Below are positions 1-64,000 of a stretch of DNA of 64,000 nt, piece after piece (the first letter of the stretch is position 1; each line of letters opens with the position of its first letter). Both the position numbers and the translations under genes were made by a program. The stretch is taken from contig OZ020491.1 of the NCBI GenBank assembly GCA_963971405.1, positions 10,906,855 through 10,970,854 of the forward strand, given 5' to 3'. A model generated the notes under the pieces. It was not told the DNA's origin. It did no database searches and saw nothing but the letters and a program-made list of their open reading frames with translations. Source of the stretch: Psococerastis gibbosa (lineage: Eukaryota > Arthropoda > Insecta > Psocodea > Psocidae).

Positions 1-330
1 CTATCGATGATTTCTACCTTCAGGCATGTTTTAGGTGTTAAATTGAGTAACGAAACCGGACAGGTTACTTGCCCAAAAAACTATTTGGTTTTGTGCAAAA
101 AAAATGAAAATTCACGCTCAATAATACATTGCGTGCCCTGCCATTATTGCTGTGTGGTAATGTAATGTAATGTCTGACCTATCAAGAATTTACTTCACCT
201 CCAGTGACGTCAGGTGGGCAGCCCCCCCCCCAATTTTAAATTTAACAATAGGAAAATTATTTACCATGCTATTACTCATTTTCTATATCTACTAATTTTG
301 ATAAATTGGAAAGCATGTTCGAGTAAACTC
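1..330 (+). repeat. 3' part of TIR repeat R1 (cut by window edge)
   Basis: This stretch aligns by eye with 54165-54605: both run through CGATGATTTCTACCTTCAGG, a GAGTAAC block, a poly-C run and a terminal AAATTGGAAAGCATGTTCGA. The full copy at 53721-54579 has 16-bp inverted ends, so this is the right part of a second copy in the same orientation. No coding potential seen. Confidence 0.7.
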
Positions 331-404
331 GGACCGGCTCTTCTTATTGGCGACTGGCTTTAAGTCTGAAGTGGGTCCATCGCATGATTACGAGTTGCGC
401 GTAA

Positions 405-735
405 TTAAGCCCCGCCTTCTTCTTCTTTCTTCTGTAGTTGCAATCTAGCGATTGGTTTGCAGCAAATCTTTCCACCTCCTTCTCCACTCCTCCCTGTCTT
501 GGGCCGTTCTCTTGAGTTCCAAGTAGGTTCCGCCCCGCCTGGGCTGTGGGAAAACAGTGAGCCGCCCTTACAGCTGGGAAGAAATTCTGCTGTCGCATAT
601 ACGTCTGGGCCACACTTGGCAAACGACCCGTCACCTAGTTACCATATCAGTGACGTACCAATGACAGTGGCGCATGTCCTGCTGACCTGCCCAGAGCTTC
701 GGTACACCCTGCAACACATGGTTGGCCTACCATAG
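405..735. mobile_element. Two non-LTR reverse transcriptase 3' scraps
   Basis: On the minus strand, 405-530 resembles the end of the RT copy at 13195-13990 (both contain the AGCGATTGGTTNGCAGCAA stretch). On the plus strand, about 640-735 encodes PMTVAHVLLTCPELR, the zinc-knuckle-like tail typical of non-LTR RT C-termini (mTVeHvLLtCpeyR). Both are short dead fragments. Confidence 0.5.
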
Positions 736-907
736 ACCTTAGGTCAACCCCGCTGAGGTGAGTCAGGGGCTGATAACAACATTAGCGAGGAAGCCCAGAA
801 GAGGAAGGCGTCAATTTATTAAATTTATGTACAATTTTAAGAGTAGTTCTTTAGCGCGAATTGCACACTGCAAAATAACGTAATATTTAACGGTTTAAAC
901 ATAAATC

Positions 908-1087
908 AATAACGACTTTTTGTTGTATTACTAAGCCCACCTAGTGAAGTTAGGGCTATAATGCTCTCTCTTACATTCAACAAGAAAGATCCGGGGCCGC
1001 CTGCTTTATATGCAGGGAATGCAATAAGGGTGGCACTCGAACCCAGAACCTTTCGGGTGAAAGACAATTCCACTACTCTACATGTCT
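908..1087 (-). mobile_element. SINE-A copy (tRNA-headed)
   Basis: Read on the minus strand it starts with a tRNA-like head (TAGAGTAGTGG, then GGGTTCGAGTGCC as B box). The body contains TGTAAGAGAGAGCATTATAGCC, GGCTTAGTAATACAACAAAA and ends AAAGTCGTTATT. The same order is found at 56870-57066 and 57240-57428. It ends 26 bp before the first visible BTB exon. Confidence 0.7.
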
Positions 1088-1113
1088 TAAATGTATGTAT
1101 TTATTACTTATAG

Positions 1114-4100
1114 AGAAGGCTTTGAGATCATGTCCCGCGCCAACCAGATTCGGTCCTTGACTCGAACACTGGAGCAAGCTATTGAGGAGCTGCCTGTGTT
1201 CTTACTGCGCTTAGAGGAAGTTACGGGAGTATTGGATCATAAATTTGAGTGGAATGAATCTCAGTTTTGCATCAAAGTTGGCACGGCCAAAGTGGTAAGT
1301 GTACCGGGAAAGATCATTCAATTTTTATGATAATTTTATTTCAGAACTACACTTTATTATAAAAATCAATCGTAAATGTTACCAATGCGCTCCGTAACCA
1401 CTCATCTTATCGTCTCCCTAAAGTCAGAAAGTCAAACTTTTTAGGGAAATTGAGTTATGATCAGATTTAGTGACCTTTTTCTACCTTTGCATGTGACGAA
1501 AAAAAAGCATACGCGAAACTAAGGCGAAAATTGTCTATTAGGAAGGCGTTTGTTATGAGCAAAAGCCTCTTTAAACACAATTTCGAAATTTTCGGTTTGA
1601 TGAGACGCCCTTCTGACTTTAGGGTGACGATATTCTGATCAAAAAAAAGGATGTTCCACGGTATCCTGGATCAATAAAATCAACAATGTATAAATGATTT
1701 TTTTTTTTTTTCGTTAAAAATTGTATCGACATTGAACCTTTAGTCAACACCTCCAAAAGTAAACAAACAAAACGGGGAACTAGGCGATACGAAGTTCACC
1801 GGGGTCCGCTAGTAATTTCATATTTTTTACATTTCCATTTGTATAAACTCGTATAAACTTCGCGATGTACGGGGACTTGAAGAAGCTGACCGAGGACTGA
1901 ACGCAATGCAGGATTCGGTGCGTGTTGCTGCAAAGCAACCCCTAGTGGTTGTTCACCAGAAAAAGAAACCTTTGCCATATTGTGTTCTTTTTACTTTGCA
2001 ACAGACGTTACAGTATATTAACATGAACGTGCTGTTTTTCAGTGCGAAATCCTTAAAAAGTTGGTAATGGAGAAGTACATCGTCAAGGAAATTATGGTTG
2101 AGTTGTGTCAACTGGTGGACCACAAGAGTTTTTCCGAGAGCGTGGTAGCACTGGGCCTCCTGGATCCGGCGGACGTCCCGGCCTCTGATACTGTTGACCC
2201 AAAGACTGATGGAAAAGCATCGAAGGACTGCTCTTGCAAGGTATTAAAGCAACCTTTGATAGGCTTTATTAAGCGGTAACCCAGGCAACTAACTGATGTA
2301 TTTAAAAATTAATTTTATTTCATAGTATCTAGGGCTATTTTGGCATTTTGAATCCATTTTAAGGCTGCTCTATAAGCAAAGCATTGGGTGTTTTACCTAG
2401 TTATTTTTAGAAATTTATAATTATTTATTTGTTATCATTTAAAAAACGTTCTACCGATTAGGGAAGTGTTGAATAAAAAAATACTAAGCTGTGTTTTCGT
2501 TCTTTTCAATCTTTTACTTTCTTACAATACTGACCATATAGGAATTATAGGATACAAAATGGCGGATGACAATATCCGGGTATATAGTGCTTTAAGGGCC
2601 AACCGGAGTCGCCCATATTCCAGTTTCTTTTCAAACTTCAATTTCTCATGAAATATGGAACGCAGAACAATGAAAAAAATACAGTCCCAAGAAGAATTTT
2701 TTCTCCTAATTTTGATACATAGTATGTGGCCTTAACTAACCCCAATTCGCCACAGTTGATGAACTCCTTCAACTTGAACTCCTGAATGACCGTTATTTTT
2801 TGCGTATCAAGTTCACTAACTATAGCCGATCGGTATTGATGATTGCAACGTACTATGTATCAAAATTAGGATAAAAAATTCTTCTTGCGACTCAGCATTT
2901 TTTCATTGTTCTACGTTCGATATTTCATGAGAAATTGAAGTTTGCACAGAAATTGAATATCGGCGACTCCGGTTTGCCCTTAATAGTATCCATTTAAATT
3001 TTAATTGAAATAACACTACCGGTTTCGATTTTACATCATCATCAGGTGATCCTCCTTCCAATCTTTCAAGAATGGCTTGCCCGAGACATTCAAATCTCCG
3101 CCTCCATAGTTCAGGGCACGGTGTGACGCTGTCTCCCTGTTCAACAAGCAGTGTCTTCCAGTGTGCAGATTTCTCGATGGGATAACCCTTTGTCGGAAAA
3201 TGCTTCCGAAAGGGACCGTGTCCCGTCAAAGCTGTCGTGATCATATGCCCTTGGCACCTAGTGGGGGGGGGGGGGGTCATTTAAACAAAATGGGGACAAC
3301 TACAACACGAGGCAACGGGGAGACCTTGTAAGGCCAGCGCCACGCACAGCCAAGTGTGAGCTACTGTACTACAAGGTTTCGCCTTCCTTAGAAAACTCCC
3401 GATTAAACTGAGAGCGGCGAGAAATGCTTCTAGCGTCCCTAAATTGCTTAGAAACCATCTCTTAGGGAAAGCTTTCTACACTGTCAGAGGCACTAGCACA
3501 ATGACAATGATAGAACTACCAGATTTTGACGATTTTACTTTATACTTTCTTGTCAATTACTTGTATTGTATAATTTAACAGAAATATATTTATTTATTTA
3601 TTTACTAGTCTTCGACCTCGTACTAGCATAAGGTCCTTCAGACCTTTGTCTAGTCTAATGTAATCCCAATCACAGCTTTTAATTGTTTTGCAGCTGAATT
3701 TAATGGACAGCTTATCGAAATCTCCCTGCGCACAAAATAATCCACTGTCTGATGCCGCAGCTGCCCTGCTGAAGTCACAAGTTGAAACTGATGTGGTATT
3801 CGAAGTCTTAGAAGACGGTGGTAATGTAGTCAATTTCAATGCACATCGGGTCATTGTAGCAGCTCGCTGTGACTGGTTTCGAAGAGCCCTCCTGTCAGGT
3901 ATTATTATTATCATCTACAGCGTTTACTGTGCGAGCCCCCGACAAGTTGATTAACTTGGGGGCCCACAGGTTATTTGTATTATAAGGGTATAATTGTTAA
4001 TTTATAAATATATTCCTTCGGCGCAGGGGAGTACCGGCCGAAGAAGAAAAAAAAAAAAAAAAAGAAGAAGAAGGGCAACGAATACAGACTTCTAGATGTA

Positions 4101-6743
4101 CTACCAATAGGAAAACTACAAATGCCAACGGCCTTACCATGTTGATTCCATTAGAGCAGAGCATGTTCCAAACTGCGGCAACTTGGTAGTGTGCACAGCG
4201 TTGGCAGGGGAACCTGGTGGGACATGATAACTCGCTCAGGCAGTATAAGTCGAATCCTGGTCACCTCCGATTTAATCGTGTGACTTTACCATGTTCCCCA
4301 AGTGGTTCGGAATCCACTATAATCAGGAGGTCCACCCTGTTAGTCAACTCCCCTTTCCCCGAGGTGAAAGAGTCTGCCCTTAGGGTGCCTCAAGTTAAAA
4401 AACAGACTCACTCCCCCCGCCAGGCTGACAGGGTTGCTTAATGCAGAAATGCTGAAAGCAGGCGTTAGAAACAACAGGAAAACTACAAATATCTTATAAT
4501 CAAGAATAACTATTTTAAGTATTTATGCAAAATTGTGGGAAACACACAGAATAAGAGGCAACTGAGAAATGAAGACATATTGCGACAGCCTATAACGCAT
4601 AACAAGTATGGCAGACGCCTTAATGACTCAGTTTTACCAGAGATATAACAAATTGCCACTTAAACTAAAAAAATTGAATAAAATAGGGAAAAAGAAAAAA
4701 AGAAATAAAAAATACTTAATTTCAAATACAGACTATTAGCCACAATTATCTTGTCTTTCATATAGGGATCTCATTCATTTGGCAGGAGGCTAGAGTGGCT
4801 GCTCTTTAATGGCTTATTATTATTTACCATTAATTAAAATTATATCTTGCAGTGCCACTGCTCTATGATCGCTCGAAAAGGCGGCAATTCCACCGACCTC
4901 GTTTTTCATAATGCACGTGCATGACCTGGTAGCAGACATCAGTCTCTGTCATATTTTAAGGAGATTATAATGTAGATACTTAACTTATCTATTATAAATT
5001 AAGTTATAATATGGTAGAGACTTATTAATGATGTCTACTACCACGTCAATGTCACGTGCATTATGAAAAACGAGGTCGGTGGAATTGCCGCCTAAGCGGA
5101 AGTTTGAACATAACAAATTTTTTCAATATATGTCCGGGGTTACCGAACAGGGGAAAAAGTGAAAGTGAAGTGGGCTTTTTATGGACGTAGGCGACCTTTT
5201 AGTGTGCTGAGTTTTTGTAAGTAGGATCGTGTGGGTTGGTTAGGCGCCTATTCCACCGACGTCAATAGTTCACTATTGACGTGGTAGCAGACATTAAAGA
5301 CAGTGTAAAAATGTCTGCTACCACGTCAATATCAGCAATATTTTGACTATTGACGTTGGTGGAATAAGCGCCTTAACAGCTATCGGGATCGCACTGGACA
5401 ACTATTACTTAGTTTAATTTTTAGGCATGCAGGAAGATATTCACCGTCGCATTCAAGTTCACGAGACGAACCCGCAGGTCTTCTCTATTTTCCTAAAATA
5501 TCTTTACTCGGGAAGACTGGGATCCTCCCCGACTGGCGAACAGCTTGCTGAACTTCTGCTGCTAAGTGATCGTTACGAAGTGGACGACTTGAAGACTGCA
5601 TGTGAGGAAGCCCTGAAAACCTACTTAAACGGGGACTCGCTCTTTGACCTTTTACAACTGGCTGACCAATTTAACGCTCTTTCATTGAAGGTTCGTATGT
5701 TAGACCAGTGTCTGTCTTGTTATATCCTTGGCGCTTTTTACATTGCGTTCTGATCTTTCGTAAGCTGTTAAATGAAAAACGTATTGTTTTCTGTCAAATG
5801 ACCTTTTTGAATTGTTGTTTTTTCAAAATTATATAAAAAAAACTATTTAAGAATAGTATATCGGCAGCCCAAAATTTAATATTTTATTTTATTAACTAAG
5901 CAAGGTATTAAAGATTTGGCTCATTTAAGTTGTAGAAGACTACTTCGTGCATAATATTTTTAATTTTTAGTACCGTAGCTTTTTCATAAACATGATAATA
6001 ATTTATGAACAATAAATCCAACAAGGGAGTTATTTCTCTGGCATCGAAGCAAAAACCAAAAAACCATCGTCTTCCTCGATTTCAGCAATCTTGTGCAGAG
6101 CTCATAAAAGACGAGCCTTCCTTACTTTGCCAAGACGTTTGTCGTGATCTGCCTACAAAGTTGGTGAAGGAAATTCATAGCTGGACTAAGCACGCCTCCC
6201 CACGAAACCGATTCTTCCGCCGCGATGCCAAAGTTCACAGTCTTCTTTCCTTGTCTGGCAGAGTGCCCGGGAATCATTCAAGGTAAATATTTCACTACCC
6301 TGGTTGCTAAACATGCTGTCAACGTACATCTGACCTTCTGAGGTGATACAGTTGTATCTGTTTCCCATTACATTATCCAAAGGATTTGCCAACTTTCAAA
6401 GCAAGTTTGAAGCTAATTTCGACTTCAATGGCGAGGTCATGCGGTCTCATTACTCGATACGGGTACTAACCTACAGAGGCGACTGAAGAGGTCAATAGGA
6501 TACATTCATTAAATTCATTGTATGCGATTAACCTTTTTTTAATACAAAAATAGGTCAACCGAAGTTAAATAAACATAATTTTATATTTCTTTCAGTCGCT
6601 CAGATGAAATGAATGAAGCGGTTGTCAGACTGCGAAACGTTGTTGGAGATGCATTTTCCAGAAGCCACCTAGAGAACATTCTCCTGGCTGCTGACTTGGA
6701 TCTGAACCGAGCCCTTGATCTTTTCTACTTCACCAGCTCCTAA
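1114..6743 (+). CDS. BTB/POZ domain protein with C-terminal UBA-like segment (5' end outside window)
   Basis: Six exons join in phase: 1114-1294, 2043-2240, 3694-3898, 5425-5690, 6086-6282, 6596-6743 (stop TAA 6741-6743). All introns are GT-AG. They encode 397 visible residues. Residues 1-126 are helical and unassigned. The BTB domain covers about 150-265, with VETDVVFEVLEDGG, the hallmark HRVIVAARCDWFRRAL and FLKYLYSGRL. A BACK-like helical stretch follows (ADQFNALSLKQSCAELI, then VCRDLPTKLVKEI). The last 45 residues (VVRLRNVVGDAFSR to ALDLFYFTSS) look like a small three-helix UBA/CUE-type domain. BTB proteins commonly act as Cullin-3 adaptors; that role is inference here. The first exon opens with one base completing a codon, so earlier coding exons probably lie upstream, though an ATG exists at 1130. 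Introns carry a MITE, two hairpin elements and a SINE. A possible poly(A) signal AATAAA is at 6989-6994. I could not name an ortholog. Confidence 0.85.
1408..1632. mobile_element. Short TIR element (MITE) in BTB intron
   Basis: The ends read TATCGTCTCCCTAAAGTCAGAA on the left and TTCTGACTTTAGGGTGACGATA on the right, nearly perfect inverted repeats of about 22 bp. Between them is about 180 bp of AT-rich noncoding DNA. No superfamily assigned. Confidence 0.6.
2596..2989. mobile_element. Long-TIR MITE with TTAA flanks, copy 1
   Basis: Nearly the whole element is palindromic: it begins GGGCCAACCGGAGTCGCC and ends GGCGACTCCGGTTTGCCC. TTAA sits directly outside each end (2592-2595, 2990-2993). A close relative with the same TTAA flanks lies at 61819-62182. 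TTAA duplication is characteristic of piggyBac-type transposition; that assignment is inference. Confidence 0.75.
2994..3275 (-). mobile_element. Retroelement 3' fragment with hammerhead-like core
   Basis: The minus strand encodes TALTGHGPFRKHFPTKGYPI, followed by a Trp/Arg-rich stretch, reminiscent of the TGHGxF motif near non-LTR RT C-termini. Downstream on the same strand, 3045-3022 reads CTGATGA, a short GAT/ATC stem and GAAAC, then CCGGTA (see findings). Confidence 0.45.
3276..3600 (+). mobile_element. Non-LTR retroelement 3' end, copy 1 of 3
   Basis: The plus strand reads [19 protein letters not shown] and a degraded tail with stops, then the same noncoding 3' segment ending in repeated TTTATTTA. 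Two more copies are at 41585-41880 (-) and 60408-60779 (-). It is 5' truncated and dead. Confidence 0.7.
4129..4476 (+). mobile_element. SINE-B copy
   Basis: It runs from GGCCTTACCATGTTGATTCC through GGCAGGGGAACCTGGTGGGA, a B-box-like GTCGAATCCTGG, CACTATAATCAGGAGGTCCA and TGCCCTTAGGGTGCCTCAAG to a 3' end GCTGAAAGCAGGCGTT. Other copies: 17301-17675 (+), 45117-45425 (-), 29402-29550 (-), 34216-34325 (+), and a variant in the 26326-26770 retroposon. Confidence 0.7.
4880..5092. mobile_element. Fold-back element a
   Basis: The ends GGCGGCAATTCCACCGACCT and AGGTCGGTGGAATTGCCGCC are exact reverse complements. Arms of about 40 bp continue through CGTTTTTCATAATGCACGTG. The core carries a variant GGTAGCAGACAT / ATGTCTACTACCACG and a second internal palindrome around AACTTATCTATTATAAATTAAGTT. 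It lies in the BTB intron. Confidence 0.85.
5243..5372. mobile_element. Fold-back element b (TTA duplication)
   Basis: The ends are GGCGCCTATTCCACCGACGT and ACGTTGGTGGAATAAGCGCC. The arm GTCAATAGTTCACTATTGAC leads to GTGGTAGCAGACATT with its complement. TTA flanks both sides (5240-5242, 5373-5375). It ends 52 bp before a BTB exon. Confidence 0.85.
5886..6003. repeat. Half copy of the 21445-21725 palindromic repeat
   Basis: GTATTAAAGATTTGGCTCAT and GTTGTAGAAGACTACTTC match the left arm at 21475-21520. It sits in the last-but-one BTB intron; only one arm is present. Confidence 0.55.
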
Positions 6744-7081
6744 ATGACCTACCTAAATCTTCACCACCTGTTTTAGCCAATTATGTGACGAAGGTAAATT
6801 CGCACTCACTAATTGGGTTCTTGTACACGCACAAATTATTTTTTAAATATGTCGTAGAAAATTATGGACATTGTGCGTTCATCTTAAACCAAAGATCCCT
6901 CATGAGATATTACTGCAATCGAATTGCAAACATTTTGTTGATCCACTAGTCAATTCTGTAAGATGTGATCCGTATGGAAAGTATTCGTAATAAATACTGA
7001 ATGGTACCATCTACCGCCACTAGCTGTGCCGTACAGTATTATTTACCGCGATATTTCAACCGTTGAGGGTAGCCGCCGTTA

Positions 7082-7327
7082 GGCCCGGTACACAAGGCCG
7101 ATTCTCGCAAACGCGATTGGCCGACGCATTTTCCATTGGGCTAGCAGAAGATTTGTCGATTTTGGAAACTGGCTTGAAGCCGACCCAACGAAAGTGCACG
7201 GTTTTCCTCTAGACACGCCAGATAATAGAAATCTTCTGAAGTAAACTCTGTGTCTGTGGTTTGCACCAACCATTGCAATGGAAGACGTCGCCAAATCGCG
7301 AGTGTAACCGTCCGTGTGTACCGTGCT
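7082..7327. mobile_element. MITE with GGTACACA termini (TTA duplication)
   Basis: Starts GGCCCGGTACACAAGG and ends CCGTGTGTACCGTGCT, with TTA at 7079-7081 and 7328-7330. The inner sequence GGCGTGTCTAGAGGAAAAC (reverse strand) is shared with 49505-49735, a second copy in opposite orientation. The 3-bp TTA duplication would fit PIF/Harbinger, by inference. Confidence 0.65.
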
Positions 7328-7330
7328 TTA

Positions 7331-8095
7331 ATGGGTTGTTTGTTTTTATTATTATTATTATTATTTTTAAGATAAACCAACTGTAATCTTCTTAATTTTA
7401 CTATCCCACTCTTTATAGTTTTCTTTGAATCATACAGTATTAAAATGAAACTAATTCATTAGTTAGTTGTTAAGCTATGAACTATTAATTAAATATGAAT
7501 GTATTGATTGTGATTTTTATAATTTTTATGGGGTTTTAAGAGACTGATAACCTCTAATGTTAAATTTTTTCTCTAAAATTTTATTCGTGTAGGCTTAAGA
7601 TATCTTAATACTTGGTGGCATTCTTCGTATAAATATGCTGTGTGATATTTATTACTTTTGACCAACGACGTATGTTACCTAGACGGAGCTGACCCATTTC
7701 ATTTGCTGCATCATTTAGAGGACATTATTCCAAACTTGTACGCAGATGATCTGTGTTTCTATGTACAACGATTTATATGGGCCTACACGTTTGTCCTCGA
7801 GCTATGATTAGAGTTTGACTGCAGTATTTTCTACAGCGCTCCCTCTAGGTAGTGAAACTGTTTGTTTTTACTAAGATTGATCTCTTAAATAATGTTTCGG
7901 AGTAAATATTTTATTGCTTCTTTTTCATTGATGTATTAATTACCTAAGGCAAATTTGTGTGATTTATTTTATGACGGCAGCAAGTCTATGTATCGGTTTC
8001 ATATTCTCTGGTATTGTTACCTAACTTTCAAACTGTTATGTTGAAAAGGTACATTTTAAAGGGTTATCGTTTCAAATGTCAAAAAACATTGTTAC
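7331..8095. other. Gene-free AT-rich stretch
   Basis: No exon, RNA gene or clear repeat recognised. It contains a short ATT-repeat microsatellite near 7349-7366. Confidence 0.5.
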
Positions 8096-8440
8096 GACAT
8101 ACGAGACAATGGACCCCCGCATTTTCGGTTTTTGCACAGGCAATTTCTTATGACATTTCAATCGTGGAGTCATGAATGAGACGTAGTAACACCAATTAGC
8201 TATAGTTGTGGAACTCCTTCGACCTGGCATTCTCATGGACCGTTATTTTAAATAAAGCAAGTTCCATAACTGTGCCGAGCGGTGTTGGTGACGACACCAT
8301 AATGTGCATCACAACGTAGAGGAATATATTTTCTAGTTAATGACACCTTATTTGACGCTCTACCATCGATATTTTATGATATATTTGGCATTGCGCAAAA
8401 ATGGAAAATTTAGGGCTCCTTTGGCTCTTAACGGCTCCGA
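8096..8440. mobile_element. Diverged relative of the TTAA-flanked MITE
   Basis: Near its right end CGATATTTTATGATATATTT, AAAAATGGAAAATTTAGGGC and GGCTCTTA track the homologous end of the 2596-2989 copy. The middle has the same ACCGTTATTTT and CCGAGCGGTGTTGG-type landmarks. Heavily mutated. Confidence 0.4.
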
Positions 8441-8489
8441 AACCTGGAATCTTACTGTCAATGACGCAAACTGCGAGTATTGGATAGAA

Positions 8490-8830
8490 AGATAATAAGG
8501 AGGATCTATGGACCCCTATGCGAAGACGGAGAATGGCGTATAAGAAACAACGCCGAAATAGACCCAATACTCAACGGAGAAGACGTAGTCCGGTTCATAA
8601 AAGCGCAACGGATAAGATGGCTGTGACACGTCATAAGAATGTCAGACGACCGCATGCCGAAAAATATGTACAAAGCAAGCATGACAGGATGACGACTTGC
8701 CGGACGTCCTCGAAAACGCTGGAAGAATGAGATGGAAACTGACCTTCGCGAGTTAGGAGTCCGTAGATGGGGGAGTGTTGTACAAACCGAGATTACTGGA
8801 GGAGTCTTGTCGACACAAAACAAAACAAAA
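8490..8830 (+). pseudogene. Non-LTR reverse transcriptase C-terminal remnant
   Basis: With stops and frameshifts, the plus strand reads [20 protein letters not shown], then [28 protein letters not shown] and GRPRKRWKNEMETDL. These match the conserved tail of many arthropod endonuclease-reverse transcriptases (YGP..e.gewRiR, aqRlrWlGHv.RM). Dead; the palm domain is absent. Confidence 0.75.
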
Positions 8831-8974
8831 CAAAACATATATGAGTCGTAAGTCTATCTTTCACAGCCCCAATATTGATAACAGTGTCCAGAATATATAC
8901 ACTTTCTTCAAACCAACGGGCGAGACGATTGACTCATTGCTCTTGATTATACTCTGAATTATTGAGTAAATCCC

Positions 8975-9210
8975 TTTGAGGACTCGAATTACCGTTCTCC
9001 CGAATGAAATGCAAGCTCTTTAACCACTCGACCACAACTCTCTGCTTGAACTTAACTTTTGTCCCAACTAATGGCAACCACATCGTGTCTAATGTCATGC
9101 TTATGGGATCAGTATTCAGGGTCGTCACTGTTGCTTCTTGTAGCTTCTTCTGCTTGAAACTTGTCTCCCTAAAACCGATCCTTGCTTTGTTCCTTTTCAA
9201 TTTAAGGTCT
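8975..9210 (-). repeat. tRNA Ser/Leu-like head plus repeat R3
   Basis: On the minus strand, 9047-8975 reads GTGGTCGAGTGGTTAAAGAG (A-box like, very close to Ser/Leu tRNAs) and AATTCGAGTCCTC (B-box like). There is no matching acceptor stem, so it is not a functional tRNA. The adjacent 9050-9210 is repeated at 59693-59865 (TCTAATGTCATGCT, GGGATCAGTATTCAGGG). Confidence 0.45.
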
Positions 9211-9325
9211 TCAATCCAGACATGGTCTGATAAATGGGATTTATCTGGTTCTCCTAGTCTAACGCACCGTTTGTGATCCTGAACTCATTCTGGTAGTTAC
9301 CAACATGTCCTTCTCAGGACTAAGC

Positions 9326-9357
9326 CTGATGATGGGAGTTGCACCCACTCCCGAAAC
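9326..9357 (+). ncRNA. Hammerhead ribozyme-like core
   Basis: CTGATGA (9326-9332), a 6-bp stem GGGAGT/ACTCCC closed by a 7-nt loop, and GAAAC (9353-9357), followed by GTC. This fits the CUGANGA / stem II / GAAA / NUH layout with a minimal stem III (ACGU). Stem I is only about 2 bp, so activity is doubtful. Confidence 0.4.
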
Positions 9358-9439
9358 GTCGCCCCCTTCCCCTGGAGATGGGCTCCGCCCTAATTGTTCG
9401 AAAATTTGTGTGGTCCCTGCCTGTTATGACTATTAGCAC

Positions 9440-10243
9440 AGCAGGCAATGTCAGTTCAACTAACCCTTTGTTAAATAATATTACACACCATTGCCATTTT
9501 AACCTTTACCAATAGGAGTGTTTATTCAATTGACTTTAAATGTTACCTAACAGCGGGCCTGTTATAATTTTTCTATATACCCATTATTGTTGAACATTGA
9601 ATAGAGGCAAGTCTCAAAACATCGACTTTGATAATTTTATTTAGTTTAAAAAAAAAAAAATCTTGTTACGCTAAGAAAAGGGAGCCTTTTCTAAGTATTC
9701 CTGATTGTGATGTTGCTGTATGTTTATATGTAAATCTGTGTTGTTTTCAATGGCGTATAACTAATTTTACACTGATTGTCCTTGCTCTAGTATAATTTCT
9801 CTGCTTATGTGTCGATTATTTTCACTGATCTTTCATTCCTATTCATAAAAAATATAATATTGGCATTGTACTACATGTAAGAATTCATGTGATTTTTTTA
9901 ATTCGTTATGTTTATGTCCTAGATGGCATGTCATCTGATAAACTTCAATTTTTGTAATACCTAACAAAAGGGAAATTCTGAAATGAAGATTTTGTAAGTT
10001 ACCTTACATAGCATCTAAACTTTGGTTTGACCCAAAATCCGACACTTTATTTTTTATTCAGGTTTCTAGGCCTATGAATTTTTGTTATAAATGTATGTAA
10101 TCAATTTGATTTGTAAATAACTGGCTTAAGCGTCGTATTGCAGAGAATTTTCACTAAATGAGCAACTATTAACTATCCGGATTGTCCCAAACATATCCCA
10201 AATTCTGTCTGGTAGCCTATGATGCATACCTAAGGTGCCCATT
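9440..10243. other. Gene-free AT-rich stretch
   Basis: No exon or recognisable element. A fragment near 9468-9540 (ATTACACACCATTGCC..CTTTTACCAATAG-like) recurs near 22640-22680. Confidence 0.4.
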
Positions 10244-10530
10244 GGTGCCCATTCCACATACGTACAACGTCAATGAAAATTATGAAATTGAAGGGCATTT
10301 CAATTTTACTCTATGCCATTGATAAAATTGATCAATGATCAATTGATAATAGAGTAAAATCACAAACAATGAAACAAACAATCTAAAATTAAAAAATGGC
10401 GTCATGTGATATGACAAGTACAACTATTTTAATTGATTTCTCTAAAAAGAAAGCATTTCTGTATAAAAATTATAATAAGGATTAAATAATAAGGCGACGA
10501 AGAAAACAAATACAATTTCAAGAAATAAAT
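10244..10530 (+). mobile_element. Fold-back element o1 (one arm only)
   Basis: Begins GGTGCCCATTCCACATACGT and continues with ACAACGTCAATGAAAATTAT and the TGATCAATGATCAATTGATA core. It matches 14675-15090, where the reverse arm also occurs. The right arm has been replaced by repeat R4. Confidence 0.6.
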
Positions 10531-10535
10531 AAGCC

Positions 10536-10830
10536 ATAAGCCAACTATCAGAGATAAGTACCACCGTAAAAATTTCGAAGTCTTATACATTTCAGCATAG
10601 CAGAACGGACACCTGGACCCGGTCAAATCTCTTTACTTAGCCTTTGTGGACTATTTACCCATCGAAATTGCGTATTATTTATCTTCTGCAGGCTACATTA
10701 GCCGCCATATTGAAAACGGTCTACAGCCACGCGATGGTAAAAACTCTGTGGCTAGACCTAATCATACCATGTTTCGCTTATGGTTTCGGTCTAGCCAATC
10801 CGACAAATCAGCGGAACGAGCGTCCTAGTT
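10536..10830 (+). repeat. Interspersed repeat R4, copy 1
   Basis: CCATAAGCCAACTATCAGAG, GCATAGCAGAACGGA, CCTGGACCCGGTCAAA and CTACAGCCACGCGATGG recur as the reverse complement at 52061-52225. Noncoding. Confidence 0.6.
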
Positions 10831-11904
10831 TCTGGTTTTAGAATACTTATATATTCTAGACATGTTACCACATCCGGAATAACTATGTTTTACTCAGCCC
10901 GGAACCAATATTGAAATGGGAACAAAGTATCATATCCCATTAATTGGCTAAGCTTAGGGCTTAGGCATAGGCATGCATTTAAAGTTTAAAAAGTTTACAT
11001 GCGAAAATTTCGATGAGTTCAAAAATTGGCGGGAAAAAAGTTTTGCCAACAAGAATGAAGTGTGAAATTTGAAGGTAAAAAATTAACATTTTAAGTAAAT
11101 AATAACCGACTAGGGTCTAGGGCTCGAAAACAAAAAATAATGCGTTATTTTTTTATTATTGCAACATGCGTATCTTTGCGTATCTTTTTCGCTTCCATTG
11201 CGTATAATTTTAATTTTCCGAACGGCAGCCCTGTTGTAAATAGCGGGTAAATAGCCCTAGCCCGCCCTAGCCGGTTGGTCGAATGTGCGCCTTTTCGCCT
11301 TAACAATTTTTCCCTCCAGAGCATAATAAATATCCTGCAACCCACTACCCCCTGCATGTAATAGGTAAGTAAATGTCTGGTCTTCATCAGTTATAGCTTT
11401 CGCCACTAAGAATAGTTTAAATGAGCTCACCCATTTTAGTTTTTACCCACATCTTGGCGGCGTCTGCGTCATCAACATCAAATTCTGGTATCTTGTCCAT
11501 CTTTCCGTTAAACGTGGTTAAAAACTCACTGAAATATTCCAAATTATCCTCGTCGCCAATGTAACAGCTTCTACTTAATAATTAATATAGATTTAACTTA
11601 AAAGAAAAGATTATAATTCAAACATCAAGCCTTCATCGCATAGATCAAAACCATAGACAACTGACAAAAGAGTTAATGACTACTATGGGTGTTTATTATA
11701 GATCATTACAGTGGCTAATAATGTTTTACGAAGGGTGTCCTAACCTGTCAAAACTATTTTATCATTATAGATTTATGCCATAATAGGCTAGGCCTACTTA
11801 CTAGCTACCTACCTAGCTTATAAGTAATCCTAAAATACAATTAATTACAATATTACCTTTCATTGGATTCTTAATGTTTCAATATTTGGTAGATTTCTAC
11901 AATT
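10831..11904. other. Mostly unassigned intergenic DNA with one solo hairpin end
   Basis: Only 11228-11293 is recognisable: TAAATAGCCCTAGCCCGCCC and a degenerate GGTTGGTCGAATGTGCGCC resemble the right arm of fold-back elements f and k. The rest shows no gene. Confidence 0.4.
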
Positions 11905-12160
11905 GCCGTACATTTGAAGAGCCTAGAGGTGACAAGTGACAAAAATAATCATTCGAGATAATTGAGGCTTAAGTAGGTACCTACAGTATGGAACTGAATT
12001 AAAAATGTATCTATGAACTCTAGCATTGTAAAAATAACAGATCCCGATGTTCCTTTCTAAGAAAAAGAGCAGCTAGAGTAATAACATAACAGCATCGTGC
12101 ACCTAACTCCAGTACGCAAAAAAACCCTTGCCCCCCTTGTTTCTAGGCCTCTTCATTTTA
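11905..12160 (+). repeat. Interspersed repeat R2, copy 1
   Basis: CATTCGAGATAATTGAGGCT, CTCTAGCATTGTAAAAAT, GCACCTAACTCCAGTACGCA and TTTCTAGGCCTCTTCA appear in the same order at 21340-21925, where a palindromic MITE splits the repeat. Confidence 0.6.
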
Positions 12161-12458
12161 TTTATTAACATAATATGGAAATTTCAAAAAATATATATTA
12201 GTATTAATAGGCGGGAAAATAGCAGCAAACATAAATTTTAAGTGTTTGCTCGCGTAAACTACGTTGAGTTGTCAACGAGCAACGTGCATATAACATTTCC
12301 CCACTGTGATTGGCGGGCTAATTCCCAATTGAACACCCATATGTTTATCTTAAACAGGTGCATTTTTTTAACAATTGACAGGGTAGGGTAGGACCTCAAT
12401 GAATGCTCAATGATTCTTCGTGTTGAAACATGAAGAAATTATTTAGTCCAGATTTTTA

Positions 12459-13067
12459 GGCGGCTATTCCACCGACTAATTTGCTTCACTAATCGTGGAC
12501 TCGTGGTAGCAGACACATTAATAAGTCTCTACCATATTATACGATTCAATAAATGCTGGACTGCCTCCTTAAATTGTTACTAAGCATGTGTCGGGACTTT
12601 TGAAACTTTCGGAACAATTGGCTCTACCCCTCCAACGAGGAAGGTGTACAACTTACAAGTTCCAGAATTTTAAAATATAGCCTAAAAGTAAAACCTCCAG
12701 CACTCATTTTTATCAATAGCTTTTCATGGTCCTTAAACGTTATTATAAGCCTAAATTCAATAAGTATGTACTGTATTCTGATCATAGCATAATGCGGAAT
12801 TGATTATAGGTAAATTACTTTTAGGCTACCGATTTTTTTTTATTATTATTTTTATTTTATTTTTAAGCGCGGGTCCCTGTTGGGAATTTGAACTAGGAAA
12901 TTGGGAATGTTTACCGATTATTTAATGGTATTAGGTGGGTGGTCCATGGGGTCCGGACCCCCCCCCCCCCCCGAAAACAAAATGGGCACGGCCTTGCCTG
13001 TGGCCCTACGAAAATTAACTGCCTTGGTGATCAGATTAACGAAATATTGACAAGTGGAATAGCCGCC
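12459..13067. mobile_element. Fold-back element c (expanded)
   Basis: Left end GGCGGCTATTCCACCGACTA after TTA; right end TTGACAAGTGGAATAGCCGCC followed by TAA. The left half keeps GTGGTAGCAGACACATTAAT. The interior (about 12540-13040) is unrelated DNA with a poly-C run, so the element has been rearranged or invaded. Confidence 0.6.
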
Positions 13068-13141
13068 TAATAAAATAGTCTGCAAGCTATCAAAATGATG
13101 ACGTCAATATAACTGCAAAGGCTTTCACGGCCGGAGTCGAA

Positions 13142-13183
13142 TGAGGAACCAGTAGAATCAGCCCGGATTCTACTGGTTCCTCA
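13142..13183. repeat. Perfect 18-bp stem, 6-nt loop palindrome
   Basis: TGAGGAACCAGTAGAATC, loop AGCCCG, then GATTCTACTGGTTCCTCA. Related half-motifs (CAGTAGAATCCGAG) appear at 16350-16375, 58538-58552 and reversed at 58727-58740. Confidence 0.7.
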
Positions 13184-13194
13184 ATGATGACGTC

Positions 13195-13990
13195 GTCCAT
13201 AAGAATCTTCTTCTTAAGGTTACAATCTTAGCGATTGGTTGGCAGCAACTCCCTGCATATCGTCCTCCAGTTTACTCGGTCCTCGATCTTCCTCTTCAGT
13301 TCTTGATATGATATTGCTCCTGTGTCTTCTTTTACTTGATCCATGAATTCCTTCTTCGGCCGTCCTTTTCGGTTATTTCCCTCTACTGTGCCCTCGATAA
13401 TAGTGTGTACCAGATTTTCGTGCCTTAGCAAATGCCCCATTCATTTCGCTCTCCTGATTCGTATCTGGGCTACTATAACTGTCTTTCTTCCCCGATAGCG
13501 TCTAGCGCTCTTTCACATGGTCCCTCCAGCTGATCCGTAGCATCCTTCTGTAACACCACATTTCGAAAGCTTCGAGTTTCTTTAGTTCCTTATCTGCTAT
13601 AGTCCAGGTTTCACAGCCGTACAATAAAACACTCCACAAACATGTTTTTAGAAATTGCTTCCTGATGGTTAGTTTTATGTTATAGGATTCCAGAATCTTG
13701 GATTTTTTTTTGAATGCCACCTTGGCTTGTTGGATACGGCTGTTTATTTCAATCGCTGAGCTATTGTCTTCTGTTATTGTGCTGCCCAGGTACTTAAATT
13801 GTTTGAGAAATTGCTGAGAACTACTCTGTCAAGGGATGCATATGCTTGGCTAATGTCATTCTTATTCTTCACAACCATGACTTTGGTTTTGCTTTTATTT
13901 ATGGTCATATTATATCCTCTTGTCAATATGTCCTGCATTGTTTCTAAGGCACGCTGTAGTTCCTCTTCGTCGTCAGCGTTGGAGGATAGG
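13195..13990 (-). pseudogene. Non-LTR reverse transcriptase, 5'-truncated C-terminal part
   Basis: In pieces on the minus strand: MTINKSKTKVMVVKNKND, LKTCLWSVLLYGCETWTIAD, LEAFEMWCYRRMLRISWRDH, MGHLLRHENLVHTIIEGTVE and GRPKKEFMDQVKED. These are the standard landmarks of the thumb/C-terminal region of RTE/CR1-like endonuclease-reverse transcriptases. The catalytic FADD region is truncated and the frame is broken near 13730 and 13450. Confidence 0.8.
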
Positions 13991-14674
13991 GGGCGAACCT
14001 TGCTTTTTGGCTATTACAAATAGTGCCCGTCCGTGAGTCTTGCTAATAAAATAAAAATGAACGGAATTATTTTGTGAATGTAATTTAAAAAATAAGTTTT
14101 TTTTAAAGTTTATAATATACTGTACCGTATATTAAATTTAAATTGTTATTTTTTTGCAAAATAAATGGAAATCTAACAAAAATCTGCCGTAATCAAGCCA
14201 CCTCTGGATCCTCCACTTCTTGGCATAGATTTTAAATTTGGGCGGGTTGCCGGTCCCCTAGTGGCGGATTGATGAAATATTTTACCGGCAACACTGATCC
14301 GGGCTCCGGCAGGTAGGGATCCAATTTTTTTACAAATGTATCGATTCTTGTATCGATACCGGTATTGAATGGTAGGTATTGATACTGGTATTGTATTGAA
14401 AGAAAAGTATCGATACCATGAGGTATTGGTATCGTATGGAATGCCAGCCCGCAGGGTAACATCCATGGACCCAAGCCCAAGGTATCAAGGGGCATTTGAA
14501 AAATTCTGGTAACTTCTTTAAATAAATAAATAAATATTCTAAAATAACTATTAACTATAACGTTAGACTAAAAATAACTTAAATTCAATAAAAAATAACT
14601 GGGAAATTGCAAATTAAAATTTATAAACAATCAGGCGCGCAAAATTAACCAGTCCAACCTCTATACATAGCATA

Positions 14675-15090
14675 GGCGCCCATTCCACATACGTACAACG
14701 TCAATGAAAATTATGAAATTGAAGGACATTTCAATTTCTCATTTATGGGGGCCATTCCATATGTTTTTTCAAAAATTGACAATTTTCAATTGAAGCGTAT
14801 GTGCCAAATTTTTGAAATTTGTTTGCATTTGTTTCTTGAAATTGTATTTGTTTTCTTCGTCGCCTTACTATTTAAACCTTATTATAATTTTTATACAGAA
14901 ATGCTTTCTTTTTAGAGAAATCAATTAAAATAGTTGTACTTGTCATATCCCATGACGCCATTTTTTAATTTTAGATTGTTTGTTTCATTGTTTGTGATTT
15001 TTACTCTATGATCAATTGATCATTGATCAATTTTAACAATGGCATAGAGTAAAATTGAAATGTCCTTCAATTTCATAATTTTCATTGACG
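14675..15090. mobile_element. Fold-back element o2 (right terminus lost)
   Basis: Left end GGCGCCCATTCCACATACGT. Its arm ACAACGTCAATGAAAATTAT returns inverted at 15068-15090, where homology stops at ATTGACG and an RT fragment begins. The core GATCAATTGATCATTGATCA is shared with o1, f, i, k and n. Confidence 0.7.
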
Positions 15091-15480
15091 ATGTGAAGAG
15101 TGGAGAACACTAAATAGGCTTAGAACTGGAGTCTCGAGATGCAGATACACGCAGAAGAAATGGGGTTATATTGAGGACGAATTATGTGACTGCGGGGAGG
15201 TCCAAACTGCTGATCACCTTCTCGTATGCAGAGACATGGGCACTGTTTGCAGTGTAGCTGACCTTTTTGTATGCAACGACAACGCCATCAAGGCCGCAAA
15301 GTTTTGGAAAATGATCTGACGGTCCGGACACGGAAATTGAATTATATTGACGATGTACGTATGTGGAATGGGCGCCTTACGAAAGAACACTCACACAGCA
15401 AGTTGGTGACTATTTTGAAAATTAAAAAAAAAATAGCGGAAAAAAGTTTAGTTGTGTGGTAGGCCTAGGTATTATTTGAT
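15091..15480 (+). pseudogene. Non-LTR RT C-terminal scrap
   Basis: The plus strand encodes LNRLRTGVSRCRYTQKKWGY then CDCGEVQTADHLLVCRD, the zinc-knuckle-like CxC..H..C tail of non-LTR RTs. It joins directly to the broken edge of fold-back o2. Confidence 0.65.
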
Positions 15481-15620
15481 TCAACACCACCAAATAGGTA
15501 TCGATACCTGCAAGTATTGAATGAAAAGTATTGGGTATCAATACCAGTGGTATCGAAAGGAAAGTATCGATACTAGTATTATATCACAATATCAGTAGTA
15601 TCAGTATCGTTGGATCCCTA

Positions 15621-16408
15621 TTGGCCTATTCCCTACCGGCAGGCGGCAATCCATGTCCACTGAAGGCCAAAAGACAGATTTTTTACATTCATTTGTAGAC
15701 TCAGCGCGGTCGTCTTGGATATTGTTTCTTGAAAGCTTGAATTCAATTAAAAACAGGTATGTTTCGATTTAATAGTAGTCTATACTCGCCGTAGTTCATA
15801 AATATTGGACATGACTATAACCCTCTTTGTAGTTAATCAAGAAAACAGCTATCTGCCAAAACGTTTGAATGATAAAAGTTAAATAATCTTTGGTTAGTAT
15901 TGTCTTAATTTATTTTGGATACGTATTTAATGTTTTTTAAGCCTTTATGCAGCTAGGTCAATTATATTTTAACTAATTAGGGTTGCCATATAAAAAAAAG
16001 ATGGACATGGCGCGGGTGGCATCTAATTGAGGGGTAATTAAAAATAAAATAGACTAAATCTGTACATACGCTACTATTAGTATTTTTTACGTATTGAAAT
16101 GCAGTAAGCTGTAGTGAAGTAGTGAACACAAAATTCTGGAACCTACTCCGTATACCTGCAGCAACTTTTTTGAACTGTCAAGTGATTATAAGAGATTTTT
16201 TTATTGATCGCAACATAATTTTGCAAGTCCCGCCAACTTAAATTTTTATAATTCCAATGGACACACAAAATAGCTGTAACCGTTAGGTTTGCTATCTGAC
16301 TTGCTAATTTGTCTTAAAGCACACTTACTGGAGGCATTATATTACACGGAGAAGCAGTAGAATCCGAGCTGATGGGCTGTGGTCGAAATGAAAGTGAATG
16401 GAAGTTCA
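15621..16408. other. Gene-free stretch
   Basis: No exon or RNA gene recognised. 16345-16390 carries the CAGTAGAATCCGAG motif shared with 13142-13183 and 58533-58745. Confidence 0.4.
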
Positions 16409-16500
16409 CAATTATTTACCATGAAACTACTCATATTATCTATCTCGCTACCCATACTAATTGATAAATAGGAAAGCATGTACGGGTTCACTCGTACTGG
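16409..16500 (+). repeat. Fragment of TIR repeat R1
   Basis: ATTATTTACCATGAAACTAC and GATAAATAGGAAAGCATGTA match the right end of R1 (245-320, 54525-54585). Confidence 0.5.
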
Positions 16501-16525
16501 ATTTAATCATCATTGAACCCGTGAG

Positions 16526-16792
16526 GGCGCAAATCCACCGGCGATTTTACTTCATTTATGATTTCAGATTTTTTGTTTGTTTTGTTTTTAGGAGACTATT
16601 ATGTAAATACTTAACTTATCTATTATAAATTAAGTTATAATTTGGTAGCAGACATCATTAATAAGTCTCTATCATATTATAACTTCATTTATAATAGGTA
16701 AGTTAAGGATCTACATAATAGTCTCCTTAAAACAAAACAAACAAGAAATCTCAAATCAGAAATGAAGCAAAATCGCCGGTGGAATTGCCGCC
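16526..16792. mobile_element. Fold-back element d (nested)
   Basis: Left GGCGCAAATCCACCGGCGAT and right ATCGCCGGTGGAATTGCCGCC. The inner arms GGAGACTATTATGTAAATAC / ATCTACATAATAGTCTCC and ACTTAACTTATCTATTATAA are shared with element a. The tip has TTGGTAGCAGACATCATTAA. Confidence 0.8.
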
Positions 16793-17300
16793 TGACCGGG
16801 CCACATTTGAGTGAACCCATTTAAAATGCACAAATCCACGCGAACGCGCTAAATCGAATCAGGTCATATTTTAATAGGGTTGCTAACTTTTTTTTCTCTA
16901 AATTTAGATCTGACTTTTGAGAAGGAAAATAAAGGGTAAAGTATTTTAAAAAAGAGTACTTAGTATATTTACTGTTAAATGAGTCAGAATTACGCCGAAA
17001 ATTCACTAACATTGTATTGTAAATCAGGGGGGTTCGAATTACGAGCTATTTACTATATTTTCTTGAAAACTACTAAAAGCCTCTTCACACTGCAAATCTA
17101 AATTTATGTAAATAAATAGCTCATTTCTAATTACATTTATACAAATCATTACAAAAAACATTTTGGTTCTTACATGTTTCAGAAAAAGAGTATATTTGCG
17201 TACTCTAAATGACTTTCAGTGTGTAGAGCGCACACACATGAAAAAGGGTACAGTACTCTTATATAGAGTACGGTCGGCAACTCTACATTTTAATCAGCCA

Positions 17301-17675
17301 GCGGCCTTACCATGTTGAATCCATGAGAGCCGAGCATGTTTCAAACTGCGGCAAACTTGGTAGAGAGCACAGCGTTGGCAAGGGAACATGGTGGGACATG
17401 ATAACGCGCTGAGACCATATCAGTCAGTCTACGTGCGTGTCGAGTCCTGGTCACCTCCGATTTAATCGTGTGGCTCTACCATATTCTCCAAGTGGTTCGG
17501 AATCCACTATAATCAGGAGGTCCACCCTGTCAGTCAGCTCCCCTTTCCCCCGAGGTGAAAGAGTCTGCCCTTAGGGTGCCTCAAGTTAACAAACAGACTC
17601 ACTCCCCCCGCCAGGCTGACAGGGTTGCTTGAAGCAGAAATGCCAAAAAGCAGGCGTTGGAAACAACAACAACAG
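17301..17675 (+). mobile_element. SINE-B copy upstream of HP1
   Basis: Near full length: GCGGCCTTACCATGTTGAAT, a B-box-like GTGTCGAGTCCTGGTCACC, CACTATAATCAGGAGGTCCA, and the 3' end AGCAGGCGTTGGAAACAAC followed by an AAC-rich tail. It ends about 195 bp before the HP1 start codon. Confidence 0.75.
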
Positions 17676-17870
17676 CATTTTAATCACCTTGAAACGCTCG
17701 TCAGGGGGTGGGGCATAAGGTGGGATTTCGGTCATTTGCCCATGACATCAAATAGTAGTAAATGGGCTCTTTTTAAAGTTGATACGGCCATGGAGGCCTG
17801 CACGACGTACCTATAATTTGTTTAAAATTTCAATGGTATTATCTCATATCCATCCATCTTCATTTTCAGA

Positions 17871-18431
17871 ATGAGCAGCACCAAACCTTCCAAACCCTCC
17901 AGTAGAGCGGAAGGTGCTGCCAGTCATGAAAATGGGGAGACTGAAGAAGAATACTCCGTAGAGAGGGTAATAGACAGGCGTTTAAACAAGGGTGTCATCG
18001 AATACTTTCTGAAATGGAAGGGATATACCGAAGAAGACAACACATGGGAGCCTCTCGCGAATTTAGACTGCCCAGACCTGATTACAGAATTCGAAGAAAA
18101 CAGAAAGAAGAAAGAAAACGTAAAGAAGGACGAAAGAAAACGAAAACATACACCAGATCCTGCCAAAAAGAAACAAACTGACAATAAGGAAAATTTCAGC
18201 AAAAGGCTTAAAGGATTTGATCGAGGTTTTGAGCCGCAGAAAATTATTGGTGCCACTGATTCTAGCGGGGAACTGATGTTCCTTATGAAATGGAAGGATG
18301 TGGAAGAGGCAGATCTTGTACCTGCGAAGCAAGCAAATGTCCGCTGTCCGCAAGTTGTCATATCTTTTTACGAAGAGCGACTTACATGGAACGCATGTCA
18401 AGATGATAGTAACGAGGACCGTGAGGGCTGA
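17871..18431 (+). CDS. HP1: Heterochromatin protein 1 (chromodomain + chromoshadow domain)
   Basis: A 186-residue protein in a single coding exon. The N-terminal chromodomain spans about 26-78: [28 protein letters not shown]. The aromatic cage that binds methylated H3K9 is intact, with Y28, W49 and Y52 at the usual 21 and 3 residue spacing. A lysine-rich hinge (79-112) follows. The chromoshadow domain is 113-173 ([45 protein letters not shown]). W173 corresponds to the PxVxL-binding tryptophan of HP1 proteins. It should dimerise and read H3K9me in nuclear heterochromatin. The ATG follows a strong acceptor (TTTTCAG then A), so a 5' UTR intron or an upstream exon is likely; this and the lack of a poly(A) tail argue against a processed retrocopy. 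AATAAA is at 18522-18527. Confidence 0.93.
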
Positions 18432-18504
18432 ATCCTTATGAAGATGAAGGGAACGTCAATTTTTGTATTGGTGTTCATACTCTTCTAACAGTGCGAAAAG
18501 GACG

Positions 18505-19100
18505 CTAACTTGAAGCGTGGAAATAAAAACCGGGTTAAGCGCCAAAATCATTATTTTGAGTTATCACTGTGTTTTATGCCTTAATGCCTCCTTACCACTT
18601 ATGATACCAGAATATATGTAAATAAAAAAATACTTTAAATCTTTGTTTATGATAAAGCTATGTTATATTATATTTGTTTATGTTAAAGCTAAAAGAAATT
18701 AAAAAATTACCCGTCGTTGCGAAGAAACAAAAATAGGAAAAGTCGAAATGAAAGAAACGTGCTAAGCGCCACCATGTGAAACTGAAGTAACGGGCAATGT
18801 CCAATGCGTATTATTGACCTATGTGCTAAGTGCCAGGGAACATGAAAACAACAATTATGTTCAAAAAACCATTTTTCAGCTATATTTATGTATGTAAACA
18901 CAAAGAACGCAAGCATGGCACTTGACACGTCTTATAAGACAGGACATGGTCTATCTACTAACTCCAATTTCAAGTTTTCCACTTTCGCTTGGCGCTGTTT
19001 ACAGGACATTGGCCATGTCACTTGGATCGTATTTAAGTGATATAAGGAATTTCCAATTTTTGGCACTGAACCCGGTTTTTATTTCCACGCTTCATTTGAT
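18505..19100. repeat. Inverted repeat built on the HP1 3' flank
   Basis: About 38 bp of the HP1 3' flank (TGAAGCGTGGAAATAAAAAC then CGGGTTAAGCGCCAAAA, 18511-18547) returns inverted near 19056-19094 with about two differences. Between them, TGGCGCTTAGCAC-like motifs recur at 18757-18840. Confidence 0.6.
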
Positions 19101-19549
19101 GTACTGTTTTATTCAGTGTTCCTCTTCTTTTTTAAATTTAGCACTAGCCATGTATCATTTCCGCATAATAGGAGAAGTGGGACATTTGAGTGCATCAAAA
19201 ATATTTTTTGAATCCTGGGGCCGTCAGATGCCGCGTCCCCAATTGGCGCACTCGAATGTCCCATCTCTCTTATATTGAAGTCTCGTTATATCGTTTTACA
19301 AAGAGCCACTTATGTACATGGAACTCAGACTTGTACCCGAACTTAGCTAAGTCACCCTTACTTACACCTGTTCCATTGCACCAATCGTAACTTGGCAGTT
19401 GTCCATTATCGCTTGTAGCCGATGTATGTTGGCATCGTGGGCGTCTGCCAGTTTACCAGCGGCCAACAATTCTTGCGGAGATAATGCAATTAGTGACCGA
19501 AAAAGTCCTTCAAATTATAATTCCTAGAATATCAGGATTATGCTAGTGA

Positions 19550-20410
19550 GGTGCATGAGGACTGAATCGTTTTCAAAGGGAAGAGTTTTTTACATTAGTG
19601 TAGTTTTTAGTCCAAAAAGGACGCTTATTTGATGTACTGATATTGTTTTTTTGTTTGCAATGTTCTCTTTTCCAAAGTCAACACTGGGCATGCTGTAACA
19701 TAACTGACATAGGTTGACTCTCACGATAACATTTTGTTACATTAGTATTTTAGTACATCGAGGACACCAACTTGATGTACTGATATTGTTTTCTTTCGGT
19801 GTTCCTCTTCTTTTCAAATCCTACACTGAGCATGTTGTAACATAACTGACTAACAGTTGACTCACGATCACATTTTGTTACATTAGTATTTTAGTGCAAC
19901 GAGGACGCTAATTTGATGTACTGATATTGTTTTCTTTCAGTGTTCCTATTTTCAAATTTTACACTGGACAAGTGGTATTACTGACATAGGTTGGCTATCA
20001 CGATCGCAAATTCTTTACATTTTACTTTTTCATTTTTCATATATATTGCATTATAGTGCAGCGAAGATGCTAATTTGATGTACTGATATTGTTTTCAAGT
20101 CTTCGTTCCTCTTATTTTTAAATGTGACACTGGGTATGTTGTATTACTGACTTGAAAGTTGGCTGTCACGATCGCCAATTCTTTACATTGTGTTTATGAT
20201 AGCACATTGTCTTTGTTTTCAAAATGGATGAAAATAGAAAATTGTCTTTATTTTCCATGTGGGCGGATTTTGGTCCGTTTGGCCCACTCTTGCTATTAAC
20301 CCAAAATATGATAGTGCAGCGAGGACGCTAATTTGATGTACTGATGTTGTTTTCCTAGTGTTCCTTCCTCTTATTTTTAAATTTACCATTGGGCACGTTG
20401 GTCTAAGTGA
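19550..20410. repeat. Degenerate tandem repeat downstream of HP1
   Basis: The phrase TTTGATGTACTGATATTGTT starts near 19628, 19771, 19912, 20074 and 20332, about 140-160 bp apart until the last, longer interval. It is followed each time by a GTTCCTCTT..ACACTGGGCATG segment. The first relative is at 19098, attached to the inverted HP1 3' flank. Noncoding. Confidence 0.7.
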
Positions 20411-20529
20411 ATAAGTTGTCCAATATTAATTATCTGTCATGTACTCGATTTAAAGGAATTTTAAATGCATTTTTTTTCAAGTGCACCCTCCTATGGCCGA
20501 TTGAAAGCTAAAAAGAAACAATGAGCTAA

Positions 20530-20595
20530 GGCGCTTATTCCACCAACGTCAATAGTGATAGTAAATGTAGTATTGACGTTGGTGGAATAAGCGCC
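20530..20595. mobile_element. Fold-back element e (minimal, TAA duplication)
   Basis: A 66-bp copy: GGCGCTTATTCCACCAACGT ... ACGTTGGTGGAATAAGCGCC with perfect arms. TAA sits on each side (20527-20529, 20596-20598). It lacks the GTGGTAGCAGACATT core, so only the outer arms remain. Confidence 0.85.
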
Positions 20596-20772
20596 TAATA
20601 CTCCTCTCCATGTTTTGAAAGGGGGGCTCCTTATGGTGTATCTTTCCAATTTTTTAAAAGCAACATGGGTTAAAGCTATTTATTCATTTCTCAATTGGTC
20701 CTTGTTGTTAATCCAGAGGAACGGGGAACCCCCCTAAATAAGTAAATTCAACTCAACGTTTGAACAAACAAA

Positions 20773-21080
20773 TTACCTTTTAAACTTACAAGCAACTTGT
20801 GACACCCCCCCCCCCCTGTAAATTTTCTGCTGGATCCGCCCTTGATGAATCCTGTCTTGACAGATAAAAAAATCAGAATAAAATATATCAATTTCCATAT
20901 TATGGTAAATACCGTACTTACTAGCCAATGCCCTTGACATTTCTGGCACTAGACGTTGCGCTGACCAGTAAAGATATGTGCCGTGAGTGATTTCCCTACT
21001 AGTAACAAGGCCCGCCTTTCCTATGTACAAATTGGGCTGCTGTACAGATAGGCAGTATCCATGGTTTCGAAGTCGCAAAG
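20773..21080 (-). pseudogene. 3' scrap of the RNase H-bearing non-LTR element
   Basis: The minus strand encodes HGTYLYWSAQRLVPEMSRAL, matching [15 protein letters not shown] at the end of the element at 39426-41115. The rest is noncoding. Confidence 0.5.
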
Positions 21081-21339
21081 AAGACTTGCCAGCGACTCCA
21101 GTATGCCTATTCTAAATAAATATAGGCCTAAGTAAATATGAGTCAACGGTATACGGCTACATAAACGTAATTACTACATGCGTATAGTACCGTGTGGGTT
21201 CCAATCTACTGTATACACTACAGTATGGTATCAATCCCCTATACGTTCCATTGATCAAATTGCGATGAAACTTTGCCAGGGTGTGCTGGGGTCGTTGCCG
21301 AGGGACACAAAAAATCGCCCATATACAAATGAAGCGCCT

Positions 21340-21925
21340 ACAGGCCTAGGGTGACAAAAATAAACATTCGAGATAATTGAGGCTAAAGTTTGTAATGAAG
21401 AGGAAAGACGTAGAAAATTAGCATAAATTTGTTGTTTTTATTGACTTTATTTTTTTAATAATTAACAAAGCAAGTTATTAAAGATTTGGCTCATGTAAGT
21501 TGTAGAAGACTACTTCATGCATCATATAATAATTTTTTGTACCTAAGTTCTTTCATAAAAACCAGACTAAAACTTCGGGTAATCTGGGATTTTTGGAAAA
21601 ACTACAAAACCGAAAAATAAAAATACCTGAATATATGATGCAGTCTTCTACAACTTAAATGAGCCAAATTTTTAATAACTTGCTGAGTTAATCAAATAAA
21701 AAATTAATCGTGTTTATTTGGGGTGCCAATTTTATACGTAGCATCTTCTCTTAATTGAAAATGTATAGGCATATGCCCCTTTTCTATTTAAGAATTCTAG
21801 CGTTGTCAAAATGACAGATTGTATGGTCGTGTTGGATTCTATGGTAAGGTAAACAGTATGGTGCATCTAACTCCAAAACGCAAGAAATATCACTTGCACC
21901 CACCCCTTGGCTTCTAGGCGCTTCA
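21340..21925 (+). repeat. R2 copy split by a palindromic MITE
   Basis: The outer parts match 11905-12160. The middle (about 21445-21725) has inverted arms: GTTATTAAAGATTTGGCTCA, GTTGTAGAAGACTACTTCAT and their complements at 21637-21700. The half copy at 5886-6003 shows the inner element is independently mobile. Confidence 0.6.
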
Positions 21926-23585
21926 AATGAAATTTTGCTTCGTTATAAATAGTATCCACATTGAAAGTATGGTAAACAACTCAAGTAAATTTCAAATTGA
22001 AAAACGTTAGGCGGTACGAAGTTGACTGCACTAGTACACTATTTAACCCGTTTCTTCTGAGCCCTATAATGTAGTGCAAATACATTCCTGTAATAAATAT
22101 TTAAATGCCTATGTTTCTTTCTACTCCATCCATTTGTCTAAAGCGAGAGCCTTGACGCTGACGATAATGAATTTCTCGGAATTACCGTCATTTCAGTAGT
22201 ATACCTAATGTGACGCATGACTGAACTATATCCAGAGTTAGGTAACTAATTTTGGTGGATATATCGCGGGTAAAGCAGTAGTATGTATTGGCGATAGACT
22301 AGGCCGCATGATATAGAACTGCCAAGGGCAATGCGACTACATAGCCAGCACGATGTTTGCTATAGCTGTAGGACTAATGTTCACCACGGAGTTCCCCTGT
22401 AAGATAAATTATTCCTCGATGACGCTATAGCAAAATGAAGCAGAAGGCAGGTTAATTTTTTTTCTTTTTGTATTAATTCAACTCATCTTCAAGATGGAAA
22501 ATCGATGATAAAATCAATTTTATTCATGGATTTGTGACGTTTTGAAAGTTTACTCCTCAATTGTTCGATGACTGTGAGGCCCCTGTCTCTAATAACTACT
22601 TACAGACTCAGTCGATCTAACCCCTTGTTAAGTAATATTACACCATAGTCACTAACCTTTTACCAATAGATTGCCACTGCTTGTGTAGTGGTGTATTGCG
22701 ACTTTTCTACTATTTTTATGCACATATTGTAGAATCGTTATTAAAAAAAATTTGTTCAATACAGCCAGCGCACTAAGGTCACTGCTCAGAACATACACTA
22801 CCAATATTAGAAGTGTGGGAGAGGATACCCAATGCACTGTGTGGAACTGTCGCTCCCTAGTACACTATTCTATTTTTTAATTTATGCGTTAAGATTTCGA
22901 ACATTTATTCCAATAATACTTCGGATACAATAAACTATCATTGCATTAGGCGTATTTGCTTGAAATTTTCTTAACAAAACAATTATGTCAAAGAGAAATG
23001 CGAAATAATGGGGTTAACATGAAATCATGCACGTAGAAAAATAACTACAAAACAACAATTTCAAAGAAAATTAAATAAGAAAAATAAAGAGTTTGCAAGT
23101 AATTAAATCTTTAACAGTTAATAACATAATAAGCCCAATAGTTGGACGTCGTTAAAGATAATAAATTACACAATGAACATTTATTTGACGTTTAGTTAAT
23201 GCTTAGAGTGTCGGAGCTTGTTATAACAACATTTTTCTATGACGAATTGTACTTATGATGAAACCATAAATATTAATAAATAAATGTAGCGATAGTCTAG
23301 TACTTAAGGCCATTTTGAATACAGGCAAGTCGCTAGTTAAGACAAACCCACCCACAGGGTAGCTTTTTACCTGCCTTAACTGGCATACCAGACTCATTAA
23401 TAGATTCTTCCAAATACAATATACGAAAATATTACAGTACTTATAAAAATAATATTACTGGCGAAATAGCATCGCATTACACCTCAGACAAGTTTAAACA
23501 ACAATAAGCCAGTTCATATATAGGAAAAAAAGTGTTCAAACATAATCACTGTCCACTAAACACAAATAATTCATTATTGCTAAAA
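21926..23585. other. Gene-free stretch 3' of Gle1
   Basis: No exon or RNA gene recognised. The reverse complement of AATAAA at 23180-23185 could serve Gle1, about 400 nt after its stop. Confidence 0.4.
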
Positions 23586-26500
23586 TCACCAAAAGTTGAC
23601 GGGAAGTCGATCTGGATGAGGGGGTATTTTTTCTTCGCGGACAACTTTTTGTAAAAATGTTTCCAGACGAGCCAGCGGTCCTGAGAAATTGCTGTCAGTT
23701 AGCTGGAATGTGAAAAAATAATTAGAAAGTGACTAGATTTCCCATTTTTGAGATCGAGTATTCTCAAATTAGAAGGCCGCCCTGGTATGGCATATTTTGT
23801 GCCCGAGTAAGAACGGATACTTGCACCGTTTCTACCTTGCAGAATCTCGAATCTACCGTGCATGTGGGCTGGCTAATGAGACACTTGAGCACATCCCCCA
23901 ACAGTTCCCCTTGCATACAACGTGCCATATTACCCCATCAGGTTCAACACAATTATGGTGGACTTCGGCGCCCATTCCACCAACCGGCTAGGGCTATTTA
24001 CAAAAACGGTGACGCGGTAGCAGACATTCAAGACTTAGGTGGCGTTTCCACCGATCTCGCATTGCAGAATGCAAATGACATTGACGGAAATGTTTGTTTT
24101 TCTTTTTATAGAAATCTATTAAAATGTTTGTAATTAACATATCCCATGACGCCATTTTTTAATTTTAGTTAGTTTGTTTGTGATTTTACTGTATGATCAT
24201 TGATCAATTTTAACTATGGCATAGAGGAAAACAAACATTTCCGTCAATGTCATTTGCATTCTGCAATGCGAGGTCCATGGAAACCCCGACTAAGTCTTGA
24301 ATGTCTGCTACCACGTCACCGTTTTTGTAAATAGCCCTAGTCGGTCGGTGGAATGGGCGCCTTCACATGCATGTGGGTACTAGCAGAAAGGGCATTTCTG
24401 AGACATCAGGCAATCGGCATCACCTGTGCTAAGAAGTAAGTAAGGAAATGACTTCGACGGCTGGACGCTGCCTAATAAGAGACCTCGGCGCCCTTGACTG
24501 GCATTGGTAGGCGCATAGTCCACAGACCTCGTTTGTGATAGTGATAGTTATTGACGTGGTAGCAGACATTTTTAGACTATCTTTAATGTCTGCTACCACG
24601 CCAATATCACTATCACAAACGAGGTCGGTGGAATTTGCGCCTTAGGTCATGCCAAGGCCTTTAGTGTCAGGCGCAAGGTGATTTCCCTTTTAAATAGTAT
24701 TACTGTTTATGCAGCATTGATTTTGCTCTATAGATTGGTGCAGAAGTCCAGTTTTTTATAAATCTTCTAATTTCTGCTACAATTTACAGAGTCATATAGG
24801 TGCAGTAATACTCGTACAATTCTATAAATTTATGTCATTGGATCCCCACCAAACTGTGGCAACCAAGTGTTTTGGGTGGAGAATATGTCATTCATAATTA
24901 GGGACACGTAAAAGGGATAGTACATTTAAAGTGGCTGTTGTAGATCTTTTGTTGTTGATGTTGTGCATGTTAGTTTAGTCGTGTCCTAATGCGTCTATAT
25001 TGAAGCACTTAGTCCAAGGGCTGACACAGCTAAGGTGGAACCAGAGGGGCACAATGTAAAACCTCAGGTAACATAATGGAGAAGAACCGTGTTGCAACAA
25101 GGGGTACCGAAACGCAACTGGTTTCCTCCTAGGAAGAAAAACAGGTTAACCATGGATACGCTACTTGTAATCACGAAATGAGAAAACTCCATATTTTACG
25201 TTTATAGACTGTTAGACCAACAGTTACAAACCAAGAAACTGAAATTCCTAAGGCGGGGTTTCCACATACGTCAATGGTCAATGGTAAATATGGTTTTGAC
25301 GTGGTAGCAGACATTTTTAGTATGTCTTTAATGTCTGCTAAAACGTCAATACCATTTTTACCATTGACCATTGACGTATGTGGAAACCCCGCCCTACCAA
25401 GCAAAATGCACACAATGGGAAATGAGCAATAAACTCACCTTTTCTAAGGGAGGAAAATATTCCTGGCAAATATATGCAAGCATTTTCTTGAATTGTCCGC
25501 GATACGTCAGCCACAGATTATGACCAGTCACTTTTAGGAATTCCAAAATCAAAGCCGGGCAGACGTAGGACCGAGGTGGAAGATTAAGAATTGCCGCCAA
25601 CCACCGCCACGCCTCAGCCATTCCAAGCGGATGACGCTTCCCTCCTCGAGGTCCCGAAATCAGGACTGCGGCATAGAGACGCACCACACCTGTCATTCTG
25701 TTTAAGAAACTGTCCTCCTTCTCCATTATCCCATCAATCGCCTTATAACCGAGAGACCTGCAAAGAATGCTCAGTTAGGCGCGGTTTCCACCGACCTGCA
25801 AGTGCAAAATACACATACGGTGACGAGGTAGCAGATATCATTAATAAAGGCGGGGTTTCCACCGACCTCTCATTGCAGAATGCAAATGACATTGACGGAA
25901 ATTTTTGTTTCACTCTATGCCATAATTAAAATTGATCAATGATCATAGAGTAAAATCACAAACATACAAATTAAAATTAAAAAATGGCTTCATGGGATAT
26001 GTTAAGTACAAACATTTCAATAGATTTCTATAAAAAGAAAAATTCAAATTTCCGTCATGTGCATTCTGCAATGAGAGGTCGTCGGAAACCCCGCCTAAGT
26101 CTTGAATGTCTGCTACCACGTCATCGTATTTGTATTTTGCACTTGCAGGTCGGTGGAAACCGCGCCTTAGCATATTTCAGGTTATTTAAAAGAGTTAAGT
26201 TACGACACACAGTTTGAATTGAATTGAAAAACGAGTCTATTGAAAAGAAAGATTGGAGGGTAAAACCCCTAAAAATTGGGTTAGCCCAAAACAATATAGA
26301 CAATATCTCGAGAATTGATTTTTCTGGGGGGTGATGTGCAACTCTGGGAGGATGGACGGTCTACACCTTCAGGGGCCGGCCGCCATACTAAGTTAAGAAC
26401 CAGAGCAGGTTCAAAGCTGCAGATAACTTGGTCGTGTGCACAGTGCCGGTAGGGAAACATGGTAGGACTTGTCCTGGTTACCTCCGAACAAATCGTGTGA

Positions 26501-29500
26501 CTTCACTGTGTTTCCCAAGAGGTTCGGAATCTACTATAATCAGGAGGTCCACTGTCCTATGAGCTGGCGTAGGACAGTCAAGTCGGGGTCGCTGTGGGCC
26601 CAAATATGAGCCCTAAGTCGTTATTAACCCGACGAACACTACTACACCTTCAGGATAGGATTGCGCAGCCCTCTCCAACAACCAAGACTGACACCCCTTA
26701 CGTCTTTACTGGGAGGCTCGTCGGCGTATGGCAGAGATGCCAAGAGCTGGCATTCGATAAAGTAAAGTAAGAATTGATTTTTCTAAACTTACATGCAAAA
26801 TCGACGAACTGACAGACAGACACTTCGCAAAGAAAATTTTTAATGGTTCCTAGGACCCCAAAAAGTGTGTAGATCCGATGAAATCTCGGAATCGAAAATT
26901 TCGACCATCGCAAAGCTTTCCTTGTACCAACGTAAAAATAGGAAAGCAAAAATAGTTTTCGTTCATTAACAGATCAACTTTATTACTTTAGATTAAATTA
27001 TATTTAAAAACAAATAGTATGACTAATTATAACGGGTCTTTACATTTTCCATTAATGTCTCGATTATATTTCCTGCTTGTTTATTTACCTAATTTAACAG
27101 TTAAACTCAGCTTCCCACTTAACTAAGTAATTTAATGGTTATAATACATACAGGTAATATTCCACATCCGACTGTCCTTCTTGCCTTGGAAAGAACACTG
27201 GAGCCAGATAGGGGCAGTTCCTATGAAAATGCGCAACAGTCAGCTCTCCAAAGTCTGGAAAGTCGACCCAAAGATTAACGAGGACCGAAGCTACAGCAAA
27301 TACTGTGTCGGCTTTTCCACTAAGAGCTTTGTAGCCTTGACTCTGAAAAGAAGATGAAAGCCTGAATTAAATATTTGCATCAAACATTCTCTTCATTCGT
27401 GTAGTGAAAGGACACTTGAAAGAAGACCGTGCCGCGAGTAATGACTAAACACGGCAATGACAGTAACTTATAATTCCAGCGTCGACTAAAAAAATAAAAA
27501 ACAAAAAAAAGTGTTGAATGGCAGATCACATAGCATATGTAAAATGAAAAGTTTGCCACGATGACTTTGTCCGGTAACTTTAAACTTTGCTAATGGATAT
27601 GTTTCCTTTCGAAATCCAACATGGCAGCCTGCCAAGACATGTGTTAGACTACTTGCCAGTTAAATAAATTCCTAGCGCCATTTTGAAGACGCTTTGCGCT
27701 CTATCTAGGTACTAAATTACAATGCGTTTGTCCGCTCTAGGCTCGAATATGCCTCTGTGGTGTGGAATAACGGCCCAGTGAATCAGTTACTGTCGATTGA
27801 ACAAGTGCAAAAGCGTTTCTTACGGTATATGTATTTCAGGCGACATGGGACGTATCCACACTACAGAGACCATCCCGTTAGCACAGCTCAGTTGCAAATG
27901 AGTTTGAGATGAACTCTCTTGAGTGTAGGAGGGTGATTGCAGACTGTATTTTCTTTTATAAGCTGATTAAAGGTCATCTGGACTGCCCTTCTATACTAGA
28001 AAGAGTTCACCTCAGAGTCAATATCAAGAATACACGATCGAAAACTTTGTTTATTGCCAGCTCTACATGTAAGTCACCGCTTGGTAGGATCATTGGGGTT
28101 ATAAACAAACTCAATGATCCTGATCCATTTGCACTGAGCATACCATCCTTCAGGGCAGCTATTTTGGGCATTATAAGTAGGCCTGTGCCTTAGGGTGAAT
28201 TGTTGTTTTATAGGTACCTATGTAGTTTTAGTTTTTAAAAGCCTTTGTGGGCAATTTTTGGTTTCGTGTACTGTGCGTGTAAGTGTCATCGTTATGGACC
28301 TTATCTGTTGATGGCTCAAATAAAAACTATTTATTATTATTAAATTTCGTTGCAGTCAATGCAAGCAGCGAACAGTAGTTTGGACCGGCAGTGTGAATTC
28401 ATTCTATTTTAAACCTATCCAAAAGTGGTCTGCTGTTATGAAAGGAGACAAGATGACGTCACTACGAGAAAAATCAGGAGGCGCGCACTTACCACAAAAG
28501 TTTTTGCCAGCAAATTTTTCACAAATATAATACCAAGCGGGTGTTCAGAAGCATTGACTTTGTTGCCAGCGCACTCTACACTTTTTCCGGACAACAGGTT
28601 ATGGAGCCGTCTGTATTTATCCTTCATGTGTTCGGCGTTTACAGAAGAAATCGCATTGACAGGCATTGTCACAGCTTTTTGCAAGGAAAACCGTAGCCCC
28701 TTCAGCTTTGGATCTGCCATGAATACTTCCAAAGAACTCTCTACATCTTCCAAGTGCTGTCTTAATGTAGAAAATTGGAGAAATGACTCATGGTCGAAAT
28801 AACCAGATAAAATAGATAACGTTTTTGATGGCTCTATAGAAAAAAAAAATGGTTAGAATTAATCATTATTGCGAAGAATATTTTCTAACGATTTCTTAAT
28901 ACCAGAGGACAACGCCATAGCATAGAACATAGAACATTGCTGACACGACAGTACATATACAACACAATATTAAATTCAGAGGCGTAAAGTTTTAGAATGA
29001 TGGCGGGGGCAAAACTAAGTAGACCTTATGACGTCATCAGGCAGGATAAGGAAAAATTGAAAATATAAGAGCAAAATAAGTAGGGTTTTACACATTTTAA
29101 TAGTTGTAAAGTATAGCTGTAGATTTTACAAAACTAAAAAAGGAATGCTTATATTCATATTGCTGCAAAGGGGACCATGAAGTATGAACCACGTCTTACA
29201 GCAATGCTCGAGGCTGGGGGGGCAAGTTGGACCGTGCCCCCCCCCCCCCCACAACTTTACGCCCCTGATTAAATTGTTTATTTTTAAAATTAAGGCACAG
29301 TTCCAAATATTTTGATTTTTTTTTCCTAACGCCTGCTTTCGAATTGTGTGTGAGGCCAGAAGTCCCCCAGGGCTGAACGCGCCATCATAAGTCAAGTATG
29401 TCAACGCCTGCTTTCAGCATTTGGGGAGTTGACTGACAAGGAGGACCTCCTGATTATAGTGGATTCCGAACCGCCTGGGGAATATAATAAAGTCTCACAT

Positions 29501-31115
29501 TTCATTCGGAGGTGACCAGGACTCGCCACGCACGTAGACTGACTGGTATTTTGTAAAATAGTATTGTTTTTTTAAAAAGCTTACATTTTTTTACAAAACT
29601 TGTACACAATTTTGCGGCTGTGGCACAAGTAATTAATTAATCTAGTCAAAAATGACCACCTCTCCCTTGTTTACAAAATATTTGGAAATCTCTGCCTTAA
29701 ATATATTTGATTAATATTTTTCACAGTTCACTCCGAACATCACAATAATTTTTTTTTATCCTGGAAAATTAAACTGTCTGCTTCAAAACGATTTACCCAA
29801 TCTCAAAGGATAACATTAACATTTAAGTTAATTAAAGAACGCCTTTGAAGCTTACCATTGTTTGTTGTTTCAGCTGATTGGTTAATATGTTTTTCAGGCG
29901 ATAATTTTTCATTCTTCGGAACCAGATTTTTATATTTTTGTGTATCGACATTTTCAGCACCATCGGGTCCCTTTTCATTCTCCAATGCTGTATTTTTATC
30001 TATTTCTAATTTTTTCTTTTCCTTAGCTAACACTTCATTGTTAATTCTTTCCTCATTATTTCTTTTCTCTTCCACTTCTGCCCTTAAGCATTCTTCCTTC
30101 TTCCGAGCTTCCTCACGCTTCTGCATTTCCAAAACTTCATTGCTGATTTTATATTTTTGAGTATCGACATTTTCAGCACCATCGGGTCGCTTTTCATTCT
30201 CCAAGGCTCTATTTTTTTCTATTTCTAATTTTTTCTTTTCCTTAGCTAACACTTCATTGTTAATTCTTTCCTCATTTTTTCTTTTCTCTTCCACTTCTAC
30301 CCTTAAGTGCTCTTCCTTCTTCCGAGCTTCCTCACGCTTCCGCATTTCCAAAGCTTCATTGCTGATCCGTTCAGATTCGGCAATCATCAACGCGTGAACA
30401 CCATGAATCTCTTTCACAATAGACTCCGCAGTTTCAATATCAGCCATATCCAATTCGCCTTTCTTGGCTCGCTCTATTAACGATTCAAAACTGTGTAACT
30501 TTTTTAAAGTACTTTTCATAGCAGCGTCTAGTTTTACTTTGTCCACACATAATTTTCTTATCTCTATTAACTTAAGATACTCAGCTCGGTGCTCCTTCTG
30601 TAAATTAATAAGCTTTCCGCATAAATTCCTATACCCCAACATTAGGGCTTCAGACTTATCTTTATGCTCTTCTTCATTGCTTTCCTCCACGGCTGTTGTT
30701 TTTTCGGATGTCGCTAAAAATTCTATCTCCTTTATCATGAATGTATTTTTAGAACATGACTGGTACAAACGACTTATTTCACGAACTATAGCCTTCTCTT
30801 TCAAATTAGATTCATCTTCAAGTTTCCTCGCAATTTTATTGGCTTCCAGCATATTTTGTTTAGATATTTGTGCATTACTTTTGCTTGGATTTGTTAGGAC
30901 AGGTGGTTTGTCGACCAATATAGTTGCTCGTTTTGGACGTATTGATAAAGGAACATATCGCTGTTTTTCAGGTTCATTAAAAGTAATTACGTCGCAATCA
31001 AGTTCTGTTTGTAAAGCTTCGGGTCCCAGAGTCACGCCGTGAATCTTTGGGCCAACTTGAATTGCCTTCATGAGGATCGAAGATTGCGCTAACTCAAAAA
31101 TAGAACCCATCACAC
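23586..31115 (-). CDS. Gle1: mRNA export factor / nucleoporin Gle1
   Basis: Six exons in phase (transcription order): 31115-29856, 28833-28493, 27342-27152, 25757-25439, 23702-23586 plus possibly an upstream exon; stop TGA 23588-23586. From ATG 31110-31108 the protein is 740 residues (human GLE1 about 700). Residues 1-240 are mixed, 240-400 a charged coiled coil, and the C-terminal GLE1 domain begins in the 28833 exon. Diagnostic stretches: SLQKAVTMPVNAISSVNAEH, HPLGIIFVKNLLAKTFV, LTVAHFHRNCPYLAPVFFP, FLNRMTGVVRLYAAVL, AWRWLAAILNL and the terminal IPPHPDRLPVNFW. Gle1 acts at the cytoplasmic face of the nuclear pore, activating the DEAD-box ATPase Dbp5 with IP6, and also affects translation. 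The first exon starts after an acceptor (GTTGCAG), so a 5' exon is likely but not found. The coiled coil holds a 73-residue tandem duplication. Introns are crowded with fold-back elements. Shares its 5' flank with clu. Confidence 0.92.
23740..23965 (+). pseudogene. Non-LTR RT C-terminal scrap in Gle1 intron
   Basis: The plus strand encodes NGYLHRFYLAESRIYRACGL then ANETLEHI, the LHRFgla.s..CrlCg..eTleHi zinc-knuckle-like tail of non-LTR RTs. Opposite strand to Gle1. Confidence 0.6.
23967..24361. mobile_element. Fold-back element f (nested, TTC duplication)
   Basis: The outer hairpin GGCGCCCATTCCACCAACCG ... GTCGGTGGAATGGGCGCC carries GGTAGCAGACATTCAAGACT / AGTCTTGAATGTCTGCTACC. Inside is a second hairpin (GTGGCGTTTCCACCGATCTC ... 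GAGGTCCATGGAAACCCCGAC) around a TGATCATTGATCA core. TTC flanks both sides (23964-23966, 24362-24364). Gle1 last intron. Confidence 0.85.
24510..24641. mobile_element. Fold-back element g
   Basis: GGCGCATAGTCCACAGACCT ... AGGTCGGTGGAATTTGCGCC with arms GTTTGTGATAGTGATA / TATCACTATCACAAAC and the tip GTGGTAGCAGACATTTTTAG. Flanks are GTA and TTA. Gle1 last intron. Confidence 0.85.
25252..25393. mobile_element. Fold-back element h
   Basis: GGCGGGGTTTCCACATACGT ... ACGTATGTGGAAACCCCGCC. Arms CAATGGTCAATGGTAAATAT are nearly perfect; the tip reads GTGGTAGCAGACATTTTTAG / AATGTCTGCTAAAACG. It lies 45 bp downstream of a Gle1 exon. Confidence 0.85.
25778..26166. mobile_element. Fold-back element i (nested, TTA duplication)
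   Basis: Outer hairpin GGCGCGGTTTCCACCGACCT ... AGGTCGGTGGAAACCGCGCC. Inner hairpin GGCGGGGTTTCCACCGACCT ... AGGTCGTCGGAAACCCCGCC around a TGATCAATGATCA core. TTA at 25775-25777 and 26167-26169. Its edge lies about 20 bp from the Gle1 acceptor and abuts a CTAAC branch-point-like site. Confidence 0.87.
26220..26945 (-). repeat. TIR repeat R1, minus copy split by a retroposon
   Basis: 26945-26786 and 26310-26230 read as R1: ATTTTCGATTCCGAGATTTC, TTTTTGGGGTCCTAGGAACC, TGTCTGTCTGTC, then TTTTGGGCTAACCCAATTTT. The two parts are contiguous in the 53721-54579 copy. Here they are separated by the 26326-26770 insertion. Confidence 0.7.
26311..26785 (+). mobile_element. Composite SINE-like retroposon with 15-bp target duplication
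   Basis: AGAATTGATTTTTCT flanks the insert exactly (26311-26325 and 26771-26785). The 445-bp insert contains a SINE-B-like 5' half (GGCCGCCATACTAAGTTAAG, GGTTCGGAATCTACTATAAT) joined to a different 3' half (GGACAGTCAAGTCGGGGTCG, CCCGACGAACACTACTACAC). It ends in an A-rich GATAAAGTAAAGTA tail. Confidence 0.8.
27700..28355 (+). pseudogene. Non-LTR retrotransposon 3' end, RT C-terminus
   Basis: The plus strand encodes FVRSRLEYASVVWNNGPV, IEQVQKRFLRYMYFR and, after a stop, RVIADCIFFYKLIKGHLDCP: the SrLEYas.vWnp / iE.vQkrFlr landmarks of Jockey/CR1-type elements. It ends in an AATAAAAACTATTTATTATT tail. It lies antisense in a Gle1 intron. Confidence 0.8.
28880..29400. other. Gle1 intron segment without recognised element
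   Basis: Contains a poly-C run near 29237 and an AACGCCTGCTTTCGA scrap (29329-29345) that looks like a SINE-B 3' end. No exon seen. Confidence 0.4.
29402..29550 (-). mobile_element. SINE-B fragment in Gle1 intron
   Basis: Minus strand of GGACCTCCTGATTATAGTGG, GGAGGTGACCAGGACTCG and the 3' end AACGCCTGCTTTCAGC. The segment holding the CCCGCCAGGCTGACAGGG box is deleted. Confidence 0.65.
29929..30366 (-). repeat. Exonic 219-bp tandem duplication in Gle1
   Basis: Copies at 30366-30148 and 30147-29929 encode 73 residues each, starting ISNEALEMRKREEARKKEE and ISNEVLEMQKREEARKKEE. I count 8 residue differences. The frame is preserved. Confidence 0.95.
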
Positions 31116-31169
31116 CTGCAACAAAATCCACACAACAATAAATACGATATTAAAGACTGCACAAATCAC

Positions 31170-31196
31170 GGAATATTGACAAGTGGAATAGCCGCC
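31170..31196. repeat. Solo terminus of fold-back element c type
   Basis: GGAATATTGACAAGTGGAATAGCCGCC followed by TTA nearly repeats 13042-13067. No partner arm nearby. It lies just upstream of the Gle1 first recognised exon. (Motif split here for length: GGAATATTGACAAG, TGGAATAGCCGCC.). Confidence 0.6.
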
Positions 31197-31551
31197 TTAG
31201 CTTACATGCTGCTATCAACAACAACAACATATGGAAGTGTGGACCTTAAATTAAATTTCACAGGAAACATTCATTGTATGACGTATGTACTGAATATAAG
31301 AAATGTTTTGATATGTACATTTTTAAACAGCTGGAAGGCATGGAAATTAAGATTATTATTAGTATTTTCAGTCAGCATTTCACTCTCCATAATTGTAATT
31401 GATGCTGATAGTAGCATGTATTGCTAATGCCAATAATCCATAGATCACAGTAAATTTAATTTAGTCCTACCACGAAATCCGTGCAATGGTTTACGACTTT
31501 ACGTTACGTCTAGTTAAGCTACCCCGCGGCTCAACAAGTCGGATAAAAATG

Positions 31552-31899
31552 CTACTCAGAGTGGGCAGTCCAATTTAACTTCGAGTCCACCGTGAAGCCC
31601 AACAGCTTAACACGATCCCTCTTCGTGTTCGGGGTTCCAGTCTGGAGGGAACAGGTAATCTTTTGCGTCTTTCCTTCTTTAAGGAAAAGCTTGTTGTCAT
31701 CGAACCAATGGGTTGCCGCCGCTAGCAAGTAATCTGCCATCATTCGGGCCTCGATGAGTGAGGGGCCCCTACAGTATATAGTTGCATCGTCATCAAATAG
31801 CAGGGTCTGGAGGCCTAAATCATTCACCATTATGAGGAACAGTAAGGGACCTAAGACAGATATACGTACCTGATTGAAGTTTATTATTGATGTTACCAA
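31552..31899 (-). pseudogene. RT palm fragment between Gle1 and clu
   Basis: The minus strand encodes SVLGPLLFLIMVNDLGLQTL, LLFDDDATIYC and KLLGFTVDSKLNW. The RT active site normally reads FADD; here it is FDDD, so it is inactive. 5' and 3' truncated. Confidence 0.8.
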
Positions 31900-32468
31900 A
31901 GGAGACGCTATATGCTATAACTGTTTTACTCAAAGCAGCTGTTGACCAAAACCCACCTTTAGGCTTACAGTTACAGCTGATGAGAAAAATTAAACTTTCA
32001 AAGAAAGATGGTAGCAAACAAGAAATAACGATACCAAACTTGAAATAATCCAACAGCCGGTGATATTATAATTATAAAAATATTACAGTACAAAAAGTAA
32101 ACATTTTATTTTTCTGGGCCCTCGTAAAGCCTTGTTTTACAGAATTTTACAGCAGCTAGCAGACGACACGTGGAATTGTGTTGATCAAGGAAAAAAGGTC
32201 ACATGATGAGCGAGTGTTAAGTGATATTTATTATTAATATTTTTATCTTTCGCATTATTTTTTATGTTTTATTAATCGAGTAGCAATACCCTCATACTGT
32301 TATTTACCAGAATTGTTAAATCAGTTTAGTGCCTGTTGGTCGTTTAAGTTATAATTGATCGTTACTTCAGCCGGTACTATCCTGTAGGTAGTTAAAAGTT
32401 GCATCTAATTCAATACACGTGGTTTGGAAGTAAACCTAGTCCTAGCACATAGAAACTAAACAGCAGTA
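31900..32468. promoter_or_regulatory. Putative shared Gle1/clu 5' region
   Basis: This holds the clu 5' UTR/promoter by position, and possibly the missing Gle1 5' exon. No TATA box or initiator could be assigned. The role is inferred only from the divergent arrangement. Confidence 0.35.
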
Positions 32469-35400
32469 ATGACGTTGGGATCTCAAGTGGAGTTATCAGA
32501 GAAAGATAACACTGTAAAACTATCCACTAATGGTATGTATTTTTTTTTATCGATGGACTAGCTGATATTGTTGCATCATTCAGAGACCTTGAAATTGGGC
32601 CGGCGTTTACAATATTTTGCTGGCGCACACAGAGTAATTAGTGATGCCTTAATTAATACTAGAGGCTATTGCCGCGATGGCGTGCCATTAATAGTTGAAA
32701 AGCAGTCCTGAGTCTTGAAGCGGAATATAATGGCTTATGAGCAGTCGTCTTCGGGTACAGTTGATACCGGGTACGTCTCATCATTTTCTGTTGCTCTGAC
32801 ATAGTATAGGTTTTCTGATGGCTTGTGGCATCGTCATGCATTGCAGATGTATAATTACAAAAGCAAAATAGATATATACAGATAGATGGATTCCTCTAAT
32901 CGTACCATTGTAAAAACGGCCGCTCTAAACAGATGAAACCATAGAATAGAATATTTCTGTATTGAGTCATTAACATAAAACAATAGGGGTTCTAAACCCT
33001 AAGACACAATAAGAATAAATAAATGAAACACTAAAAAAAAACCCTAAAGCAGTTAACCACCAGTTAAAACCGGGGCTCCTATTATTCTTAAAAATGTAAA
33101 GCTATAAAATCCTAGCATTATAAGCAACTTCTCTCTTAAAAGTAACATATTATTTCTTTTTAATGTCTTCAGCAAGCCTTAAAACGCAGTGTGCCATTTA
33201 AAGGCTTTAAATTGGGCTTCTGTCAATTTGGTGGCTCAGCGATTGGCTAATGTAGAACCCTACTTCCCTAGCGAGCTATAACTAAGCCCAGGCTTCCTAT
33301 AAGCAAGTTACGTCGGATCCAATCAAAAATAGTTCAACTATAGTGAAACATTCCTCTAAGAAGCCCATTACAGTTTACCTTGCCTTGCTGGCACATATCA
33401 ATCAATCAATCAATCAATCAGTCTTTGTCCATGACCCACCAAGGTGGGATAGACGGCGTCCAAAACAAAAGAAATCTAGAACAGAAACAAAAACAAACAA
33501 AAAATTTCATGCGGAAGCATACGTTAAATGGAGGGAGGGGGGGGGGGGTTATGTTTGAGCATCCCAGCTTATTTCCCTGAACTCGTCCAAGCTGTACAGT
33601 GGACATTCTTTAATTTTCCTTGTCACCACGGCCTTGTATCCTGAAAAATCCTTATTAGTAAGGCTGATGGGTAGGGCGTTGTAGTATCTCATTGCCGAGT
33701 TTGGGAATGATGCGATGGACCTACTCAGCCTGCATCCGGGCAGATCCAAACGGTGAGCATTTCTTGTGTTATGCAGATGGACAGTATTTCTTTCAGTATT
33801 TCTTTCAGGGAATAAGAAGTGTCGTAACAATAGGTTTTCGAGGGGGCCGGTGGCGTATTATTTGGCGCCCCTTCCACATTTTCATAAAAATTTGAAAGCT
33901 CATGCGCAGTTTTTAAATTAGAGGCATGACCTTAGTCCTAAGCAGGAGCTGGAAAGAAAATCACTGCGAACAAGGGGGGGCCCGGGGATATCCCCTGGGG
34001 GTTTATTTGTTGATAAAATGAAATAGTGCAATTTAAAGCATTTTGTCAGCAAAATTTTTTAGATTTTGCAGGTGAAGAGAATAGTAGTTAACAAAACTAA
34101 AAACAGGGGGCCGGGTGTCTCCCCCGGGGGTAATTCTTTGAATAAATAGGCAGAAAATAGTGCGTTTCTACTACAGTGCGGGGTTTGAGTGGTGCGGTGG
34201 TGCATTATTCGTGAAGGAGTCTCCCCTTAGGGTGCCTCATGTTAATAAACAGACATACTCCTCCCGCCAGGCTGACAGGGTTGCTGAAAACAGATAAGCT
34301 GAAAGCAGGCGTTGGAAAAACAAAACGAACAATGATATCCAAAGAATTACACAGTAATAGTGTTATTATTCATTGTGATAATTAGTTTCATGATGTATTT
34401 TTTGTTGTTGCATAATATGCATGTCGATTATTATTTTGCGCCCCTAGGGGATGTGGCACCCGGACGAACCGACTCCCCCCACCCCACCCTCGTGTTACGC
34501 TAGTGCATAAGAACTGTGTATCCTACAAAAAATGAAAAAAATTCTCCAGAGCTTAGCTGCATTTGAAATTGAACATCTGGTGTTAACTCACATTGAGCCA
34601 GATGCACTTGGCCTCCGCTATATATACACACAAAAAAGAAGAAAAACTTGCTAACGAACGCTAAAGATGTGTACTCATATGCACCTTATGCATAATGTCT
34701 TTTTTGTTCCTTTTGCTAATTGCGAGCTTAGAACACTCCAACCATTGTTTATTATCAAGGTTATTCGTATCGTGAAGTTTTGTTTTGATATGAAGTGTTG
34801 ATAATTGTTTTAGGTCCTGATAGTTCAAACGCTATGAAGAGTAAAGAAGATCCTGCCGTTGAGAAATCAGTCGTTAATAATGGTAATTATTCTTGTTCGT
34901 TTTCTGGCTTAGTCATGTTGTCTTATTCGGCCGTCCCTGCTTTAGTAAGGGCCGTTTTATGCATACTTATCAATCAATTAGCTTCGATGGCCAGGTGGTA
35001 ACGAGCTTGCACTTGAACGAGTCTTTACACGCCATGGAATCGGAGACGTGTCGTACTCATCACGGGTAATAACCTACAGAGGCGACTGAAAAGGTCAATC
35101 GGATACATTCATTAAATTGTTTAATATAATATATTTAAAATATAAAAAAAAAAAAAATCAATCAATCTTTGTCCATGACCCACCAAGGTGGGATAGACGG
35201 CGTCCCATACATACTGCGACCTTGTGATGAGGAACGAAAAATATCGCCTTCTGCATGTTATAATCTATGGGAAGATAAAAGGACAGAGGGCTCCCTGCAG
35301 ATAAAGAACATACTGTTTGGAAAACCTGCGGCAGGGGTTTGGCAAGGGCACGACTTCCCGTTTCAGATTCGGAGCAGCAGTCTCCAGGGTCTAAAATGCC

Positions 35401-38400
35401 ATGATGATCACCAATCTTCGCTAGAAGAGTCATTTAAGGAGAAGAACCAAAACATTAGTCTCCCGGGTGTGATTTAATAGCGTCCTCCACTCCTTGTCAT
35501 TCCACTTTTGGTCATTCATTAACTGCGCAGGTTATAAAACTTGAATCTATTAAGCACAAGCCTATTTCACATTTTTAATTTCGATGTTCAATCAATTGCT
35601 TAGCTAATTTTAACAAATTGTAATACAGACTGCAGCCCGATCATGGCGATTTCAATACCGGGGTCAATATAATACCATGTCACGTGATGGTATTAATTCA
35701 ATTGTTTAAAATAAATTAACAGTAAATTTCAGAATTTTTTAAATTGTGATGTTGGCAATACTGAAAAACTGAACTTACGCGACGCTGCCGTAGCAAGTAT
35801 AAATAGCAAATATAAACACATATCGCCTTAGAAATAAACAAGTTTTAATTTTCCGCGCTTAGCACTCCTACGGCGATTACCAACATCAAAAATTAAACAA
35901 TTCTGAAATTTACTGTTCATTTACTTTAATCAATTGAATTAATACCATCACGTGACATGGTATTATATTAACCCCGGTATTAAAATCTCCATGATCGGGC
36001 TACTGGTACATTATTTATTTTACTCTATTTGGCGAGAAATTGATTTTTTTTAAGTACTTGATGATTTTTGGTTAATGTGAATGGATTAAATTTTGTAATA
36101 TTTTCGTTTGGTTTTAGTATCATCTGCTGACTCAGCGGGTGAGAAGAAATCTGACGACGGAGATGATGATAGCGACAGGTCCGATAAGGAGGATATCGTA
36201 GAGAAAGGAGAAATGGAGGCCACCAAGGAGAAAGAGAAGAAGGACGATCAGGAGGTGGTCTTCATCCAGGATTTAGGCTTCACTGTCAAAATCGTTAGCC
36301 CTGGCACTGAGTCCTTCGACATACAGGTAATGTTATCCCTGAAAACATTACTTTGGAATGCCAGCAGTACAGAGAGCGTACTGGGTAACTTTCATACAGT
36401 AACAAAAACCATGGCATAATGCCCTTCTCTGATTGGTGGATCACTGTACTGAACTTGGCTTAGGAGGGGAGCAGTTTAATTTTTAACTCTTGCTTGTGGG
36501 AACCCTGTTGTAGGAAATCTAAAATCAAACATATCAATCAGACTTAACTTTGCGCCATTAGCAAATACCCTCACCAATCAGCGCGTTGGATTCTATAAGA
36601 AAGTGAAACTATGCATCACTAACTAAGAAAAAAAAAATTCTAATTTTTCTTGGAAATCCTTATAATTTCTGCTTAATGCCACTACAAAGTTTGCTTTCCA
36701 ATTTATATATTAGCATAGTGAATGAGGAGTGGCTATATCCATCCATGGTGAATAAATTATCATAGGGGAAAATTTAGGCTGCGACTATTTTTTCCCTATC
36801 CTAAAGCATTAGAATGGAACAATTGCACTGTCCAATTTTGGTAGACGAACGTACACAAGTCCGTACCCAGGAATTTTGAGAGAGGGTTCAGTCCATGGTA
36901 CAATAGAAAAATCGTAGCCCATCTTCAAATTAAAAGTAACTTATACACATGTTATACCCTACAAATAGGGGGACCTCCCCGATGGAACCCCAGGGAAAAA
37001 ATTAGAAGTTATAAATGAAAACTACTGAGCTAATTCATACGTTTTTTATTTTATTAGCATCCCAGCGTTCCTTATGAATATTTAGGTTTTTTAAGTTAAG
37101 ATTCCTTTGAAGTAGAAATTTTTATACCGAAATTAACCCAAAGCATAACCAAATAAATCCAATTGCCAAAAGAAGTTTATGTTATAAACACAATTAACCG
37201 TGTGCGCATGTTATTATAGGTTTCTAGCATGGAACTAGTTCAAGAAGTCCATCAGCTTCTAATGGATCGTGAGGATACCTGCCATAGAACATGCTTCTCT
37301 CTACAATTGGACGGGAACACTCTGGACAATTTTGCAGAACTGAAGAACATTGTGGGACTAAAAGAAGGGTCTGTTATCAAGGTAAGTTTCATTCGTTTCC
37401 ATTAAGGCATTATTATTATTAACGTCTCTATGTACTGTCATTAAATGTTTTAATAATTAATTAATTTTTTAATTGATTACATAATTATATTTTCCAATGT
37501 AAGCTGGGCTTATTATGCAGTAATGTTCTTATGTTTTTTTGGGAAATAAACTGTATTATACCTTTTAATACTTGTAGCAGAAAAAATGGCTACTACTGTC
37601 GGAGTTGGGGGGGATTAGGAATCGTTTCAGGCTGTGACCCCTCTAGAGCCCGCCAAGTGCAGTTTTTTTCTATATCCTCCAATTTCAGCTGTTACCTCTT
37701 CAACCAAAGTTGGTTAAATGTCAGCTTGACGATGTAACATTTGCAAAACAGAGGTTAGGTTAGGTGTTATTTGTCCTCAGCCATGAGCCTAGGCCAAGAG
37801 GAGCGAATGCTCTTGTTAGGCCTAGGGCGTAACAGGATCACCACGGGGGTTTTCAATTTTTGGTTTGTACACAGGTTGTGGAGGAACCTTACACAATTCG
37901 CGAGGCCAGAATACACGTACGCCATGTACGAGACCTTCTCAAGTCCATCGACCCTGCAGACGCTTATAATGGAGTCGACTGCAATTCCCTGAGCTTCCTC
38001 AACGTCGTCACACAGGGAGACATCCTGGAGAAGAAGAAGAACAGACTGGAGAGCGTAGACTGCACCCCACCCGAAGCCATAATGCCCGGAGCTAAGGACA
38101 GGCATCTCTTGCCCCTACATCCTGCCATTAAGGAGCCAAAAAACCCACAATGCATTAAGGTGAGCTACCGGGCACCAAACAAAATACTCGTGCAGGCTGT
38201 TTACGAATTGATTCAGAAAGATGATACAAGCAATTAGAGATAGGAAGACATAGAAAAATGAAGAAAAAAAAAACTATTCGAAGTTTCGAACCCGAGTGTT
38301 CACCTTGCCCGGTTGGGCAAGTCTGACCACTGCAAATTTAAATGCTCTGTTGACAACGAGTGTATGCACTCTAGTGGAAGTGCCTGCAGCCCTATGGCGA

Positions 38401-41400
38401 TTTGGGATTGACATAATACCGGGGTTTATTTAATTGTTTTAGACAAATGAGTGAAAAATGCGTGGGAAATTCAAATTGATAAATTAATCCTCGGATATAT
38501 TTTTGGTGAATTTTCAATTTTTTCTCCCATTCCACATTAATTAAAATTCTTATTATATTTGACAATTCTACCTATACATTTTAAAATGTTTATTAGTATT
38601 TCCTTCAATTATTAAACAATGCAACCATACTCTTGTATTGCAATAATTTATTTATTTGAATTTCTCGCACATATTTTAACACCGTCACGTTACATCTTAC
38701 TAATGCGGCATTAAAAAATAAAACCCGGTATTATGTTAATCCCAAATCGCCATAATAGGGCTGCTGATGTATATTGTCGTGTTCCATTTCAATTGCTCCC
38801 AACGATTTTATAACCTGTTGAAGAAAAAGGAAGCAGGATGAGTTCCTTAAGGTCATTTTGTGTATTGGTCCAACTCCAAGTAAAAACAGGTTTCAAAAAA
38901 CTGAATTCATGATTGCATGATTTATATATATTTTTTTAAAACTCTTGTGATTATTTAATCCATCGGTTAATTTGTTTTGATTGGTTTAATTAGGTGCTGA
39001 CTACATCTGGTTGGAATCCTCCTCCCGGGTTCAGAAAGATGCACGGAGACTTGATGTACCTGTATGCTGTCACTTTGGAAGACAAACGTTTCCATATTAC
39101 TGCTTGCACAAAGGGATTCTTCTTAAATCAGTGAGTATTAATTATAATGCAATGCATATGTTATTTCTAAGATGACCGACACAGTATGTCTCAGTCAACT
39201 GTGGCGGATGACAACTCAGTGTATTTTTACTATAGTGTGTACATGAAAAATAAGGTAGGAAGGTCACTATGGAAACGCGGAGACTCGGTTCAAATTCCGT
39301 TACGGCTAAGGTTTTCATACCCTTCCTTCTCTAATGAAGCGAGCTAGATCCGGTCCCACCATCGCCTGAAAAATCTCATTAAGGAATACTAGTCGGCATC
39401 GCAATGCATTAGAAGATGATACTTACTAGCCAACGCCCACCCTTGGCATTTCTGCCATCAGGCGCCGCGCTGACCAGTATAGATGTGCCGTGTGTTCATC
39501 TCCGGTAAGTCGATCGTTTCTTTCGTCATCAAGCATCGGGCAGTCCTTGAGGTGGCTGGCGGCCATAGGGGTACTCCCGCACAAGACGCAGTCGGGGGAC
39601 CTCAATATTCCAATTCGGTGGAGGTGGGATGCCAAAAGATCGTGCCCGGTTATTGTTCTGAAGACTGCTACTGAGGTGGGCCGTGGTAGGTCCTTTACGG
39701 GTTTGTTTAACAGTGTGCTCCATTGTTTTCCACTTGAGGCTAGTCGCAGTCTGTCCTGGTTTGTCCTCCGTACTGATATGTCTATGAGGTTTTTCACAGC
39801 CGTGAGGGGTGTTGCTTTGCTGGGCTGAGGTAGTTTTGTGCCCATCTTTGCCTTTGTCCGCCTTTTCATTTCCAAGTATGTCGACGTGACTCGGAATCCA
39901 CTGCATCACCAACTCCCGACCTTGCTCTATGAGTTGGCTCAGTAGCTGCCTGCATTTTAATGTGGAAGTACACTCTGTAGCTGTTTTTTGTGAGTGCTAT
40001 GATAGCTGCTTGTGAGTCAACTAGCAGTACTGCCTTTCTGCAATCTGGGAACTGCAGTAACTTCTGGGCTGCGTTTTCAACGGCGGCTATCTCTCCGTCG
40101 AAGTTGCTTAGTGGGGATCCTACTGCGCTGTAACCCTCGAAGAGGCGGCTGTAGTAACCAGCTCCAGTTCTTCCGTCGCCCGGTATGCATGAGCCATCTG
40201 TGTAGATGTGAAGCCATTCTCTCTCTAGATAGCACCGGTGCACTGTCTCATATGCTGCTTTTCTAAGATGGTCCGGGAGCGACTGTTTTTTAGTTATATC
40301 GTGGTCGTATAGTTTCAGGCATTTTGTTGGGAGCCATTGATAGGACTTATGGCTTACTGGCATTTCAGCTGGCTCTCCAATGTTGATACTGTATTTTGTG
40401 GCTAACTCTTTCGCTCTGCAAACCGGCCCTTTTTGAGTGACTAGACGATCCGATGCTGGTTTATAGGAATTCCAGAGGGTAGGTCTGGTGCGCTTCATCC
40501 TCTCCCAGGTCTTCATTAGCGACTTGTCTCTTCTTATGTTCAAAGGTTCGATGTCTGAGTGTATCTCCATTGCTGCAATTGGGGTTGACTTTACCGCGCC
40601 TGTGATAACGCGGAGGGCTGCGTTTTGTGCTGCATCCAGCTTGGCAAGTTGGTTTGAACTTGCCGTGCTTATAGCTTCCCCTCCATACTCGAAAACTGGC
40701 CGAACGTAGCATTTATATGTGGTGCTTAGTACGTCCTGAGTGCAGCCCCATTTTGTCCCCGTAAGTCGCTTGAGAAGTCTGGATCGATTCTTTCCTTTAG
40801 TGGCAGCCTCATTTATTTGGTCTTTCCACGTCAGTTTTGAGTCCATTGCAACTCCTAGGTATCTCGTGATGCTTTTCTCTTCTAAACGGGTGCTTTTGTA
40901 GTATAGGTGTATTTCTTTTGGTTTTGTAGATAGCGAAAACACTTGACACACTGTTTTCTCTGTACTTACTATCATTGCGTTTTTGTCAGCCCATTCAGCT
41001 ATGCGGGTGAGTGCCATGTTTAGGGCCGTTTCAATACCCTTCCAGTCACTACTGGTGGCCCAGATCAGAAGATCATCGGCGTAGAGAAGAGCATCAACAC
41101 CTGCATTAGAAGGTGATGGTGCTGTCCAGTATTACTAATCAATACTTTTCAAGCGATAATGGCAACCGTACTTACGTTTTCATATTCGACGAAAAATTGT
41201 CATTTGAATTCAATATGGCTAGTTGGAGAAAGGATGATGATGACGTATCTTATGGTGTCTCGTTTTTTAACACCCTAGGTCAACCGAGGAGGAATTCAAT
41301 CCTAAGCCGTGCAACCCTTCACATCTTTGCCACTCGCTCATCGAGATACTAAGTCAGATCAGCCCGGGTTTCAAGCGGAACTTTGCCATTTTGCAAAAGA

Positions 41401-44400
41401 AAAAATCGCAGAGGCATCCTTTTGAGCGAGTCGCTACACCTTATCAGGTGTATAGTTGGGTTGCTCCAATGCTTGAACACACAGTCGATGCCATTCGCGC
41501 TGAAGATAGTAAGTATTAAATAACTAAATAAATAAACTTTTCTTTTAAATTGTACAATCAAGTAATCCACAAGAAAGAATAAGGTAAAATCGTCAAAATA
41601 TCGTCAAAATCAGGTAGTTCTGTCATTTTCATTGTGCTAGTGACAACATTCTCTAAGAGATGGTTTCTAAGCAATTTAGGGAAGTTAGTAGCATTTCTCG
41701 CCGCTCTCATTTCAATCGGGACTTTCCTAAGGTAGGCGAAACCTTATAGTATAGGATCCAGTCGCTCACACTTGGCTGTGCGTGGCGCTGGCCTTACAAG
41801 GTCTCCCCTTTGCCTCGTGGTGTAGGTGTGGGTGTCCCCATTTTGTTTAAATTTCTCCCACACCTCATGTTTAAGAAATTTAAAATGTATTCTAATAGTG
41901 AAGAATTTATAATAATAATAATATGCGTGTATTTATCAAAAAAACATTACAAATTTTACTAAACCGGTGCCAAAAAGGCGCGTTGGGATCACCACATATT
42001 TATTTAGCCTTATAATGGCCTAGTGTCGAAACCGGTATTTACAGTGTAAGTAGATCTTAACATTACTTGCCTGAATTGCGTATTTTTTATAAGGTCAATA
42101 ATATAATAGGTACTACGTATGTGTATTTGTTTCTATGTGTTATAACGTTACCTATCTTGTTTTAAGCTTTCTCATCGAAACTGGGTTATGAAGAGCACAT
42201 CCCCGGACAAACCAGAGACTGGAATGAAGAACTGCAGACAACTCGCGAGCTTCCACGAAAAAATTTACCCGAAAGACTTCTTCGAGAACGCGCCATTTTC
42301 AAGGTTCATGAACGCATTATCTCATGATATTAATTCACAAAGTCCGTCCTGTCTGTCCATGAATACCCAATACTGTCCTTAGGGGGGTATTCCATATACG
42401 TACAACGTCAACGAAAAATTGAAAAATGACGTTTTAGCAGACATTAAAGACATACTAAAAATTCTGCTACCACGTCAATTTACGTCATTTTGACGTCATT
42501 TTTCAATTTTTCGTTGACGTTGTACGTATGTGGAATGGGCACCTTATACAAGGGCGATCATATTGAACTGATACTACTCCACCAGTCCCAGCACAGAAGT
42601 CCCTAGCAACGCACTCATAAAATACCATGGGCTCGCCTGACCCTAACAGCATAGACGGTAGAGTAAAATAGACATAGCAACCCATTATAAATAGAGTTTC
42701 ATCGTCCCTTTTTTCACTTACTGTCGTCTGCTAATGGACGGATATTCATTTTTCCGCTGTGGCGCTTCCAGCGTTCCCGCCGAAATTCAAACACTTGATC
42801 GTCTGGTTCTTTTTAGCAAGTAATCGTTAAAAAAGATTAATGAGTTACATTTGTATATATTTACATGTATATTGACATATATATTGCCGACCAGTTTTTT
42901 TTTTGGTTTTCTGAACGTCTAAGCGCAGTATGCTAGCAATCTATTTAGGGGTTTAAAAAATCTGCAGTTTCCGTTGAAATTTGCCAAGTTCTTCAGCTAG
43001 CTGCCCAGTGAGTAATCCATATGTGCTACCGCGTAGAACTTTTTAACATTTTCTTGTTAATTCCAGGTTCACAGTGACTTTGTGGCGGCCGCTACTCGAG
43101 GTGCTATGGCGGTTATAGACGGGAATGTTATGGCGATAAATCCAGGCGAAGAAACCAAAATGCAGATGTTTATTTGGAACAACATCTTCTTCTCATTGGG
43201 ATTCGATGTTCGCGACCACTACAAGGAGTTGGGTGGCGATGCTGCTGCGTTTGTTGCACCCGTAAGTGTTACGTACTGAGCCCATGTAGTTCTCAACCCA
43301 CTAAACACGCTACGCGCCTAAAAATAGAAAAAATTTACTCGGTGCAACCCAACTAGATCTCGGTTATTTGATAATACCGTACCCTTTGAGTTGTACTACG
43401 GTGATGGTAACACAACTAAAAAAATTGGCATGGAATTTTCTCTGCGCCGAGATAGGCATAGTACAGGCTCTGTTTTTTCTTATCATGGGCATAGCCTTAT
43501 AGACGCATGCCAAGAATCCACTAGGTTCGGCACGAAGTATAAAGCCTGGTTTCCAGTGTGACTAGAGCAATATGGCGCCCATTCCATTGACCGGCTAGGG
43601 CTATTTCCAACAACGGTAACGTGGTAGCAGACATTTAAGACTTAGGTAGCGTTTCCACCGACCTCGCATTGCAGAATGCAAATGACACTGACGGAAATTA
43701 GAATTTTTCTTTTTATAGAAATCTATTAAAATGTTTGTACTTAACATATCCCATGAAGCCATTTTTTAATATTAGTTTATTTGTTTGTGATTTTACTGTA
43801 TGATCATTGATCAATTTTAACTATGGCATAGAGGAAAATAAACATTTCCGTCAATTCTGCAATGCGAGGTCGGTGGAAACGCCACCTAAGTCTTGAATGT
43901 CTGCTACCACGTCACCGTTGTTGGAAATAGCCCTAGCCGGTCAATGGAATGGGCACCTATTGAGGATTAGAATGTGGCAAGACGTTATGGTAGACAGAGT
44001 CGCCGTTCGTAGGATGGTGACGGGTCGAAAGTGATAGCGCCAAAAGTCAAGTCAGTTCCGCAGTCAAACAATTTTTCGAAGAAAGACCTTCACATTACTT
44101 ATAATAATACACCACCCGCCGATTTGCTAAGACACTTCAGGCTCCCGAGCCAAAATAAATAGGCTGAATAAAGAAAGTCAATTTTTTTATTTCAGAAAAA
44201 CGACCTTCAAGGTGTTCGTGTCTATAGTGCTGTTGATTTGCCTGGGCTGTACACTCTAGGAACGGTTGTGATCGATTATCGAGGATATCGCGTGACTGCA
44301 CAATCGATAATTCCGGGCATCCTCGAAAGAGAGCAGGAGCAGTCTGTTGTGTATGGATCAATTGATTTCGGCAAGACTGTCATTTCACATCCGAAGTATA

Positions 44401-47400
44401 TGGAACTTCTCAGCAAGGCTGGTCACCAATTGAAAATTCTTCCTCACAAGGTATTACAACAGACAGTACTAACTATTATTATTATGAAATGTTTGTTCGC
44501 TGTTGTCGGTGTATGAATCATTTGAACAGCGCGAGCTAGTACCCTGGAGTGCATAGGACTTATAATAGTAGACTTTCCTCCCAAGTCCAAGTAAGCCGAG
44601 CAGAGGCACTTCCTTAAAAGTCGGGGTTTTGGAAAACGAGGTTTTCGAGGTGCTCGTTCCTCAGCTTTGAGAGTGAGGGGCATTCACAAAGTATGCAAGG
44701 GTGATCACGTATTTGGTTGGGTTGATCAGGCCAAATTACAATACTTACTGGGATCGTTGCTATTAGATTTTAAATGCGTGAAATGTCTGTTGCAGGTTTT
44801 AAACGACAAAGATGAAGAAGTGGAGTTGTGTTCAAGTGTCGAGTGCAAGGGAATCATCGGAAACGATGGGCGTCACTACATACTCGACCTTCTGCGAACC
44901 TTTCCTCCTGATGTCAACTTTCTTAAGGTGGAAGGTGAAGAATTAAGTAAGGTGAGTGTTGCCGTAGTCCTTCCTACTTATCTGCATTACTAGGCTACAC
45001 TTGACATAGGCACATGTCTATGTCTCGCGCTCGAGCGTGTTTACGAACTTGTCAATAAACTGGCAAGAAATATTCCTAATTTCCAATAGGATTATACGAA
45101 AACAATTTCGTTCGTTTGTTTTCCAACGCCTGCTTTCAGCTTTTCTGCTTGAAGCAACCCTGTCAGCCTGGCGGGGGGAGTGAGTCTGTTTCTTAACTTG
45201 AGGCACCCTAAGGGCAGACTCCTTCAACTCCGAGGGAAGGGGAGTTGACTGACAGGGTTGACCTTCTGATTAAATTGGATTCAGAACCACTTGCAGAATA
45301 TATTAAAGTCACACGATTAATTCGAAGGTGGCCAGGACTCGATACGCTCTTAGACTGACTGGTAGAACAGCGCATTATCATGTCCCACCATGCTCCCCTG
45401 TCACCGCGGTGTACACTACCCTGCAGTTTTGAAGTTTACCCTTGGGTAAAATATTTAAACGGGCACAAATTTAAAATTGGTTTGTGTCCTTCCCCCTCCA
45501 GCACTAAATAAGGACTTTTTATTGTTTCTATTACTAAGCCAACCTAGCGGAGTTAGGGCTATAAGGCCTCTTACACTCAACTATGGTTATTTGTTCATGA
45601 TAAAATAATTTTACAAAGTAATCTTCTATATTGATGGTGATTAAGATGTTAATTTTTCAATGCCGAAGAGTGAAATATTGAATTTGTTTCATATTGTTCT
45701 AGGAGGTTGTTGCATTAGGTTTCCCTATCGAACACAAACACAAACTCTGCTGTCTCCGCCAAGAGCTAATTGATTCATTTGTGGAAGCGCGCTACATGAT
45801 GTTCATCAAATTTGCTGCTTTTCAACTTCAGCAGTTGGGCGTGAAGAAGCAGAAGGAACGCGAAGCAAGGAGTAGCCAGGAGAAGGAAATTAAAAAAGGT
45901 AAACTTGATGAATAACCCCCGTTTTTAGGGATTTTGGGTCGGCAGACTTACCCAATGAGGTTCATTTGCGTAGTCATTTTGTAGATGGCAGCACCAGTTG
46001 CTAAGATATCAAAGCGTTGATTTTTATATAAATATTTACTCTATGGATTTTTCCATAAGCCTCAATAATATTTTAAAATTATTTTATTTATGTATTATTT
46101 TAAAGTGATATTTTTCTATAAACCATGGAGAATATATTTATATTAAATTGTATGCAGCGCAATAAGGTCCAGGCATAGGACAAATATTATAAAAAATATT
46201 AAAAGAATTAATTAGATGCTATGAACTTAGTTTTCACATACAAACGGCGGCCATTTTGAATAATATGGATATCTTATTGTCGTCAGCGATCCTAGTGACC
46301 AAAATTGTCCCTACAGAACCTTATTGATAGCTCCACCATATTTCATGTGTATTGAAAATTGAACAAAAAATGGATGGTCGGGGTGTCGTGCTGTCACTAA
46401 AATAGGCTTTTTCTCTCATTGTTAAAATTTACTTCGTATAGTCTTACAATAAAATTAAATTAAAAACACAACCGGTTTCGGCTCACGCCATCGTCAAGTG
46501 CGATTGAAAAAAGGTAAACAAAAGGTATGCAAGCTAAAACAAAATAAAATAAAACTCATTGTCAGGATAATACACAGCATCGCATAAAGTAAATAATTTA
46601 AATTGAACAATTAAACATTAACCAATGGAAGCGCCAACAAGGGGGAACTACTTAAAAAGGTTATGTCATTAAGTAACGTTTTGTTTTTAACCATAGCTTC
46701 CCTAATCTCAATGGTTTCTAAATTATCAAGAAGTTTCCCCTTGTTGGCTACATGTAAGATCTTAAAATTATCGAAATCACAGGCATGGTTGTGGGTGTTT
46801 ATATGTTGGGCTAAGGCGGACTGTGTCGGGTTTTCCTACCCCCCGTCTATGCTCCGCTATTCTTTCTTTAAACCCTCTCCCAGTTTGTCCAATATATAAA
46901 CTACCACAATCATTACAGTCTAGTTGATAAACCCCTGACTTCCTCCCTTTCTCCAATTTAGGTTTACAATTAATCAATTGCTTACCCAACGAGTCCACAG
47001 AATAAAATGACACATTTTTAACGACCCTATCTCCAATCCAAGAGGCCAACTCCAAACTAATCCTACCAAGATATGGTAACTTAACGTACCCTTTATCTGG
47101 TTCAGAAGTCTGGCTTGCTCCATAGACTAAAGAGAGGGTTAACTTATTCCTGTGTTTCCGTAAAATATTTTTTACTAGACTCACAGGATATCCATTATTA
47201 TTAGCAATTTCCATAATTGTTGAAAGTTCTTGGTTAAAATGTACAACCGTCAACGGTACATGTAAGAGTCTATGTATCATGGAGTGTATGGCTGCATGTT
47301 TGTGTTGTGGTGGGTGAAACGAATCCTCTGGAATGATATTGTCTGTATGAGTAGGTTTTCTGAATATATTGTACCCTAGTTTACCATTATCCATCCTTGT

Positions 47401-50400
47401 TATAGTTAGGTCCAAGAAATTAATCGACCGGTTCAACTCTATCTCCCTAGTAAATTTAATCTTCGGATGCAAGTTATTAAAATGCTCTAAAAGTTTGTCT
47501 AATTGACGGTCGCTACCTCGAAAAATTATAAAAATGTCATCAACATACCTAAAATACGCCAGGATATTACATAATAGATTATGGCGCGAGTTAAAAAATT
47601 TTACTTCGAGGTCGTTCATAAAAATTTCCGCCAAAATAGGAGAAAGAGAGGAACCCATCGCCAACCCATCCTCTTGGTGGTAAAAACTATCCCCAAATTG
47701 GAAATAATTCTGATTCAGAGTTATTTCCAATAAGGATTCAATTTCTATCCTGACATTGGGATGTATGTTTTCATGAGTCATTAATTCCCTAACTATATTT
47801 CTAACATCCAAAATGGGGATATTCGTGATTTCGATAATTTTAAGATCTTACATGTAGCCAACAAGGGGAAACTTCTTGATAATTTAGAAACCATTGAGAT
47901 TAGGGAAGCTATGGTTAAAAACAAAACGTTACTTAATGACATAACCTTTTTAAGTAGTTCCCCCTTGTTGGCGCTTCCATTGGTTAATGTTTAATTGTTC
48001 AATTTAAATTATTTACTTTATGCGATGCTGTGTATTATCCTGACAATGAGTTTTATTTTATTTTGTTTTAGCTTGCATACCTCTTGTTTACCTTTTTTCA
48101 ATCGCACTTGACGATGGCGTGAGCCGAAACCGGTTGTGTTTTTAATTTAATTTAATTGTAAGACTATACGATGTAAATTTTAACAATGAGTGACAGCAAG
48201 TTGTACAAAGTTACTAAGGAGACTATTATGTTTATAGGCTTTTTCTCGTCACTTCATTTTGTTAAGCAAGTGAAACTATTATTTCTTTTCAGTGGATAAA
48301 GATAAGGAGAAAGAAAAAGAGGGTGAACTAGAAGCGGATGAAGCCAAAAAAATTGTTGAAAGTATCACAGATTCGATTACCGGAGACAAACAAGAACTGG
48401 AGGAAAGTACCAAAGAAATCGTCAGAAAAGCTGCGCTAGCTGTTTGCTCATTGAAAGAGTCAGAGTTTGACGTTCGGTTCAATCCTGACGTGTATAGCCC
48501 GGGTGTTCGCCATGTGGGCGAGGATGGTGAACGGCTGAAGAAGGAGAGGCAATTGGTGAAAGACGCTTCAGCGTTTTTGGTGACCACGCAGATTCCGACG
48601 TTCATCAGGGACTGTCTAGATCATTCTTCTGCGCCCTTAGATGGTACGACGCTGTCTGAGGCTTTACACACTCGGGGTATCAATATCAGGTGAGTTCTCA
48701 ATGTGAATTATGGCGCTCTTCTTTTTTAAATAGGTTCTGATGAAGACCTAGGAGACTGCTGTTCTGAAAATGGAAGTCATGCTCTTACCAAATCAAACAA
48801 GGTTTCTGAACCAGTTCAACTATATCTTGCCTTGGTGCGGTTAAAAGTAATATCTCTCCTATAGAGCTCTATTAAGACCTGTTATTGGCTTATATTGTAT
48901 TACATTGTGATTATTATTATATCTATTCACACTGGAAGTTACGGAGATTTATTGAAATTTTGTGTGTCAGATACCTAGGAAAGATCACATCGATGTTAGC
49001 TAAAGTGAAGCAGCTTGAATACTTGTACTACATCTCAGTGTCTGAGCTGATCACGCGATCTGCCAAGCACATCTTCGCCATGTACATGCAGTCCACAGAC
49101 ATGATGAGTCTCAGTGCGTCTGTCAGCCACTTTCTGAACTGCTTTCTGTCCTCCTGCCAGGTAAGGTATTGTTTGCAGTAGGAACGTATTAGGTTTGTCA
49201 AAAAATTAAGTCAAACATTTAGTCATTGTACCAAGTCTTCAAAAAAATAAGAAATTAAATTTATGGTCAGAAATATTATTACTATTCCATATAAGGTACT
49301 AAGTTCTGGGCACTTGACCTTGGGTCCATAGCCATCTTAATACCTAAATTTGGACTATATTGGGCTTATGGCGAGAACCATCCGCTTAAACTAGGAAACA
49401 ACTTATTGCTGCTTAATTGCATGTGCTGTGGATGACCATCCAGCTAGCCTGAGTTCTGTACTTAAGCATCGGAAATTATATGAGGCTAATTTTGGTCAAT
49501 CAGCTTCTCAAAATTGCACCCGGTACACACGGGTGATTTTTGCTGTCGGGATTTGCCGACGTCTTTTTCATTGTAAAAATAGGGCTAGTAGAAGTTTTTT
49601 GTCCATTTCTGAACAGTCTTCTTCAGAAGATTTCAATGAGCTGGCGTGTCTAGGGGAAAACTGCACTTTTGTGCTGTCTGCTTCACGCCAGCTTCAGAAC
49701 CCTCGAACTTGTATTTTTTCTTAAGTATACCGGTAGTATATAGGTAGTCATCATAATGGTGTTTCTTGGCTACAGGTACCACATCCTCAGCAAACGACAG
49801 ATGAACTCCAGAGCAAGGGCGCCAAGAAGAGGAACAAGAAGCGTGGCAAGATTCCATTGCTGGCTGAAAGTAACAAATGGACCAACTTGACCCCCAAAAA
49901 TTTGTGGAGTCAAATAAGAAGCGAACTGAAGGCCTACTATGACTGGGACCTGCCTTGTGACAACGTTGAAGCTTGCATTGAAACTTTTGGACTGCAAAAA
50001 ATTTCACTTTTGAGATCGTTCTGCGTCAAAACTGGCATTCAAATTTTAATGCGCGAGTACTCGTTTGATTCGAAGAATAGGCTGACATTTTTGGAGGAAG
50101 ATATCCTAAATATGTTCCCAATTGTGAAACATATAAGTCCTCGTGCTACCGATGCGTATAATTTCTATACGACGGGGCAGCAGAAGATACAACAAGGGTA
50201 CTTGAAGGAGGGCTACGAGCTGGTGAGCGAAGCGCTCAATTTGTTGAACAATGTCTACGGAGCGATGCATCCGGAGATTGCGCAGTGTCTGCGCATGTTG
50301 GCACGCTTGAATTATATTATGGGAGACCACGTGGAGGCTATGGCATATCAACAGAAGGCTGTGCTTATGTCGGAGAGAGTCAACGGCATAGATCATCCTT

Positions 50401-53400
50401 ACACCATCACCGAATACGTAAGTTTATCTTTCTCCTGGAAAATTGTATATTGACTGACGGCTCACTAAGGAGTTCTATTACTCAATTGGCGTTAGTGACG
50501 GTCGTACATATCGCTACTTCGGAAGAAAAAAGGCAAAACTCAATAAAAATCGTTTTCGACTTAATAACGCTAAAATATTTTTTTAAAAATCTGTATTTTG
50601 CTCGAAAAACGTCGTTAATATAGTGCATATATTTTGAACGCGAGGGCAGTTGTATTTGATGGAACTGTCAGGTAATTCATTATAAGAAAATTAACTTCAA
50701 TTTCTTGCAAATTGATGGATTTTGAGTTGTGTCCTTTTTCTTCCGAAGTAGCGATGTACTGTCTATCACAATGAAGACAAGCATTTCTTCTAATTACAAA
50801 TTACTCTATGATAGCTCTGCTATAGAAATTGCCTGTGAAATTTAACTTAGTGCAAAAAACTGATAGTCCTGTTGTCTGCTTAGTAAGGCACTATATACCC
50901 GGGTATTGTCATTAGCCATTTTGAATCCTATATGGTAAGTATTGTAAGAAAGTAAAAGATTAAAAAGAACGAAAACATGTTTTAGTATTTTTTTTTTATT
51001 AAGCATTTCCCTAATTGGTAGAACATTTGTTTAAAATAATAATAAATAAACAGCCATAAATTTCTAAAAATAAATAGGTAAACACCCAATGCTTTGCTTA
51101 TTCACCAGACTTAAAATGGATTCAAAATGGCGGATGACAATAGGTCTGTCTAATATAGAGCCCTACTGTTTGGCACTTTTTAATGAGATTACCGTTTTTT
51201 TTTTTTTTTTTCAGACGCATTTAGCACTGTACTGCTTCGCCAACACGCAAATCACAACTGCTCTGAAGTTGCTATACCGAGCCCGATACCTGGCCCTAAT
51301 AGTATACGGGGAAAATCACCCGGAAATCGCCTTGCTCGACAGCAATATCAGCTTAATTCTGCACGCCGTTGGAGAGTACGAACTGTCGCTCAGGTTCCTC
51401 GAAAAGGCGCTGGCTTTGAACATAAAGTACTACGGAAGCAAGTCGCTCAAGGTGGCGGTGAGCTATCATTTGGTTGCGCGCACCCAGAGCTGCATGGGCG
51501 ACTTCCGGTCCGCGCTTAACAATGAAAAGGAGACTTATGCTATTTATAAACAAGCGGTGAGTAATTTTGTATGGTTTTTTCGTGTTAATTGGTCATAGAA
51601 TGGTATCGTACAATATTGGATTGATTGAGTCAAAACAAAATTATCGTAAAAAGGTGCTAGGTGGGCTTGCGACATCAAACGGCGTTTAAGGATTAAAAAT
51701 AACCGACTATCGTAAATCCCATTCAATTGCTCTGCTTCATATTGATTTATACATTGTCATAACCTGCGGATACAGGGAACTTGTGTATGCAGTGACATAG
51801 AGTGACATAATAGGAGGAGAACAGTCTCAATCGTGTGCACCCTAAGTTGCTATGATCAGTGGTCCCAATGACTGTGTCCATCAGAGCTGGAATTGCCAAT
51901 AGTCTTTTAGAACGTAGGAATTGTTAGAAGTGCTTAGGACGGTTAATGAATAGCGACGATACGGGAGCGAATGTTCCCACTAATTAAAAATCTTGGCCTC
52001 CAGTTATAATAAAGACTTCTTGGGCGTTATTGACGCTAGATGGCGCCAAACGCGTAAACACACAAAATTAGTTTTGGTCATCCCGTGGCTGTAGGCCGTT
52101 ATCAATATGGCTGCTAGTGTAGCCTGCACAAGATAAGTACTGAGTTTTTGACCGGGTCCAGGTATCCGTTCTGCTATGCTACGTTGGTACTTATCTCTGA
52201 TAGTTGGCTTATGGTTAAGGGGTGCCCCGTAAGGCATATTATGGCTCCCGCCGCTCCAGTTAATATATTTCTATGGTTTTGGTAGTTTTTCGCCCTTCTC
52301 GATGTTTCAAATTGACCTAAATGTGTTTTAATGCGTAGCTGGGAGAAGACCATGAGAAGACGAAGGAGTCATCAGACTGTCTTAGTCACTTGACGCACCA
52401 GGCTGTCGTTCTACAGAAGAAAATGAACGAGATATACACGGGGAAACCTGGCGCGACGCTGCCGCCCATTCAGATACAGCCTCCTTCCATGGGCAGCGTC
52501 CTGGACATGCTAAATGTCATCAACGGCATTCTTTTTGTCCAAATCAGGTATGAGTTTGCTTGCGAAATGTAGAATAGAATAGAAAAACCGTATATTTCTC
52601 AACAAAATGAACATGTGAACGTGAAATAACCTGTGCCCCCTCAAGCCGATGCGTGGGAGGGTGGCACTTCATACCTAATATAAGTTTTAACTTATATAAC
52701 TAATATTTAAAAATATTAATAAATATTAACATGGAAAAAAAGCGGACTATTGTCCTTGTTAAGCAACACAATGTCTAGGTTTCTATTACATTTTTTTTTT
52801 TTTTTAAATTTACACATACAAAGCGGACTATGGTCCTTGTTACTGAAATACATTCCTAAGTAAAAATCAATAAATAAATAAATTACAAGACGTAGTTAGT
52901 TTAAGTGACATAATTCCCCCATTCAGCCAGAGTACAATTTCACGTTTATAAGCCTGTACTGTTTTTTTTCCTGGTGAATCGCTGTTGTAGGTGCGTTTAT
53001 TTGTGTAATTGTATAGTGTTACTGCTTGGTATAGTAGTGAGCGCCGCGAGTTCGTCTTGCTCCATTTAGGGAGTGGTAGTACTTGATGCGCTGTGGACCT
53101 AGTGGCAGCTGAGTGTAAGGGTTTGAGAGGTGTAGTATGAAGTGCAATGTATTTATGGCAAAATAGGAGTATATGTTTTTTGTATAGATGTTGTAAGGGT
53201 AGTAAATTATGTGTTTTGTAAACTGTGTTTGAATGAGTTAGTACAGGAGTTTTTGTTATGATTTTAACTGTGAAATTTTGTGTGGCACGTAGGCGCTGTA
53301 GATGGGTAGCGGCTGCACCTCCCCAAACCCCCATACAATAGCATAGTTTTGACTGGTACCAGGCTTTGTATAGCTTAATAAGGGCGGCTTGTGGAAGGAA

Positions 53401-55005
53401 TTGGCTCAGGTTATATAGCATATAGTTGATACTCCGCAAGTTTTTACACAGCTTGGTTATGTGGGGTACCCAAGATAATTTTGAGTCAATAGTTACGCCT
53501 AGGTATGTTAATTCGTATACTACCTCGATTGTATGGCCTCTGTGAGTTAAAGGGTCGTAATTGTCGTCTCTTGTTCTGTAATTTAAGTACATAACTTTAG
53601 TTTTGTTGAGGTTTGGGATTAAGTATGTAGTATGGTTTGAGAGGTATACCTTAAGAGTAGCTGTGACCATCCTTCAAACGTAGCACCAACAGAAATTAAT
53701 AACTTTCCCGGTGAATTTTTGCTTTCCAATTTATAAGGAAAGCTTTGTGACCGTCAAAATTTTCGACTCCGAGATTTCAATGGATTTACACGTTTTGAGG
53801 TCCCAGGAACCCAAAAAAATGGTTTTTACGAAATGTCTGTCTCTGTCTGTTCATCGATTTCCGGGCAAACTACTCGGTCGATTTTCGTCGGTTTGCAAAA
53901 ATCATACCTCGGGACCATTTTTATTTTATTTTGGGCTAACTCAATTTGGGGGGTTTTTATTCTCAAAAAAAGTCTAAAAAATTATTTCTAAAAAACGGCT
54001 CCAACGATTTCTTTTAAATTCACATATATTGTAGTCGTTATTAATGTTAACAAAATGTGGTGGGTCGCTTGCCCCTTGATAGTTTGCTTCTGGGGGTAAA
54101 AAAGTAGAAATAAGTCAATTTTCATGAAAAATGAATAAAAATTAATTTTTCTGTGGAACCTTTCAATCGATGATTTCTACCTTCAGGTATGATTTAGGTG
54201 TTTAATAGAGTAACAAAACCAAACAGCTTGCTTTCCCAAAAAAATATTTGGTTCTGTGCAAAAAATTATTTTTTGGAGAAATTATGGAAAATCACGCTCC
54301 AATACATTGCGTGCCCTGTCATTGTTACTACTGTTACAATGTATTGGTCTGTTCGTTCCAGAATATGCAATTGAGTTTTAAAGGGTTTTTAATATATTGA
54401 TGTGGACCCCCCCCCCCCCCCCCCGCCGTGTGGTGGTCTGACCTATCTATAATTTACCTCACCTCCAGTGACGTCAGTTGGACCCCCCCCCCCCTGAGGA
54501 TCATAAATTTAACCATAGGGAAATTATTTACAATGAAGTGACACATTATGCCCATCTACTACTTTATAAATTGGAAAGCATGTTCGAGTAAACTCGGACC
54601 GGTTCTTTCACGTCGTAATGTAGAACAGCATTTCTACTTATTTAATGGATAAAGGGCTGTACGGTCGGTATTTCCCAAATATTTATTCTATGGTATTTCC
54701 GTTGCAAATTGACTTTGTACAAACAAAAAAACACGTAGTAGGGAACTCCTATTTGCTCTAAATACAGCTACACTTAATACGCGACAAGTTCTAGTATTAT
54801 ACTGAGCTGTATTTTTAAGGACCTACCTTAACACCAAGACATAGTAATAATAAAAAATAATACAAACACAATTTTAAAAAATTGTTTTAATTTTTGCAGC
54901 CAACAAGACATAGAGAATTTCAAAGCTGAAATTGAGAAAAGACAGAAGGAGACTTCGCCTGCTTTGGAGGCCAAGAAAGAAAATGATGAAATCGAGTCTA
55001 GTTGA
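32469..55005 (+). CDS. clu: Clueless/CLUH mitochondrial mRNA-binding protein
   Basis: Eighteen exons join in phase: 32469-32532, 34814-34882, 36118-36326, 37220-37381, 37875-38159, 38994-39130, 41279-41508, 42167-42303, 43067-43261, 44196-44450, 44796-44951, 45703-45898, 48293-48689, 48971-49160, 49776-50417, 51215-51556, 52339-52547, 54900-55005 (3981 nt, 1326 aa; stop TGA 55003-55005). All introns are GT-AG. An acidic N-terminus (1-90) precedes the CLU_N ubiquitin-like region (95-175, [16 protein letters not shown]). The CLU domain is about 340-600 ([53 protein letters not shown]). Then [14 protein letters not shown] motifs ([19 protein letters not shown]), a lysine-rich linker, the CLU central domain (about 740-960) and tandem TPRs (about 1020-1250, [37 protein letters not shown]). 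CLUH binds mRNAs of nuclear-encoded mitochondrial proteins and controls mitochondrial distribution in the cytosol. The first two exons are the least certain. Confidence 0.95.
33400..33850 (-). pseudogene. Non-LTR retroelement 3' end with (TGAT)n tail in clu intron 1
   Basis: The minus strand encodes [20 protein letters not shown] then [11 protein letters not shown] and ends [14 protein letters not shown]. The 3' UTR has GACGCCGTCTATCCCACCTT and a TTGATTGATTGATTGAT tail. The same tail and UTR recur at 35150-35210. Confidence 0.75.
34216..34325 (+). mobile_element. SINE-B 3' fragment
   Basis: TTAGGGTGCCTCATGTTAAT, CCCGCCAGGCTGACAGGG and CTGAAAGCAGGCGTTGG: the 3' third of the family. Confidence 0.65.
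35150..35480 (+). pseudogene. Retroelement tail plus RTE-like RT C-terminus
   Basis: 35158-35205 is the minus-strand tail of the element at 33400-33850. From 35229 the plus strand encodes [20 protein letters not shown], then LRQGFGKGT and AMMITNLR with stops: the NLR.WFG..t..lFRaA..k...a.MiaNlR ending of many endonuclease-RTs. Clu intron 2. Confidence 0.65.
35633..36003. mobile_element. CAGCCC-terminal palindromic MITE, copy 1
   Basis: CAGCCCGATCATGGCGATTT and the complementary AAATCTCCATGATCGGGCTACTG. The arms continue through AATACCGGGG and TAATACCATGTCACGTGATG. Clu intron 2. Confidence 0.75.
38285..38335 (-). repeat. tRNA-like remnant
   Basis: The minus strand reads AGTGGTCAGACTTGCCC and CTCGGGTTCGAAAC, resembling A and B boxes, but no cloverleaf closes. 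Probably a SINE head remnant. Confidence 0.3.
38397..38763. mobile_element. CAGCCC-terminal palindromic MITE, copy 2
   Basis: CAGCCCTATGGCGATTTGGG ... CCCAAATCGCCATAATAGGGCTG. The arms share AATACCGGGGTT with copy 1, but the interior is different. Clu intron 5. A related scrap is at about 61000-61060. Confidence 0.7.
39225..41115 (-). pseudogene. Non-LTR retrotransposon with RNase H domain (5' truncated)
   Basis: From about 41115 the minus strand reads [11 protein letters not shown] (active site intact), [48 protein letters not shown], then an RNase H domain ([50 protein letters not shown]). The next segment, [19 protein letters not shown], is in another frame, as is the C-terminus ([52 protein letters not shown]). 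At least two frameshifts therefore exist. RNase H points to the I/Loa-type lineages. The segment 39225-39420 is a 3' UTR or a separate SINE (B-box-like GGTTCAAATTCC). It lies in clu intron 6, antisense. Confidence 0.85.
41585..41880 (-). mobile_element. Non-LTR retroelement 3' end, copy 2 of 3
   Basis: Same sequence as 3276-3600 and 60408-60779: CTAAGAGATGGTTTCTAAGC, GGTAGGCGAAACCTTATAGT, GCTGTGCGTGGCGCTGG. Clu intron 7. Confidence 0.75.
42382..42543. mobile_element. Fold-back element j (TTA duplication)
   Basis: Left GGGGGTATTCCATATACGTA and right TACGTATGTGGAATGGGCACC; arms CAACGTCAACGAAAAATTGA. The tip has a variant GTTTTAGCAGACATTAAAGA. TTA at 42379-42381 and 42544-42546. Clu intron 8. 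Confidence 0.85.
43574..43957. mobile_element. Fold-back element k (nested, TAT duplication)
   Basis: Outer GGCGCCCATTCCATTGACCG ... CCGGTCAATGGAATGGGCACC; inner GTAGCGTTTCCACCGACCTC ... GAGGTCGGTGGAAACGCCAC. TAT on both sides (43571-43573, 43958-43960). Near-identical design to f. Clu intron 9. Confidence 0.87.
45117..45425 (-). mobile_element. SINE-B copy in clu intron 11
   Basis: From the 3' end inward: CCAACGCCTGCTTTCAGC, CCCTGTCAGCCTGGCGGGGG, TTGAGGCACCCTAAGGGC, GACTCGATACGC and GTCCCACCATGC. Nearly full length, minus strand. Confidence 0.7.
45511..45595 (-). mobile_element. SINE-A 3' fragment in clu intron 11
   Basis: GACTTTTTATTGTTTCTATT, ACTAAGCCAACCTAGCGGAG and CCTCTTACACTCAACTA match the 3' half of SINE-A. 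Confidence 0.6.
46475..46498 (-). ncRNA. Degenerate hammerhead core, Penelope left flank
   Basis: CAC, TTGACGA, a GGC/GCC stem with GTGA loop, GAAAC, CGGTTGTG. The first C of CUGANGA is U here. Same sequence in the right flank (48108-48130, +). Confidence 0.45.
48108..48130 (+). ncRNA. Degenerate hammerhead core, Penelope right flank
   Basis: Mirror copy of the motif at 46475-46498, as expected from the inverted flanks. CAC/GTG could form a 3-bp stem I around the ACCGGU palindrome. Confidence 0.45.
49505..49735. mobile_element. MITE with GGTACACA terminus, copy 2
   Basis: Starts CACCCGGTACACACGGGTGA; CTGGCGTGTCTAGGGGAAAA and TTTGCCGACGTC match 7082-7327 in reverse orientation. The far end is unclear. 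Clu intron 14. Confidence 0.55.
52061..52225 (-). repeat. Interspersed repeat R4, copy 2
   Basis: GGTACTTATCTCTGATAGTT, GACCGGGTCCAGGT and GTGGCTGTAGGCCGTT match 10536-10760 in reverse. Clu intron 16. Confidence 0.6.
52867..53690 (-). pseudogene. Non-LTR reverse transcriptase C-terminal half in clu intron 17
   Basis: An open stretch encodes [74 protein letters not shown] and [16 protein letters not shown]. These are the thumb/C-terminal landmarks of Jockey/CR1-type RTs. The palm (FADD) is missing; the 3' tail has a TAAATAAATA run near 52870. Antisense to clu. Confidence 0.85.
53721..54579 (+). mobile_element. TIR repeat R1, complete copy
   Basis: Ends GCTTTCCAATTTATAA and TTATAAATTGGAAAGC are perfect 16-bp inverted repeats. 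Landmarks: TTTTCGACTCCGAGATTTCA, TCTGTCTCTGTCTG, TTTTGGGCTAACTCAATTTG, CGATGATTTCTACCTTCAGG and two poly-C runs. No transposase ORF. Clu intron 17. Confidence 0.7.
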
Positions 55006-55309
55006 ATTTGTAGTCATGGAATCGTATAGTTCACTGTAATCTTCAAGAATGACTTCTTTAAAGTCACATCTGTTTATATTTATCCTCGTTGTTTTATGTA
55101 AGGCATCAAGGTTGTGTCATGTTAAGGTGCTTACGTACCAAATTTAAAAGTCATTTTTAGAATGTTTATTTTATTTTTTGTGCCTAACGAAATCTGTACG
55201 GGGCTAACAGTCAACTTGAATTAGGTTGAAGGTTATCGACTTATTTTCCAGCTTTACTGTTGGTCTCTAATTAAAAATGTAAAAATTGATAAGCACTCCT
55301 ATCACACTG

Positions 55310-56235
55310 TTTCCGAATATGGTAGCCTAAAATTAATTCTTCTTCTTTAAATGCCTCTTCTAAAGAAGACTGGCGATCATCACGGCAATGTGGACCTTGG
55401 AGACTGCTGCTCTGAAAAGGGAAGTCGTGCTCTAGCCCAGAGGTTCTCAAACTTTTTTCGTCGCGGACCCCTAAATGATATAAAATTGCATCGCGTCCCA
55501 CTAAATTCTACATTGCAATTTTTACTTCGATTTCCTTCCTACAAAAATAGCCTTACAGTCCATAGGCGTATGCAGGAATAGGAGCAGGGGGGGGGGGCAA
55601 GCCAGGGGGTGGATCCAGCGACCAATGAATATACCTCGCTTTACTTTTTATTTATTTATTTATTTTGGAAATTGTAAGCAGAAAATGATAGGTTTCCGCG
55701 TTTTTTTTTTTTTTTTTATTGGTCTTGGCCGCCAATCCCGTTCCCGCCAATATTTATAAAATATATGACTTAAACAACTTGTCATTCAATTCTATCTAGT
55801 GTATAACTGGCAGACGAGACCACATCGGGCCTCACTTGGAAATTTTTCGCGACCCACTGTAGAGTCGCGACCCACACTGTGAGAACCCCTGCTCCAACCA
55901 AAACACTGCCTCAGGTTTTGCAACGAGGATGTTCATCTTCTCTTGGATTATTACATGCAGAAGGCAATACTTTTCGTTCCGCATCACATGGCCGCCGTAT
56001 GTTAGTTTCCGTTTCTTAACCATCAGCTTCTGTATCTATTCGTCTCAAGACCGCAGCATTAGGGACACGATCTCTAAATTTGCACAGCATTTGTCTGTAT
56101 ATCCACATTTCAAATGCACTGTTCTCTACAGCTTGGGTAAACTTCCATCCTTTCATACCATATAGAACAATTGAAAATAATGAATTATGCTTAATTGCTA
56201 AGTGATAGCATTGGAAACCAATTTTTGCCAAAGAT
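55310..56235 (-). pseudogene. RTE-like RT C-terminus, interrupted by a hAT-type MITE
   Basis: The minus strand encodes SIVLYGMKGWKF, SAFEMWIYRQMLCKF, VLRRIDTEADG, KLTYGGHVMRNEKYCLLHVI and, past the MITE, the terminal segment found at 35350-35440 and 48735-48790. Typical endonuclease-RT C-terminus with several disabling changes. Confidence 0.75.
55438..55891. mobile_element. hAT-type MITE
   Basis: Ends CAGAGGTTCTCAAACTTTTT and ACACTGTGAGAACCCCTG. An imperfect 8-bp duplication flanks it: CTCTAGCC (55430-55437) and CTCCAACC (55892-55899). TIR style and an 8-bp site fit hAT. Confidence 0.75.
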
Positions 56236-56531
56236 TTAAGCTTAATTACTAAAAATTACAGGGTATTTTCCAATGCTTCCTGCCCCCACGTCAGAGTCAC
56301 TTAAATGTAGGCCGTAAATAAACCATTAAATTATAAAATCCAACTATTTCGCATAAATGAAAATTCAAACGAGTTAACCGCTCATGATGAGCCAACAGTA
56401 CTAATAGCAATTATAGACTTCTTAATCTACCTTGTTACTACCCCCTTCAGGGTGCCAAGGGACTCTCAATTCATACATAGCATAATGTCTGTCGTTCGCA
56501 ACGATTTTCGCTTAGGCATGAGTTCAACTAT

Positions 56532-56671
56532 GGCGGCGTTTCCATTCACTTCGTATTGCAGAATGCACATGACTTTGACGTGGTAGCAGACATTAAAGAC
56601 TTATTAATGATATCTGCTACCACGTCAACGTCATGTGCATTCTGCAATACGAGGTCAATGGAAACGCCGCC
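56532..56671. mobile_element. Fold-back element l (TAT duplication)
   Basis: GGCGGCGTTTCCATTCACTT ... GGTCAATGGAAACGCCGCC. Arms GTATTGCAGAATGCACATGA / TCATGTGCATTCTGCAATAC; tip GTGGTAGCAGACATTAAAGA. TAT at 56529-56531 and 56672-56674. Confidence 0.87.
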
Positions 56672-56869
56672 TATGGGATCCTTGTGAGAGTTCGTAACTT
56701 CGTGGGACTTGGGGAACATCAAGCATTCGTGTTTGAACTTGCTATGATATGAATGAGGGGACCTCCTTATTATAGGGGATTCCGAACCACGTGACTTCAG
56801 CCTATCACATGGATAATTATTTCTAATTAGACCTAGGAATGAGATGTCCAGATCCTTATCCACTACACA

Positions 56870-57066
56870 GGTCCTGTAGAGTAGTGGTACAGACTCCGAC
56901 TTTCACCCGAAAAATTGTTAGCTCGAGTCCCGCACTGGCTACATTTTCTGGGCATGTAAAGGAGGCGGTCCCGGGTCGTCCTAGTTGAGTGTAAGAGAGT
57001 GCTTAAAGCCTAACTCCGCGATGTTGGCTTAGTAATAGTACAACAAAAAGTCAAGATTTATTTATT
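56870..57066 (+). mobile_element. SINE-A copy
   Basis: Head TAGAGTAGTGGTACAGACTC and GCTCGAGTCCCGC (B box). Body ACATTTTCTGGGCATGTAAA, GTGTAAGAGAGTGCTTAAAG, TTGGCTTAGTAATAGTACAA and the 3' end CAAAAAGTCAAGATTTATTT. Confidence 0.75.
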
Positions 57067-57239
57067 TACACTTCGGCTTTCACCACAGGGAGTTATGGGC
57101 AAAATAAACAATTACAGTTAATTAGGGGTGACTAAATTGCGACTGACTGCGTTGGCTACCACTATTTTTGTTTTTAATTAAGCCGAATATTATTCTATAC
57201 CTTCTAGGTATCGGATGAAACAAATCATAGAAACAAAAA

Positions 57240-57428
57240 GGTCAGGACATGTAAAGTAGTGGTTCGGACTCCCACTTTCGCTCGAAAGGTTGTTGGTTCG
57301 AGTCCCACATTCAACATTTTCTGGCCATACTTTGGAGGGCATGTAAAGCAGGCCTTCCTAGTTGTGTGTAAGAGTAACTCCGCTAGGTTGGCTTAGTCAT
57401 AGAACAAAAAGTCATTTATTTATTTTAA
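57240..57428 (+). mobile_element. SINE-A copy, best tRNA-like head
   Basis: Head AAAGTAGTGGTTCGGACTCC, CTCGAAAGGTTGTTGGTTCG and AGTCCCACATT: B box GGTTCGAGTCC at 57295-57305 is canonical. Body and the 3' end AACAAAAAGTCATTTATTTA as in the other copies. Confidence 0.78.
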
Positions 57429-58532
57429 AAAAAATTGCCCTTAAAATGGCTCGTTGCCCCTTACAGATTTCTGACGTTTGTGGTCTATATTTTGACGCTA
57501 GGAAGCTGTCGGATTATTTTAGATTAATATTGTTTAAGGAGCATAGTGATAAGTTTTGCGGCGTCGAAGGACGCTTGTCGGTTATAAATAACATCAGAAT
57601 TTGTTGAAGTATTCAGTAAGGTTGGTGTTTGGAACGAAATCGCTTTGTTACTGAAGACTGAGCACCTCCAGCCTAGTGCATTACTATTTCTGTACATATT
57701 AATAAAAACTTTCTCGTAATATTCGTGTAATAATAACTGTCAAATTAATATAAAGGGGCGATTTTAGTGAGCCATATCTACGTCGTGATGCCCGTTGACT
57801 AATTTCTTTTGCTTGGATTTAAATTATAAATTTTTAATGTATCAGTTTAAACTAATTCTAAGTCGTAATGAGACGTTTACGATGAAGCAAAAAAATAAGC
57901 TCATCTTAAGGTTGCTATGCGCTTGTTTTTTTCGCTGCCTGGCGTGTTATACGTTACTGGCTCTCATAACCGTACAATAATGCTCAAGGGATAACTGTCC
58001 ACATTTTTTTTTTGAAAAGAAAGGAAGGCTGACCTGACTTATCTTGGCAATTAATTAATACCCCGATCAACAGCGACAAACCTAGTTTCAATTGATGAAT
58101 TTATTGATGTTATCAGTCTTTTGAGTCTTCATAAAAAATACAAGCTATTGCAGTAAATTTGCATTTTCTCACTCTCAAAAAAACGCCATTTAATTGCACT
58201 GCACAGATTTATAGAATAGTAATAAGTCCTCGAGGTTAATATGCCTAGTCTACTTGTCGAGAAAGTTTGAATTTTTTAAGAAGTCTTAAGATTCTTGAGA
58301 TGTTTGTAAGCTGTGGATTCGGAACGTAATTAATTTCACCAAAAAAGACCGACCGTCCTTCGTTTAAAAAACATTTGGAACGATTGACCCTAATGCTGCG
58401 TTTAAATCAATGTTTATTTTTTTTGCAAAATCGTCACAATTCTAGGCATAAGCTAGAACATTTGTATGACTGATAACTGGGGAGCCAAACTATATGGTAA
58501 AATGCACATATAGCGAAAACAATCGTTCTGTG
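57429..58532. other. Gene-free stretch
   Basis: No exon, RNA gene or repeat I could assign. Confidence 0.4.
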
Positions 58533-58745
58533 GCGAAGCAGTAGAATCCGAGATGATAGGCAATGGTCTTTCTGAAAGTGTACTTCCAAAAGTTTCGTCA
58601 ACATCTGCGGTTGACATCTTCAGTGGAACTGATTGTACCTAGGAAGCTCAGCTGAGTTGCTGCTGGGCCTCTGAGATGCAATCTTTACAATCTACGCTTT
58701 CAGAACGGCCACGGCCTATCATGCCGGATTCTACTGATTCGTCCC
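58533..58745 (-). mobile_element. Small element with inverted ends and hammerhead-like core
   Basis: Ends GCGAAGCAGTAGAATCCGAG..GATAGG and CCTATCATGCCGGATTCTAC..GATTCG are imperfect inverted repeats. On the minus strand 58623-58592 reads CTGAAGA, a 6-bp stem GTCAAC/GTTGAC, GAAAC. Retrozyme-like by size and content; that is inference. Confidence 0.45.
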
Positions 58746-60368
58746 GTAACTCCGGCCGTAAAAAGCAATCGTTCTTTTTTGCGACTTCCACATGTGACTC
58801 ATTTTACATTCGTCACTTGGGGCCTTACAAATCGTTCATTCAATAATTTGACGGTAGAATTGATTTCCTTTAGTTAGATAAACCGGCGTAGTATTCATAA
58901 TCAACCTTTAACATTTACTCATAGCCTAGGATGTCTTTGGAATAACTAGTCCTGAAATTTCTTGAAGCCAGGATCGTAATCATGCCAATTAGCGATTCCC
59001 TACATTGCTTCTGCGTCATAGCCAAATAATAGTTCCTTCATTCTCAAAATGGCATCAAACGTCATCTTCTGAACGTTTAAAACGTGCAATAATTTATAGT
59101 GTAGTCAAGTCTTTTTGACCCGTACCAGATTAATATACAGTTCGGTACATTTAATTGATAGAATAATTTGCCCTGCAAAATATTTTCATGTATGAAGCCG
59201 TGTAAAGCAGATCAATTCAAATTTATTACATTAAAACAACATTTACATAACTTACAATATTACAAATGGAAGGGGGCCCAAATGAGAAATCCAGTGCTGG
59301 GCCCCTCTTTACAAATATAAAGTATACTTTATAAATGTATAAAAATAGTCGAGTCGCATATGTGTACACGACTAGTAAGGGTGCAAAGGAACCAAATAAA
59401 TTGAAGTTATCAAACAACCAATAATCAGGTCACATGAAAATATAATACGAGTCAATTAGCAAGCAAGCACTCGCCATGCTTATGATACAATAATGTACTG
59501 TACGTACCGTAAACTTAGCGACATGGTACCCTTTGGTTTTCGACACCAAATAATGAGCAACGCACAACTTAAAACACAATTTTTGGGGGTATTTTTATTT
59601 ATTTATATTATCTCTGTATTGATTCATTAAAATGAAAACAAAGGGCGTTTCACAAACTAAAACACAAATAAATAGAGGATACTAGTTTGAAACTTCTACT
59701 TGAACTTCACTTTTTCTCAACCATAATATCGCGTCTAATGTCATGCTGGGCTGGTTTATGGGATCAGTATTCAGGGCCAAACTGTTGCTTTTTTTAGCTA
59801 CCTCTGCTTTAAACCTGTCTCCCGAAGAATGATCATTGCTTTGTCCCATTTTTTTGGTCTCCTAAATAATATTACAACATTGCGTTTACCTTTACTTCTT
59901 TAACCCCTCGAATAAGCTGGACACTAAACGGTATTGTAGACCCGCAGAAGGTACCAACTTAACTTATTCCCAATGTTACACATGTAAAAACTAGATTTTT
60001 AGAATGCAAAGTGCTGTTATAGAATTGATTTGTTAACTTTCTTACCCTTGGGCGTTAGTTAACATAATACCCACTTGCCGTTTAATAGCATCTTATTCTT
60101 GGGTTAAAAATGTAACCTAAACAAATTTGAGTAGCACTTTCTATTCTAAAATTATTTTTAATTTTTTAATGCCAGGTTAAGTTAATATACCAAACGGCAT
60201 GACATAGCAAATCGATTTGCTTTGGAAGAATTTTTAGGGAAATTAGCCTTTATCTATGACATATTTAGTATTACTGTACCTATTTTCTTCGCGCCAGTGT
60301 GCTTTGAAGACAATATAATAGTTAGGATAATTGTTGTGTTGAGGGTGGTTGTGAGGTTGCGTGTCTTA
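58746..60368. other. Gene-free stretch with an R3 fragment
   Basis: 59693-59865 repeats 9035-9210. Otherwise no exon or RNA gene recognised. Confidence 0.4.
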
Positions 60369-60869
60369 AGCGCTTATTCCACCAGACGTCAATAGTTCAC
60401 TATTGACAATACAATATATATTTCCTTTAAATTACACAATACATGTAAAGTATAAGATAAAATCGTCAGTGTCGTCAAAATCAGGTAGTTCTGTCATTGT
60501 CATTGTGGTAGTGCCTCAGTGACAGTGTAGAAAGCTTTCTCTAAGAGATGGTTTCTAAGCATTTTAGGGAAGTTAGAAGCATTTCTCGCCGCTCTCAGTT
60601 CAATCGGGAGTTTTCTAAGGTAGGCGAAACCTTGTAGTATAGGATCCAGTCGCTCACACTTGGCTGTGCGTGGCGCTGGCCTTACAAGGTCTCCCCGTTG
60701 CCTCGTGTTGTAGGTGTGAGTGTCCCCGTTTTGTTTAAATGTTCCCCACACCTCAGGCTTTAAGATAGTACGTGTTAAGATTGACGTGGTAGCAGACAAT
60801 TTTTACACTGTCTTTAATGTCTGCTACCACGTCAATAGTGAACTATTGACGTCTGGTGGAATAAGCACT
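60369..60869. mobile_element. Fold-back element m, split by a retroposed insert
   Basis: Outer ends AGCGCTTATTCCACCAGACG ... CGTCTGGTGGAATAAGCACT with TTA on both sides (60366-60368, 60870-60872). Arms and tip match element b. The left arm is cut at 60407 and resumes at 60786. Confidence 0.85.
60402..60785 (-). mobile_element. Non-LTR retroelement 3' end, copy 3 of 3, inside element m
   Basis: ATTGAC is duplicated (60402-60407, 60780-60785) around 60408-60779. The minus strand encodes [40 protein letters not shown] and RNHLLEKAFYTVTEALPQ. 5' truncated at arrival. Confidence 0.82.
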
Positions 60870-60989
60870 TTACTTGAGTGTCTAGTCCAGCATATGGAAC
60901 ACTGCCATCGGTTATTTCATGAAGTTGAAGAATAAGGTAATACTAATCGCTATAGTAGGCCGGCAGATGTGATTTGATACTCGATAGTT

Positions 60990-61200
60990 GCTCAGCGGGC
61001 CTACTATGGCGATTTTTTTTAATATTAACCTGGGATTAAAAATGTCAAAAACATAATTTTACAATGGAAAGTACTATTCAATATTGTTTTGTTTACATTT
61101 TTAACCCCACGAATAAGTTATAATAATACCAAACGGCTTAGTATGCTCGCAGATATATACCTTAGTACAGTAATAATAAGCTAAAATAAAAAAATTAATT
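60990..61200. repeat. Fragment of the CAGCCC-terminal MITE
   Basis: GGGCCTACTATGGCGATTTT and TATTAACCTGGGATTAAAAA resemble one arm of 35633-36003 / 38397-38763. Confidence 0.35.
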
Positions 61201-61818
61201 ACACCATATGTGACAATAGTGATAATGCAAAGCAAAAAATTGTGTTTCTTATATTATTCAAACTTCTGTCTAAATATCACAAAGTAATCATGGAGATGAT
61301 TACCTGCATACCAGAATAACACAATGCAATTTAATTCGAAGTGCTCGCCTTAGTGGCCGCGTTAAGGGGTATATGTCAAACAAATTTGTGAACAAAAATG
61401 GTCATGTATTTTTGATGAAATAAATTTATGTCTGGTTCCACAGTCGCAAACTTATAAAAGTAGTCCGATAAGAAATTCCAAAAAATGCAAGCTTTCTCCA
61501 AAGCTGCCTAATTCCTCTACTGATTTACTACTAGTCTATAAAATAGGGTTAAGGTACTTAATTGTTTTTTTTTAATTAATAATATTTCCGGTAAGAAAAT
61601 GTCAATGTCTGAAATACGAAATCTAGTATTTGTTGTAAAGTTGTCATCGGACCACTTTCATATATTTGTGGCTGTTGAACGAGACATTAATTGATTTCTT
61701 CAAAATACACGACCTTTCCTCGTTTATATCTGTTATAATTTTCTGTTTGTTCAAACCAACCAGATTGTTTGAATCCCACTCGCATCATAGATGTGAAAAA
61801 CGTTCTCGACACTCTTAA

Positions 61819-62182
61819 GGGCAAACCGAAGTCGCCGATATTCCATTTCTGTGCAAACTTCAATTTCTCATGAAATATCGAACGTAGAACAATGACAAAA
61901 TGCTGAGTCGCAAGAAGGATTTTTTTCTCCTAATTTTGATATATAGTGTCAATCAATACCGATCGGCTATAGTTAGTGAACTTGATACGCAAAAAATAAC
62001 GGTCACTCAGGAGTTCATAAACTGTGGCGAATTGGGGTTAGTTAAGGCCACATACTATATATCAAAATTAGGAGAAAAATTTCTCGTTGCGACTCAGCAT
62101 TTTTTCATTGTTCTGCGTTCCATATTTCATGAGAAATTGAAGTTTGAACAGAAAATGTAATATGGGCGACTCCGGTTGGCCC
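61819..62182. mobile_element. Long-TIR MITE with TTAA flanks, copy 2
   Basis: GGGCAAACCGAAGTCGCCGA ... GGGCGACTCCGGTTGGCCC with TTAA at 61815-61818 and 62183-62186. Arms of about 110 bp. The two arms match the two arms of the 2596-2989 copy in swapped order. Confidence 0.78.
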
Positions 62183-62859
62183 TTAACCGACTGCTGCACA
62201 TGGTGGGTTGGTCACCTTAAATATATGAGCTAATGTCCTTGCAAGGATTAACTTAAGTTATCTTGCAATTAAGACACCAACGATTTTTTAGAATATTTTT
62301 GGTAGTCAAGGAATGTAAAATGTCCTGTCTTCTGCAGTGTATATCAAATATAGTAGTTTGCAATACAGAAATTGATTACAACGAAACAGATTCATAAATT
62401 CAAGGATTGGAACATGCTGTCTGAGTACACCAATACGTGCTAGTCTTGGTCGTTGTGATGGGAGATGATAGACGCTTGGCCAGTAATTTCCTTGGCGAAA
62501 AGGACAGTTGAAGTGCTTCCTTAAAAATCATAAAAACCACGCTATCTATACATTCAGACGATGTGGTATTTTAACTTTGGATTTCCTTTCCTACCTTAAA
62601 TAAAATTGTTTATACAAATGACCGTGACCGTAATATCTTAAGAGTAGTAAATAAATCTCAAGTAGTGACTTGTAGAATTTAGTGGCTTATAAAATAAGTA
62701 TCGTTTGTTTTGATGAATTTTTTTTAATAGTCCTCCAACGTGTAGAAATCATAGGTGTCATTTCCTTAACAAGGAGTGCGAATTTTACAATTGATCGCCT
62801 ATTTTTAGTTATCAATTCAAAAAATTGAAGAGGCGACCTCCTCGTTATAACTGAAATTA
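62183..62859. other. Gene-free stretch
   Basis: No exon or repeat assigned. Confidence 0.4.
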
Positions 62860-63393
62860 AAGAATCAAGAAAAATCTGGACTTGGCGGGATTCTAACAGG
62901 TTTCAACTTAAGTCTATCTTATAAATTTGTAATTAAAATAAAGCATTGCGTTTATGTAATACAATAGCTCGCAGACCTGTTCGGAGAGATAGTTGTGTAG
63001 CTGTGCTAAGGCGCGGTTTCCACCGACCTCTAAGTGCAAAATACACATACGGTGACGTGGAAGCAAATACCATTAATAAAGGCGGGTTTCCACCGACCTC
63101 ATTGCAGAATGCAAATGACATTGAAGGAGATTTTTGTTTTACTCTATGCCATGGTTAAAATTGATCAATGATCATAGAGTAAAATCAAAAACAAAAATTA
63201 TGTCATTTGCATTCTGCAATGAGAGGTCGGTGGAAACCGCGCCTTACCTGTCTAACAATACGAATCATATTAAAGAGCATGATATAGAGAGGATCGAGTG
63301 AATTCTGGTCAGGGCGGGCTTGTGGTGTTAGTGGTAGCCCGATGCCCCGGCAAGAGAATCCAGCCAAGTCCAGATTTTTCTTGATTCTCTAAT
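62860..63393. repeat. 34-bp inverted repeats enclosing fold-back element n
   Basis: AAGAATCAAGAAAAATCTGG..ACTTGGCGGGATTCT at 62860-62893 returns inverted at 63354-63393 with a few differences. It may be a separate TIR element into which element n inserted. Confidence 0.55.
63010..63243. mobile_element. Fold-back element n (nested)
   Basis: Outer left GGCGCGGTTTCCACCGACCT, right AGGTCGGTGGAAACCGCGCC. It contains an inner left end GGCGGGTTTCCACCGACCT without its inner right end, so one inner arm appears lost by deletion. Core TGATCAATGATCA. Flanks TAA and TTA. Confidence 0.8.
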
Positions 63394-64000
63394 CTCGGTT
63401 CATTTTCTAGGAGTATTTTAGTTGAAATAAATAATAACACAGTTACAAGTACATAACGTCATATCGGCAAACTCGATATTGCGCTCAGGAAGTTGGTTCT
63501 CGCCTCTGCCAATAATGCAAATACTATTTATTGCCATTTGCTAATTATTCCTAAGGATTTTATGTAATTTGCTCTCCTTGATCAGTACCTCTATACTAGT
63601 TTAGTCGTTTGTTAGCTTTAGAGTTTAATTTTCGGTAATGGAGAAAATTGTTTTCTATTTTCTTTTGATTTAGAATTTTACATTTGTTATTTTCTATTAG
63701 TTTTTATCTCATTTGAGCATAATATTGATGCAAAGCTATCCGGTAAAGGATAAATTAGTAAAAATTTATAATGGACCATTTGAACTAAAAAAAATTATTT
63801 CACAATTTAAATAGTAATTAGTCCATCCTTCAAATGTGTAATCGCTTATTCAATTCTATATTATTGTCTAACTTCGTTTGTCTTGTATTAATTATTGCAA
63901 TCCAAAGGCCTGTATCTCTCGATTTTGTCAGTATGAATTAACTTGCTAGTCTTGGTTCTTCCTTTATGTTATAATGGTTTTAAATTTTTGCAAAGAGATG
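63394..64000. other. Gene-free AT-rich stretch to window end
   Basis: No exon, RNA gene or repeat assigned. Confidence 0.4.

Follow-up and report, generated by a model that had tools for sequence, protein, structure and literature searches.

Hairpin elements in the window

The window, a 64,000-nucleotide stretch of Psococerastis gibbosa DNA, contains a family of fold-back elements with the ends GGCGNNN(A/T)TTCCA, as found by scanning both strands; these ends can also be written GGCGNNNWTTCCA and are accompanied by 3-bp duplications. Elements were located by listing ends on both strands, followed by alignment of left and right arms. As shown in Table 1, there are about 14 fold-back elements and, in addition, solo ends; four of the fold-back elements enclose a further, nested one. 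The family described in the first-pass annotation, which counted about 16 hairpins, is real. The elements span 66–702 bp, with arms that are mostly 45–75 bp long including the core (about 130 bp in E16), and none of the eight ORFs of at least 150 aa in the window lies inside any element. The core, GTGGTAGCAGACATT, occurs at 24 places in the window when up to three mismatches are allowed, compared to 1.44 expected, and none of 100 shuffles reached 24. The matches at 24769 and 61427, each with three mismatches, are probably fortuitous. The same annotation had placed the core and its complement in every copy, which is correct for most of them (exceptions at 14675, 16526, and 20530; Table 1). Genome-wide, the core was found at 26,337 places (409-Mb genome).

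Table 1. Family elements and single ends in the window (TSD, target duplication)
Feature	Coordinates	Strand	Remarks
E04 hairpin	4880..5092		perfect pairing of the outer arms for 41 bp; centre as in the 16526 element
E05 short hairpin, asymmetric	5243..5372		left arm type differs from right; TSD TTA
E10 single end	10244..10306	+	arm as in E14, then long spacer
Single end, arm type f (composite outer arm)	11264..11291	-	from end listing and arm alignment
Two ends	12459..13067		only GGCGGCTATTCCAC in common; 3-bp duplication does not match
E14 hairpin, long spacer	14675..15376		right arm interrupted; core absent
E16 hairpin	16526..16792		single core, located in loop
Simple 66-bp hairpin	20530..20595		family ends, core absent; TSD TAA
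E23 composite, arm type f1	23967..24361		TSD TTC; inner element nested at 24038-24290
E24 short hairpin	24510..24641		left/right asymmetry in common with locus L154
E25a short hairpin	25252..25393		asymmetric core (GTTTTAGC on one side) common to E42 and L125
E25b composite, arm type B	25778..26166		TSD TTA; inner element 25849-26095
Single end	31168..31196	-	96.6% over 29 bp to end at 13067; adjoins ORF of GLE1 gene region
E42 short hairpin	42382..42543		arms of E14/E10 type; TSD TTA
E43 composite, arm type f3	43574..43957		TSD TAT; inner element 43645-43886
E56 short hairpin	56532..56671		arms resemble those of inner elements; TSD TAT
E60 hairpin	about 60369..60869 (ends approximate)		left arm interrupted
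E63 composite	63010..63243		nested element at 63081; right side shorter; outer terminal triplet on inner right arm

By eye, the interruptions of the right arm of E14 (about 15097-15350, with ATTGACGATG duplications on both sides) and of the left arm of E60 (about 60399-60779) resemble LINE fragments. The spacer of the inner element of E25b runs opposite to that of E23. The ORF adjoining the end at 31196 has no Pfam match itself, but since a second ORF farther along that strand matches GLE1, it was taken as a host gene. Chromobox matches, at least 120 in number, had identities of 51–68% among those listed, and the ones with a named source were mostly from arthropods.

For scoring of the duplications, 57 short hairpins were taken, 48 of which had scorable ends. 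A direct duplication of exactly 3 bp, and not longer, was present in 28 of these 48, so the 3-bp duplications noted earlier are real: 17 TTA, seven TAA (four of which sit within one larger repeat), two TAT, one TAC, and one GAA. The other 20 have no exact 3-bp match; three agree over 2 bp only and 17 are without match. PIF/Harbinger elements prefer TTA or TAA as target, and TTA or TAA accounts for 24 of the 28 exact duplications, in line with the 3-bp TWA duplication of this superfamily. A 3-bp duplication is described for PIF/Harbinger elements and their MITEs (PMC2213677). The TAA..TTA flanks were considered as a possible mark of copying past the end, but by eye the palindrome does not extend outside. 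Being short, with inverted ends, a 3-bp duplication, no gene, and a high copy number, the family is a very large set of non-autonomous hairpin transposons (MITEs). A search of viral contigs with a 19-mer gave no matches, and the prokaryote matches to a 15-mer, among the matches listed, were compatible with chance and set aside.

A further likeness to PIF/Harbinger is that DDE_Tnp_4 matches are numerous in this genome (150 scored of 220 candidates). However, in the seven Harbinger (DDE_Tnp_4) groups examined, the 3.5–4.1 kb read contained no GGCG..TTCCA ends belonging to the Harbinger element itself. Six Harbinger copies (L198-L203) contain an E42-type hairpin and were considered as partner, but the hairpin was taken as a passenger. 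Neither a partner transposase nor an active element was found.

Arm pairing in resident copies

Arm distances were determined in 51 hairpins, as six of the 57 had a missing or broken end. Most of the sampled hairpins lie within the first 15 Mb of C1, and 49 hairpins were picked by a search for exact cores on both sides. The own left and right arms differ by a p-distance of 0.070, compared to 0.192 when partners were shuffled (5000 shuffles, none below 0.157), which bears out the claim that arms match within copies. Nevertheless, in 46 of the 51 copies the arm of some other copy was equally close to, or closer than, the own opposite arm (one tie), and within six subfamilies own arms were 0.0607 apart versus 0.0602 for arms of different copies. 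Private changes on both arms were found once, compared to 1.59 expected in 1940 cells, and never with the same base; this test covers 32 of the 51 copies, the remainder lying outside clusters of at least three. Relative to the nearest relative, 45 of the 51 copies showed no symmetric differences at all, and the 51 together gave 47 left-left/right-right sites but only 22 symmetric ones, of which two copies that lack close relatives contributed 16. The copies thus sort into subfamilies, private changes are one-armed with a single exception, and nearest relatives mostly lack symmetric differences, indicating that the pairing in present copies is mostly inherited from founders. Resident copies decay independently after insertion, so the proposal that pairing is kept while sequence diverges finds no support within them.

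Symmetric differences between subfamilies and intermediate forms

Between subfamilies, in contrast, the differences are almost all symmetric. The founder consensuses differ at 56 symmetric two-to-two sites, compared to one asymmetric (cross) site and no left-left/right-right sites. Summed over the 51 hairpins, pairs more than 10% apart gave 7991 symmetric versus 171 asymmetric two-to-two sites, whereas pairs less than 6% apart gave 4 versus 64. The scarcity of symmetric sites among close pairs is partly built in, since left-left/right-right sites do not count towards the distance by which pairs were binned and copies clustered. The nearest-relative count agrees with this scarcity and is less circular. 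A simulation in which arms change together on subfamily branches reproduced the own and between-copy distances (0.055 and 0.204) as well as the symmetric sites between subfamilies, whereas independent arms gave an own distance of 0.215. Observed close pairs share more asymmetry than simulated ones with perfectly symmetric founders, indicating that founders were not fully symmetric. Between f2 and f3, the 18 symmetric sites do not exceed the 20 left-left/right-right sites because a terminal difference is common to both.

In the window, each of two arm types is found with each of two centre types (E56, E42, the inner element of E23, and E14), and founders with a common loop, core, or spacer still differ symmetrically in both arms. 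Half-way forms comprise asymmetric hybrids, new sequence on one arm only, symmetric relatives in which a different mismatch between the arms persists, an exchanged centre, and palindromic loops of both reciprocal kinds. The intermediates whose complete sequence was read are few, namely L137, L194, L192, and L183. In the composite series, f2 has CAG on the left and CGG on the right, L137 and L194 have CAG and ACAACGG, and E43, L189, and L195 carry ACAACGG on both arms while retaining the terminal GGCG/GGTG difference. Genome-wide, AAAAACAG occurs 1720 times, ACAACGG 2003 times, and the mixed ACAACAG 25 times. Among the places listed in the first 17 Mb of C1, ACAACGG was found on both arms 25 times, CAG with ACAACGG five times, and CAG on both arms four times, and 123 places were without a partner among those listed. 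Since both arms of L197 carry AAAAACGG, copying of a single site could have been enough to produce f3. The reciprocal palindromic loops TTTAGACNGTCTAAA and AAAGACNGTCTTT occur at 106 and 39 places, respectively, and their reversed controls at none; AAAGACAGTCTAAA, which is asymmetric, is the loop seen most often among the sampled hairpins. In L183, one subfamily accounts for the left arm and the beginning of the loop, whereas the loop end and the right arm resemble another, the right arm being six edits from the nearest arm type; its TSD is TTA. In addition, L187 has its spacer swapped relative to its arms. Some asymmetric intermediates keep intact target duplications. Because founders with shared centres differ symmetrically and asymmetric intermediates exist, the sequences support arm-to-arm copying in mobile lineages. 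The homogenisation suggested by the first-pass annotation is thereby supported for these lineages and not for resident copies, where private changes are one-armed with one exception.

Probable arm copying and its alternatives

Most likely, each new subfamily arose at about the time when one arm served as template for the other, and its ordinary copies have simply decayed since then. We consider it probable that this MITE family is moved by a putative transposase and that the arms of its mobile lineages evolve in concert by arm copying, followed by amplification. The transposase would tolerate variation behind GGCG. One arm would mutate, or be exchanged between subfamilies where they have sequence in common (TTGACG, TTCCAC, or the loop). 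The inverted repeats of the element would then fold together, and part of one arm would be copied to the other, by template switching (during replication or gap repair) or by conversion or crossover between ends; the copying would sometimes extend through the loop and sometimes invert the spacer. The symmetric product would amplify as a new subfamily, whose copies, once inserted, would no longer be corrected. The direction and order of these steps are inferred. Both arm homogenisation and spacer inversion, the signatures of template switching, were found, the inversion resting on L187 and on the orientation of f1 versus f2. Spacer inversion is equally expected from crossover between arms, and the evidence fits template switching, gene conversion, and crossover alike.

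If each subfamily instead came from its own independent hairpin, with no arm copying within a lineage, the sorting of resident copies into subfamilies with ordinary decay would be expected, and for those copies subfamily structure does account for the covariation, but not for the symmetric founders. Identical loops, asymmetric cores, or spacers occur with different arms, and inside one nested composite f1-f2-f3 and L214 form a series of symmetric steps that includes asymmetric intermediates; both make this unlikely, and shared centres likewise speak against the earlier suggestion of many independent source hairpins as the main cause. A rather unlikely explanation is that two-point recombination between elements swaps arms on both sides, without arm-to-arm copying. 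Arm types clearly differ between the two sides in 9 of the 51 copies (several just length variants), and there is a precedent in the proposal for X-E-X copies of Galileo (PMC3573991). Yet the one-arm A to C substitution of L137 and L194 is found on the other arm in f3, together with a neighbouring marker and with the terminal difference kept, and two outer exchanges leave the palindromic loops unexplained.

Continuing gene conversion that keeps resident arms alike after insertion would explain why own arms are nearer than random arms, and the left arm/spacer border of the E23 inner element looks right-side-derived when compared with E43 and E25b. However, own arms are no closer than those of other copies within subfamilies, and the private-change test and the nearest-relative count rule such conversion out in resident copies, so we regard this as very improbable. 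Selection for folding, with compensatory mutations preserving the pairing as in structured RNA, could produce symmetric differences between subfamilies, but private changes on both arms are not in excess and the symmetric changes arrive as adjacent runs and whole modules, which makes it hardly credible.

Related systems and meaning

With probable arm copying at the birth of its subfamilies, the family clearly illustrates anew what has already been described in other transposons. In Galileo (P-element superfamily, Drosophila mojavensis), chimeric copies combine ends of two subfamilies, and one central region occurs with ends of three (PMC3573991). Long inverted ends, subfamilies, chimeric copies, and a centre shared across end types are common to both, whereas Galileo has far longer ends (hundreds of bp, the Foldback/Galileo-like hallmark that the mostly 45–75 bp arms lack), 7-bp duplications, and a known transposase. 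Its chimeras have mismatched duplications, in contrast to the matching ones of L183 and L137. In the Wolbachia element ISWpi1, recombination between both ends of one element inverts the inside and makes the ends identical (PMC3004938); the likeness lies in that end-to-end event, but ISWpi1 is a bacterial autonomous element, observed in place at 2 of 22 loci, whereas here the signal lies between subfamilies. At short inverted repeats in yeast, template switching leaves arm homogenisation paired with spacer inversion, as here, but in isolated host sequences with no transposon family (PMC8604942).

It is possible, but doubtful, that the life cycle itself includes such re-templating, with each founder of an amplifying lineage having one arm rebuilt from the other, for instance when the gap left by excision is repaired or when an extruded hairpin is replicated. 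If so, the family would be an engine that puts new ends on a conserved centre, its subfamilies being renewed via asymmetric mobile hybrids. Matched arms within a copy are, alone, no proof of ongoing conversion. The matching of inverted ends during transposon diversification has usually been argued from a small number of long elements. In this genome, by contrast, short copies numbering in the thousands seem to represent the stages before, during, and after arm copying, reciprocal loop products among them, so that a single genome could serve to measure how fast arm copying proceeds, how long its tracts are, and in which direction it runs.

Abundance, sample and flanks of the fold-back elements

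The fold-back elements in the window have common ends, GGCG followed by a variable triplet and (A/T)TTCCA, and in most of them the core GTGGTAGCAGACATT adjoins the loop. The window itself carries chromobox, GLE1, BTB and TPR exons as well as reverse transcriptases, and is animal DNA. In the corresponding genome (409 Mb, 68 contigs), the exact core was found at 26,337 places compared to 3 for a reversed control, and facing pairs of exact cores, 8-30 bp apart, at 1,639 places. The short hairpins read (20 + 29) all lie within the first 15 Mb of one contig (C1), which also provided composites (11 + 5), i.e. hairpins with a second, inner element nested in the loop; further sequence comprised nine 10-kb stretches, eight 3-kb loci and the window. 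From these, 57 distinct short hairpins were extracted, of which the 51 with two usable ends were counted and 6 dropped, and 22 distinct composites, oriented by inner spacer after removal of one false row and duplicates.

Exactly 3 bp were duplicated at 28 of the 48 short hairpins with scorable ends, four of these 28 belonging to one larger repeat. The first-pass annotation had taken 3-bp duplications as a sign of true transposition; the duplications are real, and the other 20 hairpins have no exact match of 3 bp. The 3-bp TTA and TAA duplications fit PIF/Harbinger as a candidate superfamily. Eight of the 48 (L178, L181, L179, L144, L171, L125, L138, L177) had inverted TAA..TTA flanks and no direct 3-bp duplication, with no further palindrome seen by eye outside the ends; possibly, such flanks are a 2-bp TA duplication plus an extra A/T, or are recombinant. 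In one hairpin subfamily, the five copies read (L140, L145, L146, L150, L157) all occupy a common position within a larger dispersed repeat and have identical left-right differences.

Arm symmetry within and between subfamilies

The arms do match within copies, as first annotated: the left-right distance was 0.070 within own copies versus 0.192 for shuffled partners (51 hairpins; minimum 0.157 over 5000 shuffles). Only 5 of the 51 copies, with one further tie, had their own other arm nearer than any other copy's nearest arm. Six subfamilies cover 32 of the 51 copies, the remaining 19 belonging to no cluster of at least three. Within the six, own arms were 0.0607 apart versus 0.0602 for other copies' arms, and in 99.8% of 5000 shuffles inside subfamilies the arms were at least as close as in the own pairing. 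Private deviations numbered 49 on the left arm, 63 on the right and 1 on both, where 1.59 were expected, and this single one had different bases on the two arms. Compared with the nearest relative, 45 of the 51 copies had no symmetric site; the other six contributed 22, versus 47 left-left/right-right sites overall, and 16 of the 22 came from the window elements E42 and E56, both without close kin in the sample. Since own arms are no closer, private changes are one-armed with one exception and 45 copies lack symmetric sites, resident copies undergo ordinary decay after insertion, in agreement with own versus other arm distances in composites of outer arm types f1 (0.0615/0.0608), f2 (0.0517/0.0474) and f3 (0.0417/0.0417). 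Thus, pairing is not kept in each resident copy during divergence, contrary to what had been proposed.

In comparisons of two copies, sites split two to two were classed as symmetric (both arms versus both arms), left-left/right-right, or cross. Pairs less than 6% apart (72) gave 4, 53 and 11 of these, respectively, pairs 6-10% apart (137) 223, 12 and 12, and pairs more than 10% apart (1066) 7991, 84 and 87, a contrast that is partly built in because the binning distance omits left-left/right-right sites. The founder consensuses of the six subfamilies differed at 56 symmetric, 1 cross and 0 left-left/right-right sites, next to 29 single-arm and 5 multi-state sites. A simulation with arms co-changing on subfamily branches and independent thereafter reproduced the observed distances, and one with independent arms did not. 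Close pairs have more asymmetry in common than the co-changing simulation yields, therefore the founders were not perfectly symmetric. For composites, the symmetric, cross and left-left/right-right counts were 147, 33 and 4 (f1 versus f2), 84, 6 and 1 (f1 versus f3), and 18, 1 and 20 (f2 versus f3).

E56 arms resemble inner-element arms (89% over 47 bp) and E42 arms those of E10 and E14 (91-93% over 44 bp), a short core centre is common to E56 and E42 (87% over 53 bp), and a long spacer to E14 and the inner elements (79% over 172 bp); therefore, each of the two arm types is found in the window with each of the two centres. E42 and E25a also have an asymmetric core in common. A few subfamilies, each decaying ordinarily from one master, describe the resident copies, but this structure alone does not explain symmetric founder differences combined with common centres. 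Accordingly, the suggested arm-to-arm homogenisation is retained for the differences between subfamilies but not for resident copies.

Intermediate forms

Seven of the 22 composites were f1, six f2 (with CAG and CGG in opposite arms) and three f3 (ACAACGG in both arms, all retaining a terminal GGCG/GGTG difference). Two combined CAG with ACAACGG, L137 with matching 3-bp flanks and L194 without; L192 is partway from f1 to f2, L214 lies between f1 and E25b arms, and L197 has AAAAACGG in both arms. Genome counts were 1720 for AAAAACAG, 2003 for ACAACGG and 25 for the mix ACAACAG, therefore the two neighbouring sites travel together. Among the matches listed on the part of C1 covered for both motifs (its first 17 Mb, 191 places), ACAACGG was in both arms of at least 25 copies, one of each in at least 5 and CAG in both in at least 4, with 123 places lacking a listed partner. 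L187, and likewise f1 when compared with f2, has the CAG arm on the opposite side of the spacer. Related elements are nested in the hairpin loop of four window copies, with opposite spacer orientation between the two composite types.

Of the loops sampled, the most frequent one (AAAGACAGTCTAAA) is asymmetric; both its symmetric forms exist in the genome with exact flanks (106 and 39 places), and their reversed controls gave 0 places. In L183, which retains a TTA target duplication, the left arm and the beginning of the loop are those of one subfamily, and the end of the loop and the right arm resemble another, the right arm being 6 edits from the nearest type. Arm typing assigned the left and right arms of 9 of 51 hairpins to clearly different types, several of these nine being length variants of a single type; L183 falls below the typing threshold.

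Neighbouring transposons and mechanism

One Harbinger element, whose DDE_Tnp_4 frame is open, contained an E42-type hairpin in 6 of 6 copies read, therefore this MITE rides inside another transposon. In one Harbinger group, dozens of open copies with identical score (384 aa, 127.2 bits) suggest recent activity. Among the seven DDE_Tnp_4 (Harbinger) groups examined, no partner element having these ends of its own was found in the 3.5-4.1 kb read. Duplications flanking the LINE-like stretches contain ATTGAC, and window 60500-60802 had no Pfam match. The RVT_1 reading frame, with its sub-threshold GIY-YIG match, is presumably Penelope-like.

Positions of nested and neighbouring elements
Feature	Sequence	Coordinates	Remark
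Inner elements in hairpin loop	Window	24038-24290, 25849-26095, 43645-43886, 63081-63243	Four copies
LINE-like C-terminal stretches	Window	15097-15350, 60399-60779	Inside both interrupted arms; by eye
RVT_1 reverse transcriptase	Window	46777-47847	Sub-threshold GIY-YIG match at end
E42-type hairpin	Harbinger copies L198-L203	2574-2724 or 781-931	

The best explanation is probably that one arm would alter or be exchanged, the fold-back structure would let the patch be copied onto the other arm, and the product would then amplify; we go no further than probable because the binning is partly circular and because of the f2/f3 counts. Template switching between inverted repeats is reported to homogenise arms and invert the spacer (PMC8604942), end-to-end recombination with conversion can do so as well (PMC3004938), and Galileo has chimeric ends, with a single centre carrying ends of three subfamilies (PMC3573991). 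Our data fit template switching and end-to-end recombination alike. Among the titles and abstract openings listed for open-access papers on fold-back elements, MITEs, template switching, conversion and arm homogenisation, none reported arm homogenisation in MITEs. The presence of arm correction between subfamilies but not within resident copies suggests that it is coupled to mobility, but the same pattern would also arise from a long-lived master locus.
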